DNA from: Tribonema minus
Lineage: Eukaryota; Sar; Xanthophyceae; Tribonematales; Tribonemataceae
Assembly: GCA_017506865.1 (NCBI GenBank)
Contig: JAFCMP010000547.1
Coordinates: 1,302,001-1,366,000, forward strand
DNA: 64,000 bases
Direction: 5' to 3'
The notes under the pieces are model-generated. The model was not told the origin of the DNA. It did no database searches and saw only the letters and a program-made list of their open reading frames with translations. Position 1 is the first letter of the stretch, and each line of letters opens with the position of its first letter. Made by a program: the position numbers and the translations under genes. Positions 1-64,000 of the stretch are shown piece by piece.

Positions 1-513
1 GGGGATGTCCTGCGGGACGCGCCAGACGCGGAAACACACAGTAATGAATTCACGATTGTGTATTCACAACTAAGATTCGGTCGAGGATGCCATCGCCACT
101 GCTGCTCTTGGCTTCGGCAAAGCCAAGCTGAGATTGAGCGTGGGTCATAGAAGTATGTGAGGGCGATGTATGCCGCACATCGTCTCCGCACAAGCCCGTA
201 TTCACCCCAGGTTAGGTGATGGTTAGGGTCAGGAGATGTCGACCATTGAAGTCTCAGGACTTCAGGCACTTGTCCCGAGTGCGCGGCGCAATCTTCAGTG
301 TTCATGGTGTTGCTCCACCCGCTTGCGCGCATTGCAAGCTCAACTTGTAATCGTTGAACGGAACGCAGACGCCCACAGCCGCAGTTCCGTTCCCTGCACC
401 GGCCGCGCGCGTGAACCGCTGCAGCGCCATCATATCATCATAATATTCACATGAAGGCTACGGTCGCTTGCCCCCTCTCACGCCGCAGTGCGTCGAGCCG
501 TGATGATCATCAC

Positions 514-1263
514 CTGGCCGCGCCCGCTGCCGGATGACAGCGTCAGCACGTGCACAGCCTCCGCCGGCGCTGCCGCCGCCGCCACCGCAGGCGACGCCCC
601 TGCTGACGCCGCTCGCGTCGCCCCCGCGCCGCCGCCGCCGCTCTCCGCCTGCTGCGGGCTGGCGGTGCCGACGGCTGTGCAGGCAGAGGCGCGCGCGCGC
701 GCCGCTGCCCGCCCCCCCCCCGCGCTTGGCGCCCTCGCCGCTGCTGCTGATGCCGCCGGCGGCGGCGGCGGCGGCGCGCGCGCTGTCGCTGCGACTGCGC
801 CGCCTCCGCGCGCTGCCGCCCGCCCTCGACCCGCGTCGCTCTGCTCTCTCGCCGCCGCTGCTGCCGCCGCCGCCGCGCGCGCTGCCGCTGCGCGTGCGCC
901 GCTGCGCGCCGCCGCCGCCGCCGGCTGCTGCCGCGCCGGACCCGCTCCGCACAGCGCGCTCGTCTCCGCTGCCGCCGCTGCTGCCGCTGCTGCCGCTGCC
1001 GCCGGTGGCAGCGGCGCGCGCGCTGCCGCTGCGTGGCCTCCGTCTGCCATTACCTGCAGACCCGTGCCTCTCGACCTGCGCAGCAGCGCCGCCGCCGCCG
1101 CCGCCACTGCTATCACCGTTGCTGCCGCCGCGGCTGCGCCACCGGGCGCGCGCTGCAGCAGCGCGCCGCCGTTCGCGGTCGTCCCGGTCCTCGTCGCCGC
1201 CGCTGCTGACGCCGCTGCTGCTGATGCCGCTGAGGCTCTCCCACAAGCGGCCGTGCGCGGCCG
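514..1263 (-). CDS. Low-complexity linker exon of the PERK-like gene
   Basis: A 750-bp open stretch rich in GCC/GGC triplets, with an acceptor after CTGCAG at 1264 and a GTGATG donor at 513, phase 1 to phase 1, matching the exon before it (1940-1704, ending in phase 1). The chosen frame starts AAHGRLWESLSGISSSG and is Ser/Gly/Arg/Ala-rich. The same DNA is open in several other frames on both strands because of its composition, so the frame rests only on phase agreement. In PERK-type kinases a variable linker follows the membrane segment, which would fit. Confidence 0.4.
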
Positions 1264-3951
1264 CTGCAGCAGGGGTGCGCATGCGGGAGACCGACAGGCA
1301 AAGCGTACCAGTCGGCACCTGACGCAGAGGGCGTGGTAGATGACGTAGTGCCCAGTAGCTGAGACACATCTGCTGACATGCGGGAGGGACTGCTGCCGTG
1401 GTGCGCCTTCGCTTCCGCAACGCAGCGCGGTGCGAACACTGGTGCCGCCGAGACTAGGCTTGCACGCGCGTGCAAACTCGAAGACCTCCACACATGCCCT
1501 TCTGCTGCGTCCGCAGTTCGCCATCTAACATCGCTGTGGAGGTGTACAATGTTCCGTTCTACCCGGCGCGCACTCTCCCTCACACAACCAAAGGCAATTT
1601 AATTTGAATTATTAAACGCACACACACACACGTACCACCGGCATTGCTTTCTCACACAACCAGAGGCAATTCAAATTGGTCTATTCAACGCGTGCACACG
1701 TACCGCCCGCGTTGCGCGCGCTGCCGCTGCGGCTGCGCCGCCCGTCCTCCGCGCCGACGGAAGACCCCGCGGCGCTGCTGCCCCCGCCGCCGCCGCCGCG
1801 GCCGGTGGTGGACGCTGGTGACGCGGGCACCGGCGACAGTTTCGCGGCGGGGGTGGCAGAGAATGCGTTGCACACAAGCCTGCCGCGGTTGCCCCGGGCG
1901 GGGGGGGCGGGGGCCGCGCCAGCGCGTAGCGCAACTGCCACTGCGGCGCGAGGCGGCGGCGGCGGCGTTAGGCACGAGCAGGCAGAGCAGCGAGCGTGAT
2001 TGGCGCCAGAGACGATAAGGGTTGTGTGTGTTTTAGACACTCGCAGAGGGTGGTTTCTGGTGCTGGCTCGAAGGGGGGGGGGGGGGCACTGGCATGGCAT
2101 GGGTGCACATAGCCAGCAAGAACAGCCCCTGCAAAGGCCCTGCAACAGAAGATATCTATGTTGCGGTGTATGCGCAGGTGCGCGAATAGCTCCTACTTGA
2201 GGCGTACCTGCACCAGGGCGCGGCGGTGACGACGAGTTGGGCGCCGAGCGGACGCCAGCGCCGCCGCCGCTGCTGCTGCCGGCGCCGCCGCTGCTGCCAG
2301 CGGCAGGCGCGAGCGGCTCGCCGCGGGGTCGTATCGGGTGCAGCGCCGGCTGATACACGGCAAGGGGGCAAGGTGGCAGTGTTCAGCAGGGCAGGGCAGC
2401 AGCGCTCCACAGGGGCAGGGCATCAGCGATCAGGGGCAGCATTGCTCGGCAGGAGCACGGGCAGCATTGGAGCACGAGGGCTGAGGCGCGCGCGCGCGAA
2501 CTTCATCGTGCGGTCGACTTCGCCGCAATGCAGGCAGCCTTTAAACCGTCTCTTTGCGCTTACCACGCTGCGTGAGGCTGCATCGATGTGCGCTCTGGAC
2601 AAGAGGGGGTTGTGGCGGACGCAATGAAGTAAACTTCAAACTGCCACCGCGACGCGGTGAGCGCTGCGACGAATTCGCATCGATGCACATGAGGCAAGAC
2701 GGCCACCGTGCGTATCCCACTTGAAAGACCTACATCGCCTCTGATGTTGCTGCCTCTGTCAACCACAACGCCCAGAAACATGCCGCATGGCGGGAACCCC
2801 GCTGTGCACGGATCCAAGCGTCCGCCGCCGCCGTTGCCGCCGCCGCCGTTAATCACACCGGCATGCTCAGCACTCGCAGCCCTGCTGTAAACTCACTACA
2901 ACCTGCAACATACTCCATTGATCAGCAAGTATTCAGAGTCTCCAACTCCAACTTCATCTGTCACAACTTCAACTATCATAACAACGTGCTCTCTTCACCT
3001 TAGCGCGGTCGGCTCCGAGCACGCCGCCAGCGCCGCTCACGTCAAAGACGGGCATGCTCTGCACGCGCAGTATCGCTGCCTCCGCCGCCACCGCCACTGC
3101 CGCCGCCGCCGACGCATCGCTTTTGAGGCTCTGCAGCACCAGCAGCAGCGGGTGGGGCACAATAGGGGCCTCAATGATGGCTTGCGGAGAATATTGGTGA
3201 CTGGTGTTGCGATCATCCAGTCGGAATCGGGGCGTGAGGGGCGTATGAAGTAGCAGGCATCATGGCAGCACAGCAGCGCGGCAGTGCACGCCTAGAGTAT
3301 CGCCAGCGTAGACGAGCGACCACGGTCTGAAGTAGCCGGTGCCCTTCACCTATGCTGTGCCTGCCCTGAGAGAAGAGAAGCCCAGAAGTTGGAGGGGGAC
3401 ACGTGAATGCCAAGGGGGGCGGGCGGGGAGGGGTGTGTGTGCCAGCCGATGCATGTACCATCGGCGCGCACTGCTCCTCAGAGACATCATTAGGGTTAGA
3501 GGCACATGTGTTGCCATGTGAGGCGACAAGGATGAGGCGGGCTCCAAGTGCAGAACCGCCGGTGTCCAAGCTGCAGCGCCGCAACGGCGTTCATCGCGCT
3601 GCCGCATCATTGCACCAGCCTCGTAGCACCTGCTGCCACCAGTCCCGCCTGTGGTGCACCCTGCCGATGCTCCAAGCACGCGGCGAGCTGCTCAAATACG
3701 GCATTTGGCTTGACCAGCACCCGAGCCCGCTGCTGCCGCCGCCACCACCGCCACCGCGATCCTCATCGCCAAGACTCGGGGAGCCCCGCACCCCACCCGC
3801 ACAGCACAGCGCAGCAGCACGGCAGCAGCCATAGCAGCGCCATTGCAGCGTCTTTACGGTGACCACAGCCTCGGTCAGACGTACTGGAACTGTCACAGCG
3901 CGCACCTGCTGCCCAAAAATGGCCTTCGGACCAGCCCACCGTCCCAGCCCC

Positions 3952-3986
<35 letters not shown>

Positions 3987-6900
3987 CTTCCGTTCCTCAT
4001 CCCCAAAGCTGGCGGAGCGCTCCGCTGCGGATACCGCGCGGCCCGGCAGCGCCGCCGCCGCCGCAGCGTCCTCCTCGGCGGCGGCGGCGGCAGCGGCGGC
4101 GGCCGCGGCGGCGGCGCGGCCCGGCGCCGTGAGCATGGACGCGCGGCGCAGCGCCGTCTGCAGGCGCTGGTGCGCGCCGTACTTGACGCCGGCGAGGCCG
4201 ACGGCGACGACGACGCACGCGACAAGCAGCACGAGCGCCGTCACGGCGCGCCAGCTCATGTACACGCCGCTAGCCTCGGGGCGCAGGCCGCCGGCGCCGA
4301 AGTGCGCGGAGGCGGCGCGTCCCTGCGTCGTGGGGGGGGGGGGGGGGGGCGTGTGAGGTGGTGTCGGGGCGTGACGGTGCGGCGCAAAGTTCGTGCCGCA
4401 CGGGAGTGTTGTTGGAGTAACAGACTGTGGAAAGTGGGCTGTTGAGAGCACAATGTGCTGTTAGAAGCGTGCGCGGTGAGCTGTTGCAAGCACAGCAGGG
4501 AGCAGCAATGACGGCCCAAACAGCCATCGTGGCTGGTCCGGTTGGACCCTATACGCCTGCCACCCCTCTCACAGTGCGCCTACAACACGCCCTTCACCGC
4601 TTGCCGGCATTCACTCATCCACCCCATTCATTCAGACGGACCCACCTTCATGGCGAGGTCACGCTCCAGCCCCTTGCGCAGCGCGTCCTGCCAGTTGTTG
4701 AGCGCGAAACTGCCGCCGCCCCCCCCGCCCCCCCCACCACCCCCCTGCATGCGCACGCCGCCCATCCGCGCCCGCCCCCCCCTCCCCTCCCGCACAGGGT
4801 CCCTGACAGGGTCCCTGATGCCGCTGAGCCGACCCAGGGGGGTTTCCCCTGCTGAGCCCTGCCCCCGTGGAGCGCTGCCGCCGTGTATCGTGTCCCCCTG
4901 CGAGCCCAGGACGAGGGGGCCCGGACCTACGTCCGTCTGCAGAAGCCCGTGCAGCGGGAGGGCGTGTCAGCAGAGCGGTGGAGCGTATGTCAAGGTAAGG
5001 GGATGCAGGGGAATACGCGCATGGGGCAGGCGCGGCGCCGCCGCCGCCGTGCCGCGCGAGGCACCGCTGCACGCGCAGTGCTCAACACTACTGTGTTGGA
5101 ATTCATGGATGGATGCGCCAAGGTACAGCGCTGAGCTGTGCTCGCTCAAGAGCGGATTGCCAGTAACTTCAGCTGCACAGAACTCCACGCTGGCGTGAGG
5201 CCCGAAACAACACGTCAAGACGAGCCAGACCTGGTGCACTCACAGAAAGCACGATATTCCACGTTGAGAGCTGCCGTGAGGCACGCAACAACACATGCAG
5301 ACGAGCCAGACCTGGTGCTCCCAGAAGTGCATGTTTTGATCTGCATACTTGTTGAAGTTGAGGGTGGCACGTCACCTGCACGTAGGGGTTGATGCGCTGA
5401 CTCGCCAGGCCCAGCGCATGCGGGTAGCGGTCTTGCCAGCCTCCATTCGTCAGTGCCTGCAAGTCGGTGCGCAGCAGGCTGTCAGTGGCACGTCGCACTT
5501 CATGCCCAATCAACGCGCACAAGCGGCCGCTGCTTACCAGGGCGCATTCTGGTGCGTGCGCAAGTGGTTGCATTCATACTCTGCTGCCATCCTCATTTCA
5601 ATGGACAGTAACAAGAATGACCTTGCCGCTTCCTGACACACAGATTTCCCTCAAGGCACAAAAACAAGGTCTGACCATGTAGTAGACCACCGAATGCTTG
5701 CGACTCAGCCTCGGAATCGTACACATGTAAACGTGACTCTGGCTTGGCAATCTCTGTCGCTTGTTTCTGCTTGCGACTCAACAGACAGTACATGGCAACA
5801 CATAGCCCGGCCAAAGCACCCGACTGAAGCACCTCACAATCGCAGCAACCTCACGCCCCACCGCACACCGCTCTTTCAAGCGGCCCCGTTTCCCGCGAAT
5901 TACTTTTTCTGACTTCAACTTCAAGTCGTCCAAATCCTTTGACATCTGCAACCGGCATCGCCTTCCGTGAAGTTCCGGCCCACCTGCGTGCCCGGCAGCA
6001 GCAGCTGCCCGCCGCGCCGCGCCAGCATGCTGCTGGACACAAAGAAGTGCCCGTTGGCGAACGCGAGCCGCCGCTGCGGCTGCAGCAGCGCTCCGCCTGC
6101 CACCGCCCCCTCCCCCCCCAGCGGCACCGCGAGCGCCCCTCCCCCCGGCCCCCCGCGCCCGGCGCGACCGACACCAGCGCCTTGCACTCCGCCTGATCCG
6201 CTGCGCCGCTGCAGTCTGCGACCGTCTCGCAGAACGAGGAGTCGGAGCACTGCTGCGCGACGGCGGCACCGAGCGCTGCCGCGGCCGCGCCGCCGCCGGC
6301 GCTGCCGCCATCTGTGAGCAGCAGCTGGCCGCCGCCGCCGGTCGGCGGCAGCGGCGGCGGCGGCGGCGACGCGACGTGCAGCTGCGGCGGCGGCGGCAGG
6401 TGCACCACGTCCACCCAGCGGTCGCCGTGCGCGCCGTAGAGGGACGTCACATCCGGCAGTTGGCGCCGCCACAGGATGTTGCCGGTCTGCGCGTGCGGCG
6501 CGGCGCGGCGTGCGCGTGCAAGCGCCGCGGTGAGTGGGAGGGCTCCGTTGCGGGCACGACGATGCTTTGCGGATCGCCGAGGCTCGGCAGCACGCGCAAG
6601 TGTCGCGGCGAGGGGGGGCATTGCGCGCCTGGTCATGCGGCATTCCAGGCTGGTCACGAAGGCCCGGCCGCTGTCCAGTGGGCACAACTTGAAGTACAAC
6701 TTGAAGTACCTTGAGCATAAAGTGAAACTGGCATGGCGACGAAGTGCATCAGCGTACAGCGTGATGGCGGACATGCCTGATCTAGCCCTAACCCTGACCC
6801 TCACTCTAAACCCTGATCCTGCATGTCATCGAGCGCAGCATGGCCGACGACCAACTGACTGACACGCGGCGCCGGGTCCCTTTCAAGGCTTCCATGTATA

Positions 6901-9738
6901 GTGTACATGCGCTGTTGAGCGTATAGGTGACACTGCTCAGGCGGAATGGACGACAGGGCGCGCAACTGGCAACCAAGTGACTGGCACGCCCCCTTCAAGA
7001 CTTCCGTGTATACTGTACTTCAAAAAGAAGTGAGCTACTGAGTGCACAGGTGGCAGTGCTCAGGCGGACATGGCGCCTAGCGTAGGTGCCGACCAACTCA
7101 TTGGCTCTCAGCGTCGAGGGCCCCTGCAAGACTTCCATGTATATGGTGTACTGTTGAGTGCAGCGCTCAGCCTCAGCGTCGCGGCCACACGCCGTACTCT
7201 TGGGAATGGGTGGCGGAACTGCAGCCCATCAGCAGCCCTGCGCAAGCACCTACATGGCATCCAGTCCTTTGGCACTATAGCTTAGCACTTGGTGGCTGTC
7301 TGAATGAGAGCACGGCAAGGATAATACTTTTTGCTGGCGCAATGAAACGAGACGCGTCAAATGAGCTCCTGTCGGGCGTGGTGATGCCCGGCGTGAGCTG
7401 AGCACTGGCTACCCATACCTGCGTGAATGGCGTCGCAAGTCAATGAACTTGAACTTGAAGTTCAGAAGTGATCCGCTTGGTTCTAAATTACTCATGTGCG
7501 GTGGCACCGTTTGACTCTGGCCAATTGCTGCAGCAGCGGCGACCACTGTGGAAGGCATTCAATCTGACGGCTGACCACACCTTGTCACCTAAAGCTCTGC
7601 GATCTTTTTATTCGTTTCCATATACACAAGCAGTGCTGACCTCTGGCGCCACAGCCACCACCCACGAGCTGTCCTCCTGATAGAGCTGCGGGAACCAGGC
7701 GTCACCCTCAGCGCCGTCCGAGTCGCTGCTGCTGTCGTACTCATCGTCCCAATCCGCGTCCAATGGCGGACCGATGCGGCCTGCCAGGCTCGGTCAGGAC
7801 GACGGTCGCGGTTTACGGCATCAGAATAAACATGCGGAGTGGACGAAGGCATCGACAAAGCGCTCTGAAGTGTTTTGCAATGGGTACTGCCTGACGACGC
7901 AGCATTGAAGGCAGACCAGAAGCATGCTATTTGAGATCACGCGCTCGCGCTGACCCCGTAGCTTCGCGCTTGAGCACTGTCATCGTGAGTATGCTACGCT
8001 GCACAGCCTGGTTCGCTGATACCACATCCTCACATTTCAAGAGCCGACTCAATTCTGATGAGGCCTTAGACCTTTGCACGCGACCGTGAACCCACGGTGC
8101 CGCGGCGATTGTGTGTGCATTACGTACCAGCGCAACGCTCAACACAAATGCACGCGCACACATCTCTATCACCCACGTATGGTACGCATCACCTCCTCAC
8201 CCGCGTTCGCGTACGCGAGCTCCGCCGCAGCCCCCTCGCGCCCCCTGCGCCCCCCCACCCCCCAACCCCCGCCCCCCATGTCCAGCGCCGTGAAGTGCGC
8301 GACGGTTACGTTCCACATCTCCTGAGCCGTGTTGGCGTCGAGGGCGCGCACCACGTAGTCGTCGCGCTGCAGCAGCAGCGCCGCCGGCTGCGGCGGCGGC
8401 GGCGGTGGCGCCGCTCGCCGCCCCCCCCGTGGGGGCTTGGGTGGCGCCTCCCCCACCTTCCCCCCCGCGCCGCTCGCGGGGTCCACGCGGTACACCGCCG
8501 TGGTCTTCTCGCCGATGAGCAGCACGCATCTGATTGGGCGGAGGCGATCACGCGCGTGTTCGTGTGTGAGAGGGAGTTTTGTCGAGGGAGGGCAATGACG
8601 TCATCACGCGGCCCTTGACAGTTACAGGAATCGTGACAGCAAACACGCCATTGTTATGCCGGCGTCTAACCTCTGAGCTCAGTGGTGGGCGAAACGATCA
8701 GCGGAGCTTCGGAGCAGGTGCGAAGACGCGAGATGGCGATGCATCTGACGCGTGCGCAACGTGTGTCAAGGCGAGAAGCGGCAGGCCTTTTTCACTGTCA
8801 CAGCGAACATGAGTTCTTTTCATTTATTGACCCTCACTGATTCCTCACTCAGTACGCAGCATGAAATACGTGCAACCTCAGATAAGAGAGTATGTGCGGT
8901 TAAACGAGCTATCATCCTACTACTACATGAAGCCAGTCACGCGTCGGGAGACCAGGCACACCGACAGGCACTTCATTCACTGTAGGAGCCCTGATGCAAA
9001 AAGCGTTTCGACATCCGCTGTTGCATGTTGCATGTTGAACTTTAGCGACTGTAATAAGGAAAGGCATGTTGTGCTTGGTATGTGCTGCCTTGCAATCTTC
9101 AGCAAGTGGCTGCATATCTTTGCTTCTCCTGTTAGCTGCAGCATCAGACACATGAGGATAGGATGCGTTAGCAGTCTCACAGGTCCAATTCAAAGGTATT
9201 GCTGCTCGGTCAAGCAGATTGCACACCAAGGTACTGTAGCATTCAGCGGCATGGCATGTGTTAGAGCATGCGTCCATCAAGAACCTGAGAACCGGGCTTC
9301 AGCGAGCATGCAACGGGCAGACACTCACTCTTTGTCCTCCACCACGCCACCATCCTCCAAGGACAGGCAATGAGGCTCCAGCACGAGGTCTGGAGCCGAG
9401 GAAGGCAGCACAGTCAGCTGCCCGTTCTCCCCCATCGAAAACAGCAATCCATCCAGCCCCGGGATCACCCTCGCTGTTCCTTTCGCATCCTCGGTGCTGG
9501 TGACCACGCTGCCACCGCTGCCGAAAGTGCCCCGTACCTCTCCTGTCCATGCGTCCAGAGTCCACACGGAGCCATCGATGGTGACGGCGATGACTGCAGC
9601 TGAGGATGCTGCAGGAGCCGTCTTGTGCTTCGACTGTGCGCAATGGCACCGGTGCGTGCACAGCAGCAGGAGCAGCAGCGACGACCACCACACATGAAGG
9701 ACGCTAGACCTGAGCCTGTCCGCCCCACGGTGCTTCAT
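514..9738 (-). CDS. PERK-like ER stress sensor, 5' part (kinase domain off left edge)
   Basis: Exons in transcript order, all phase-consistent except inside exon 4: 9738-9329, 8529-8201, 7780-7641, 6486-about 5965, 4936-4646, 4322-3858, 3130-2999, 2349-2208, 1940-1704, 1263-514. Exon 1 gives a signal peptide (WWSSLLLLLLCTHRCHCA) and the first lumenal blade (TIDGSVWTLDAWTGEV; VIPGLDGLLFSMGENGQ). Exon 2 has LLLQRDDYVVRAL then MWNVTVAHF, which follows the lumenal domain of PERK (EIF2AK3) more closely than IRE1. Exon 4 has TGNILWRRQLPDVTSLYG. Exon 6 holds a single membrane segment (WRAVTALVLLVACVVVAVGL). Exons 7-10 are a long Ala/Gly/Ser/Arg-rich linker. PERK senses unfolded protein in the ER lumen and phosphorylates eIF2-alpha in the cytosol; the kinase is not in the window, so IRE1 or another sensor kinase stays possible. 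The upstream alternative Met at 9789 is less likely because it places charged sequence ahead of the signal peptide. The distal low-complexity exons are the least certain. Confidence 0.68.
5965..6486 (-). CDS. PERK-like exon 4 with an internal frame break
   Basis: The exon opens in phase with exon 3 (TGNILWRRQLPDVTS, then CSDSSFCETVADCSG) but the recognisable continuation (RRLAFANGHFFVSSSMLA, a late lumenal blade) lies in another frame. The switch falls in G/C homopolymers at about 6100-6160. Either one base is missing or added in the assembly, or a very short intron is removed here, or the allele is broken. The flanking exons keep phase 0 and stay open, which argues against a dead gene. The exon's 3' end near 5965 has no strong GT donor and is approximate. 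Confidence 0.5.
6861..7172. repeat. Degenerate tandem repeat in a PERK-like intron
   Basis: About three diverged copies of a roughly 110-120-bp unit, recognised by CTTCAAGACTTCCATGTATA-type cores at about 6887, 6992 and 7127 and by CAGTGCTCAGGCGGA-type ends at about 6934 and 7053. It lies in the intron between exons 3 and 4. No exon similarity was seen, so it differs from the junction repeats elsewhere. Confidence 0.6.
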
Positions 9739-9935
9739 GCTACGGGCCCATGCAGGCAGCGCACCTGCTGCGTAAAAAAATCCTCGCAAGATTACACGTG
9801 TCTTGCTGGGGAAGTGTCTTAAAAAAGTCGCCCCAACGGGAGTCCACTGGGGTCCGCAAGCGCTGGAAGTGTGGGAAGTATAAGCAGTTCGGCAGCGATG
9901 CAGCGCTTACCTACAAGGGGGCAAGCCATCAGCAA

Positions 9936-10080
9936 GGGTGATCCCGGGCTCTGCTAATTTTGACGGGAGATGGGCAGCTGATGCGCTGCTGATGCTGGAG
10001 CATCTTGCGTGCCTTCGGAGGATGGTGGCATGGCGGAGAACAAGGGGTGAGTCTGTGCGTGTTGCATGGTCAATGCGCCG
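9936..10080 (+). pseudogene. Inverted partial copy of PERK-like exon 1 with its donor
   Basis: Read on the plus strand, this stretch aligns with the second half of PERK-like exon 1 read on the minus strand. Shared blocks include AGGGTGATCCCGGG, GGGCAGCTGA, GGAGGATGGTGGC and then a GTGAGT donor followed by the same intron start (GTTGCATG). It has base changes and small indels and does not keep the frame. It sits upstream of the gene, about 200 bp from the start codon and in opposite orientation, so exon 1 and this copy form a long imperfect inverted repeat. Confidence 0.7.
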
Positions 10081-10484
10081 GACTTGAGTTCGTGCTTGAC
10101 GCATGAAAACCATTTCGCTGGATGCCATCCTGTGCAGACTGCCGATAGCGGGAGCTGGATCGAAGCCCGTGAGCATTCCCAAGCATCCCCTCCGCAGAAG
10201 CCTTGCTTGCCAATGCTGAAGTCATCCGCAAGACGGAATATATACATACGTTGTTCCTGAAGTACTGATATCAACCTTGCTTTAAAGCCTGCTTGCTGAC
10301 GCATAGTTCACCACTAGATCTAGGTGCTTTTTATATTTTGAAAGCAGTTGATACAGGCACCGTGCACCGTTCAGTGTGTGCAGTTGATGCACCTATGCAG
10401 CGCATGATCGCAGGACAATGTGACTGTCACAGCCCAGTGAATCCTCATGTGACAACATAATAATATTACATCAGGTGGCACATC

Positions 10485-10883
10485 TCAGGCTGTGACACGC
10501 TGCAGCATGTTCTTTTGATGCAGAGCGTGGCTGCTAGCAGCTGCAATGTTTAGATAAGTATGACCCAGGCTCGCAAGCATCCAAACTTTGTGCGCCATGC
10601 GAACTCCAAGGTTCTGCAAGGCCTTTGTGGCTTCTTCTGCCTCAGAACTCAATAAGAGGCGGAGGAGCTGCAACTGGGGGTGGCAGATCGCTCTGTATGC
10701 AGACATGTCCCTTTTCTGCTTTACTAAATACTCTACTTCAGGCACAAACTTAAGGACCAGTTTTAGCTGGGCATTACTGATCGTTTCAGTAGCTCTTGCC
10801 AAGGGGGAGTGAGCAATGAGACAACTTGAAGTTGTTGATTTGCCCTTTGAAGATGATCGACTGCAGTAGCTGCGGGTCGCCAA
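10485..10883 (-). other. Unrecognised open frame, 132 codons
   Basis: An open minus frame with a plausible helical composition (KLVLKFVPEVEYLVKQ; LLLSSEAEEATKALQNLG) and lower GC than the neighbouring genes. It does not open with ATG and has no recognised domain. It could be a piece of an old mobile-element gene, an isolated exon, or chance. The rest of 10.1-11.5 kb shows no gene; a TA run sits at about 11417-11442. Confidence 0.2.
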
Positions 10884-11410
10884 ACATGTTGCTCAAATTG
10901 CAGCAAGCGCCCATCAGATTTCTAAGGAAGCAATTGCTTTAGCAAAATGCTGAGCGCTGACTCGGAGGTGCGGCCAGCATGTCATGTACGCGGGCCTTGG
11001 GTGGAGCTCACTTGGCACCAACTTGAAGTTTGACTTGGCAATGCCTGGACCGTACATACTAGCATGTAGTACTCATGTTTGTGTAGGACTTAATGTTCAA
11101 TTTGTTCATCAATTCTCTGACTCGGAGGTCAACTTGGTTGCACTTGGCAACTTGAATGCATGATGCAAATATAACTATGAAGCCTCCAGGCTCAGCCTGC
11201 CGAATCGGATGCTGTGGCCCACCGAGTGTTGGGGGCTGCCGCAGCTGTGACTTATCGGATGATCATCATGACGGGGCCGCCGCGGGGGGGATCAAACCGT
11301 AACGGTTGAGTTTTCTGCCGACATCTATATTTTCTTACAGTAACAGCACATTTTAGAGTACGAGTTGGTCCGTTTAAGTTAGTATACATGTAGGGACGGC
11401 TACGATTATA

Positions 11411-11416
<6 letters not shown>

Positions 11417-11441
<25 letters not shown>

Positions 11442-11442
11442 C
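11417..11442. repeat. TA dinucleotide run
   Basis: Uninterrupted alternating TA of about 26 bp, in AT-richer DNA just before the disrupted non-LTR element. Confidence 0.9.
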
Positions 11443-11504
11443 TGTCAGTCGGACTCTGTTGATAAGTCTAAGAGCGCTTCATACTGATAGTTTGCATGTA
11501 ATTG

Positions 11505-11687
11505 AATGTTACGCACTCGTCGATGGCCTGTCCTGGCAGCTGGCCGTCAAACGCGCCATCGGAGTAGAGGAGCAGACGGCAGGCTGCAAGCTGTGCGGGA
11601 AGTCGCCGGCGGCACCCTGCATGCACGGCTGTGTCAAGCGCCACGCGTCAAGGCGCACGACACCATCGTCCACAATAGCGTCAATTG
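11505..11687 (+). pseudogene. Non-LTR retrotransposon tail, left part (split by LTR element)
   Basis: Short plus-strand coding remnant. One frame has a Cys cluster (CKLCGKSPAAPCMHGC) and the next frame has VKAHDTIVHNSV. Together these resemble the CxxC...H...C knuckle and following RHD-type motif found near the C-terminus of algal non-LTR polyproteins, before the endonuclease-like domain. At least one frameshift is needed. The LTR element interrupts it right after this motif; the sequence resumes at 17337. Confidence 0.5.
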
Positions 11688-11941
11688 TGACGTGGTTTCA
11701 CTGCACGTTGACGAACCAGAGCGGTGACAGACAGAGTAGACAGCACACTGAAACCCACAGCAGCACTCCAGCAAGTGTGTGTGTTATCAGGCTGTCGCTC
11801 ACTCCGAAAGTGACAGAAAACAACCAACCAAACTCAACTTCCTGTAACCGCCAACCAAGAACTGTCTCTGGCTGAGCAGAACTGTCCCAATCCTGAGGAA
11901 ACAGAGAGTTGAAGCAGGTGACACTACCCAGTGGCACCACA
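11688..11941 (-). repeat. LTR (3' LTR in element orientation)
   Basis: 254 bp, identical to the copy at 17083-17336 except one C/T change close to the right end (about 11924). TG...CA termini in the minus direction. Confidence 0.92.
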
Positions 11942-11955
11942 GTCACCCCCCCTAG
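11942..11955 (-). other. Polypurine tract of LTR element
   Basis: The minus strand reads AGGGGGGTGAC immediately before the downstream LTR, the expected site of plus-strand priming. Confidence 0.65.
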
Positions 11956-12259
11956 GGCTCTGCTAAGCCCGATAAAAGGGAAGCAACCATGACTTCACTA
12001 TGCCACTGCAGTCATAACATGACACAAGTGCAAGACCTGCACAATAGCACACATGCTAACTGTCTCTCACCCAGCGCCTGGATGCTATGCACGAAAAACG
12101 AATGCGGATCTGTACTACTGTCATGTGGCATACAACTACAGCAGAACTAGCACAGCACTATAGTATATATGTCTGCCTCCGCCTTGCTGCTTGTCGCCCT
12201 GCATAGTCCCCACTGTACTTCGAAGTATGTGCTAGCCTAGCCCACTAACTCTAGCTGCA

Positions 12260-15125
12260 TCACTCCAGTACGCCGCCGAACGTATGTGCTTGATCAGGGC
12301 ACGTGCCCACGCGTTGCTGGATACGATCGCTTGAATGTGGTGGCACCGCGACGAAAAGCGGGTGACCAAGCAGAAGCCTGGCAACCACGGGTGGCGCGTA
12401 TAAGCTGAGTGCGCGCCGTCGATGCTGAGCCGTTGCCACTGGAACAGCAGTATTACGTCGGCCGCTGGAGCCGAATGCGTCAGTACCGCTAAGGGCACTG
12501 TCACTGATGAAGAGGGCGTCGTCGCGGACGCCTATGTAGATGGTTGCGTATGCGAGCTTGTGTTGCACGTCGCGCTTGTGTGTTGCGCGTAGAAGAGGAT
12601 GCCACCGCAGGCGCCGACGCGGCGCGGGCCGCAGCGCGCACGCTGTGCGCAGAAGAAGTCTCCAGCTCTTTTTTACAGGCGCCGCCGCGGCACGGGCCGC
12701 GGCGCGCACGCTGCGCGCAGAAGAAGTTGCCAGGCTGAGCGCAGGCGTCGCCGCGACGTGGGGCGCGGCGCGCACGCTGCGCGCAGAAGCAGTTGGCAGC
12801 GTAGGCGCAGCCATGGCGTAGGCCACGGTGCGTGGAATGCGTGTCGGTATAGTCGCCAGTGCAGGCGGCGCCACGGCGTAGTCCGCGGTGCGTGCGCTGC
12901 ACGTAGGAAGAGTCGCCAGCGCAGGCGCCGCCACGGCATCGGCCAAGGCGCGCGCGCAGCGCATGGGAAACGTCGCCAGCGCAGGCGCCGCCGCCGTGAT
13001 GGCACAAGCCACGGCGCGCGAATTGCGCATAGACGAAAGCGTTGGCGTGCACGTTGCGCGCAGACCAAAGCGCTGACGTAGTTGACGTCGGAGCAGTTGA
13101 AGTTGACGTCGACACCAATGAGATGCCGCTGAAGTGGGTGCTGCTGGGCTTGGAGCAGGAGTTGATGTCGATGTGGCAGTTGAAGTAGCGTGCACCGTCG
13201 CTGGCGCCGCCGTCGCTGGAGTTGCTGCCGCAGTAGCTGGGGCAGCCCCCACCCCCCCTTGATCGCGCGATTCCCCGATGCTTGTGTTGGTCGCTGACAT
13301 GCGACGCACCAATGCGCCACGCTGCGGCGCGGCGCTCGTCGTGCGTGATGCCAGCACAGCTGCAGAGTATGAAGTCGCAAATCCTGCCGCCTCTAAGTCC
13401 GGCGAGCGCTGCTGCGCGTTGTGGCGGCGCCGCGGCAGCACGCGCTGCTGCGACGGGGATGGCGATGCAGGCGTGAAGGAAAGTGCGGGTGCCCGCAGTG
13501 TGGAAGCCATTCCCGGCGCCGTGCCCGGCGCGGGTGTGCTGGTTCCATGTGTGGCAGTGCTGTGCATGTGCAGAAGAGATGGCAGCTGCTGCTGCAGGGA
13601 TGATGCTGCTGCCATGATCGACGGCTGCTGGTGCTGAGGAGCTGATGCCGCCGGAGTTGACCACTGCTGAGCGATGATGTGCGGCTGCTGCTGCTGTAGT
13701 GACGCTGCTGCAACCACGGGCGCGCCGTGCGCGCTGACTGTCGTCTGGGGCAGGGCGTCACTCTCACCCCCCACGACACTTGTACCCCCAAGTGCTCCCC
13801 CCACGCCGAGGGCTGGCGCGGGGTCGCACCCCTAGGTGTTGTGACCGCCATGGTTGCGGCCCGTGCCGCCGCCGTCGCGCCTGTGTGCCGCTATCGCTGA
13901 TTTACCCTGCTCGCCCTTGCTGATCCCCTGCCTCGCGCGTGCGCACAGCTGCTTGAAGTCGTCGTCGCTGTGCGGCTTGAATCTCTGTACCCATGGTAGC
14001 CGCTTGACAGCAGCGTCCCAGTTTGCGCTGTTGTAGTCTGCATCGCAGTTGACGAATCCGTGGTCAGTGCTGCCGCAGTTGAAGCAAGCGCGGCCCTGAG
14101 GTGCAGTGTGGAACTCGTATATCGCGTACGCCGTTTGAAGTTGTTGGCGCTGATCCACAGTGAGTGCTGCGCTGCTGTCGCCAGCGGGACTGTTGTAGGG
14201 CGACTGCTTGACTGCGCCACCAGTGCTGCTGCCAGTGCCGCCGCCAACCCCCTTATTGTACGACGCAAGGTCTGTGGGAAATACTGGGTAACGGGGGTCA
14301 GGGGGCTGCGAGTTGTGCTATGCGCCGCCGGCGGCCTCCTTGGCAAGAATTGCCAGCAGATCCTCCGAGGTGTACCGCGCGGGGGCTTCGCTGATGGGAT
14401 TGAAGAGCGCTGACAGGTTCGGGTAGTGACGACGAAGTAGCTGGAGGAGCGCTGACAGGACGATGACGTCCAGCGAGGGGTCGAGGGAGGTCGCGATGGT
14501 CTTGGCGTCCGCAAACTCGATGATGAAGTCCTTTAGAGAGAGGCCCCCACGCAGTGACCAGCTCATGAGGCTAGCTGCGATGGTGGTGGGCTCCTCGATC
14601 TCAAGGAAGGTAGCGATGCGGTGAAACAGCCACTCAAGCAGCGCGCCGTCGCGCTTTGCGGGCGTGAGCGCGTTCCCCTGCTCCACCCAGGCAAGCGCTT
14701 GCCGTTGCAGCTGCGCCAGGCGATGGTGGTTGCCGCCGCCGTTCGTGATGCAGTTGCAGATGCCGTACACAGCCTGCTCGAACCAGTCGCAGCCGAAGTC
14801 GTCAGCGTTGCGCAGGTTCGGCCAAAGCTTCTTCTGGCGGAGGGCGGTAGCAGCAGCCTTGAACTTGGCTGGAAGCTGCTTCTTGAGGAGAATGAGCGCT
14901 GTGACGCTGTCCGTGTCGACCTTAGTCTTCACGTACTGCTTCTCGTGGAGCGTGACGGAGAAGCGCATGAGCGCGTAGCCCTCGTCGTCGAAGCCGGAGA
15001 TGTCTGCCATTGGTGCCGCCGCCGCCGCTGCTGCTGCTGCCGGCGCTGCGGCGCTAGGGCGGGCGCCGCCTGTGCCGCTGCTGCTGGCACTCAAGCCGCC
15101 GCCGCCGCCGCCGCCGTCGCCGCCT

Positions 15126-15177
<52 letters not shown>

Positions 15178-16822
15178 CGCTGGCGCCGGCGCCAGGCGCG
15201 GCGCGACGCGCGCCACCAGCATGGCTGCTGCGTCCGGGGGCACTGTAACTGTCGGCGTCGTAGTCAGCGTCAGCGCGTGCGCGCGACAGCTGCGACTGGG
15301 CCTGCTCCAGCGCGCGTTGCTGAGCATCTAGGTCGCGCTCGCGCGCGTCCATGGCGCCCTGCCGCAGTGCTGCCCGTGCATCCATCTCCTCCTCCCAGCG
15401 GTGCTGTATGTCCTGCTGGCGCCGCTCCGCAAGCTGCTGTTGAGCGCGGTCGTGCTCGCGCTGCGCCGCCGCCGCCAGCGCCTCTGCCCTTGTTTGCTCC
15501 TCAAGGCGCGCCTGCGTTAGCAGCGTCTGCGTGATAGCGTATACATGCGGCTGGCTGGCTTGACGTGCCGCGCCGTCGAGCTGCGCGCGCGCGTCAGGCT
15601 TGAGCATGTCCAGCAGGCTGCTGCGCCTGGAGGCTGAGGCGAAGTCGCCGCCGCAAAGAGGCTCAGGCGCGGCGACCATAGATGGGTAGCGATCCGGCTG
15701 AGATGTGTGTGCGTGGACGGGGATGGTAGCCGCGATCGACGATGATGACGCGCGGCCTGAGAGGTCCTGCGCTGGCGCGCTAGCGACGGAGCGCGCGGGT
15801 GCTGCCGAGGGTTGCGCGGCGTGGGCGCTGAGCATGGAGCGCACGTCAACAGCGCGGCGGCTGACGTCGCGGCCGCCGCTGCTGCCAAGCGCGCGCAGGT
15901 TGCTTTCGCAAAGTTCGGCATGTGCAGAAGTCTGCAAGGCTGAAGCGGGCGTGTAGAATCGCGTAGCCTGAGCCTCGCGCAGGCCAGCTATGGACGTCAT
16001 GAGCTCGTCGACGCGGGTGGTGAGGCTGGTAACGCAATCCGTGACGGCTTGCACCTCGCATGCCGCGTGCTGTGCTACCTCCGTCTGCCGCATTTGTAGC
16101 TCGTCCACTTGCGGAAGGACGTGCTGGGAGATTGTGTTGGCAAGGTGTGATGCCAACTGCTCTGCATTCGTGGCGCGCACCTTGTTCTCCTCTGCGCACC
16201 ACTCTGCGCGATCAAGGCGCCGCCGGAACGCGTTGAGATCCGCGCGCACGTCCGCCGCGAACTGTGCCTGCGCAGCCTCCTGCGCCACCGCCACTTCCTG
16301 ATGCGCCATGAGCTGCGCCTCGACCTTTGCGTACTTTTGCTGCAAATCAGCAAAGGCGATGCTCAGTGGGGCACGCGTGTGCTCGGGGACGCCTGACGCA
16401 AGCAGCTGCTCTTGGCAACGCAGCTGCTCCTCACCCCCCCTGCCGCTGATGAGTGTCGTTTGTCGGATGCTGCGAGGACTGGCGTCGAAACGGTCGACAT
16501 CCTGCTGCTCCGAATGGCCGAAAAGGCCGTCAACACTGCCGGTGCTCGTGGAACGGATGCTCGCGTTGCCACGAGTAGGCGTGTTGAAAGTGCCAGGGTA
16601 GTCCACGGCCAAACCGCGGGCTAAAGTCTCGTCACCGCTGCTAGATGCCTTAGCCGCCGAGCCGAGGTCATTACGGGCAATGAATGGGCCTGCCGATGTC
16701 GCTGCTGACGATTGGCTGTCGCCAGCTGCTGCACTCGGCTGCCAGTGGGTCGTAGAGGGAGCGCGCCTGTGATACGCGGTAGCGTCCGGATTGGCCATAG
16801 TAGGCGATCCGCCCGCGTCCAT
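12260..16822 (-). CDS. Gag polyprotein of LTR element, with two in-frame UAG codons
   Basis: The frame runs from the ATG at 16822 (an in-frame GTG lies upstream at 16870) to a UGA at 12260, interrupted only by UAG at 14320-14318 and UAG at 13834-13832. Segment 1 has a low-complexity N-terminus, a long coiled-coil region (about 15.5-16.4 kb), a poly-Gly stretch at about 15.1-15.2 kb and a globular Gag-like domain (DEGYALMRFSVTLHEKQY to LLAILAKEAAGGA). Segment 2, after the first UAG, stays in frame and carries a perfect CX2CX4HX4C zinc knuckle (CFNCGSTDHGFVNC). Segment 3 is Ala/Ser/Arg-rich with a tandem repeat and no recognised domain. Gag would package element RNA. The knuckle following a stop in the same frame suggests read-through, but point mutations are possible. 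Confidence 0.75.
12600..13080 (-). repeat. Coding minisatellite, about 63-bp unit
   Basis: About eight diverged copies, marked on the plus strand by GCGCACGCTGCGCGCAGAAG-like cores spaced about 60-66 bp. The unit is close to 21 codons, so it stays open in more than one frame. It lies within the third Gag segment. Confidence 0.75.
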
Positions 16823-17062
16823 AGGCTTCAAGTCTCGCCTCTGAACGAGCTGCAGCGGAGTATCCGCCACAGATGGGCAGTAGGTGAGCCGTGCTCGGCT
16901 GACGTGCTGCTCGTGACGCCACGCGCAGTGGACTGTGCGATGCTCTCCGCCAAGAGTGGTCCAAGAAGTGACGAAGCTCCCTGGGCACTAGACGTGCGCG
17001 TGTGAGGGTGCTCTGGTTCGCGACTTCGCCGCCGATGCCACAGCCGGGTCGTCTGTACTGCG

Positions 17063-17080
17063 TCGTTTGTACCGAAACCA
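17063..17080 (-). other. Primer binding site candidate of LTR element
   Basis: Two bases inside the upstream LTR the minus strand begins TGGTTTCGGTACAAAC, a TGG-initial sequence in the position where a tRNA 3' end would pair. I do not recognise the tRNA species. Confidence 0.5.
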
Positions 17081-17082
17081 AA

Positions 17083-17336
17083 TGACGTGGTTTCACTGCA
17101 CGTTGACGAACCAGAGCGGTGACAGACAGAGTAGACAGCACACTGAAACCCACAGCAGCACTCCAGCAAGTGTGTGTGTTATCAGGCTGTCGCTCACTCC
17201 GAAAGTGACAGAAAACAACCAACCAAACTCAACTTCCTGTAACCGCCAACCAAGAACTGTCTCTGGCTGAGCAGAACTGTCCCAATCCTGAGGAAACAGA
17301 GAGTTGAAGCAGGTGACATTACCCAGTGGCACCACA
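17083..17336 (-). repeat. LTR (5' LTR in element orientation)
   Basis: Partner of 11688-11941; see the element entry. One mismatch over 254 bp. Confidence 0.92.
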
Positions 17337-17944
17337 AAAGGGCCACGCAGCGCATCTTGCGGCAATACCTCAAAACGGTACTGGTGGACGAGGACTACAC
17401 GCCGTTTCTGGGGTCCGCCGGGCCGCCGGGGAGTCGCAGGATGGACATCGTGCTGCCTGCCGACGCCTTCCCGGTGACCGGCTACGACGACCCGACACGC
17501 CACCTACCGCTCATGGTGGACGTTACCTGCTTCGAGGCACAGGTGGCGTCGCGGGCGGCGAAGACTGCAGCAGACCCCGAGCGATGCTGCCGCGACCAAG
17601 AGGCCGACAAGACTACCCACTATTCTGGTCATTATGATCAGAATTGCTACAAACTTGCCACTTTGGCAATAGGGTCCTTTGGCAGCATCGGGGAGCAGGG
17701 GCGGAAGCTGCTGGAGGCTGTGGCGACGGAGTATGCCAGCAGGATGTCAGTGCCCGGAGGAGCGCGCCCTAAAGCTCTCAAGGGCATCGCCCTGGCGCGC
17801 TTACGCTCGGCACTGTCGGCAGCGCTCCACATGGCGTACTCTGGCCGTGTCGTGACACACATGGCAGAATCCAGGGGGGGGGGGCACATGGAGGAGGACG
17901 TAGGGGAGGACCCCGAGATGCCATTTGGCGGCGGCGGCGTTTGA
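17337..17944 (+). pseudogene. Non-LTR retrotransposon C-terminus (endonuclease-like domain)
   Basis: An open plus frame from the LTR border to the stop at 17944. It contains RILRQYLKTVLVDED, then RRMDIVLPADAF and LMVDVTCFEAQVASRAA, then YKLATLAIGSFGSIGEQGRK. Asp-x(n)-V-DVT spacing followed by a Tyr/Gly-rich block resembles the PD-(D/E)XK-like tail of algal non-LTR polyproteins. It continues the fragment that ends at 11687. A related copy lies on the minus strand at 23212-24165. Confidence 0.6.
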
Positions 17945-19868
17945 GTGGTTGTCGTTGCGACACTTTCAGACTGTCATACGACATGTAGATTCCTTACAGC
18001 TAGATGCCAATCATCTGGGCTTTTTCGCGCCCTGAGCGAGAATTAATAAAAAGTACTTTTATTATTAAAGTACTACTTCAAAGAAGTAGTACCATAATAC
18101 TTCAGGTTAGTAAGCGCAGCCACTGTGACACTATGGCAGTATGCTACATTTAATTTATTACTTTTCGTAAATTTAACTTTGAAAGCGCGATCACTCGGTC
18201 TGGCACATTCTGTGGGCTGCAGCATCCGATTCGGCACACAGCACCGTGACGTCTGACTCCGAGTCAGCCGCACTGGCAGCTACTGAACCAAGTACCTTCA
18301 AATTGTCCAGCTTCAAGCTCCTAGCTGAATTTGCTGCCAACTTCACTATGTTTGCACTTGCCACGCAGTGGCTCATTTAGGAACTTCAACTTGGCAAGTT
18401 CAAGTGTGTAGCCTGTCAGTACTACGTGACACTGTGCGCTGCAGGACCTGGTGTTCAAGTTGTCTATAATAGAATTGTCTATAATAGAAGCATACAACGC
18501 ATCTCGGTACCTTCGGAGACATACTTCAAGTTCACCTTGAAGTTTAATTGAATTAAAAAAAATTGCGAATCTCGGCGCGTTGCAGCGTGTATTTTGCGTC
18601 AGCCTAGGCAGCCAGCCGCAGCCCCGCTGTTGCTTAGTCAGTCACCACTCACATCTGATCATTCATCTGCTTCCTTAACATGCAGCAAAGTAGCTGTGCT
18701 GTGCACACAATCCGGCGCAACTAACCTAAGCGGGATAAAAAAAGTACGGAAAATGCTTATGGTGTCTGCCCCCGCCCGCCTTCATCATCATCATAGAAAC
18801 TACCTTTCACAGTGTCACCTTGCTATTGCGGCAGGTGGCAGGTGGCAGAGCCGCGTACTGTGTGTGTGTGATAAGTAGTTGTGACATCAACTTCTCAGGA
18901 ATCTGCCCGACGAAGAAGCGGCCGCACAGGACAAAAGGAGCTGGTACCAGACACAAGATCCTGCCAGCGTGTCGACGGGCCCCGTCAGGACTGCGAGCAG
19001 TTCGCAGCTAATCAGGTATGCAGCTAATCAGCATGCAAGTACTACTAGTAGTAGTCTGAACCGTCATGTCGTTGCCGCAACATTCGTAACTTAAACGTTC
19101 AAATCTTGAGCCGACGGGTAGCCTGCGAAGGAGCGGCTGTGCTGTCCGTGCTTGTGCTGCGCTCTGACACAGACTGAGTGTCAACTTCGACGTTATCATT
19201 ATGTTCCAGTCACTATGGCGTCCTTGAGCTGTCGCATTTCCGGGTCAGAGCTGCCCCTGTTCAGCTGCAGCCGCGCCCTCACAATTTGAACGGATCATGC
19301 ATCATGGTGATTGATGTAGTACTTCACTGGCACATGACATTATGTGATGTTGGTACGAATCACATCAGAATGCAGTATGCAACGAGTATGCAACGAGTAG
19401 TTCTGTACTACCATCACATCTGTTCAAGTCGCCGTAATATTCGTAACCCTTAAGGATTCATTTATAATTTGTTTTCAAAAAAAAAAAAAAAAATCGATTG
19501 CCGGGCCCAAGTATTATATGAGCGGCTGCCTGTGCTCTGTCACAGTGCTGCGCAATCTGAGCTTGTGGCTAAATGCAGGACAACTTCGAGGTTACTTATA
19601 GTATCATTATGTTCCAGTGGTGTCCTTGAGCTCAGGCTGTCGCATTGCCAACAGCTGCCGCTGAATCAGATTCATCAGCCGCTGCCGCTGAACCAGATTC
19701 AGCTGCTGCAGCCGCTCCGAGTCGCTGCTTCACAACTTGAACCGGACGGATTATCCATTATCATGGTGATTGGATGTAGTACTTCACATGTGGTGATATG
19801 GCATTATGCTTCAAGTTGGTATGGATGATGACATCTGATTCCGCAGTACTGCACGATGATCACATATG
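17945..19868. other. Gene-poor stretch
   Basis: No coding region supported. It holds a perfect 10-bp inverted repeat (GTACTACTTC, spacer AAA, GAAGTAGTAC) at 18069-18091, several ACTTCAAGT/ACTTGAAGT words around 18.3-18.55 kb, and an A run at about 19478-19493. Confidence 0.6.
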
Positions 19869-20658
19869 AAGAGACCCTAGCCCTAATTCCGGGGCAAACG
19901 GGGGCAGTTCCGCGAGCGCGTGCGCGTTCTTTTTTAACAATTGACACTGTTGACGCCAAATTTAACTCATCACAGCTGCAGAGTTAGCTATAATACTATG
20001 GTCCTTAAGGTAAACTCATGTATGCACTAAGGGCTACAAAAGTATGTATCTGTTCGGGCTAAAGAGCTCACCATCTCACGAACGGGTCAAAAACAGAAAT
20101 CAAAAATCAGTTCTTTCTAAGCTAACACCAAGATGGCGATGGCGTTAGGCCAAATCCATACATACTTTTGTTGAGTGCAGCAGGCTATCCATCAAGCCCA
20201 TCTGCGCCGCAAACCATGATGTTGCAGAGGAGTTGATAAGTTTCAGCGTGCGCAACTTTTTTCGTTTTCTTGAAAAAGTGATCATGCGCGCGCTGTAAGA
20301 CACAGCGGCGACGCGGGGCCAGGCAGTAGCTATCATGAATGTATTTTGTCGGCACCATAGCGGTAGCAACGCAGCGCACCGCCTCAAGCAGGAGTGGTGT
20401 GCATTAACGCTGCTGTCGAATCCGAGAGGTCTCAATGTGAATAATGGTTTCTTATCGCTAGCACCCACGTTGGGGAGGAGCGCTCGGTAGGCAAGAACGC
20501 ATGCATCTAAGGCGACGGGGACACGTCTCGCTGCCTCCTGCCGTGGAGTACAGCCCGCGTCAGCGCCATAGACCACATGCTCGCTGGTAGGGTTAGCGCC
20601 TAACCCTAAGCGACCGCGCTGGCAGGGTTTTGCCCCGGAATTAGGGTCAGGGTCTCTT
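19869..20658. mobile_element. TIR-bounded DNA element, about 790 bp
   Basis: The ends form an imperfect 30-bp inverted repeat: left begins AAGAGACCCTAGCCC and includes AATTCCGGGGCAAA, right is its complement ending GGGTCTCTT. No clear target duplication is seen (ATATG before, AATAA after). A 143-codon minus frame inside (20576-20145) has stretches such as KKPLFTLRPLGFDSS; a neighbouring frame has FFKKTKK. These are too weak to assign a transposase, so it may be a shortened, non-autonomous copy. Confidence 0.65.
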
Positions 20659-21587
20659 AATAATATAATGTATGTTCAACTTGCCACAATCGTTATATTC
20701 GTAAAAGTAAACCTTGAAATGATAAGCCGATGAATTGATCGATTGGGGGGTTACCGCAGTGCGTATAATATGATACTAATAGTATTAGTATGACAAAGAT
20801 GTGAGCGGCTGTGCTCTGTGCTGCGCAATTTGAGCTTTTGGCTAAATGCAGCACAACTTCAAGGTTATCATTATGTTCCGAACTTCCACCAGTCACTGTG
20901 GCAGCCTTGAGCTGTCGTAATATCCAGGTCAAGAGCTGGGGGCAGGCGGCGCTCCTTCAAGAAGTTCAGCAGCAGCTGCAGCCATTGCCCCAGCTGACTC
21001 GTCTGTTCGACGACCTGAACCGGCCTGGGACGGATCATCCATGGCAGTGTTATAGTGATTAAACATTGCCGAACAATTGAGCCGAAGACCATTTGCCAAG
21101 TGAAGGGTCCCAGAGTTCACACCTGACTGACTGAGACTCAGAGTGTGGATCCCGTTTTGGATTCACTGACAATCAGTCTGGGACGCTACGCGCGACCGGT
21201 GCAGAGATGGCACTACGCGCCATCTCTGCCACGCAGTGCTTCCAAATTGGCAGGGCATGGCACTGCCTGCCGTACATTGAGTCATCTGCCTGTGTGACCG
21301 TGGCAGTCAGCTCCCCCCATGGCGTGTGGTGCGCCTTAGGCTTGCTCGTGGTTCTACGATGCGACAATTGCTGCAACTGTTTGAATTTTCACATCAGTAC
21401 TTAGTAATACTTGACAGGCTGAGCCAGGCCCGCGCTTCATGTACCCTGTTCATTGAATTCACTGACTGCCAGTAAGTGCCAATCCAATTATGATATCTGA
21501 CTGTTCATGTTCAACTTACAAGAATCTGATGGTTGCAGAATCATTATGACACTTAAAGTTCAGTAGCATAAGCGTATAGTACATTTC

Positions 21588-22050
21588 GTGGGGGATACAA
21601 TTGAAAATCAGAACTGCGGAGCTGTGTTGCTGGGGGTGCCGGTGGGCCACAGCAGCTTTGGAGGCATGGCTGCGCAGGAAAGCGGGTGCAGGCGGGGCAG
21701 GGGCTCGTTTTGCAGAGCGCGATCCGCGCGCCTGACATCTCTGAGGGCTGCGTTCAGGTTACTGCGCTACTGCGTGGTGCCTCGCATGACGTACTGCCTG
21801 CGCACCATTCCCACCAAACAGACAGCGCCAGCCGCCAACTTGAAGGAATGGGATCGGGGTGCTCGAACACTCGATGGGCCTGCAGCCACCAGCCTGAGGC
21901 AAGACCTGGCGCCAGTTTGAGCAAATTTGTGGTGCCCACTTCCATCTGGCAGCGGACGGCCCAGCCTTACAACAAGCGCGACTCCCAACACGGCATGGCG
22001 GCCTTTGCGGCATTTAATTTACCAGCACCTGCAACATCGCTGATGCTGCG
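21588..22050 (+). pseudogene. Non-LTR reverse transcriptase fragment (palm/thumb)
   Basis: Plus-strand remnant with VLLGVPVGHSSFG, LRAAFRLLRYCVVPRMTYCL and a continuation in the next frame (ASRQLEGMGS...). The G-V-P-V-G motif and the L-R-x-C-x-x-P-R-x-x-Y-L-L-R-T-like block are typical of the region after the catalytic motif in algal non-LTR reverse transcriptases. Frameshifts break it, and no YxDD box is retained in the open part. Confidence 0.55.
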
Positions 22051-22199
22051 TATGTGGCGGGCACGCTGCAAGCGCCCGGGCCTGCATGCTTGTACATGGC
22101 GTATTGTTACTTGCAGTAATATGCGTTTGTGTGTGCTGCCAGAGCTCCGAGTCACACCGGAAGCATGCACAAGCCCAACGGGCGCATTTATGTTTTGTA

Positions 22200-23200
22200 C
22201 TGAATTATTGTAAATGAAAAGAGGTTGCCCCTCAATACTAAGCGATGCACTGCCAGTATGACCTCGGCGGTGTCATTCACATCATCATGTAGTCGACAAA
22301 CGGACGCCACAGGCAGCGAGTGAGGTGCCAGTTTCCGCCTGAGGGGGGGCATCAGAGGAGCTCACGTTGGCAGTATCAGTGCCACGTTAATTGCTCAAGG
22401 TCCTCACATGTTCGGGGGGGGGAGTTGAGCTGGAGTAGAAAAAGGCTGGTGTGTTGTGCTGTTGAAATGCCATGTTACTCTTGCACTCGAATTCTGGTTA
22501 TTCGACTGTCTGCTGTTTCCGCCGTGATTCTGCTAGCTGACTAAGCATGAGAGACTGTGTCCCTGCCGACCTCACAGATTGCTGTTGCACTCGGATTGAC
22601 AGCTCCATATGCGCTGTTAAGTATGACAATGTGACACACCACAACTTGTGCAGACGTGGCACACTGTACAACGTCATGACAACATGACGTATCACAACTT
22701 GTGAAGACATGGCACACCGTGACACTGCTTTGCATCATGATCAACAACCGCTCGTGCTAAAATGGCACACATTGCTATAGGCAACTTGTGCTCCACAGGA
22801 CGTTTGCAATTGAAGACACTACTTCAACACACACGCAGCTCAATGTGAAGCACCACAAGGTAGTAGGGGCCATGCCAGCCCATACACATGATCCTGACAT
22901 CAACAAAACAGCTGGACTATTATTGCCCATTCTTGTAGCCCCCCAGCTTCATAAAAAGTACATATACCCTGTCTGTGACGTGGGCAGAGTCTGACGCAGC
23001 AGTGTCACACGGTAGTCATGTGGTCACGTGCAATGCAACGTCAGTCAAGAAGCACAGCCGTGAAGTCATACATTCAAACATGCTGTACTTCATGTCACTT
23101 ACAGATTGCTGTTGCACTTGGATTGACAGGTCCATATGCGTCGTTCTGAAGCCATATTCAAACATGCTGTACTTCATGTCACTTGAGCAAACTGAATGAA
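22200..23200. other. Gene-poor stretch with short dispersed repeats
   Basis: No gene supported. A block around 22570-22610 (ACAGATTGCTGTTGCAC then GGATTGACAG) recurs at about 23100-23140, and TTCAAACATGCTGTACTTC occurs twice (about 23073 and 23157). These look like local duplications. Confidence 0.5.
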
Positions 23201-23211
23201 TGGGGACCCTA

Positions 23212-24165
23212 CTATGCCCTGTTTGGTACACCTACAATCCGTGTGTACGCCATGATGCGCTCCGCCAACTCCCGCGCCAGCGACATGCTCAGCTCAATGA
23301 GGATCTGACGCTTACTAGTAGCTAGCCCGGCCTTGCGCAACACATCTGCCTTCCCCCCCGCTGAGCACAGTGCTGAGTGCATTGCCAACTCCTTGACAAA
23401 GAGTCTTGTCTGCTTGCCCAGCCGTCCGTGCGACTCGTGCACGAATGGCACAAAAGCCCAAGATGGCGTCAAGGTGCCGGTGTGGTGCTTGACCGCCGCG
23501 TCCTTCCCCACCCCAGATGCTGAGCAGCATAGTCGTCCGTGTTCGAGGCATTCGTTTTGCCTGTCAGGTACGAGCTCGCTGTGGGCGCGCGCGCACACTA
23601 AGTTTTGTGTCCAGCACTATTCCCTTGTTACGGTTTGCACTGCTAAAGTGCAGACACCCTGGGTCAATGACTGTGTCCGCCCGCTACCCCGGTACCTTGA
23701 AGACGCTAGCGTCCTCATTGCGGACAATAGAGACATGGTGCTGTCTCAGGATGCGCTGGAGGCACCGCTTTCGGGCAGTGTGTGTCGCGATGTGCCCCGG
23801 GGGCGGCCCGTATGTGCTGGCTGGGGCAGCTGATCGCACGCGTGGAGATGGGGCTCACGTCACTGCACCGCCATGATCATGCCTTGCCCTGTACATGCCC
23901 CACCCGTCTATGAAGATCGCAGCCAAAATCATCGTGGCTGCTGCCATGCTGGACATGGGCGCCGCACCCGGGCGGTCATTGGCAGTGGGTGGCACGCTTA
24001 TCCACGCCATGGCCCCAGACGCACGCTGGCTGCGCAGCTGCGCTGTGACCCGCGCGCTGGCCTGTTGGCGGCGGCGGCTGGTGCCGCGCGAGTCGCCAGT
24101 AGGTGCAGCCCGCGTCGGCTTGCCCACGGCAACAGCCGAGGCAGCCTCTAGGTTCTTTACCACAC
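23212..24165 (-). pseudogene. Non-LTR reverse transcriptase C-terminal remnant
   Basis: Minus-strand pieces in several frames follow the order of the element tail at 11505/17337: LRSQRASGAMAWISVPPT (about 23.95-24.05 kb), then LQRILRQHHVSIVRNEDAS (about 23.7 kb; compare RILRQYLKTVLVDED at 17.3 kb), then AFVPFVHESHGRLGKQTR and RLARELAERI-like sequence (23.25-23.5 kb). Stops and shifts interrupt it, so it is a dead copy of a related element. Confidence 0.6.
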
Positions 24166-24274
24166 GATCCTCGAATTGACGTCAGAGAACATTTGAAAGG
24201 CCGGCCTGTAGCCCGTGCGTGAAGTGACCGACCCGGCGGCGATGCACTACCTTCCTGCAGATCTTGTCAGCATA

Positions 24275-24691
24275 CTAGCAGGCCTCCCAGTCGTCGTTGT
24301 CGTCGTCCTCCTGCCCGCCGCTGCAGTTGCTTTCTTCCGCGCTAGTTTGTGTTTGAGCGGGCTTCAAGTTGGAAGAGGCAGCTGCGGCAGCGGCTTGAGG
24401 GGCAGTCTGAGGTACGGTCGCCGCCGCAGCGGCCGCCTCGTTGCCAGGCGCAATGCCGTGTGTGTGTGGGGCTGGCTCAGTGGTCAGCGTCTCCGAGAGG
24501 CCGTGACGGCAGTTGCGGCGTACACCGCCTGCACTGCAGCGAGCCCCGGGGATCATCGACGCTGCGGCCGTCGTGTCTGCTGCCCACCGTAGCATTGATG
24601 CTGGGAGCTGCTCGGCAACAGCTGTGCACGACGTTTTGCCACCTAGGTACTGCAACAATAGTTGCTGGGCGATGAGCATGGACCATGGCAC
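24275..24691 (-). other. Unrecognised open frame, 138 codons
   Basis: Opens with ATG and ends in an acidic tail (GGQEDDDNDDWEAC). The middle has CSAGGVRRNCRHG and an Ala-rich segment. It lies just upstream, in the same direction, of the reverse transcriptase remnant, so it might be part of that element. No domain was recognised. Confidence 0.25.
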
Positions 24692-25199
24692 TGTATAAAT
24701 CCTTTACAAAATAACGATGACCGCATTGGTCATTGGGCAGTTGGCTTGGACCATGGCACTGTGTACAATGAGTTGCAAGGCAATGCAGAGCATCAGCCGT
24801 CCCCAGTTACAAAGCCGCCACGATCCAATTATGAGGCGGAATAAGGTATGCGGCCTAGCAGAACCTATTGCATGACGCACGAATATTCCTGCATGGCTGG
24901 GCTGGATCACGGTGGTCTGCACATTGCAGACAGCCACACCGACGGTCCAATCCTCACACGGTCAACATGATGCATGTACTGCCTCTGCTTGAAGAGTACA
25001 CGCTGTCTACATATGCACTGCAGGCAGCGCAAATTGGATGACTTGCGGACGGGATGCTTGAGACCGCTCACAGGGGCTTTTTGGCTCAGCTCCTACTGCC
25101 AGCAAACTACACATCAGGGTGGCATCAGAGGCGGCGTCATACGATAGCTCGGCGTATGGCGCGCTGTGTCCGGCTTCGAGCATACGCGTTGCACAAACA

Positions 25200-25420
25200 C
25201 GCAGGCTTGTCGTCCAGCGGTCCGTCATCTTCCAAAGATAGGCAACAAGGGGTCAGCACCAGTCTACAGCGAAGGAGGCAGCACAACTCTTTCCATTCAA
25301 ACCTTGTCACCTCGGTTTTCCATCATCAGTGCTGCGGACCACGCCTTCATTGCCGTTGCCATGCCCCTGAGGTTCACGCGCCGGATACCTACACGTCACG
25401 TCACGTGCGTCGCTCAAAAC
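25200..25420 (-). pseudogene. Decayed copy of PERK-like exon 1
   Basis: The minus strand reads LVLTPCCLSLEDDG and, in another frame, GVVRSTDDGKP, parallel to VLEPHCLSLEDGG and SVVTSTEDAKG of the PERK-like lumenal exon. Frames shift and stops occur between the blocks. It lies 15 kb from the gene, so exon 1 sequence has been copied more than once. Confidence 0.55.
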
Positions 25421-25429
25421 AGGAAGAAG

Positions 25430-26917
25430 CCCAAACAAGCGCATCGAAGTGCACACAAGTTGCCCGCAACGGCGGACCTGTTGGGGTCCTTTTTTGGAAT
25501 TCGCCGGAGCTGGCTTTGAGGACTGCTTCGCTACTTTGCGAGCAAGCGGTGTTACGGCGCAATGTTGACCAGGCTGGTGGGCATCAGTTCAGCTTATTCA
25601 TTACTCATTTGGGCCGCAGCGATAGCAGGACACCATCATGCGAGCTGAAGCGCGAAGAGCAGTGCGTCTGCTGTGCTTGGGGGCGCCTGCAGTTGCGCTG
25701 GGGGCACAACAGTATGCATGCGAGGGAGGCATAGACCTGTGCTCTGGATGCGGCGGACCCAATGCGATGGTGAGTAGCGACATGGGCGTGTAGCCCTGGG
25801 GGCATTCAATGAAAGTCGAAGTGCGTCAACTGGCGCGGGGCACCTTGTCGCATCACGCCTCGCGTCCACGTATGCCCGCATCATGCAAATAGAACGCTTG
25901 CACTTTGATGCAGGCACCGCGGACCTCGTGCCCGGTGCTGACCGTGAGACGGGCGAGGATAGAACAGCTGCCGCACCTGCCTTTGGAAATTCATGTTTCG
26001 TGACTACAGCAAAAAAGTAGTTGTTATTTCAACAACAGGCAGAACAATTGCCAGTACATAAGTCTTCTTTGAAAGAGCTTGCCGAAACAGTCGAGTACAT
26101 GCAGGCATGGCTCCCAAGACCGCCGGGCAGATGCTTTCATGGGGCCATTGATCAGTTCAAGACACAGAGAGTGTGTGTCTCAGCTACTACGGCGTGAATG
26201 GTCGGGACTGGTCGTGCTGTTGCTGTGCGCGACCTGTTCTGTGCAGCATCTCTGGGCCATAAGCACAGGCATGACTCACAAACAAACTGCAAGAGTCATT
26301 GCGTACGCAGGCATATCGTTGATGTATCCACTTGGTGCTCGGTACAACCAACGTCTGGGGCACTGTCATGCATTCACAAGACTTTATGACATGGTCTTGG
26401 AGGGTATGACTGCCACCCTACCACGCCATGCGCTGGATGCAGTAGCCTGCTAGAACAAGAACTGTGATGCTTGGGGAGCGCTGAGATGTGAAAGTGATGC
26501 TCAACTTGGGCAGCCAGCCGAGCAAGCCCTCTGAAGGCAGAATGTGCGCCAACAAGCAATGCATTCCTTTTAGAAGCAGACTTGCCTTCACTGTGGCCAC
26601 GAGAGTGTTATGGTCTGCCACGTAGCACGCGGTGCAGTGCTGTCATTCACCACATATCGTGACATATTGCCTGTGATGTACCTTATGCTGGACCATCACA
26701 TGGAAGCGGGACTTCGAGCTAGGCGTAGCACTTGTGCGGCGATGTGCAAGCAGTACTTGAGAAGTGTGCCAGGTGACTTGCCATCACCGGAATGGGGTAA
26801 GGTGTAGAGTTAGGGGTAGAGTTAGGCAAGCTCAGTGAATAGCCTTGTGGATGTCAATGTGCCAACGCAATGCTGACGATGCTGACACGCCACGTGGTTC
26901 TGACCCACCACTTCCAG
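25430..26917. other. No supported gene
   Basis: Short open frames only. A plus frame near 26.2 kb has a hydrophobic stretch (LVVLLLCATCSVQHLWA) that could be a signal-peptide exon of the surface-protein gene at 26918, but neither a start context nor phase could be fixed. Confidence 0.35.
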
Positions 26918-29900
26918 GGCATCTGGGGGCAGCAGCCCTGCTTCAACTATAACCCTGGCACCTGCGACATCACTTTCAAGGACAGCCAGCCAACGTACGG
27001 AAACGGTGCATACCCCAAGAATATCAGGCAGCTGACCCTGCCGGCCGTGAGCAAGTTTGCGGGCGTGCCGATACCCCTTCATGACCCCGATGCAAACTTT
27101 CTGGTCGATGCCAAAACAGGTACTTCAACCCTCCAAGGAACACTTTATCATAGAAGTATGTGCACGTTGATTAACTGGCGTTTGTACCACAGCGTCACAA
27201 TGTCACATGAGGATGGCATCAGTTCCGCATCCTGGAAGGCAGTGCTCACACTTCACGTGCGATGATCGAAGCAGACACAATTGCAGCATTTGTGCGCCAG
27301 CCTTTGCGCGTACATGTGTCTCTCACTTGCCAGTCGCAGGACAATCTTGCAGCAGTTCATGCAAGGCCAGCCAAGCCCCTTCATTGCCTCCCATGTCGAT
27401 TTGAAAGGGGCAAGGGCCCCAAGCAGCCTGCCATTTGGCGACATTGCTTCAACTGCGGCTACTGTAGTTGTGAATCGTCACATTATGCGGCTTGTCAACT
27501 GCGCGCACTGAGAGCCTTCATGACCTTCCTCAGCGCAATCACAAAAACACTAAGTTGCTACTCACAAGGTACTCCGCCAAACCAGAAGGCAGTCGTTCAT
27601 CGCTTGAGGTGCCTGTGGTCACCTCATGCGCCATTCCGTGTGCGCGCGTGGGCGCCTTTGCCTGATCATGTGGCTGATGCTTGCAGTGCGCTGTCTCTTG
27701 TGACCGCGCGGGGCAAAGCCTACTGCTCACCGTAACCCTGACCCTAATTCTCACCCAAACCCTAAGCGTGCCGGTGCCCCCCCGCCCCCCCACGCAGGCG
27801 AGCGGCTCACCAACTGCCAGGTGACGGGCGTCGTGCGCACTGTTAAACCTAACGCTAACTCCAACCCTAACCCCAACCCTAACCCTTAGCGTGCGCGGTG
27901 TCCCCCACGCCCCCCCCCGCAGGTGCACGGCTCACCAACTGCCAGATGACGGGCGTCGCATAGCCTACCGTTAACCCTAACCCTACCCCTAACCCAAACC
28001 CTAACCTTAACCCTAACCCTAGTCCTAACCCTAAGCATGCGTACCCCCCCCGCAGGCGCGCGGCTCACCAACTGCCAGGTGACGGGCGTCGCGTACGTCG
28101 CGTGCGCGCAGGACCTGCAGTACAGGAACGTCGACTGCGAACTTCAGAACGCCTACGCGAACCTCAAGAGCTTCGCCAGCGCCCCTGCCAACGCCGACGC
28201 CGTCCCCACCATGTCCCTCAACGCTCAGTTCACGGTCACCGCAGCCGGCGCAGTCGCCGCCGCGCCAATTGCCGCGGCCACCGCCGTGAGCTTGTACAGC
28301 GCGCTGTCGGGCACTGCCACAGTGCTCAGCATGTCGTGCGACGCGGTGGCGGCGGCGGGCGGCGGCGCCGCGCTGCGCGTCGACTCGTGCCTCATGTTCG
28401 AGGCGGTGCCGACGAACGAGTCGCCGGACCTGGTCAAGCAGGTGCGTGGGTATGTAGGTATGCGGACACCGCTGTGCTGAGCGCTGAGATGTAGTGGACC
28501 CGCGTGCTGCTCCGCAGAATCACACCCTTTGGGACATTGTGCCTGGTACGTCTGCAGCATGATTGTCATCCATTTGCTGCAGCTGCTCTTGAGAGCGCTT
28601 GGCGCAGCGGGTGTGCGGCGGCGCGTCAGTACTGCCACGCTTGCGTGAGCAAAGCGCACATCATGCACACCTGTGAACAACACTTCAGCGATTATGACTG
28701 AAGCATAGTTTCATGGAGCTCTGTCGCGAGACCGCATCAGTCTCCTCATGTTCTGCCAAGATGCGTGCATGCTAATTGGCCATGAGTCAAACAGTGCCCC
28801 CGTATCCAGAGTCGTCAAAAGACTTCATTGATTTTCATTGTGCAATACCGCGCAGGCCGCGACCACGGACTTGAACATCAAGTACCGCTTCAGCGACCCG
28901 CCAGTGGCGACGCTCCGCTTCAACAACGTAACCGACGGCACCGACAAGAGCACGGACACCATGCTCAACGCGGACAACCCCATCGTCACGCAGCTCGGCA
29001 CGGCGCCCGCCTACTGCAACGACGAAGACGCAGAATACCAGGGGGAGGACGGGGCGTGGTACCGCTACTTCCGCGGCTCCGACGGCCACTACGTCAACAT
29101 GACGCACATTGTGTACGTGGACGCCGCGTACGCGTACTCGTCAACCATGCAGGTGCGTGTAGGTTGTTCAAGCGACTGCTGTGACACGGCGGCAGAAGGG
29201 TCGCGTGAATTCGTCAACTTGAAGTTCAATCGCCCGATGTCTGCTGGGCTTCGCTGGGCGTTTTGAGAGCATTCAACAGTTGCCGCTGCTAAAAAACGGC
29301 ATTGTGTACGTGGACGCCGCATACGCGTACGCGTCGACCATGCAGGTGCGTGAGAGCTGTGTGGCGCTGCTGCGACGCGACGGCGAGGCGTCGCGAGAGT
29401 GTGAATGCGTCCACTTGAGGTTCAATCGCCCGATGCAGCAGACAGCAGACAGCGGGCTTTACGCCCCTATCGCGCTGGGCATTTTGAGAGCATTCAACAG
29501 TTGCCACTGCTTAAAAACCGGCGTAAAACTTGTGCGGTGGAAGATACCATGTGTGCTGTCAACCGCTACTTCCGCGGCTCCGATGACCACTACGTCAACA
29601 CGACGCACATTGTGTACGTGGACGCCGCGTACGCGTACGCGTCGACCATGCAGGTGCGTGGGGGTTGTTCAAGCGACTGTTGTGACACGGCGGCAGAAGG
29701 GTCGCGTGAATTCGTCAACTTGAAGTTAAATCGCGCGATGTCTGCTGGGCTTCGCTGGGCGTTTCGAGAGCATTCAACAGTTGCTGCTGCTTAAAAAACG
29801 GCGTCGTGTACTTGGACGACGCGTACGCGTACGCGTCGACCATGCAGGTGCGTGAGAGGGCTGTCCGCGCTGCGGCGCGACTGCTGCGACATGACCCGCG

Positions 29901-30892
29901 AAGCGTGAATGTGTCAACTTGAACTTAAATCGCCCTGCTCCTGCTGGGCTTTTCAGCATGTCCCTGTCACACAGGGCGTCGCGGGCGCTCAACAGTTTCC
30001 GCTGCCCGAACGCGGCGCAGAAACTGTGAGGTGGAAGATACCACGCATGTTGTCAGCAGGAAGCAGTGGCTGGTTCCCCCTTGGGGGCACGGTCTGCTGA
30101 GCAATGCTTTGCCACCGTGAACACTGGATGGCCACATGCAAACAAACGCACACGACACCCATCAGCGCCGCTCCGCGCACGCGACGCCCCCCCACACGCA
30201 TGTCCAGTAAAGCTAATACTTCTATACCCGATTGAGCACTCCACACGCTGTCACCTGCAAATACTCCACGCGCAAATACCTCACAGTTGCTTGTAGTCAA
30301 GGTGTAGATAAACGCGCGTGTGGCACCCATCAGCAACGCTCTGCGCGCGCCCCCCACCCCCCCCCTCAGGTCGTCTGGGCGCTGCTAAATTTTGGTCGGC
30401 TCCACTGCACAGGCGCAGCACATGCAAGTGCACTCTGCCACAACCTTCCACATTTAGATGCACTCTATCAGACGCTCCACGTGCCACCACCTACGGAACA
30501 CCGCATGGCCACATGTAAACACACGCACGTGATACTCATCAGCGCCGCTCCGACCCCCCCCCGCCCCCCCCCATCAGATCCCCTGGCAGCCGCTCTACGA
30601 CGTCGTCACGGCGCGCAACCTGCGCATGCGCGTCGCCTGCTACAACGAGGTCGGCTGGAACCTCGGCGACGGCTACCTCTACTTCGCCTCCGCCTACGGC
30701 GCCCCCCTCGCCGCCGCCATGACCGTCGCGTGCGCCCCCGGCAGCTGGTCAGACGCGTTCTGCGGCAAGCTCCTGCCCGCAGGCGCGGTCGCCGATGAGA
30801 CGGGCAGCAGCGGCGCGGCGTCTCAACGCGTAGGGCACGCCGTTGCGGCGGCGGCGGCGGCTGCGGCGGCGGTCGCGGCGCTGATGCTGTAG
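26918..30892 (+). CDS. Predicted GPI-anchored surface protein, unknown family
   Basis: Four phase-consistent exons: 26918-27119, 28056-28441, 28856-29152 and 30578-30892 (stop TAG). The start exon is missing; upstream signal sequence is expected. The protein has scattered cysteines (QPCFNYNPGTCDI; TNCQVTGVAYVACAQ), possible N-glycosylation sites (NVTDG, NMTH), an aromatic repeat-like motif (IVYVDAAYAYSS; GYLYFASAYGAPL) followed by APGSWSDAFCGK, and a small-residue stretch (ETGSSGAAS) followed by an Ala-rich hydrophobic end (VAAAAAAAAAVAALML). That ending fits a GPI attachment signal, so a cell-surface location is inferred. The related minus-strand gene at 32813 shares the aromatic motif and APGSW. 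I do not recognise the family and assign no function. Confidence 0.62.
27730..28040 (+). repeat. Interstitial telomere-like CCCTAA tracts
   Basis: Degenerate CCCTAA/CCTAACC stretches at 27732-27770, 27845-27890 and 27965-28035 lie between the repeated acceptor copies. Shorter ones occur at about 6784, 49370, 53757, 55110, 58096 and 62083. Confidence 0.85.
27791..28100 (+). repeat. Three tandem copies of an acceptor plus exon start
   Basis: CGCAGG followed by CGGCTCACCAACTGCCAG and GACGGGCGTCG occurs at 27794, 27920 and 28053, spaced 126 and 133 bp. Only the last copy continues into the exon. The first two break off within 45 bp into CCCTAA-type repeats. Confidence 0.88.
29105..29850 (+). repeat. 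Four tandem copies of an exon end plus donor
   Basis: The end of the third surface-protein exon (TACGTGGACGCCGC, then GACCATGCAG, then donor GTGCGTG) is repeated at 29301-29345, 29563-29653 and 29802-29847 after the true end at 29152. The copies also share intron sequence (AACTTGAAGTTCAATCGC; AGCATTCAACAGTTGC). Each keeps a GTGCGTG donor but lacks an intact acceptor side. Confidence 0.88.
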
Positions 30893-32812
30893 TCGGGTGG
30901 GAGCAGCGTGCGCACTTCAAGTTGGAATTCTGGTTGCGGTGCTGCGGCGGAGAGAGCGTAGCGCCTGGTCGGCGCTTGCGCGGAGGCTCGAAGACAGTGC
31001 TGGCAGACACCAGATGTGCGATGGTTGCAGTTAAAGTGCTGGTGTTCGCCGCGCACGCTAGGACGCGCGGTCTGCCGCCAAGCGCTGCCACAGCTGCGCA
31101 TTTACAAAGCAGTGTAGCTACGAGACTGTACGTTGCTTCCGCCTCCGCTTTGTTGTGTGAAGGTCACCACCCACGTGAGTAAGCAGGATACAAGGTGTAA
31201 ATAAGGACTGTTTCAAATAAATACAATCAGGCAGTAGTGCGTAGACGCCCAATCCAGCAACAGTGCCATCACAGACAGACATCCCTCCAATACAAGTACG
31301 GACTACCCCTCTTCAATAACTGCACCGCGTGCCTGCCCTTGTGACTTTGCATTGCTGCCAATACGCACGCATCATGATGTGCTTCTTTTGCAAGGCCGTA
31401 CGGGAAGCCTTTGCTCTGTGAGTCACCAAGATCTGTGCAGCTCCTTGTGGCGACATCACGCGTCAGCATATAGGATGTTGGCTTGCAAAACTACAACAAA
31501 TATACTATGTTGGCTTGCAAAACTACAACACACACTGCCCAAGTTTCTCAAGCGTACGTGTTGCCATTGGTAGGTGAATCACATGAATGTGGGGTATGCT
31601 TGACTCCTGACGAATGCACTGACAATGCGTCAAATGCAACATGATGAGGTTATCAATGTGTGAACTTGCGCAATGATCAATGCGCTGAGCGACCATTTTA
31701 GCGTATGCAAACGCCTGAGAGTGTCTGGTGCTGTAATTAAGATCTGACAACAATTATGTCAGCTGTGTATGTGCATAAGCTTGGTAGGATTATGCCACTG
31801 AACCACAAGCTAAAGAGACGCATTTCGTTGGCAACAACCTCGACAGAGCCGATTGTCACCTGCACAGCAATATATGTGCAGGCTGCGCTCTTCAGCGCAT
31901 GCATGCCCTAGTAGCACTGACACTGGGAATGCTGAGCGCTGCTGTAACGCACCCTAGACTAGCTTATGCCTTTATGCATGGCCAAGCCGTGCTGAGAGGC
32001 GACAAGTCCGGTTACAGAAGTGAACTTGAAGTTCAACAGCTGCATGTCAGAGTACCAAGAACAGCCATTGCCTCATGCTTCTAACTGCGGTCACTGGAAG
32101 TAAGCATACGTTGAATGAGAGGCTAATGGCAGGTGACTGTAGCTACACACACACACATCACAATGTATGAACAGGGAAAACTTCGGTTATGCAAGGAGCT
32201 GAACGAGGAGTCTCACATGTGCTGCTCTGTGTTGACAATGCAGAGGCGCAAGGTGAATTTCACACACAAACAGTGGCTCTGCAAATGTTGCCGGTGGATG
32301 CTCTCACGACATGCCACCAGCAATGCTGAACCCCTCTTCCAACACTGCAGTATCATCTGAATCATCAGGGCATGGCACACGACAGCACCAGGCGTAGTTA
32401 GAAGTAGGCATCCAGTGCGCATTGACAGTCAAACTCATGGGGCGGAGCTGTGACTGGGGAAGAGTGTTAGCATGGCGCTGCTCTCCGATGAGGGTTGCAC
32501 ACCCTAGTTGTTGCATTGTCATAGCGCACTGCACAGCATGACACTGAATAAAGCCCCTGTTGACACATGTTCAGCACCAGGTGGGCAGCGAACAATTCCA
32601 ATGCGGTGGCCTGCGCTGCTTGTGAATGATGAAAGAAAAGAAAGTGTGGTGTATGCGCATGCTTCAAAGGCAGCAGACATGCACAACGACACACTGCAAA
32701 CACGCAACACAGCACTGTGTGCTTTGTGGCTACAGTGAAATTATTCTCAGCTTCTAAACCCAACAGTAATCTTGCTCTGATGCAGAGCGCAAGCGTGCAC
32801 TCCTAGTATACC
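30893..32812. other. No supported gene
   Basis: Intergenic DNA between two convergent surface-protein-like genes. Only short open frames were seen, with no repeats of note apart from GAACTTGAAGTTC at about 32020. Confidence 0.5.
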
Positions 32813-33325
32813 TCAGTGCGTGCCAGCCACATAAGCGCGCGCTGAGGGAGCATACAACTTGAAGTACCTGGCGGTTTTGCACCCGTACATGCACGTATGC
32901 AAGTTTGTCAGAATAGCCATGACAACGTACTGCTGCCCCAACCCGCAATCGCACTGGAACAGCTCGTGCGCGGTAGGAAAGTTCACTGCGGTCCACAAAG
33001 AGCTCAAAAGGCCAAATCCCAACGCAGCGGTCACGCGCTCGTTGACCATCGCGCCGTTGAAAAATGCCTCCCATGACCCGGGCGCGATGTTGCCCTTGTA
33101 CGGAGTCATCACGTACGGCGTGCGCCGGCGCTCGTACGCCGCGTCTGCGTACACGGAGTAGGTGACGCCGTCTGCGACCATGTTCGCGCGCAGCACGGGG
33201 TCGAGATTGCACTCCTGCATGATTCCGGCATCGAGCGCCCTGCCCGCATACGCATCGGTGAGGTGCCTTATGATCCCGTCAGGCGTGTAGACCGCCTGAA
33301 ACTTGAGGGTCTGCACGCTGTCTCT
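32813..33325 (-). CDS. Relative of the surface-protein gene, partial
   Basis: Open minus frame after a candidate acceptor (AACGACAG at about 33326). It contains DSVQTLKFQAVYTPDG, DGVTYSVYADAAY and NIAPGSWEAFFNG, which align with LNIKYRFSDPP, DGYLYFASAYG and CAPGSWSDAFCG of the plus-strand gene. A hydrophobic stretch (VTAALGFGLLSSLWTAV) follows, but the frame runs on to 32813, so the true 3' end is uncertain. Upstream exons were not resolved. The two genes are convergent, suggesting an inverted duplication of a family member. Confidence 0.45.
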   Translation of the reverse strand, partial: RDSVQTLKFQAVYTPDGIIRHLTDAYAGRALDAGIMQECNLDPVLRANMVADGVTYSVYADAAYERRRTPYVMTPYKGNIAPGSWEAFFNGAMVNERVTAALGFGLLSSLWTAVNFPTAHELFQCDCGLGQQYVVMAILTNLHTCMYGCKTARYFKLYAPSARAYVAGTH

Positions 33326-33476
33326 GTCGTTGTAGAGCATGCGCGGTCCCACATGAGGCCGCGGTATCTTGTGTACGGTGCTGCCCATGTATGCCCATAC
33401 GGGTCTAGTGGCGCCCCTCTGTCGGAAATTGCCTGAGCGTACGAAGCGAGTCGAGGCTTGACGGCTTCGATCTGGA

Positions 33477-33720
33477 GCTCGAGAACGAGGTGCCCAAGCC
33501 TGCGCATGCAGAAAACGTGCGTTGAGTGTCGGCGTATGCTACATACTGCAAAACAACCTGGAGCTCGAAAATGAGGTGTCCAAGCCTGAGCACACAGAGC
33601 GCGCGCAGAGTATCGGCGTATGGTACTGCGAGACAACCTGAAGCTAGATAACAAGGTGCCCAAGCCTGCGCACGCAGAAACGTGCGTCAAGTGTCGGCGT
33701 ATGGTACTGCGAGGCAACGC
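33477..33720 (-). repeat. Three tandem exon-like units upstream of the partial gene
   Basis: A unit of about 80 bp is repeated three times. On the minus strand each copy begins after a GCAG acceptor-like site with TACGCCGA-type sequence (about 33531, 33612 and 33692) and continues through GGCTTGGGCACCTCGTTCTC. This is the same kind of junction repeat seen in other genes here. Confidence 0.65.
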
Positions 33721-33934
33721 TATACCTCCTAGTGGGGCAATGGGCAGAAGTGTGCTATGCAATAACACGGTATATGTATCCCATATGTGCTATGCAATAA
33801 CATGGTACATCCCCTTGCAGCCAGCTTCAACAAAACCACTCACCCGCACGACAGGCTGTACAGAATGCTGCACAAGGGATGTGACCTGCTGAGACGAGGT
33901 ACAAAAAGCTCAGAGCATCACCTCACCTGCCATA

Positions 33935-34290
33935 GATGTGTGTGATGCAGATGTGTGTGATGCACCAGCTGTAGGCTGCTTCGATGTCCGTTTCCTCTAC
34001 ACCCCAGAAGTCTGCCTCACTAACATAGGTCCGTGGATGCGCCAGCATATGCAGAGTGATATTCAGCACGTCCGCGCCAGGCAGCTTCCCCCGCCGCCCG
34101 AGCAGCTGCACGCTGTCGGGAATTTGCAGCACTTCCAGCAACTCAGGGATGTCGGCATGTAAGAATCGGAACTCCTCAGCAAAATCCTCTTCGCCCATGC
34201 GTTTGCGATGGTCCTTCAACGAGCGCCGTTGACGTTGCGGTGGAGTGTGGAGATCCTCGTATTTCTGAGCCCTGATGGCTGCCAGCTCAA
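33935..34290 (-). pseudogene. Harbinger-like transposase N-terminal fragment
   Basis: Minus frame with RSLKDHRKRMGEEDFAEEF, then IPELLEVLQIPDSVQLLG, then ADVLNITLHMLAHPRTYVSE and FWGVEETDIEAAYSW. The order (F-R-F, leucine-rich helix, I-P-x-x-V, a helix with R-L-A-x-P-like spacing, F-G-x-x-x-x-I) resembles the domain that precedes the DDE catalytic core in PIF/Harbinger transposases and HARBI1. No catalytic part follows in the window, so it is a fragment or one exon. Confidence 0.5.
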
Positions 34291-34299
34291 GCAGCTTTC

Positions 34300-35775
34300 G
34301 TACATGCTATCCTCTTGAAACGATCAGACACGTCCGGTTCCTCCATTACCTGCTGCACTACAAGCAACAGTGCATCCTGCTCCTCACGGTGGACTCTGGC
34401 AGCCTTGCTTGCACGCGGCATGCCGACTCCTGCACAAACAAAAACGCCATCAAAGTTTCAGTTCATAACTTCAAACTTCAAGCTGGAATCTTCAAGTGAA
34501 CTTGGAAAAAGTTCCTTGCTCTTGCACAGGTTTCATGTGATGCAAATCACAGTGAGTTGGTCAATATGCAGGAAAGCTGTCTTCAGGATACTATGGTCGA
34601 TGTGTGAGCTCAAAAGTTCAAACACACCAGTAGGAAGGGGAGGGGGGGTCATGGCGTATGAGCGCATGTCGTTTGTGTAATGGATTCTGCAGCCGTGAGC
34701 CATTATTGCTGCCGCCTTTGGGACGGAACGATGGGGCGGGGCATAAATAGTTTATGTCAACGGCCATTATGGGTGACATGTCTCATACATCAAAACTGTA
34801 CGATGACAACGGCTTCGTAGAGAAAAGCCTGTCAATTTTAGCATTAACAAGTGTATCGTGACAGAGCGTACGCAATCATCTCCCTAGCACAATGGACCTT
34901 GCAGTCACCGATGCAATGCAGTACACATGGGCCAAGCGTGTCCAATGGCTACATGGAGCATCCGGTCGGCCCCGACGCATGTGATGCACACGATGGTGAC
35001 CATCTTGACCAATTGGGCAGAATCTCACACAGCGGTGCACAGGATGCAGCACCAAAACAGCATCAAGAACACGTGTCATGTGCAAAGGAGGTGGCAACAT
35101 GGATGCTGCGGCCTTCCCTTTTGTCTCCACAGAAAGGTAATTCGTGGCCTGCGGCGACGCACGTGGGAACCGCTGTAACGCTGTGCGGTGCACAGCAGTG
35201 CACAGGGCTCTGTGACCGAGCTGATAAAGCAGTCCGCCACTTCAAACTGCCATCTTGTTGATTGGGTGCCTTATGGTCGCATACCAGCCCCCCCCGCACC
35301 CCCCCCCCCAATCCCAACAGTGGTCTCCTCGCTCCGTCACAGCGCGCCGCGCGCAACAAAGAGCAACACACAAATGCGCGCGACACATTTGCACACCCAC
35401 AACTTACAACTGCGTGCGGACAGACGTCCTGGCATCCCCCCTCTGCGTGCCTCCGCCACCACCGCCCCCAGGTCAGGCCCGCTCAGAGCACAGCATCTGC
35501 CGCTCTCATCATGACTCGCGGCACGACAGTGGGCGCTAGTGAGACGCAACATGCGCTCCTGCGGCCGGCCGCACCATCCGTAAGAGGCGCAGTTGGTGAT
35601 CCCCCCCCCCCCCCCCCTCATGACGATCTGCAACCAGAAAAAGTGTTCAGCCCCCCAACGCGCTATCTCCGCACCGGCGCCAGCACAGCCACAGCTCCAC
35701 TGCCGCCGCATTGCCTCACAGCCGACGCGCTCCGTTCCGAGTCACCGTCGCCGCAGTCAAGACAGCGGGGGCAGC
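34300..35775. other. No supported gene
   Basis: Short open frames only. It includes C-rich runs near 35285 and 35600 and ends at the SR-protein stop codon. Part of it is presumably that gene's 3' untranslated region. Confidence 0.45.
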
Positions 35776-38700
35776 CTAGGGGCTGCGGCTCCTGCTCCTG
35801 CTGCGCCGCCGCGCAGGCGGGGGCGAGCGGTCGCGGCTGCGGTCGCGGCTGCTGCGGCGCGGCGGAGGCGAGCGCGAGGGGGACCGGCGGCGCTCGCGGC
35901 GCGGCGGGCTCCTAGACCTGCTCCTGCGGGGTAACACAGTGGCAGCGCTCGGAATGTAAGTTCATCTTGGCCGTGATGTTGACGAGAACGAAAAGCACAG
36001 TTTGGGTTGGTGGCGTGGGTCGCGGAGTGTTGTTAATGACGTGTCCCGGGGGTAGGTACGTACGCGATATGACGTCATTAGCCCGGATCGTACAAACTTA
36101 CGGTAATGACGCCTAGGGCTTGACCTAAGTAGGGTTAGGGGTTTAGGGCTCAAGTAGGGCTAGGAAGTTTAGGGTTTGATCTAGCTAGGATTTGATGAAG
36201 TTGGGCCCGAAACGTTCTGCCGAGGGTCACGACATGGGTTGCGCGGCTGCTCTATGCGAGAGGCATCATGCCCCGGTCAGAGGCTAAGGTCGACTTATGG
36301 AAGCTGTGCACAACGAGTGTTGCTGCTGCTGGCGGTCAGACTCGCTGGGACGAGTGTTGCTGCTGCTGGCGATCAGGCTTGTGCCGCTGCTGCCTCGGCG
36401 TGTTTTCTTGCAATATGCTTGCAAGTGGCATCTGCATGGCAGGCGTACATGACATACTGACACTTTGTACCCATACACTCATGGTAGTGCGACTAGTCAC
36501 ATTTGAATGCATCGACCTAGGCATGGCAGCCATGCAGTACGTAGTTTCTGATGGAATTTAGCATGGTCTGTCATGCACCAATTCGTCCTGGAGCATTCTA
36601 ACCCTATCTTTAGCAGGGTTATGGCTAGGTTTAGGATGTTGCAGCAACTAGGGTTTGCCGTCATTAGCCGTCATTACCCAGAATCCTGCACACTTATGTC
36701 GTTACACGTACTTTCGTCGCTACCCGTACTTACGTCATTAAGAACACTGACTGTCAGGAGTTGCACCGGTCCCGTGCTAGGATTTCGGCGGCGCAAACGC
36801 TCGCACTTCTGCCGCCCGCGCCAGGACAACGGCGGCACAGCCACAGCATACATGCGGACTTTTCCCATAAAGATAGCCACAGAAGCAGCGGAAGCTCTCA
36901 CAGAAGCAGTGGATGCTCCCCATACTTCAACATGAAGTAGTGGTCGTGTGTACCTGCTGCGCCGGCTGCTCCTGTATCCGCCACCGCTCGACCTGCCGTA
37001 GCCCCTGTCCCTATCACCTCCCCTGTCATAGCCGCCGCCGCCGCCAGATCTGCTGTCGTCCCCACGCGGGCGCCGCTCCATGGCAAACTGCAGACACGCA
37101 CTTCAATGTCAATCTCTTGAAGATTGGAGTGGTAGATGATTGGATGAACCAGTATGGGCTCAGTGAGCGCTCCAGGAGATCAAGGCGCAGTTTTGTACAC
37201 ATCCACTCCTGTGGAGCAGGGTTAAAGCGGTCATGAACTTCAACTACTGCAATGGTCGTCTTTGACCATGCCAGCACCGCATGTACACAGCGGCGCTTGC
37301 TGGCCTCCATAGGACACGGCCATCCGGATTCTGCCTGTCCATCCTGTTGACCATGTGCCCTGAAGAGCTGTGTTGTGAGCTTCAAGTACTCGTGTGTTGA
37401 CTTCAACAAGCCAGCTTTCACGCTAGTCGAACGCGCACCACGCGCCAGTGCAGATCGTTGGTGGTCATCCTGCTCAGCATCGAGAGCGTCAGTGACTTGC
37501 GCGCTAACTTCAACATTCCACACTTTGCGCTTGCCTTTACGCGAAGCATGCAGCCATCTAGATGCTGCCGCCCAGCCTGCCATGTGCCTTCTCGGCGAAC
37601 AGCTGTCAGGAACTGCAGCCACCTCCATCATAGCTGCCACCTGCCTGCAGCGAGGGATCGGATCCTGCCCAGCGATCCGGTGAAGTCATCACAAACTTCA
37701 ACAACCACATACGCGAACTTCAACTTGCCTGTATGCGCACGCAGCCGTCGTGCCTGTCCATTCTGTGCAGCGCGTCCTCGGCGTCGCACTTGTGCGGCTG
37801 CGATTTCAGTGGAGTCATCACAAACTTCAACAACTACCACATAAACTTCAACTTGCCTGTATGCGCAGCACACGGCCGTCCAGGTCCTGCCCGTCCATCC
37901 TGTGCAGCGCATCCTCGGCGTCGCGCCTGTCCATCACAAACTTCAACAAATATCTTCATCATGTGAAGTTCAACTTGCCTGTATGCGTAGCACGCGGCCG
38001 TCCAGGTCCTGCCCGTCCATCCTGTGCAGCGCGTCCTCAGCGTCGCGCTTGTCCATGAAGCGCACAAACGCAAACCCGCGCATCTGCCCCGTCGCCCTCT
38101 CGCGCGGTATGTACACGTCCCCAATCTCTCCGAACCTGGCAACGCGCAAAGGCGCAACGATGTACATAGGTTCAGCAGCGAGACTCGTACTCGCGAACAT
38201 GCACGTGTGAAATGGGCATGTATGTACCACAAAAGTGTTCACGATTCAGCAATGAGCAGGGGCCTGATGGGGCGGGATCAACGCAGCGCGCATTGCCAAA
38301 GCAGTATGTATGATGTATATGCCACTCGCCACTGCACACAGACATGCTATGAGACAAGCCTTCCGTGAGCGTGAGGGCAGAGTCACAGGGGCATCTGCCC
38401 TGAGGCGGTGCGTAGGTGCATGCAGCATGCCCTTTGAATCTGACATGCACGGGGGCAGCGCTGGCGAGCGCGTCGAGCAACTGATGAAGTCGAACTCTTC
38501 TTGAAGTGGTGACGCTGACTGGGGCCATGATGGGCCCTAGGCGGACCTCAGGCAAACCACAATATTCACCAGCAGGAGGCAACCCATTAAATACACAAGC
38601 AGCGCTGCGGGGAGAGCTAGCATTCAAAACGGCCAGAACTGGCGTATGGGCTTTGCCCGCCTGCGTAGCCACACGAGGGGCAACAGACGGCCCGTGAAAG

Positions 38701-40284
38701 CATGTGTTCTCCGCACCTCACTCAGGCTTGGCAGGAACACCGGTAAATGCCTGGCGCGTCAGGGTGCGCGACTGGCTCGGCAGCAGCGAGTAGCGCGAAC
38801 ACACGTGGACGGTCACGAGACAGCCCCTCTCTCTCGAGCTCGCTACCCCATTCGCGCGGCGCATGTAGGACTCGTGCGGCATGACTCGAAACTTGTACGA
38901 CTCTGTCCGGCGCAAGAAGGGCTCGACTGGCGCGACTCGAACCTCGTGCGACCCTGTCCCGCGCGAGGAGGACTCAACTCTCGTATGACTCAGTCGCGCG
39001 CGTGAAGGACTTGACTGGCACGACTCGACTCTCGCATCGCTGAGTCCCATGCGTGAAGGACTCGACTGGCGCGACTCGCCTCTCGCATGACTCAGTCCCG
39101 CGGGTGGAGGACTCGACTGGCGCGACTCGACTCTCGCATGAGTCAGTCCCGCGCAGGGATGACTCGTTGTGCCAGCACATGGAGAACTCGTTGGGTGTGA
39201 CTCGACTCTCGCGTGATTTAGTTCCACGCGTGGATGACTCGTCTGGCCACGACTCGACTCTTGCAGGACTCACGTCCGGGCGAGTGGACTATGCGCGGGC
39301 GCGCACTCCAGTGGGCGCTCGACAAAGGGGGACGTGCATTGGCACGCAGTGGGGACAGCCTTGCGGCAAAAGCTCGGCAGCCAGGCATGTAGACAGCATC
39401 GACGGCAGTGGCGAGCTGGTAGAGACGTGGGCGCTGGCTACCACATTGTTGCAGCACGAGCACTGGCAAAACTTCAAGATGGCTTTAGCATGGCGCAGCT
39501 CTACCTTTTCGCGGGGTCACATAATCGTTCATCGAGCTGTCAAGCTACTTGACAGACCCACAGCGCGTGAGTTTGCGAACGAGATAAAACGGAGGCGCAG
39601 CAGCGCTCACAGGGTCAATCAGCCGTCTTACACAGCTGCCACGCAGCATGCGCTCCCCAAACCTGAAGTTTGGCGATGACACAGGTACACGCGGTTGCTG
39701 TCCACGTCGAGCGCTGCTACAGCAGCGCCTGTGGGCGAGCTGATTATGCCAGTCATAAATCCACGGTGAACTAACTGCATGCCTTAATGCCGTTGTACGC
39801 CTGGCTGCAGGCTATGGAGGCAGTGCAGCGACTGCAAAGTCATAAATCCACGGTGAACTAACTGCATGCCTTAATGCCGTTGTACGCCTGGCTGCAGGCT
39901 ATGGAGGCAGTGCAGCGACTGCAAAGTGTGTGGGCGGCACTGGCAAGACTCACTTGGCAAAGGCGTCGCGCACATCCTCCGCGGTGGCGCGGAAGGAGAT
40001 GTTGTCCACCTGCAGAGCGCGCGTGGGACGTGTTTGTAGCAGCAGGCGCGCGGGTGTGAGCGCAACTTATGTAATGAGAGCACAGTATCGGGTATAAGTC
40101 ATTCCGATTGTGCCAACACTGTGATGACAGACGTGCACCATGTATATACTGCGATGGTAGGTAGTGGCTCTATGGCAAATGTGTGCGCGTATGGCCAGTG
40201 AAACACGTCTTCACACTGATGTTGGGATGTTGGGCGCCTTACCTTGAGGGTGATCATATTCGACGTGTCCACCCCTCGAGACAT
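35776..40284 (-). CDS. SRSF2/SC35-type SR splicing factor
   Basis: Complete: exons 40284-40243, 40009-39954, 38135-37979, 37087-36954 and 35923-35776, all phases agreeing, 178 residues. The N-terminus [14 protein letters not shown] leads into one RRM ([54 protein letters not shown]), with RNP1 as RGFAFVRF. A Gly/Arg/Asp-rich hinge ([15 protein letters not shown]) follows, then a C-terminal RS domain ending RSRSRSRSP and a stop. GDVYIPR and [17 protein letters not shown] are hallmarks of SRSF2. Such proteins bind exonic RNA and recruit U1/U2 snRNPs in the nucleus. The third exon ends CAG followed by GCAAGT, a GC-AG intron. The intron before it carries a minisatellite, and the intron after it carries copies of the exon end. 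Confidence 0.93.
37727..38000 (-). repeat. Three copies of SR exon 3 end plus GC donor
   Basis: The exon end coding [19 protein letters not shown] up to CAG and donor GCAAGTTGAA is repeated at about 37865-37945 (nearly intact) and 37727-37815 (decayed). All three keep CAG|GCAAGT. Confidence 0.85.
38850..39285. repeat. Minisatellite, about 54-bp unit, in SR intron 2
   Basis: Roughly eight imperfect units built on GACTCGACTGGCGCGACTCG and ATGACTCAGTCCCGCG. The unit is 18 codons long and stays open on both strands, giving spurious frames with [16 protein letters not shown] repeats. It lies within the intron between RRM exons, so I do not call it coding. Confidence 0.8.
39752..39927. repeat. Perfect 87-bp tandem duplication
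   Basis: The block from GTCATAAATCCACGG to CGACTGCAAAGT is present twice without differences, ending 27 bp beyond the donor of SR exon 2. The identity points to a very recent duplication beside a splice junction. Confidence 0.95.
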
Positions 40285-41826
40285 GGTGCCTGCAAGAAAG
40301 CAGAGAAGGCGCAAAAGGTGTGCTCAGACTGAAAACCACAATGACCTGATGGCTCAGTGGCCCTGTAAACTTCAACGCCAACACACACCAGCAGCAGCAA
40401 TCTTTCAGTACACTTGCGCACCAACTCACACTTGAAAAATGATGTCATGGACTGTAACTTAAACGCCCACACCAGCAAGCACATCATACAATTGCGGACC
40501 AGCAGTTTGAACAGCGAGCATCACTGGCACGCGCCACAAACCCCTTTTTGAAAGCATTTCAACACAAGACCGAGAACCCATCCACCAGGCACGCTGCAAA
40601 CCCGGTGAAACACCTTCATCAACGAGATTGAGGTCGTCAGGATCCAGGCTGCAACTAACCACTTCGACTGATGTAGAAACGGCAGCCTGGCTTTTGTGTC
40701 ACGACAGCAATTCTGTACGCCATAAATCGAGGTGCAGCAGACCTGAAAAGATCCAGAGTGCCCCCAGAAGACAAGTGCCAGAGCACCGGGTGTGATTCCG
40801 CTTGAAGCCGACGACAACGCAACGTGCTTCCGCTTGATGCCTCACCTGTTAAGTCTCAGACGGTGGCTCCTCCTCACACACAGAGGGCTTCCAAACTCAA
40901 AAATTCATGGGGGGGGCATGTATACCACTTTAGGGGGTAGGGGTATGGAGGGTGAAAAGTTGGTGCACACCAAATATTTGAACTGGGGCAGGGGCTGCCC
41001 ACACAGCGTCAATGCAGTGCATGACTGATGTTTGCAGCCTGCAACAGCAGTCCCAGCGCAGCGGCGAGCCCCAGCACTACATTAGGCTGTACAGTACTAC
41101 AGTGCATGCATGTGAACTTGCTGAACGCACTGCAGATCAGATCTGTGCACATGCGCAGTGGCAACACAAACAGGTCCACATTGCCCTCATCCTAGCAACG
41201 TTTTAAAGCAGCAATGAGAAACCAAGGCGTACGTGCATCCAACATGAATTCTGCACACTGAAGCCCATTTTTCTGAGCTTGTATAAACTTAGGCCGAAAT
41301 AGGCATGGCATAATTGCACCGATAAGACACACTGCTCCAGTGGAATCAGATCTGACATTAGACGCACCAAAGAAGAGGTACACCGGACAGCCTCTATAAA
41401 GTAGGGAGTGACTGCGGCATGTGCAGAAACAGCTATTCTACGACTGATGCACTTTGTGCTTGGGAGTTGCTGCCAGGACTGAAGCACATGCAGCGGACAT
41501 GCATCCTCGACAAAAACCACGAGATGGCCCCCCACCCCACGTGCCCCACGCCCCCCTCTCCCCCCCTCCACGAGTCATGCTGCTGCGCCCCTGCCTCTGC
41601 ACTCTGTGTGTGACTGCGCAGGCATTACCACGGTGACCCTGCTGCGTATTTCGGTGTCGCAATTGGCCAAGGCATGCTGAGCCCCACGTGCTGAGCAGTG
41701 CTGCAGCGTGACAAGAGCTGAAAGCGCTGGGGAGACAAAAGGGGCGGCAACGGCGCCAAAGAAACAGCCTCTGCCAGACGCGGCGCTCGCAGCGCGGCTG
41801 CGCTGTACAAGGGCCGTGCGCAGCGA
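40285..41826. other. Intergenic, no supported gene
   Basis: Contains the SR gene's 5' flank and the hydrolase gene's 3' flank. Short open frames only. Confidence 0.5.
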
Positions 41827-42049
41827 TCATCGCCGCGGCGCCCGCAGTCGCGCTGCCACTGCAACCGTGGCGAGTACTGCTGCGGCCAGCAGCACGCGCC
41901 GCAGCATTGCGCGCCGTCTGTCCGTGTCGCTCGCCCCAGCAGCGGGCGCAAGCGGCGATGTTTTCGGGTCTGTCGGAGGGGCTGGGCTCGCTCGCCGCTG
42001 CAGGGGGGGCGCTGAGTCGAAGACCGGTTCGCTGCTGAGGGACTTGGAG
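41827..42049 (-). CDS. Terminal exon of the hydrolase gene: tail-anchor exon
   Basis: Starts after TTGCAG in phase 2 with [19 protein letters not shown], continues through a Pro/Ala-rich spacer, and ends [30 protein letters not shown]. 223 nt fits phase 2 plus 74 codons exactly. There is no other gene nearby to own it. The donor that would feed it (GTGCGC at 42650) resembles others in this gene and is itself repeated in decayed form downstream. Confidence 0.6.
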
Positions 42050-45000
42050 CTGCAACAGGGGGGGGGGGGGGGGGGGAGGGGGGTGAGCTGGACAGCCGGC
42101 GGAAACCGAGACGGCAGTTGGCATCCTGTGCTGGAAGCGCGTATCTGAACGCCAGCGCCAACCTGCAGCAGAGTGATTTACAAGAGTACGAGTGGTGGCA
42201 TGTATGCTCGGTTATTGCCGCAGCGGCAGAGCACAAACCAAAAATATGCGCCAAACGGCCGAGAACGCTTGATGCACCGGGCTCGCGACAACCAGTGATC
42301 CAGCACAATGGTGTTGGCCGCCCCTGTAGCTACTGCACAGAGGAGGTCCTTGGCAACCGTGGCAAGGCAGATGGGATGGTCAAAGCCAGCGTCGGGCGTG
42401 AAAGGCGTAATGGTAGATGCTTAATGAGTGGGTCAAGAATGCTCAGTTCAACCTCAAGTAGACGCGCGCTCCTTAGCCATCTCGACATGTTCGTCGTCAT
42501 CTGCAGGACTCTCGGAGGTGCTTGGCGACCAGGGCTCAGGAGATGGGGTGGTAAAGGTCGGCATTGGCCATGAAGGCAGAACAGTAGACATCTCATGAAA
42601 CAGGTCAGGACTAACGCAAAGTGCTTCAACTTCAAGCATAACGCGCGCACCTCAGCGATCTCGACATGTTCTTCTTCATCTGCAGGCCGAGGTCTTTGGC
42701 GACCATGGCACGGCAGATGGGGTGGTAGAAGTCGGCGTTGGCCATGAAGGCGTCAACCGCCTGGCTCGCCGTCTCGGGTCGCTTGTTGAGCTCGCGATAC
42801 AGCGGCCGCGTGAATTTCATGCGGCCCTGCGCGTGTGACAACAACAAGTCAGCAAACACACATTGCGCTATGAGAGAGATATAGTCTATACATCGGTAAC
42901 ATTGCGTGCGAATATCACTCCGAAGTACATCGCTTGTCAAGGCGCACGGCAACAATTGCAAATCCCACAGTCTCCGACGCCTGCGCTGGCCGATAGCCTG
43001 GCGTACGGCACGCTCCTCACCGTATACATCACGGCATTGCAGACACACACACACAAATCTAACAAACCTACATCACCATTGAGCGTCCAGGCGCTGTCGA
43101 CGCCATGCATCTCGTACAGGCAGCGAGATGCGCTGCATCGACAACAAACAGCGCACACTGTGTACGCACAACACAACGCGCGTGCGTGTGCAGCGCGGCG
43201 TACCTGCGACATGACGAGCCACAGCATATGCGGCAGCTGCGACGTCATTTTATGCACACATGACCGCATGCATTCTTCTCTCTCTCTCTCTTGATACATG
43301 AATAGAAGTTCAAGATTGTAGCCATGGTAGTTCAACCGTTGCGCGCACCCACGCGCGCCCACGCACCTGCGACGTGATGAACTCGAGCACGTGCGGCAGC
43401 TGCCACGCCAAACTATACACATGCTTGAAGTAAGACCATAAAGCATTGTCGATGTATGTATACATACAGAGAGAGAAGTGTACTGTAGAAGCACAGTCAA
43501 AGTAGTTCAACCGGTGCGCACCTGCGACGTGATGAACTCGAGCACGTGCGACACGATGAAGTCCGCGCGGCGCCGCAGGCACAGCAGCTGCCAGCGGAAC
43601 GCGAGCTCGCTGTTGCGCGCAGCGCTCAATCCGTACGCCGCGTCCATCGCGCGCAGCACCTCGAGCGCGAGCGCACTGTCACCGGCGGCGGTTACAGCGG
43701 TTTCGCCATCGGCAGTTACGGCAGTTTCGCCGCCGTCGCATGCCGCCAGCAGCTTCTCCAGGAAGACCACCTGCGCGCGCACGGAGGCGGGTGCCCACAC
43801 AAGAGAAGAGTGAGTCGTGAGGCAACGAGTGATTCAATGAGTGAGTCATGTGCCGCTCACGGTCAGATGCAGCTGGAGCGTCAATGACCAGAAAACGGTG
43901 AGAGCGCCACGAGTGACTCCTTTGTTGAGAGATCGAATGGAGCAGCGCTGCGCATGAGTGCGCACGCCTGTGGGCTGCATCCACATGCTGCCGTCAGCGC
44001 ATGCTTATAGTCAAACAGTTTGCAGCAGCAGTGCACAAATACCAAGTATGGCAATCTCTCCCGTGGAATTGCGCAAGGGACCGCACCTTGCGTGTTGACG
44101 GCCTCGATGCGAACGCAGCGCAGTAGCGCACAATATACATTACTTCAAGTGCTTGAAGTACATTGTGAGCTTTCCAGCGATGCCTCCCGCGTGTTGGCGC
44201 AGAAGTGCACCTTGCGCGGCGATGGCCACGAGGCGAACGCGGCCGCGCGCGCGTCCGCGGGCTGCGGCGACGCGCTGCCGTCAGCGAACGCTCATGAACA
44301 GTCCGCAGCGGCAGAACACAACGACCATTTATTGTATATTTTCCGGCAATCTCTAACATAAATTTGCGCGAAACCGCACCTGGTGCGGCGACGGCCACGA
44401 CGCAAACGCGGCGGTGCGCGCGTCCGCGGGCTGCGGCGACGCGCTGCCTTCAGCATATGTTTTACATGCTCATGAATAGCGGCAGCACACAAAGACGATA
44501 CTTCAAAGTATATACTTCGAAGTAGTATGCTTTCTGGCGATCTCTCGCGTGGAACTGTACGAGGGACCGCACCTTCAACGGCAACGGCCACGACGCGAAA
44601 GCGGCCGCGCGCGCGTCTGCGGGCTGCGGCGACGCGATGTCATCAGCGCACGTTTGTGAACAATCCGCAGCGGCAGCAGCGCACAAAGACTATACATATT
44701 TCACTTTCCGACAACCTCTCCAACGCGAGTGCGCAAGAAACTGCACCTTGCGCGGCGACGGCCACGAGGCGAACGCGGCCGCGCGCGCATCCACGGGCTG
44801 CGGCGACGCGGGCGTGCACGCGAGCCACGCCTCGGCGAGCCCCCACGGCTCAACGCACAGCGCGTCGTCGAACCTGCGCAGCGCGACAGCAGCCGCAGAA
44901 GCGCAAGCGACGCGGTGAGACGTGTTTGGCTGCGTTGCAGATAATTTCTGGTATGTGATGCAGCTCCACGCACAGCGCGTCGTCGAATCTGCGCGGCGCA

Positions 45001-48000
45001 CGACAGCAGCCGCAGAGGCGCGCACGACGGAGTGAGACGTGCTACGTTGCGTCGCTGAGCACTTCTGGTTTGTGATGCAAGAGACGCGGGTTGTGCGGCA
45101 TGTTTGGCTGAGCCATGTTGAGGGCATGGAAACGTAAATGTCGATGCTAGCGTGGGGCGCGCGTTCAGCTGAACGAGTCAGTGCAGAGTAGACAAACTCT
45201 CCAACTTCACCGACCCCTTGCTCTAACGCACAGCTGGCGGCCGGACACATCAGTGCGCAGGCTGATCTTGGCTCAGGCATAATCTTGATACCGTCGTGCA
45301 GACGACTTTCTGCGGGCGGCAAGCCGCCTGACCCCCCCTTGCTCAGGTGATGCACTAAAATTCTGCCTGCCGTGTACGCGACGCAGGCGCCCTGCAATAA
45401 AAGAAACCTCAAAAAGTTTTGCTCACGGGGCGATGACAGCACTTCAAGTTGTTTTCGCGCGCGCGCTCACACTCACTTGGGCTTGTTGCGTGGCATTCCG
45501 GGCGCGAAGAGCCACTCGTCCCAGTCCAGACCGTCCAGTGCGTCACCCTTGAAGTACGACGAGGCTTGCACAAAGGCGCGGAACTGGGTGCCCGTGATGG
45601 TGCCAAACTTGAAGTTGTCAATGTACGTCTGCACCGCAAAAGAAAGGGGAACGGCGTGAGATTGCAAGTGATGAGCTGCTTTCAGGGGGTGTCATCATTC
45701 TACTGGTGGCCCTTGAAGTACGACGAGGCTTGCACAAAGGCGCGGGACTGGGTGCCCGTGACGGTGCGAAACTTGAAGTTGCTGATATACATCTGCAATG
45801 CAAAAAAAAGGCGTGAGAGCGCAGATGATGAGGGGGTATCAGGGGTTACGAGCAGACTGGTGGTGACTCCCCATCTGCACGTGATGGAGCCAAACTTGAC
45901 GTTGTCGATGTACGTCTGCACTGCAATCAAGACGGAGTGGGATCGCGAATGTTGAGCTGCTTTGAGAGGGTGTTGGCAGACTGATGGTGACGCTCCATCT
46001 GCAACAGCGCGCACGTGTCTGCCATGGCCTGCGGGCAGCAGCTTGCCAGCGCAATGACTGCAGTGACCTGCTGATTTGTACTTCGGAAGTGATCATTATT
46101 GCGAGCGCCTCCGTGCTGGCGAAAGAGTCAGTGCTCAAAGTGTGTGCGCACGCAGCGCATCATCGTCGTGCACCGCAAAGGAAAGGCCCCCTTAGTCAAA
46201 GTCGAGTACACAGTACAGGAGAACTTCAAGTGAATGCTCCAGATGTGAGGCACTAAACCGCACCCCGCCACACCAATCAAAGGCTTTGACCCCTGAGTGC
46301 GTCAGGCGGCCCACCATGCAGCGTCACTCCAAGGAATGTACGACATGAGGCACAGAGCCGCATCCCGCCGCACCAATCAAAGGCTCTGAACCCAACCCAG
46401 CGCATGATTGTGTTTTCTATGGGCTTAGCAAAACTGTTGCCGCTACTTAGCGGGCGTCGCTGTGCATCCCGTGCGTTGAAGAAGCCACTGAACCTCAGCA
46501 TAACCCGTGAAACACAGTACACTACATCTTATAGTGCAGACCAGGTTACTGCATAGAAGCAAACTTCACAATAGCATAGGACACCCGGCCTCCCTTGGGG
46601 CCTGCGTAAAGACAAGTCCACAAGTACAATCTTATAGGATTTGAACCTATGTTTCAGACTCAGTTGTACGCCCCAGAGCGCGCGTCATACCTTGACAAAC
46701 TCCTCGAAGGCTTCCGCTCCAATGCGCGTCTGCAGCTCGTTGAGCAGCGCGAACCCCTTCTCGTACTGCACGCACGACACAGGGCGCCAACAGCACATCA
46801 TTATATATATATTGTCAGTAATAACCATTTTTATGTGTGGCTTGGTGATTGGTTTGTACTTCTCGTACTGCATGCACAACACAGGGCACCAACAGCACAT
46901 TTTTATAATATTATGTAAATAGAAGTACATATTTTACCGTAGCACCTACTTAAACCGGTGGCTTGGTGCTTGGCATGTACTTCTCGTACTGCATGCACAA
47001 CACAGGGCGCCAACAGCACATTAGTATGTTTGACTCGTGGCCAATGACTGCAACAGCGGCGACCACAGTTATGAGTGGAAGGCACTTGCGGCTGACCACT
47101 CCTTGTCACCTAGAGCTCTACGGTCTTTAGATTCGTTTCCATTGTAGTTGTATACTTCGAAGTGTATATTATCGTAATGCCCATTTCAATTGATGGCTGT
47201 GGCAATTAACTTGTTCTAGTTTTTTCCAAGGTTACATGCATAAAAATATGTTTACCACGTTGAAGTATCTTCTTTTGTGCTCATACTGCGCACAGGAGAC
47301 AGGGCGCCAACAGCATGCAGCACATTATTATACTTCTTGAAAGTATATAACATTATTGTGCGCGACAGTTAGGCACGGCGAACCGCCAGCTGTTGTCCAG
47401 GCGGCGACTGTGATCGCCTGGTGATCATACTGCACACAAAACACAGGGCGCCAACAGCATGCTTATTCCAGTGCGTGGTAGTAGGCAGGCATGGTGAATC
47501 GCCAAATGACGCACAAGCAGCGGCAGCCCAGGGAGCAGCGAGCAATTCTGCCGGTCCCATGCAGGGGCGCTGGTTCACACGAGCAACTTGCGCGCCATCA
47601 CCGACACGTTTTTCCAAATAGACACGTTTTCACAAATACTTCGAAGTAGAACAATTGAGAAGCGTTGATCTGTTAGAGTTGAAAGGGTGTTCGCGGCGTC
47701 TGTCCAATCGACGCACCATGATTGAAATAAAGCAGAATGCCATCGCACCATGATTGAAATTATGCAGAATGCAATTTAGACTGCAAGTTGAAGTGTGGCA
47801 GACTGGGCACGTCACACGCCGCAGGCGCTCACCGGCACGGAGCTGCAGGCGTCGTCGGGATCGATGCCCTCAAGCGGCGGGTGCAGCGCATGAATGCTAG
47901 CCTCAACGTAAATGTAAACTAAAAGTTGAAGTTTGGCAGGCTGGGCACGTCACACGCGTCAGGTGTTCACCGGCATAGAGCTGAGGGCATCGTCGGGATC

Positions 48001-51000
48001 GATGCCCCCTACATAAACTTCAACCTGAGCCTAATTTCAAGTTGAAGTGTGGTCGACTGGGGACACGTGCATCTAGCCCAAACATAAAATTACTACAAGT
48101 TGAAGTGTGGCAGACTGGGCACGTCATATGCCTCACGCGCTCACCGGCACGGAGCTGAAGGCGTCATCGGGATCAATGCCCTCAAGTAGCGGGCACAGCA
48201 CATGAATGCTAGCCTCAACGTAAATGTCAACTGCAAGTTGAAGTGCGGCAGACGGGGCACGTCACACGCCTCACGCGCTCACCGGCACGGCGCTGAAGGC
48301 GTCGTCGGGATCGACGCCCTGGAGCGGCGGGCACAGCACATAAATTCTAGCCTTAACATGAAATTTAAACCTCAAGTTGAAGCGTAGCAGACCGGGCACG
48401 TCACACGCCGCACGCGCTCACCGGCACGAAGCTGAAGGCGTCGGCGAGATCGATGCCCTCAAGCGTCGGTCGGGCACAGCACGCGAATACTAGCCTCAAC
48501 ATAACTGTAAACTACAAATTGGAGTGTGGCAGTCTGGGCACGTCACACGTCGCAGGCGCTCACCAGTAAGGAGCTGAAGGCGTCATTAGGATCAATGCCT
48601 TCGAGCGGCGGGCACAGCACATGAATCTAGCCTTAACATAACTTCAAACTACAACTTGAAGTGTGGCAGACCGGGCACGTCACACGCCTCACGCGCTCAC
48701 CGGCACGGAGCTGAAGGCGTCATCGGGATCAATGCCCTCAAGTAGCGGGCACAGCACATAAATTCTAGCCTCAACATGAATGTAACTTTTATAAGTTGAA
48801 GTGTAGCAGACAGGGCACATCAGGCTCTCACCGGCACAGAGCTGAAGGCGTCATCAGGATCGATGCCCTCGAGCGGCGGGCACAGCGCCGTCAGCGCCGC
48901 GCTGCCCTTGCTTTCAAACAGCGCGATGTCCTCCTGCACAAGCAAAAGGGGCGTCGCAGTTGAACGACAACTTTTTTCTTGGGAAGGGGCCTCGCGCAGC
49001 AGAATGGAAATCTCTGCGTCACGCAGCAGAATATGAATCATTGCTTAGCGGGAGACTTGGGACGAGCAGCAGCGGCGTGCATACGCGTTGTTGGCTGCAA
49101 CAATACGTCACGCAGTAGAACGTGAATTTCCTTGGTGGGAGACTTGGCATGGGCAGCAACGGCGTGCGCTACTCGTTGTTCACGTGGAGGAAACTTCGAG
49201 AATGCAGGAGCGGCATTCGTTTGGTGATTGAAACGCGTCGCGAGCACTAGGTGCACAGCCGCAGCAGAGCCCTAGCTGGCGTGTAGGCAAGATGACTGTC
49301 AAACAGCACGACACGCTACTGCGCGACAGCAGGTGCTGCTGGACGCTAGGCAATTCGTGCTTGTGAGCTCCTAACCCTAACTCTGGCCCTAACCCTAACC
49401 CATTGACGTCAAGAGTCGTGTGAGCATACTTGAAGTACTTCAGAGTGATACCGCGAGGTACGTGCTCTCGAGCTACAGGGTGCGGAACGAAACACCGATT
49501 CCATGAACACGTGTTGTGCCAGGTTTGGTCGAGCGCTCATTGGGCTGTACGCAGCTGCAATTGCCAGTACGCAGCGCTGTCCACCCAACGCGTTCAGATG
49601 TACAATACGCGTGTGCAGCGGCAGCTACAAGCTCAGAAGCACATGTTGGCAACACAGAGAGGCGCCGTCACAGAAACAGCTCGCGCTGCACTGCGCTGCG
49701 CGCTGGCTGTTGCAACAGACTGCGGCAACGCTACGACACCGCTGAGCACTATGCCTGCAACGCTCTCGGCGACGCTGCTTCTGCTATCACGCGCGACTCA
49801 GCTCGGCCTCAGATGTTTGGTAGGAACGGGTCAAGATCGAAACCCTCACCCTGGCAACACAGAGCTGACGGTATTACTACACATCATGCCTACATGGCGG
49901 CTGCGAAACACGCATGCAGGGTCGCCGCTCTGCGTGTCAGAGCTGCAGCAGCGTCGCGGGCGCGCACGGGCGACGATGACCACCAGCCACGTGTGATCTG
50001 TAGTCTATACCCACCGTATCCCTGCCTGACTTCTTCCTGTCCACTGCCATCGCAGTGCTCCCAAGCATCAACACAGCTTATGCCAGAGGGCGTGCGAGCG
50101 AGCCGTAGTTAGGCAGCCATCTAGAATGCGCACCTGCAGCTTGTGCCAGCCACTGTGCGAGTCAAAGTCGTAGTAGCGCGGGTCGCGAGTCACGCGCGAC
50201 ATGACCTTGCGCTCCAGCCAGCGCGTGAAGCCCTCGTTAAGCCAGAACGACTGCCACGTCCTACAGTTGCGCAACGGTGCATGCGGCGCGAGACGCGCTA
50301 GCGCTTTCAGTTTACACAAGAGCGGGGTATGCAGGTAGAATGTGGGTAGGTAGTTGTGAACCTTACATTTGTATACTTTCAAGTGCTTTCGGCCTTTGAC
50401 GTGTCGGAGTTTAATTGCGTGTGCACTGTGTTGGCGCTTCGGGAGATGTTTGAGGCGCAAACTTGTGGTACGTAGATATGAGATACGTGTTGAAGTTTGA
50501 AGTATACCTTGAGGTGGTTCCAGCCAATGTGCGCGTCGAAGTCGTAGTAGCGCGCGTCGCGCGTCACGCGCGACATGATTTTGCGCTCGAGCCACATGGT
50601 GAAGCCCTCGTTCAGCCAGAAGGACTGCCACGTCCTGGGGGCACAGGGGGAGTTGAATTTCTGTGCTTGAAGTTGGAGTTCATGCTCTTGGGAGCGGGGG
50701 AGCCGCGGCAAGACCGCACCAGTTGCGTGCTTGTGGTTGAAGTTGAAGCTCGCTCACAATCGCCCGTGAGCTTGCGCTACACGAGGTGACTGCTGCCACC
50801 GGCGCTTGCCATGTCGAAAACTACATGAGACAACGAAACCCGCAAGGTTATAATTATGTTGATGGTGACCACTGCTCTAAGCAGCATGTGCTCCTTGCGC
50901 AATGGTTTTCGTATCCTGGCAATTATCACGCCTGCGTTGTCAAATGTTTTTGCTGTAAGGTGCATGTCATGTAGACAGAGCTTGCACTTGAGCACCAGGT

Positions 51001-54000
51001 GGTGTTGTGAAGTTCAAGGGATGCCACATCCTGGGCACCGTCCGAGAAGATGCAAGGCAAAATGGCGCAGAAGATGCAAGGGTCACTGGCGGCATCTTTG
51101 GGGTTCGCTGTCTTTCAAACACTCTGCATTGGGCATAAGCTGACGTTCATGCATAAGACATTCATGCATGAGACGTTCCTACAGCGCATGACACGGCGCA
51201 CACCAGTGACCGGCACGTTAACGGTCACAATAGCCTGCCAGGCTACCACTTCCGAATTTCACGCTAGAACAGATATTGAATGTCCGCCGTGCGCAGCCGG
51301 TGCAACGCCGCACACAATTGTCGATCATCGAGTGCTGTGCGTTGCTGCGCACCGCGATTGCGTCGAGCCACACAAAATCAGTTGTCAGATGCTGAGCGTT
51401 GACGCGGCGAGCGCCCCCGCAAGCCGACGTTCTCGCAATTCTTACTGACGCTGTCGAAGTCGAGCGCTGGCGCTCGGACGCGTGAGCGAGCCCGCCGCCG
51501 TGGCGCTGAGCACTGCTCGCGCCAATTGCGCACTGCGGCGGCGACGCTGCCGGATGCGAGCATGCCCCGCAGCGTGAGCGTCGCCGCAGAGCGCTGCCGA
51601 TGTGGAGCGCTGCTGATGTCAGCGCTCACCACGCTCCTCGTGGTCATACATTCTGACCTGCTCTCGACGCTTACCCCCACCCTTGTGCTGCCCGTATCCC
51701 CGAAAGCCGCCCATCTGCCTGGCGTGTGCCTGTCTGCAACCGCACCCCGTGCCTACCCCAAATGTCTGACCATCCTGACGCTGCCTCCACCCCCCAAAGA
51801 CGCTGTCCATCTGTGGAGCGCTGCAGCTGACGTACGCACGCAGTACCGTAAAAGCCTGACTTACTCCCCCCCCTCCCTGTATAGCTTCTCCCCTTTGCAA
51901 ACGGCCATGGGCGTGCTGTGCGCAGGTCCACATCCGCTGGCCCGTAGATGGGGGCGTGTACGCGGGCAGTTACGGAAAGGCGTAGTCAGCGCTCAGCACA
52001 CACCTGTTGGTGATGAGGTTGCCCGTCCACGAGTGGCTGATCTCGTGCGCGACGACGAACGCGAGGCTGCGGTCGCCGGTCAGCAGGGTCGGGGTCACGA
52101 ACGTCAGGCAGGGGTTTTCCATGCCTGCGTCGCAAGCGCAGAACGCACAATGGGGGGAGAGGGGGGAGGTGGCTGTTGGTCATATCCACGTTTGTCAGCG
52201 GCAAAACCTCAACATATCAGCCGTTGTGGGCTGCATTCACGTCTCTGAGCGTTCAAATTTTGACTTTTCGCCTGTTGTGTGTGTCAAGGGTTGGCGTAAT
52301 GCGAAGAGGGGGCTGAGACCGCAAGGCAAGAGGTCTCCATGCCTGCAGTGCCATTTTACCGGGCGGGGAGCGGGGTCAGTTGTGCCAATGCAATGGCGTT
52401 ATGCGCCTTTCACAGCTTTTAAGACTCGACACTTTGCCTGGATGGCAACAGCGCAAAGCCAGCAGGGCTTCAGGCAGGCGTGCTCCGTGCCTGCAGTGTG
52501 TGCTGCGCCTGCAGTAAGTGCGTGTGTGGACTTCAACAACGGGCAGGTATGTATGATAGGCGCGTGTTGACCTCAGCGCTCAGTCACCTCAACCCTGCGC
52601 AGCGCCACTCTGCACCTCAGGTGCTGATCTCAGAGCCACCTCAACCTGCAGAAAAATGCGTTGCGGGTCTGGGTTTGAGCCAAGGTCCGCCGCCCCCGTC
52701 AGCAGCATTACATTGCCAGCCAGAAAACGTATGCTCGTGCTTTGTTGCTGAGAGAAAGACAGGGAGCTCGTGGTGATGGCGCCGGTGCACGACCATGCAG
52801 TTTGCAACTGGCAACATCCGCTGGGGGATTGCTCAGAGGAACTGCACAGCATCAGCGCCACGACCACGTGCAGGAGCAACAGGGTCATCCGCCATGAGAC
52901 CTCCACACCAATGTTGAAGTAGCACCATGCTGAAGTTGCCCTGAGCGTCTTGCTGGCGAGCCGCCAACTCAAGGTTCTTCATACTTGTGGTCCACTTGAG
53001 ACAAGTACTTCAAAAGCACAGGCGAAGTCAACTCTATCCACTTGCAGGCAAAGGCGATTGCCATCTCAAGGTTCGTTGTACTTGAAGAAGTACACTTCAA
53101 AGAAGCGCTTTGATGGCGTGCGCAACGTACCTCCGTATGGGAACGATGGCGGCAGGCACAACACATCGTAGCGGCCCCAGACGTAGGGGCACGTCAGCTC
53201 CTCAGCGGCCGTGAGGAACTCCTGCACATTTGCAGCACGACAGGCAGTCACGTCAGGGCAGACACGACTCTGCTGAGTTCTGAACGTCACGATCAGGGTT
53301 GTAGAGCTAGGGCGAGGCTGTTGCGCGTCCCTGATGTGTTAGGGTTAGCACGCGCTACGATCTGAGCCTCGCACGTTCTAGTTTTAACATAGTTGACGCT
53401 GTTGCGCGTGCGTGCTGCAGACGTAGGGGCATGTCAGCTCCTCAGCGGCCGTGAGGAACTCCTGCGCGTGGGCATCAGAAGCTGGGCAGCAAAACGGGCA
53501 TTTGCGTCAGCGCTGACACAAACCTGCCATGTAGAATCTGACCATCTGACCAGGGCGAGGGCAAGGGTAAGGGTGAGAAGGGCATAATTTAGAAGTGCAG
53601 CGCACTCTGTGCGCTGTGGGCTTAACATTATGTGGGCCTTGCACGCTTTCAAGTACAGAATGCTTGACCAATAGCGAGCCGCTCCTTTGCTGTGAGAAAC
53701 TCCTCAGCATCAGCAGCAGCAGCAGCCGGGGGACAATGGGGGAATGGGCCCAAACGGTAACCCTAACCCCAACCCTAAGCCCGACCAGTCACAAGCGCAG
53801 GACAAGCACGTGGTCACTACGATCATTGCCATGAATAAATATACCAGTGCTGCGCACTCAGCAGCGACGGTGCATGCCAACAATGCAAAGGCACCGCGTA
53901 CACTCACAGCCCCAACCCTGACCTTAGTTGCGCATTGGCACGTAATGAGGACACCCCTGTCGTCAGACGCGCGTCCAGCATCACCCCGCGTGCTGACAAT

Positions 54001-57000
54001 CGTCACTGCCGCTCTACTGTACAATTTTCACAAGCAATGCCCGCTTGACTTGCGTGCAGAGATGTAAGTGTAGACCAAGCACTGCACAAAACCCGGAGGG
54101 ACGGTCTTGACTGACAACTGAAAGCAACGCTGGTGATCATCTACTGGTCATGACCGGTTCTGCCAAACTTGAAGCAACAACTTCAATGCCCACCTCTGTC
54201 TGTGCAAAGTCGTGCGCTGCCGCGTCCACCATGCTCGGCTCGGACCATATCTGGTGGCGACGCAGTAGGAGGGAAGGGGGGAGGCAAGCACAGAGGGCGC
54301 ATTTTGTGAACGCCTGTCGATCATGTTCAAGATGTGGAAACATGGGCATGCTGTGGACACCATCACAGGGTTAAGGTTAGGATTGCGGTAAGGCAATGAT
54401 CAGCGCCTGGATTCCTTTGTTGCCACCCAGCTAGGGCTCTGCTGCAGCTGCGTGCCTTGTGTTGGATTGCCTGTGCCAATCAACAACTTCAACAACAACT
54501 TTAAGATATGGCACAGCTGCTTCCCCAAGTCTCTCCACGAAAGGACTACTATCTGTTCCATATGCCTGTTCTCCTTGGGCAATGGCCAGTACTTGGGTCT
54601 CAGCGATCCGGTCACAGTGCAAGCGAACAGAGTCAACACGCGCCACTGCAGTGAACCTGGGAGACTCTGAAGATCGTTGCAAGAGCAACGACATGCGCTA
54701 GCACGCCGCAGATGCCTGACCCTGGAAGCCAGGTGGTCCGTACACTGAAAGTTCCGGTAAAGTGCAACTGGTTCATGTGCACCTAACACACATGGCACGG
54801 CTCAGAGCATAAACTGCCGTGGCAGCCAGATGGACACGATTAGTTCTGCCATGCAGCACAAAGATGCACGCGCCAGTGCATGCTTCTGCCATGGCAGCAT
54901 GGCACAGATTGCGCCCGCTGCAAGTTGTCACAGACTCACTCGGCACCGGTGGCTGATTTCCCGCGAGGCCAGGTCCCCGACCGCCAGCGCGATGAGGTAC
55001 GACGGCACGGGGACGGGCTGGTGGAAGCCAAATGTGCGCATCCCTTCTGATGAGCCTGCGCGTAGATAGATCAGAGAAAGCAGTTTTACAATATGTCATT
55101 AAACAGGAGCCATCCCTAACCCTAGCCCCTAACCGTGACCCTACTCCAGCCCCTAAGTCGGAAAGACGATGTATCAGTCACCACAGCTGTCAGCAGCGCT
55201 CCGCCAGGGGCGCGCATCAGAATCTGCTGAACGTGAAATCATCGCCATGGGTTGAGTGAGGGTTAGGCTATCCCGGAACCTAAGCAAGGGCCCCACACAC
55301 TTTCATCACCACATGACCTGTTGTTGAGATTGAAATCTCAAGGCGGTCTGCAGTGTATTCAGGCCGTGATCAAGCAGATGAAAAGAAAATGCACATTGGG
55401 ACAGCTTTCAGTGCGCCACCAGACAACCGCTTCCTTTCTTCCGGAGCAGTCCGCTCACGACTACCACAGTATGACATTTGCCTCTCCTGCTGTAGGAGTT
55501 GCACAGCCAACTGCTGGCTTTCTGCAGTGTGTGCTGCAGTTTCATTATTTACCAAAAACGCTTCTGAAACCTGCGACTGACTCCGGCCACCACAACCAGT
55601 GCGCTGCGTCATTTCTGCAATGCACACCTGCTGTGGCGGGCGCGCCAGTGCTCAGCGCGCTCATGAGGCACGTCGCCCACTCCGGAACTTCAACAGTAGC
55701 GTCGTACGTCAACTTGGCGGCGGGGGTGTCCTGGTCAAGCGGAGAGCACCGCGTAACGGCCATGGGACAGGTGAGCTCACATGCTATCTTGAAAGCAACG
55801 AGTGAAATATGCTGCAGCTTAGTACTATCAGTTTGCTCTCCAGTGCATCAGTGACAGGCTTACGATGCGAGACTCAAGACTTGTTAGTTGACTTGATGGC
55901 AGGCAGATCTGGACAGGCTCAGATAACGCCGCCACCACCAAATGACGCGTTGTTGCACCCACCGATGTATGGTCTTTTGCAGCGACATACGCACTTTCAC
56001 GTACCTTTGAAATTGTGAGCTCACGCAAGTCTGTCCGATAAGTCTCTCAATGCCCATGGCGCTAGAGTCACCTAGGATGCGTTGCCCGCCACTGCGGGTG
56101 CCTTCACATCACGGAGGTAGCCGGCGCTTGAAGTCTGAACTACTTCAACACATTCAATGGCTATGCGGCAGCGGTGCGATGACAGTTCGAAGCAGTGCAG
56201 CGCAGCGCAGCCAACCTGGCACAGCAGCAGTGCGCACGCGTGCATTGCACGACCCTCCGTGAACAGGTACGGTTGCGCCCTGCAGCGCCCTCAAAACATT
56301 ACGACCAAATACCGACTTGCGGACACATACCGCTGCAGGTGTTGTGACCGCCGCAGCAGTGTGCGGCTCACCTGGCACGGCAGCAGCGCGCGCGCGCGTA
56401 TTGCTGGCACTGCGTGAACAGGTACGGGCGCGCCCTGCCCGCCGTCTGCAGGGCGCCTTCCACAAAGTGACAACTACTCACTCACGGTACATCAGCAGTC
56501 GTCCGACATTTACTCACTTACAGTTTATCAGGAACTGTCATGGACTCGAAAAGTAGAACAAGGGCTCACCTGACATGGCAGCAGCGCGCGCGTGTGTATC
56601 GCCTGGCACTGCGTGAACAGGTACAGGTGTGCCTCGCATGCCGTCTGCAGGGTGCCCTTCTCAAATCTGACATGAAAGTTGAAGTTTATCAACAACTGTG
56701 CGGGCACCTGCACGCCACGACAACCATTACGAATGCAGCAGCGAGCACAGCACACACCTGGCATGGCAGCAGTGCGCGCGCGTGTATCGCCTGGCACTGC
56801 GTGAACAGGTACGGGCGCGCCTTGCCCGCCGTCTGCGCGGGCGGCAGCCACTGCACGGCGCTGCTGCGCGGCGACGTGTTGTAGAAGATGGACACAGTGG
56901 CTGTGGAGCCGGCGGCGCGCTCTGCGCCGGGCAGCGTGATCTCTGCAGAGTCACGGTGTTCGCGGCAGTTGCGGCGTGTTAGGGCCTGAGGCAGAAAATT

Positions 57001-59352
57001 GCAGTAGAGTGTGCGCTTCGAGTACTTCGAAGTACTTGATAATGTGTTTTGAGTAATGTCATTGGCCACTGCACGGCGCTGCTGCGCGACGACGTGTTGT
57101 AGAAGATGGACAAGGTGGCTGTGGAGCCGGCGGCGCGCTCTGCGCCGGGCAGCGTGATCTCTGCAGAGTCACAGTGCGGCGGTTGCACGTGAGGGCCCGG
57201 TGTACAGCATTGGCGTGCAATACTTCCAATACAAGTACGTTTTTCAAGTTCATGTCACTGTTGAAGTTTACTTTACAACCCCAACCCCCAGCGGCGGCGA
57301 GCTAGAATGACCAGCTAGGGTTCACGAGCGCTGAGCTCAAGCAGGCCAATCGGTGGTCAGTGGATGGATGACGCGGTTCAACCATACTTGAAGTAACACT
57401 TCCGAAGACTGTCCAGCAGGCAGCGCATCATCACGATCGCGTGGCAGCCGGGAGCACTGAGCAAGCACTAGCTGCACGAATGAAAGTAGGTCAGGAGTAC
57501 TTCAACAAGTACTTGATAACACGCAGCGCGTCAACACGAATTGCGTGGCAGCATGACTGGCCAGCCGGGAGCATCGAACTCTGCGCTGCATGGGTGGTGC
57601 CATGCGTAATTTTAGTGCACTTTTTCTTATCTACGCTCAGGGCACAAAAAGCCCAGATCATCGATATCAAAGCTTGCAGTACAGGATCTACGTGTCATGT
57701 GACAATCTGAAAGAGTCTCAATGACAATCACTTCCTTAACGGACGGCGCCAAAGTGTAGTGTACTTCAACAAGTACTTCAAAGAGTCGCTCTTTGACGTC
57801 GCCAAAAGTGTAGTGTACTGCAAAAGTACTTCAGGCACCCTCTTTCACAGAGCACATGCGTAACTGTAATGTACTTCAACAGGTACTTCAATAACTCTCT
57901 CACCGAGTGCGCTGCCAAACGTCTGGTGCTCCACGTGCTGCCTGAACTTGGCGCGAACTCCATCCACCTCCACCTAATCCATCCCGATCACCCACCGCAG
58001 CGCACGTCCAAGCGTTGCGTCAAAGATAGCGGCATGCACGGGATCCGTGATGTGAGAGTGGTGGAGGATGCGTGCGTTTGGTGCACCTCGCTTCCCTAAC
58101 CCTAAGTGATGATCACTGGGGTTAGTGTTAGAGTTAGGGCGGCGGTGCCGTCCGCACTGCGCAGTTCAGGAGGCTACGGGCATGCACTACAGTAAATCCC
58201 AAGTGGTCCATTCCACCCTATCCGTGCCGTACGACGCCATCGCAGTTCATGCCCAATCGTTGCGTCAAAGACAGCGAGATGTGGAGACTACCAATGTCAG
58301 TGTGCAGCGTGCTCCATGTTCCGTGTTTGCCTGCAACCAGTGTGCTCGGCTGTGACGTTACATTCAGCAATGCGCCAATCAGGAGTTCCAAAGCCATTCA
58401 CAGCATCCCAGATCATCAAAGCACCAATTGAAGTGGACCGCATTGCAAAATAGCCATGCGGAACATTGCTGACAGCGCGCTACAGTTGCTCAAGCCACGG
58501 TACCACCAGGCGATGGAGCGAACACAGCAGCAAGTCATATCACAGGTGCATATGATTATCGTATATCACAGGTGTATATATATTTCTGTTCGCCTGCTAC
58601 TGCTCAAGAATACGAAGTGGATGCAGCGCCAGAACCGCATTATATGATGCACACACCCAGATTCGGACGACCTCAGAAGAACAGGTCGATGCTCAACAAC
58701 ATGTTTATAATTTCTTGATCTGGACCAAGCTGTAATCTCTGGTTCATGCTGGCATTACTGTTGGTTTGCTCCCAAACACGAGGAGCGTGCACCTTGCCCC
58801 GCATCAGCAAACACTAGAATCAACACCAGAGGCCACAACATGGGGTGCCTGAACTACAGCAGTGATGAAAGAGAAAGGTACAACACAAGCTTGACTGAAA
58901 TCTAGATGCAGGCAAGACAAGAACGCCAACCGTAAAAAAAAATGGCCAGGTGGCAGAACATGACCTGAACGAAGTAAAAACCCGCATTTCTCCACGTCTT
59001 TTGGCAGCAATGCGGGCATGCCTGTACGACAAATATAAAACACTTTGCCACTTAAAATCAACAAAACTATCTGCAATGATTGTCGAAGTGTGTACACACC
59101 GCATCACAGATCGTGGCAATTGAGAGCTGCGCATCCAGGAAGATCCGATCTCACCTTGGTGATCACAAGCGTCGACGTGTCCAGCACAAACTGCGTGGCT
59201 CCGTTCTCCACGACTTTCACCGTGTACGTAGCGCTGCCGGTGATGACCTTGGCTTCGAAGTCCACCGCCAGCTTCAAGCTCAAGTGCGTGCCATGCACGC
59301 TGCCGGAGTTTGACTGCGAGCTGAAGTCGCGCTGGGACTCCTCGGCCGCCAT
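41827..59352 (-). CDS. Leukotriene A4 hydrolase/M1 aminopeptidase with C-terminal membrane tail
   Basis: Sixteen phase-consistent exons: 59352-59155, 57973-57904, 56942-56758, 55730-55628, 55055-54940, 54250-54194, 53221-53131, 52124-52004, 50634-50508 (or 50260-50134), 48933-48832, 46765-46691, 45628-45477, 44873-44747, 43770-43522, 42826-42651 and 42049-41827; 723 residues. Motifs in order: [34 protein letters not shown], substrate-site GMENP, zinc site HEISHSW with the third ligand in WLNEGF, catalytic Tyr in YEKGFALL, and C-terminal GRMKFTRPL with the carboxylate-binding Arg/Lys. All are placed as in LTA4H, a zinc aminopeptidase/epoxide hydrolase. The family usually ends near the GRMKF domain (about 610 residues). 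Here a phase-2 donor at 42650 joins an exon adding a Ser/Pro-rich spacer and [21 protein letters not shown], a tail anchor. Without that splice, translation stops at 42632. Confidence 0.93.
42340..42760 (-). repeat. Three copies of hydrolase exon 15 end
   Basis: The segment from GGCCATGAAGGCG to the donor after AACATGTCGAGATCGCTGAG is repeated at about 42470-42576 (donor changed to GAGCGC) and partly at about 42340-42405. The repeated unit spans the GAG|GTGCGC junction, which supports that junction being a real splice site. Confidence 0.8.
43195..43560 (-). repeat. Three copies of hydrolase exon 14 end plus donor
   Basis: CACGTGCTCGAGTTCATCACGTCGCAG followed by a GTGCGY donor, in shorter words GTGCTCGAGTTCATCAC then GTCGCAG, occurs at 43522-43550, at about 43365-43400 (intact) and at about 43201-43240 (diverged). 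Confidence 0.85.
44200..44815 (-). repeat. Four copies of hydrolase exon 13 end plus donor
   Basis: The exon end coding [21 protein letters not shown] plus its GTGCRG/GTGCGG donor is present at 44747-44815 (true), about 44575-44640, 44385-44455 and 44205-44285. The copies stay open in frame over about 20 codons, with substitutions such as WPLPLK and WPSPHQ. Confidence 0.88.
44860..45005 (-). repeat. Two copies of hydrolase exon 13 start
   Basis: The start of exon 13 with its acceptor (plus strand CACGCACAGCGCGTCGTCGAA) recurs at about 44968-44995, about 110 bp away inside the upstream intron. Confidence 0.75.
45560..45930 (-). repeat. Three copies of hydrolase exon 12 start plus acceptor
   Basis: True exon start [20 protein letters not shown] at 45628. 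A second copy at about 45712-45795 codes [19 protein letters not shown] through QASSYFKG, and a third at about 45880-45925 codes [12 protein letters not shown]. Each follows a GCAG acceptor. Confidence 0.88.
46750..47460 (-). repeat. Five copies of hydrolase exon 11 acceptor
   Basis: Intron end (ATGTGCTGTTGGCGCCCTGTG) with GCAG and TACGAGAA-like exon start occurs at 46765 (true) and at about 46868, 46990, 47284 and 47430. The copies carry only about 8-10 bp of exon. Confidence 0.82.
47800..48900 (-). repeat. Eight tandem copies of hydrolase exon 10 end plus donor
   Basis: Starting from the true exon end at 48832, seven decayed copies lie at about 48694, 48556, 48413, 48275, 48137, 47964 and 47828 (period about 138 bp, one longer). 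Each has exon sequence (plus strand GGCGTCGTCGGGATCGATGC), a GCTCACC donor complement, and the same intron start with AAGTTGAAGTGTGGCAGAC. Confidence 0.93.
50134..50260 (-). CDS. Hydrolase exon 9B (alternative)
   Basis: 127 nt, same phases as 9A, 247 bp farther along the transcript. Encodes [20 protein letters not shown] and on to [10 protein letters not shown]. It keeps WLNEG and the CRD-like [11 protein letters not shown] block, with about eight substitutions against 9A concentrated at the C-terminal end. Acceptor GTAG, donor GTGCGC. No stop or indel, so it looks functional. Confidence 0.9.
50508..50634 (-). CDS. Hydrolase exon 9A (alternative)
   Basis: 127 nt, phase 2 in and phase 0 out. 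Encodes [20 protein letters not shown] and on to [10 protein letters not shown], including the zinc-ligand Glu of WLNEG. Acceptor CCCCAG, donor GTATAC. It is one of two complete versions of this exon; 127 is not divisible by three, so using both would shift the frame. Confidence 0.9.
53170..53470 (-). repeat. Two copies of hydrolase exon 7 start plus acceptor
   Basis: ACGTAGGGGC, then GTCAGCTCCTCAGCGGCCGT and GAGGAACTCCTGC on the plus strand, occurs at 53180-53224 (true exon) and at about 53419-53463. A weaker match lies at about 53680-53710. Confidence 0.85.
56205..57190 (-). repeat. Multiple partial copies of hydrolase exon 3
   Basis: True exon 56942-56758. A copy of its first half with acceptor is at 57160-57066 ([20 protein letters not shown] to SSAVQW). 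Three copies of its second half with donor are at about 56645-56571 (intact, [18 protein letters not shown]), 56435-56362 and 56290-56215 (decayed). In the second-half copies an internal exon CAG now sits behind a pyrimidine-containing tract and looks like a new acceptor, giving phase 0 to phase 0 mini-exons of about 72-75 nt. Confidence 0.88.
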
Positions 59353-59534
59353 GTTGCTGATCAAGGTTACGCAGTACGGATTTCTTGAGCCGCTTTCGAC
59401 ACTCCCTGGCACGCCTCGTCGGAGAACGCCGTCTGGTGATCAAGGTGTCTACACGCAGTCCTGATCAAAACTTCAAGATGGAGGTTTGTGAAAGTTGAAG
59501 TTGGGATATTGTTTTGTTCTGTACTGCGGTAGCA
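59353..59534. promoter_or_regulatory. Bidirectional promoter interval
   Basis: 182 bp separate the divergent start codons of the hydrolase (59352, minus) and the EHD gene (59535, plus). With no room for two independent promoters, they probably share one. No TATA box is evident. Confidence 0.6.
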
Positions 59535-62500
59535 ATGGCATTTGACGTGGAGGCGCGGGATGCGGTTTCCATGCGCGTGATCAAGGGGCTGCAGGACGTG
59601 TACAGGACAAAGGTCAAGGATGTTGAGGAGGCGTTCCTCTTTGAGAAATTCGAGGTGAGTGCCAATTCAATCCAAGGCGATTTGCAGCAGTTGCAGGCGC
59701 AAGCAGCGATTGGCAAGATATGTGCATCGGTGGAGTGCACCTGCATTGCAGCTTGTGGTGCAGCAGCTGTTTGCCTCTTGTTGTAGTTACGTAGATGTTC
59801 AAGTTTTATTGTGTGCACCGCGCCTTACTGCAGGACTGTCAGGATCTGTGCTGCGTACATTGCTTCGAAGCACAGCGTTTCAGGCACAGCAATCTGAGGG
59901 AGTGCACAGTAGCAGTGCTGTCAAACAACTGTCAGAGCGAGCCTGGCGTGCACGCACGTATACTTTTAGAAGCAGCAGCCTGCTTTCTACATGCGTCTTG
60001 CGCGTTAATGAGTACGGATGCTCGGGTGCAAAAGCTGAGCTCGCCGGCACCGGCAACGAGAGATGGAACTGTAACGGTCGCAAATATGTAGGCATGTAGC
60101 TGCATTGCTGTGTGCGGTCGCTCGCACACGATAACAGGCATCTTTGAGAACATGCTTATCTACAACAGGTAGACAACATCTGCAACGCAGCCATGTACCA
60201 ACGTGTGCTGATAGTGGAACTCGCCAGTCAAGGACCTGTGCCAGAAATGCGTCGGCGCGCAAAGACACATTTCATGTTCCGGTTGACTGTCAGTCTCAAA
60301 TCTGAGGCTGGCGATGGAAACCATGCATGTATGCACTTTTTTCAGCGAAATCATTCCAGAGCAAAAAAAGGAGTGCAAATGCTGAGAAATGGCTGATCAG
60401 CAGTGATGGTGTTGCTCTACCGCTGAAAGATAGCGGCGATGGCAGACAATGTAAATGCAAATCGAAGGACCTGAAAGTATTCTATGGTGATGTATGTCTC
60501 AAATCTGCCACTGGCGATCAAGCACATGCACGCACTGCTTTTAGCGACAAGGCAGAAAACTGGAAGCGAGGCCGTCTTTTACGGCAATCAGATCGGGTGA
60601 TCAAAATCGGGGCCCAAACGCCCCTTGTAAATCCACGCCAGCTTCGAAGCAAAGTGACCTGGCTTTGGCGTGAAAATGAGGCAAACAGAACGGCCACGCA
60701 AATCGGGCACGGACTCTTCGAGACGAACAGGCGCAGAACTGCTGACGTTTGCATGGCGCAGGCTCAATGTGGCGACGCCCGATCTGTTTTGAGTGGGACT
60801 TTTGTGCCCCATAAACGATGTCCTGATAATGCGGAACGGCCTTTACTATTTATGGTCGACTTTGACATTTGCACTTGACTTCTGCCAGATCGACGTTGAC
60901 ATTTGCACTTGACTTCTGCCAGATGGAGGCGATATCAGACAAGGAGCTGGAGGCCAAGAGCCAGGTGCTGGTCATTGGTCCCTACTCTACTGGCAAGACA
61001 ACCTTCATCAGGTGCGCGCCTTTGTGAGACATTGCAACACCGTGTCTGTGCTGCGCTGACGGAGCATGCCCTGAGGACCATAAGCAGCTGTGCGTGGCCA
61101 GTGCAATGTTGTAACATCAATGGTTGAAAAAGAGCATCAGGTGTGTGCCACTGTGGCTGTTGCGCGCCGTTGTAACTGTAGGCACAGTGTCATTGTGCCT
61201 GCGGTCTGCTCGCAATGTACCCCTGGAGCGTCACCCAGTGCACACTGCTGCATGGACGGTAGTGCGACCGTCGTCACTGAAAGTTGGCAACTCACGAAAG
61301 CAGCGATTTATTGGGGTAATAGGCATGCGGTAGCTGAAAAGACGGTAGCAGCTTACCATTGCCATCAGGCGTACACTGCAGACGGTAGTGCACTCTGCAA
61401 TGTGGCCTTCACGTACGCACGCCATACATCTGGCTCCACCGCATCAGTGCTGTGTACTTCCCTTGTACTGCACTTCGGGAGCAGCGTTTACCGTATGTCC
61501 TGACTTTCTGGTTGTGCTGCACGCCACGCTTGCACTTTGTAGGTACCTGGGTCTACCCTTGCGTTCCCACATGCTTGTAAACCATACTTATGTCAACCAT
61601 CTCGTTTCTGCATACTTGTAAACTTTACCTCAAAATAGCAGCAAAAAAAGTACTTCTATTGTTTAATCAGTGTTGATGCTGACGTTCTAGTCGTTTGCAC
61701 GCCGCAGGTACCTGTTGGGACGCGACTTCAACAACATGAACATCGGCCCGGAGCCCACAACAGACAGCTTCACAGTGGTGAGCGTAGAGTACTGAACCGG
61801 AGTGCAGCCTGTCTGAAAGCGCGACCTATGACTTGACGTGGGACTCATGACTTGCTGTGGGACTCATGACTCGCACAGCCGTCCCACGCACCGCCTCGCT
61901 ACTTCCTCTGCGCACAAGTACTGCGGCCCCCGCTGCAGCTGTCAGAATGCAGCATCGCAGCCTGACATTTCCGCGCTGCGCATTAGCCCTCCGCGTCACG
62001 CAGCTGACTCTAAGTCCTGCCCCCAATGGTAACTTTAACTTGCAGCTGGTGCTTGGCATCTCTGCCGCTGCCCGCGTCACGCAGCTAACCCTAACCCTGC
62101 CCCCAACCGCAACTTGAACTTGCAGCTGGTGCACGGCAGCGTGGCATCTCGGAACTTTCATTCAGCTAACCTCAATCCTGCCCCCAACCGCAACTTGAAC
62201 TTGCAGCTGGTGCACGGCGACGAGGGCCGCTCCGTGGCGGGCAACTCGTTCACGCGCATCGCGTGGACTCATGACTTGCTGTGATACTCATGACTCGCAC
62301 GGCCGTCCCAGGACCGCCTCGCTACTTCTTCTGTGGCCGCCGCCGCAATAGTTGCAGCCTGACATTTCCGCACTGCGTACCACCCTTCCGTGCAACGCAG
62401 CTAACCCTAACTCCTGCTTGCACGGTCATAACCTCAACTTGCAGCTGGTTCACGGCGACGAGGACCGTTCTGTGGCGGGCAACTCGTTCACGCGCATCAC

Positions 62501-63975
62501 GTCGCTGCCGTACTCGGGTCTGCTCCAGTTCGGCACGGGATTTCTGCGGCGGCTCACTGCGTCCATATCACCTTCGCCCTTCTTAGAGGTGAATCGGATC
62601 TGCAGCAACTGTACACTATGAACCATACCACATCATGCTGAAGGTGTAACTTGTGAACACATTCATATGCTGCAACGGTGTGGCTTGTCAACAACATGTA
62701 TATACTTCAATATCGGTTCGGCACGGGCTTGCTGCGGCTTGTCAACACCATGTATATACTTCAATATCAGTTCGGCACGGGCTTGCTGCGGCAGCTGACA
62801 GCGTCCATATCGCCTTCGCCAATCCTAGAGGTTTAGCTTTGAAATCCGTGGTGACTGTGTATTATGAATTGCGTTACAACATGCTGAAAGGTGTGACTTG
62901 CGGACATTATGCATATACACTTCGAGCTAGTTACTACTTCATGAATGTAGGGCTCATCAGCACTATAGTTTCAAATGTATCTTTTGAGGTAATAGTTGCA
63001 TTATAATGTGGGAGTCGTCATGTGAGCTCCATTGGAGGTTCCTGAGGACTGCTTTGGTCAGACCCTGTGCCATCAGTGTACGGTGACTGCTTCGCGTGCG
63101 CAATGTTACAACAGCGTGCCGCCATCGCCGCTCTCGAGGGCAACTTCAACTTATACAGAACGTGTGCAGGGACGATTTTGGCTTGCAGCATACCACCACC
63201 TCTGCATGGATGCGCACATGCTTTACCTTTTGTTGCTCGCTGTGCCCTCATTATATACATGCCCGTTGCTCGCAGCACGTCACGCTCGTAAACATGCTCG
63301 GGGCGCTCATTGGCGAGACTTGCCAGCATCACCACATACATGCAGATCAAAAGCGAAAAACAATGAAAGTCAGAAACTAAACAAACAGAAAATGAGAGTT
63401 CATAAAATGACACGATGGTTTAACATGAGCTTTCAAGTTATTTGATCTCTATTGCTCACAGTACCCTCAATGCGTACTGCCGTTGCTCGCGGCACATCAC
63501 GCTCGTACACATGCCCGGACGTTCACCGGTGAGGCTCGCCAGCATCACCACATATACGCTGTACAAAAAGAGTATGAAAAGCAGAAATTAAAACGATACG
63601 ACTGTTTAAAATGACATCAGAACTGATTAAATGGCGGAGTTGCAATTTACTTACCTTTGTTGCTCACGGCATAGCCATCGCTCGCAGCACATCACGCTCG
63701 TGGATACGCCCGGCGCGCTCACCGTCGAGGCGCATCAGCACCGCCGCATGAATGCATACATACTTACCCTTCATCGCCACTGTGCCCTCAGTACATATTT
63801 GTAAATGTGCTCAGTATATACGATTTATTGCCCGCAGCACATCACGCTGGTGGACACGCCCGGCGCGCTCACCGGCGAGGCGCACCAGCACCGCCGCAGC
63901 TACTCGTTCCCCGTCGTCGCGCGCTGGTTTGCGGACCGCAGCGACCTCATTGTCCTCATCTTCGACGCGCACAAG
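59535..63975 (+). CDS. EHD-family (Eps15-homology-domain) dynamin-like ATPase, 5' part
   Basis: Five phase-consistent exons: 59535-59654, 60923-61011, 61708-61777, 62445-62588 and 63838-63975; it continues off the right edge. The N-terminal helix (VIKGLQDVYRTKVKDVEEAF) is followed by the P-loop (VLVIGPYSTGKTTFIR), switch I (NIGPEPTTDSFTV), HGDEDRSVAGNSFT, SLPYSGLLQFGTGFL, the DxxG-type motif (HITLVDTPGALTGE) and WFADRSDLIVLIFDAHK. This order and wording is that of EHD1-4/RME-1, ATP-binding membrane-remodelling proteins of endocytic recycling. The C-terminal EH domain would lie beyond the window. Four of its junctions show duplicated splice sites. Confidence 0.95.
60860..60925 (+). repeat. Two copies of EHD exon 2 acceptor
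   Basis: GACATTTGCACTTGACTTCTGCCAGAT occurs twice, in words GACATTTGCACTTG and ACTTCTGCCAGAT, ending at about 60891 and 60924. Only the second is followed by the exon. Confidence 0.85.
62030..62510 (+). repeat. Four copies of EHD exon 4 acceptor and start
   Basis: CTTGCAGCTGGT precedes HGDE-type coding sequence at 62445 (true), about 62208 (about 55 bp of exon retained, to the FTRI codons), 62122 and 62041 (short). Upstream intron sequence with CTAACCCTAA and CTGCCCCCAA is shared. Confidence 0.88.
62530..62840 (+). repeat. Three copies of EHD exon 4 end
   Basis: The end of exon 4 (TTCGGCACGGG to ATATC and CCTTCGCC, then TTAGAGGT) is repeated at about 62768-62836 with a GAG|GTTTAG junction, and partly at about 62716-62750. 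Confidence 0.83.
63250..63900 (+). repeat. Four copies of EHD exon 5 acceptor and start
   Basis: CGCAGCACATCACGCTGGTGG-type sequence continuing into the TPGALTGE codons is found at about 63258, 63480, 63671 and 63838 (true). The third copy extends through the HQHRR codons. All but the last decay into unrelated sequence. Confidence 0.9.
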
Positions 63976-64000
63976 GTGCGTCAACTTCATATCTTGAGTA

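Follow-up and report, generated by a model that had tools for sequence, protein, structure and literature searches.

The window analysed here, a 64,000-nucleotide stretch of contig JAFCMP010000547.1 in the assembly of the yellow-green alga Tribonema minus (158.18 Mb, 554 contigs), carries a leukotriene A4 hydrolase (LTA4H) gene on the reverse strand (42632..59352), an EHD gene on the forward strand (60.9-64 kb) and a reverse-strand SR-factor gene with an RRM match at 37985-38137. Self-comparison of the window revealed that its 27-64 kb portion is rich in closely spaced direct repeats. All splice junctions were placed by homology, via ortholog-guided spliced alignment. A rough LTA4H reading assembled from the window exons had as its best match the Tribonema minus leukotriene A4 hydrolase (87% identity over the whole query), and this deposited protein (P0001) fits the window gene exon by exon. 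The gene was delimited by spliced alignment with P0001 and two brown-algal orthologs (P0003 and P0004) and by its reading frames. Its model comprises 14 introns, with exons, all on the reverse strand, at 59352-59155, 57973-57904, 56942-56758, 55730-55628, 55055-54940, 54250-54194, 53221-53131, 52124-52004, 50634-50508, 48933-48832, 46765-46691, 45628-45477, 44873-44747, 43675-43522 and from 42826 to the gene end, where homology stops at about 42690 and the deposited model at about 42632. The three guides yield identical junctions in all but four places. P0001 alone uses a duplicated mini-exon, P0004 picks the alternative copy of a duplicated exon, P0003 departs at a donor-acceptor pair around 55.6-55.0 kb, and the guides also disagree over 45.5-43.5 kb. 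For exon 44873-44747, the acceptor is backed by P0003 and P0004, and the donor by P0003 alone. A guide sequence could choose the wrong copy.

Ten of the 28 LTA4H junctions are straddled by a local direct duplication, which extends 4 bases or more to either side. The acceptor of the exon starting at 57973 shows a weak case (57969..58276, 76.9% identity), which includes 5 bp of exon. Exon 56942-56758 is copied at both ends: a duplication covering 96 bp of exon and 44 bp of intron straddles its acceptor (56847..57197, 90.7%, period 211), so that the exon head reappears upstream, and its end, a 19-residue stretch at donor 56758, recurs with the donor as three additional, degraded copies downstream in the intron (56197..56836), as read directly and recovered as repeat pairs. 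At the acceptor of the exon starting at 53221, the duplicate (53178..53465, 97.9% over 48 bp) is used as an exon in the deposited protein; P0001 carries a 13-residue segment twice, corresponding to one extra copy, which the P0003 and P0004 alignments skip. Exon 50634-50508 is duplicated as a whole, with a copy at 50262-50132 (50132..50636, 85.5%); the match overshoots the exon borders by just 2-3 bases, both copies are open, and the guides differ over which of them is used. A long array of exon end and donor 48832 follows (47769..48888), with a period of about 138 bp, seven repeat pairs and a TRF call at 48092-48886 (5.8 copies of a 138-bp unit). Repeat pairs also delineate arrays at the acceptor of the exon starting at 46765 (46757..47459), including up to 9 bp of exon, and at donor 44747 (43960..44810), the latter donor deriving from a single guide. 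The remaining cases are an array at the acceptor of the exon starting at 45628 (45546..45973, 81.8%, period 157), a duplication at the acceptor of the exon starting at 44873 (44848..45079, 82.1%, period 117) and a duplication at donor 43522 with 32 bp of exon and 5 bp of intron (43362..43553, 97.3% over 37 bp, period 155).

The EHD exons were modelled using a human EHD1 sequence as guide. Two of the six modelled junctions are straddled, namely the acceptors before exon bases 62445 and 63838, and a copy reaches a third. Three straddling repeat pairs (72.6-90.4%) make up the array at the first acceptor (61841..62502), where the exon is weakly conserved, and three more (best 91.7%, period 150) the array at the second (63266..63898). 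The exon end at donor 62588 is copied into the intron (62526..62832, 86.2%, period 242), the copy passing the donor by 2 bases. In the SR-factor gene, a tandem array (37680..38056, reverse strand) overlaps the predicted RRM exon, as located by the RRM match and the repeats. The original prediction that copies straddle exon borders in several genes of the window is borne out in LTA4H and EHD, with about 14 duplicated borders in these two. Its statement that the copy keeping the reading frame is always the intact one fits the gene models in general; it fails in so far as P0001 includes one extra copy and the P0004 alignment takes the other copy of the duplicated LTA4H exon.

In order to assess junctions elsewhere in the assembly, the Pfam AAA_6 model was used to locate dynein heavy chain loci on other contigs, and 200 kb were taken. 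For dynein locus D, ortholog P0121 (74% identity) provided 30 introns, all 30 of which were reproduced by a second guide; for the other loci, introns were kept only if at least two guides agreed exactly. The first set comprised dynein loci A, B, D, E, F and G and LTA4H (7 loci, 135 introns), and the second consisted of four more dynein loci chosen before any look at their repeats. Clusters of local direct repeats were classified as straddling a junction or as wholly intronic, and those lying where no agreed junction exists were left unclassified. The first set yielded 76 straddling and 8 intron-only clusters, with 61 outside agreed introns and hence unclassified (78, 9 and 65 without low-complexity masking), and the four further loci yielded 21, 4 and 4. 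In the pooled data, 97 of 109 classified clusters straddle a junction and 12 are wholly intronic, with 65 further clusters unclassified. LTA4H exon 44873-44747 entered the model after repeats had been seen there, with both ortholog guides backing it; without this exon two straddling clusters become intron-only and the count is 95/109. Junction counts were pooled over 10 loci (160 introns, 320 junctions), nine of them dynein paralogs, with locus G excluded and two overlapping alternative introns of L030 removed. By this count 96 of the 320 junctions are duplicated (47 donors and 49 acceptors), and 81 of the 160 introns have at least one duplicated junction. The pattern recurs at predicted junctions outside the window, in the dynein loci of other contigs. 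Where a junction is duplicated, the intron is longer (medians 791 and 816 versus 584 and 598), and direct repeat pairs far outnumber inverted ones (389 versus 6, summed over loci of which three overlap).

Straddling clusters could predominate in the absence of any bias in where duplications arise. We therefore simulated a null in which duplication is uniform and neutral under exon constraint, with similar unit sizes and the same detection, thereby covering three effects that may mimic a bias: loss of duplications inside exons, a slower decay of pairs in which one copy is constrained, and the shortness of introns. The null gave straddling to intron-only ratios of 131:163 and 127:175 and, with introns of median length 812, of 185:376. 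Set against a null share of 0.45, 97 of 109 corresponds to P = 6e-22. The density of outer cluster edges tells a similar story. In the last two 60-bp exon bins, 1.61 and 3.65 edges per kb were observed, versus 2.46 and 1.56 in the null, and in the first five intron bins 0.42, 0.16, 0.12, 0.14 and 0.83, versus 1.37, 1.09, 1.46, 1.18 and 1.25. Between the final 120 bp of exon and the initial 240 bp of intron, density drops about 12-fold, compared to 1.6-fold in the null; at 240-300 bp into the intron (9 edges) it rises towards the null. As a raw count for the intron-only comparison, 39 of 124 repeat pairs end within 6 bp of a junction. When repeats overlapping borders are set against those in intron interiors, the outcome is 97 to 12, the simulated null having 185 of 561 straddling. 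Judged by genomic sequence, the proposed local duplication focused on exon borders, lengthening introns and multiplying splice sites, is supported at 97 of 109 clusters and 96 of 320 junctions. The excess depends on identity, with straddling to non-straddling counts of 57:8 at a cut-off of 80%, 37:6 at 85%, 20:6 at 90% and 6:3 at 95%; against the null share of 0.45, the young pairs differ at 90% and above (P = 0.0009) and not at 95% and above (P = 0.17). Since the excess is smaller at high identity, part of it may accrue after birth.

The duplicated units share a characteristic size. The smallest period per junction has a median of 147 bp (5/25/50/75/95% quantiles of 93/128/147/177/241 bp) and is similar at donors and acceptors (P = 0.61). 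The exon part has a median of 54 bp at donors and 41 bp at acceptors (P = 0.014), the intron part makes up the remaining 90-105 bp or so, and at none of the 96 duplicated junctions does exon account for more than 70% of the period. Period modulo 3 is flat (32/30/34), which indicates that copies are not kept in frame and rules out frame selection on unit length. A cause in the splice motif itself was likewise discarded, as CAG|GT and AG/G content shows no difference between straddled and other junctions (P = 0.22-0.46). An apparent scarcity of duplications beside short exons is gone in the two best-supported loci (6/22 versus 17/62), and probably reflected false short exons. As originally predicted, the extra copies are found intronward of the junction, in 160 of 161 alignments. 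Their identities span about 66% to 100%, from which we infer that duplication continued until recently.

Divergence was measured in a set of 77 pairs with aligned copies of at least 28 bp. In the 50 of these with at least 20 bp of both exon and intron, it amounts to 9.8% where the sequence is exonic and 18.4% where it is intronic, a ratio of 1.88 that is close to the factor of two expected if one exonic copy alone is free to change. The extra copies thus appear to diverge like unconstrained sequence, with the exon-attached copy staying intact. In 36 of the 77 pairs, over 25 bp of spacer separates the copies and the flank is testable; 11 of these spacers resemble the matching flank (P up to 0.02) and 25 do not, so that the latter pairs are not plain tandem duplications. 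The set hence mixes simple tandem copies with spaced ones. Many pairs adjoin without a spacer. Telomere-like letters make up 4.8% of spacers versus 2.5% of other intron sequence, a difference too slight to build on. The predicted decay of copies with distance was not recovered: the nearest copy has an exonic identity of 0.893 and the farthest one of 0.892, and among 37 junctions the nearest copy is better in 17 and the farthest in 13, with 7 ties. Whole-match identity, in which the farthest copy is better in 29 of 39 cases, was rejected as a test of distance, because shorter matches score higher in it. Equal divergence of nearest and farthest copies fits arrays that were made together or copied from copies.

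The pattern is not uniform across loci. Dynein locus G (C537) has no repeat pairs over 21 introns, where about 13 clusters would be expected at the rate of the other loci, and dynein locus C (C90), with few introns and a partly unreliable model, has one pair in 30 kb. Third-position GC is 0.70-0.74 in G and 0.72 in C, versus 0.82-0.93 in A, B, D, E and F. Four of eight RRM loci (3.2 kb each, junctions not placed) have no pairs.

Together, these counts show the predicted splice junctions in the examined genes to be hot places for direct duplication. The reading that we consider reasonably probable is that duplication, in units of roughly nucleosome size, is biased towards borders and lengthens introns from their ends. 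The strongest rival is positive selection on complete splice-site modules, whereby duplications would originate evenly and copies carrying a whole module would be favored, for instance through robust splicing via redundant sites. Such a module would encompass the exon enhancer region, the splice site and the branch region, and most units do contain 5-90 bp of exon and at least about 45 bp of intron. The AG of acceptor copies is retained in 79 of 82 letters, slightly above its neighborhood, and the increase of the straddling excess with age is what retention would give. Whole copies diverge neutrally, however, as the ratio of 1.88 attests, and additional sites should compete with the true site. 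Moreover, the intronic signals of donors and acceptors differ in length, and yet their units share the same period. We hold selection to be unlikely, if still a serious contender.

Survivorship alone, in which duplication is even, exon-internal events are purged and pairs with a constrained copy remain detectable for longer, is rather improbable. The ratio of just 6:3 at 95% identity and above is indistinguishable from an even process, in keeping with survivorship, but the simulations, which yield straddling to intron-only ratios of 0.49-0.80 against an observed 8, and the steep fall in edge density from exon to intron contradict it, unless intron-internal duplications vanish much faster than modelled. 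Insertion of an introner or other transposon-like element with very long target duplications could account for the 60-190 bp spacers found in some pairs, and the spacer at donor 27673 of locus F does match locus A (90.5% over 148 bp). This is, however, the only long match elsewhere among 21 spacers compared with the analysed loci and the window, two others matching telomere-like repeats and a few giving short, weak matches of 22-54 bp; one spacer searched genome-wide is single copy, and many pairs have no spacer at all, all of which makes insertion very improbable. Equally hard to credit is the Rogers model, in which an exonic AGGT segment would have been duplicated in tandem to yield introns that are now decaying: it shares with the data tandem duplication and splice sites within the unit, and one short, GC-rich locus A intron (135 bp) repeats edge to edge, but not one pair in 160 introns shows similarity, exon included, between the donor and acceptor regions of the same intron. 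Tandem copies are a classic hazard for assembly, but most copies differ by 5-30% and each has its own flanks, so an assembly artefact is the most improbable explanation of all.

In the border-biased process, duplications would be born more often at exon borders than in intron interiors, and those leaving the mRNA unchanged would persist, so that introns would grow from both ends. Chromatin, or breakage close to exon edges, would cause the bias: a nucleosome-sized stretch could be nicked or broken on both sides, then filled in and rejoined, sometimes with filler DNA. The observed unit starts about 40-55 bp inside the exon and continues through some 100 bp of intron, with no distinction in this between donors and acceptors. 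Paired nicks have been linked to tandem duplication, and nucleosomes to Okazaki fragments and exon edges. A near-nucleosome unit, a similar offset at donors and acceptors and indifference to frame favor a cause at the level of DNA over one at the level of RNA. It is possible, and we advance it only tentatively, that a mutational process tied to chromatin or transcription re-copies junctions in lengths of about one nucleosome and is the main route of intron growth in this alga. If so, introns would be border-derived, self-accreting sequence.

Several known systems bear a likeness to the Tribonema units. In tandem exon duplication with mutually exclusive use, an exon is copied beside itself, as exon sequence is here; in that system, though, the whole exon is copied, whereas in Tribonema one whole-exon copy was found and the others carry a single splice site. 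Minisatellites and VNTRs consist of head-to-tail units, a feature shared by the Tribonema units of about 60-250 bp, some of them in arrays; unlike minisatellites, the Tribonema units are tied to functional splice sites and often have no more than one or two additional copies. In the potato RdRp gene, a single duplication of an intron-exon segment, acceptor included, is described as having created a new intron (PMC4974935), and some new introns among Drosophila near intron pairs are ascribed to exonic tandem duplication (PMC2891723). Such Rogers-type events resemble those in Tribonema in being local direct duplications with a copy that is spliced out, but they are described as giving rise to a new intron (PMC4974935, PMC2891723), whereas in Tribonema existing introns lengthen at 96 of 320 junctions, leaving the modelled mRNA unchanged. 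Introners, for which a bias towards nucleosome linkers is reported, likewise shape introns on a large scale in algae and other protists (PMC9860276). They come as families of like sequences dispersed over numerous sites (PMC9860276), whereas each Tribonema unit is the sequence of its own junction. The distinction drawn by the original prediction from introner insertion thus holds, with no common element among spacers: the introner hallmark of a like element at many loci was not found in the 21 spacers, given their one long match elsewhere. Tribonema is absent from the main text of the introner survey (PMC9860276), and a lead from Raphidocelis was set aside, as it concerns mitochondrial introns (PMC5966456). 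Among the open-access matches listed, as represented by titles and abstract openings and with subscription journals outside the scope, none was found to describe an enrichment of duplications at splice junctions. For gene models, such duplication may be a source of error, the deposited LTA4H protein including a copied mini-exon. The length that introns attain is mostly ascribed to transposons and small indels; junction-aimed duplication, with a typical unit size and exon offset, would be a third intron-lengthening process, abundant enough to count, and would provide a natural system in which to ask what makes exon edges break or re-copy and how cells pick among several near-identical splice sites.

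Spliced alignment of the deposited leukotriene A4 hydrolase protein (P0001) to the window revealed that a stretch of 13 residues is present twice in this protein, with the extra copy deriving from 53423-53461. This repeat is apparently a junction copy, that is, a duplicated exon border with its adjoining intron, taken as an exon by the gene model. A probable LTA4H exon near 44873-44747, supported by ortholog alignments, is absent from P0001. A duplication of period 174 (42342-42751) extends from the last part of the LTA4H coding sequence into the 3' flank, and sits at a coding-sequence border other than a splice site.

Outside the window, local duplications were almost absent from the dynein heavy chain loci L027 and L028 (contig C537) and L015-L017 (contig C90), which also presented lower third-position GC; these could possibly be contigs from another organism or, alternatively, represent a quiet gene class. 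Introns of the modelled loci, comprising LTA4H and dynein loci with junctions placed by ortholog-guided spliced alignment, were strongly enriched in ACTTCAA/TTGAAGT and related words, which are sometimes palindromic (e.g. AGTACTTCGAAGTACT at about 57.03 kb).

Several other repeats were identified. Degenerate TAACCC arrays (27844-28034) lie in the region assigned to a surface-protein gene by the original prediction. TAACCC is probably the telomere repeat, since (TAACCC)4 occurs 7227 times in the assembly, counting both orientations, and a long (TAACCC) run opens contig C2; (TAACCC)4 is also found internally in contig C1. A DDE_Tnp_4 transposase-like reading (32813-33538, minus strand) is overlapped and adjoined by a tandem array of three copies of an 80-bp unit (33472-33718). 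Self-comparison of the window also identified a 254-bp direct repeat with 99.6% identity (11688-11941 and 17083-17336), which, with copies spaced 5.4 kb apart, differs from the local duplications.
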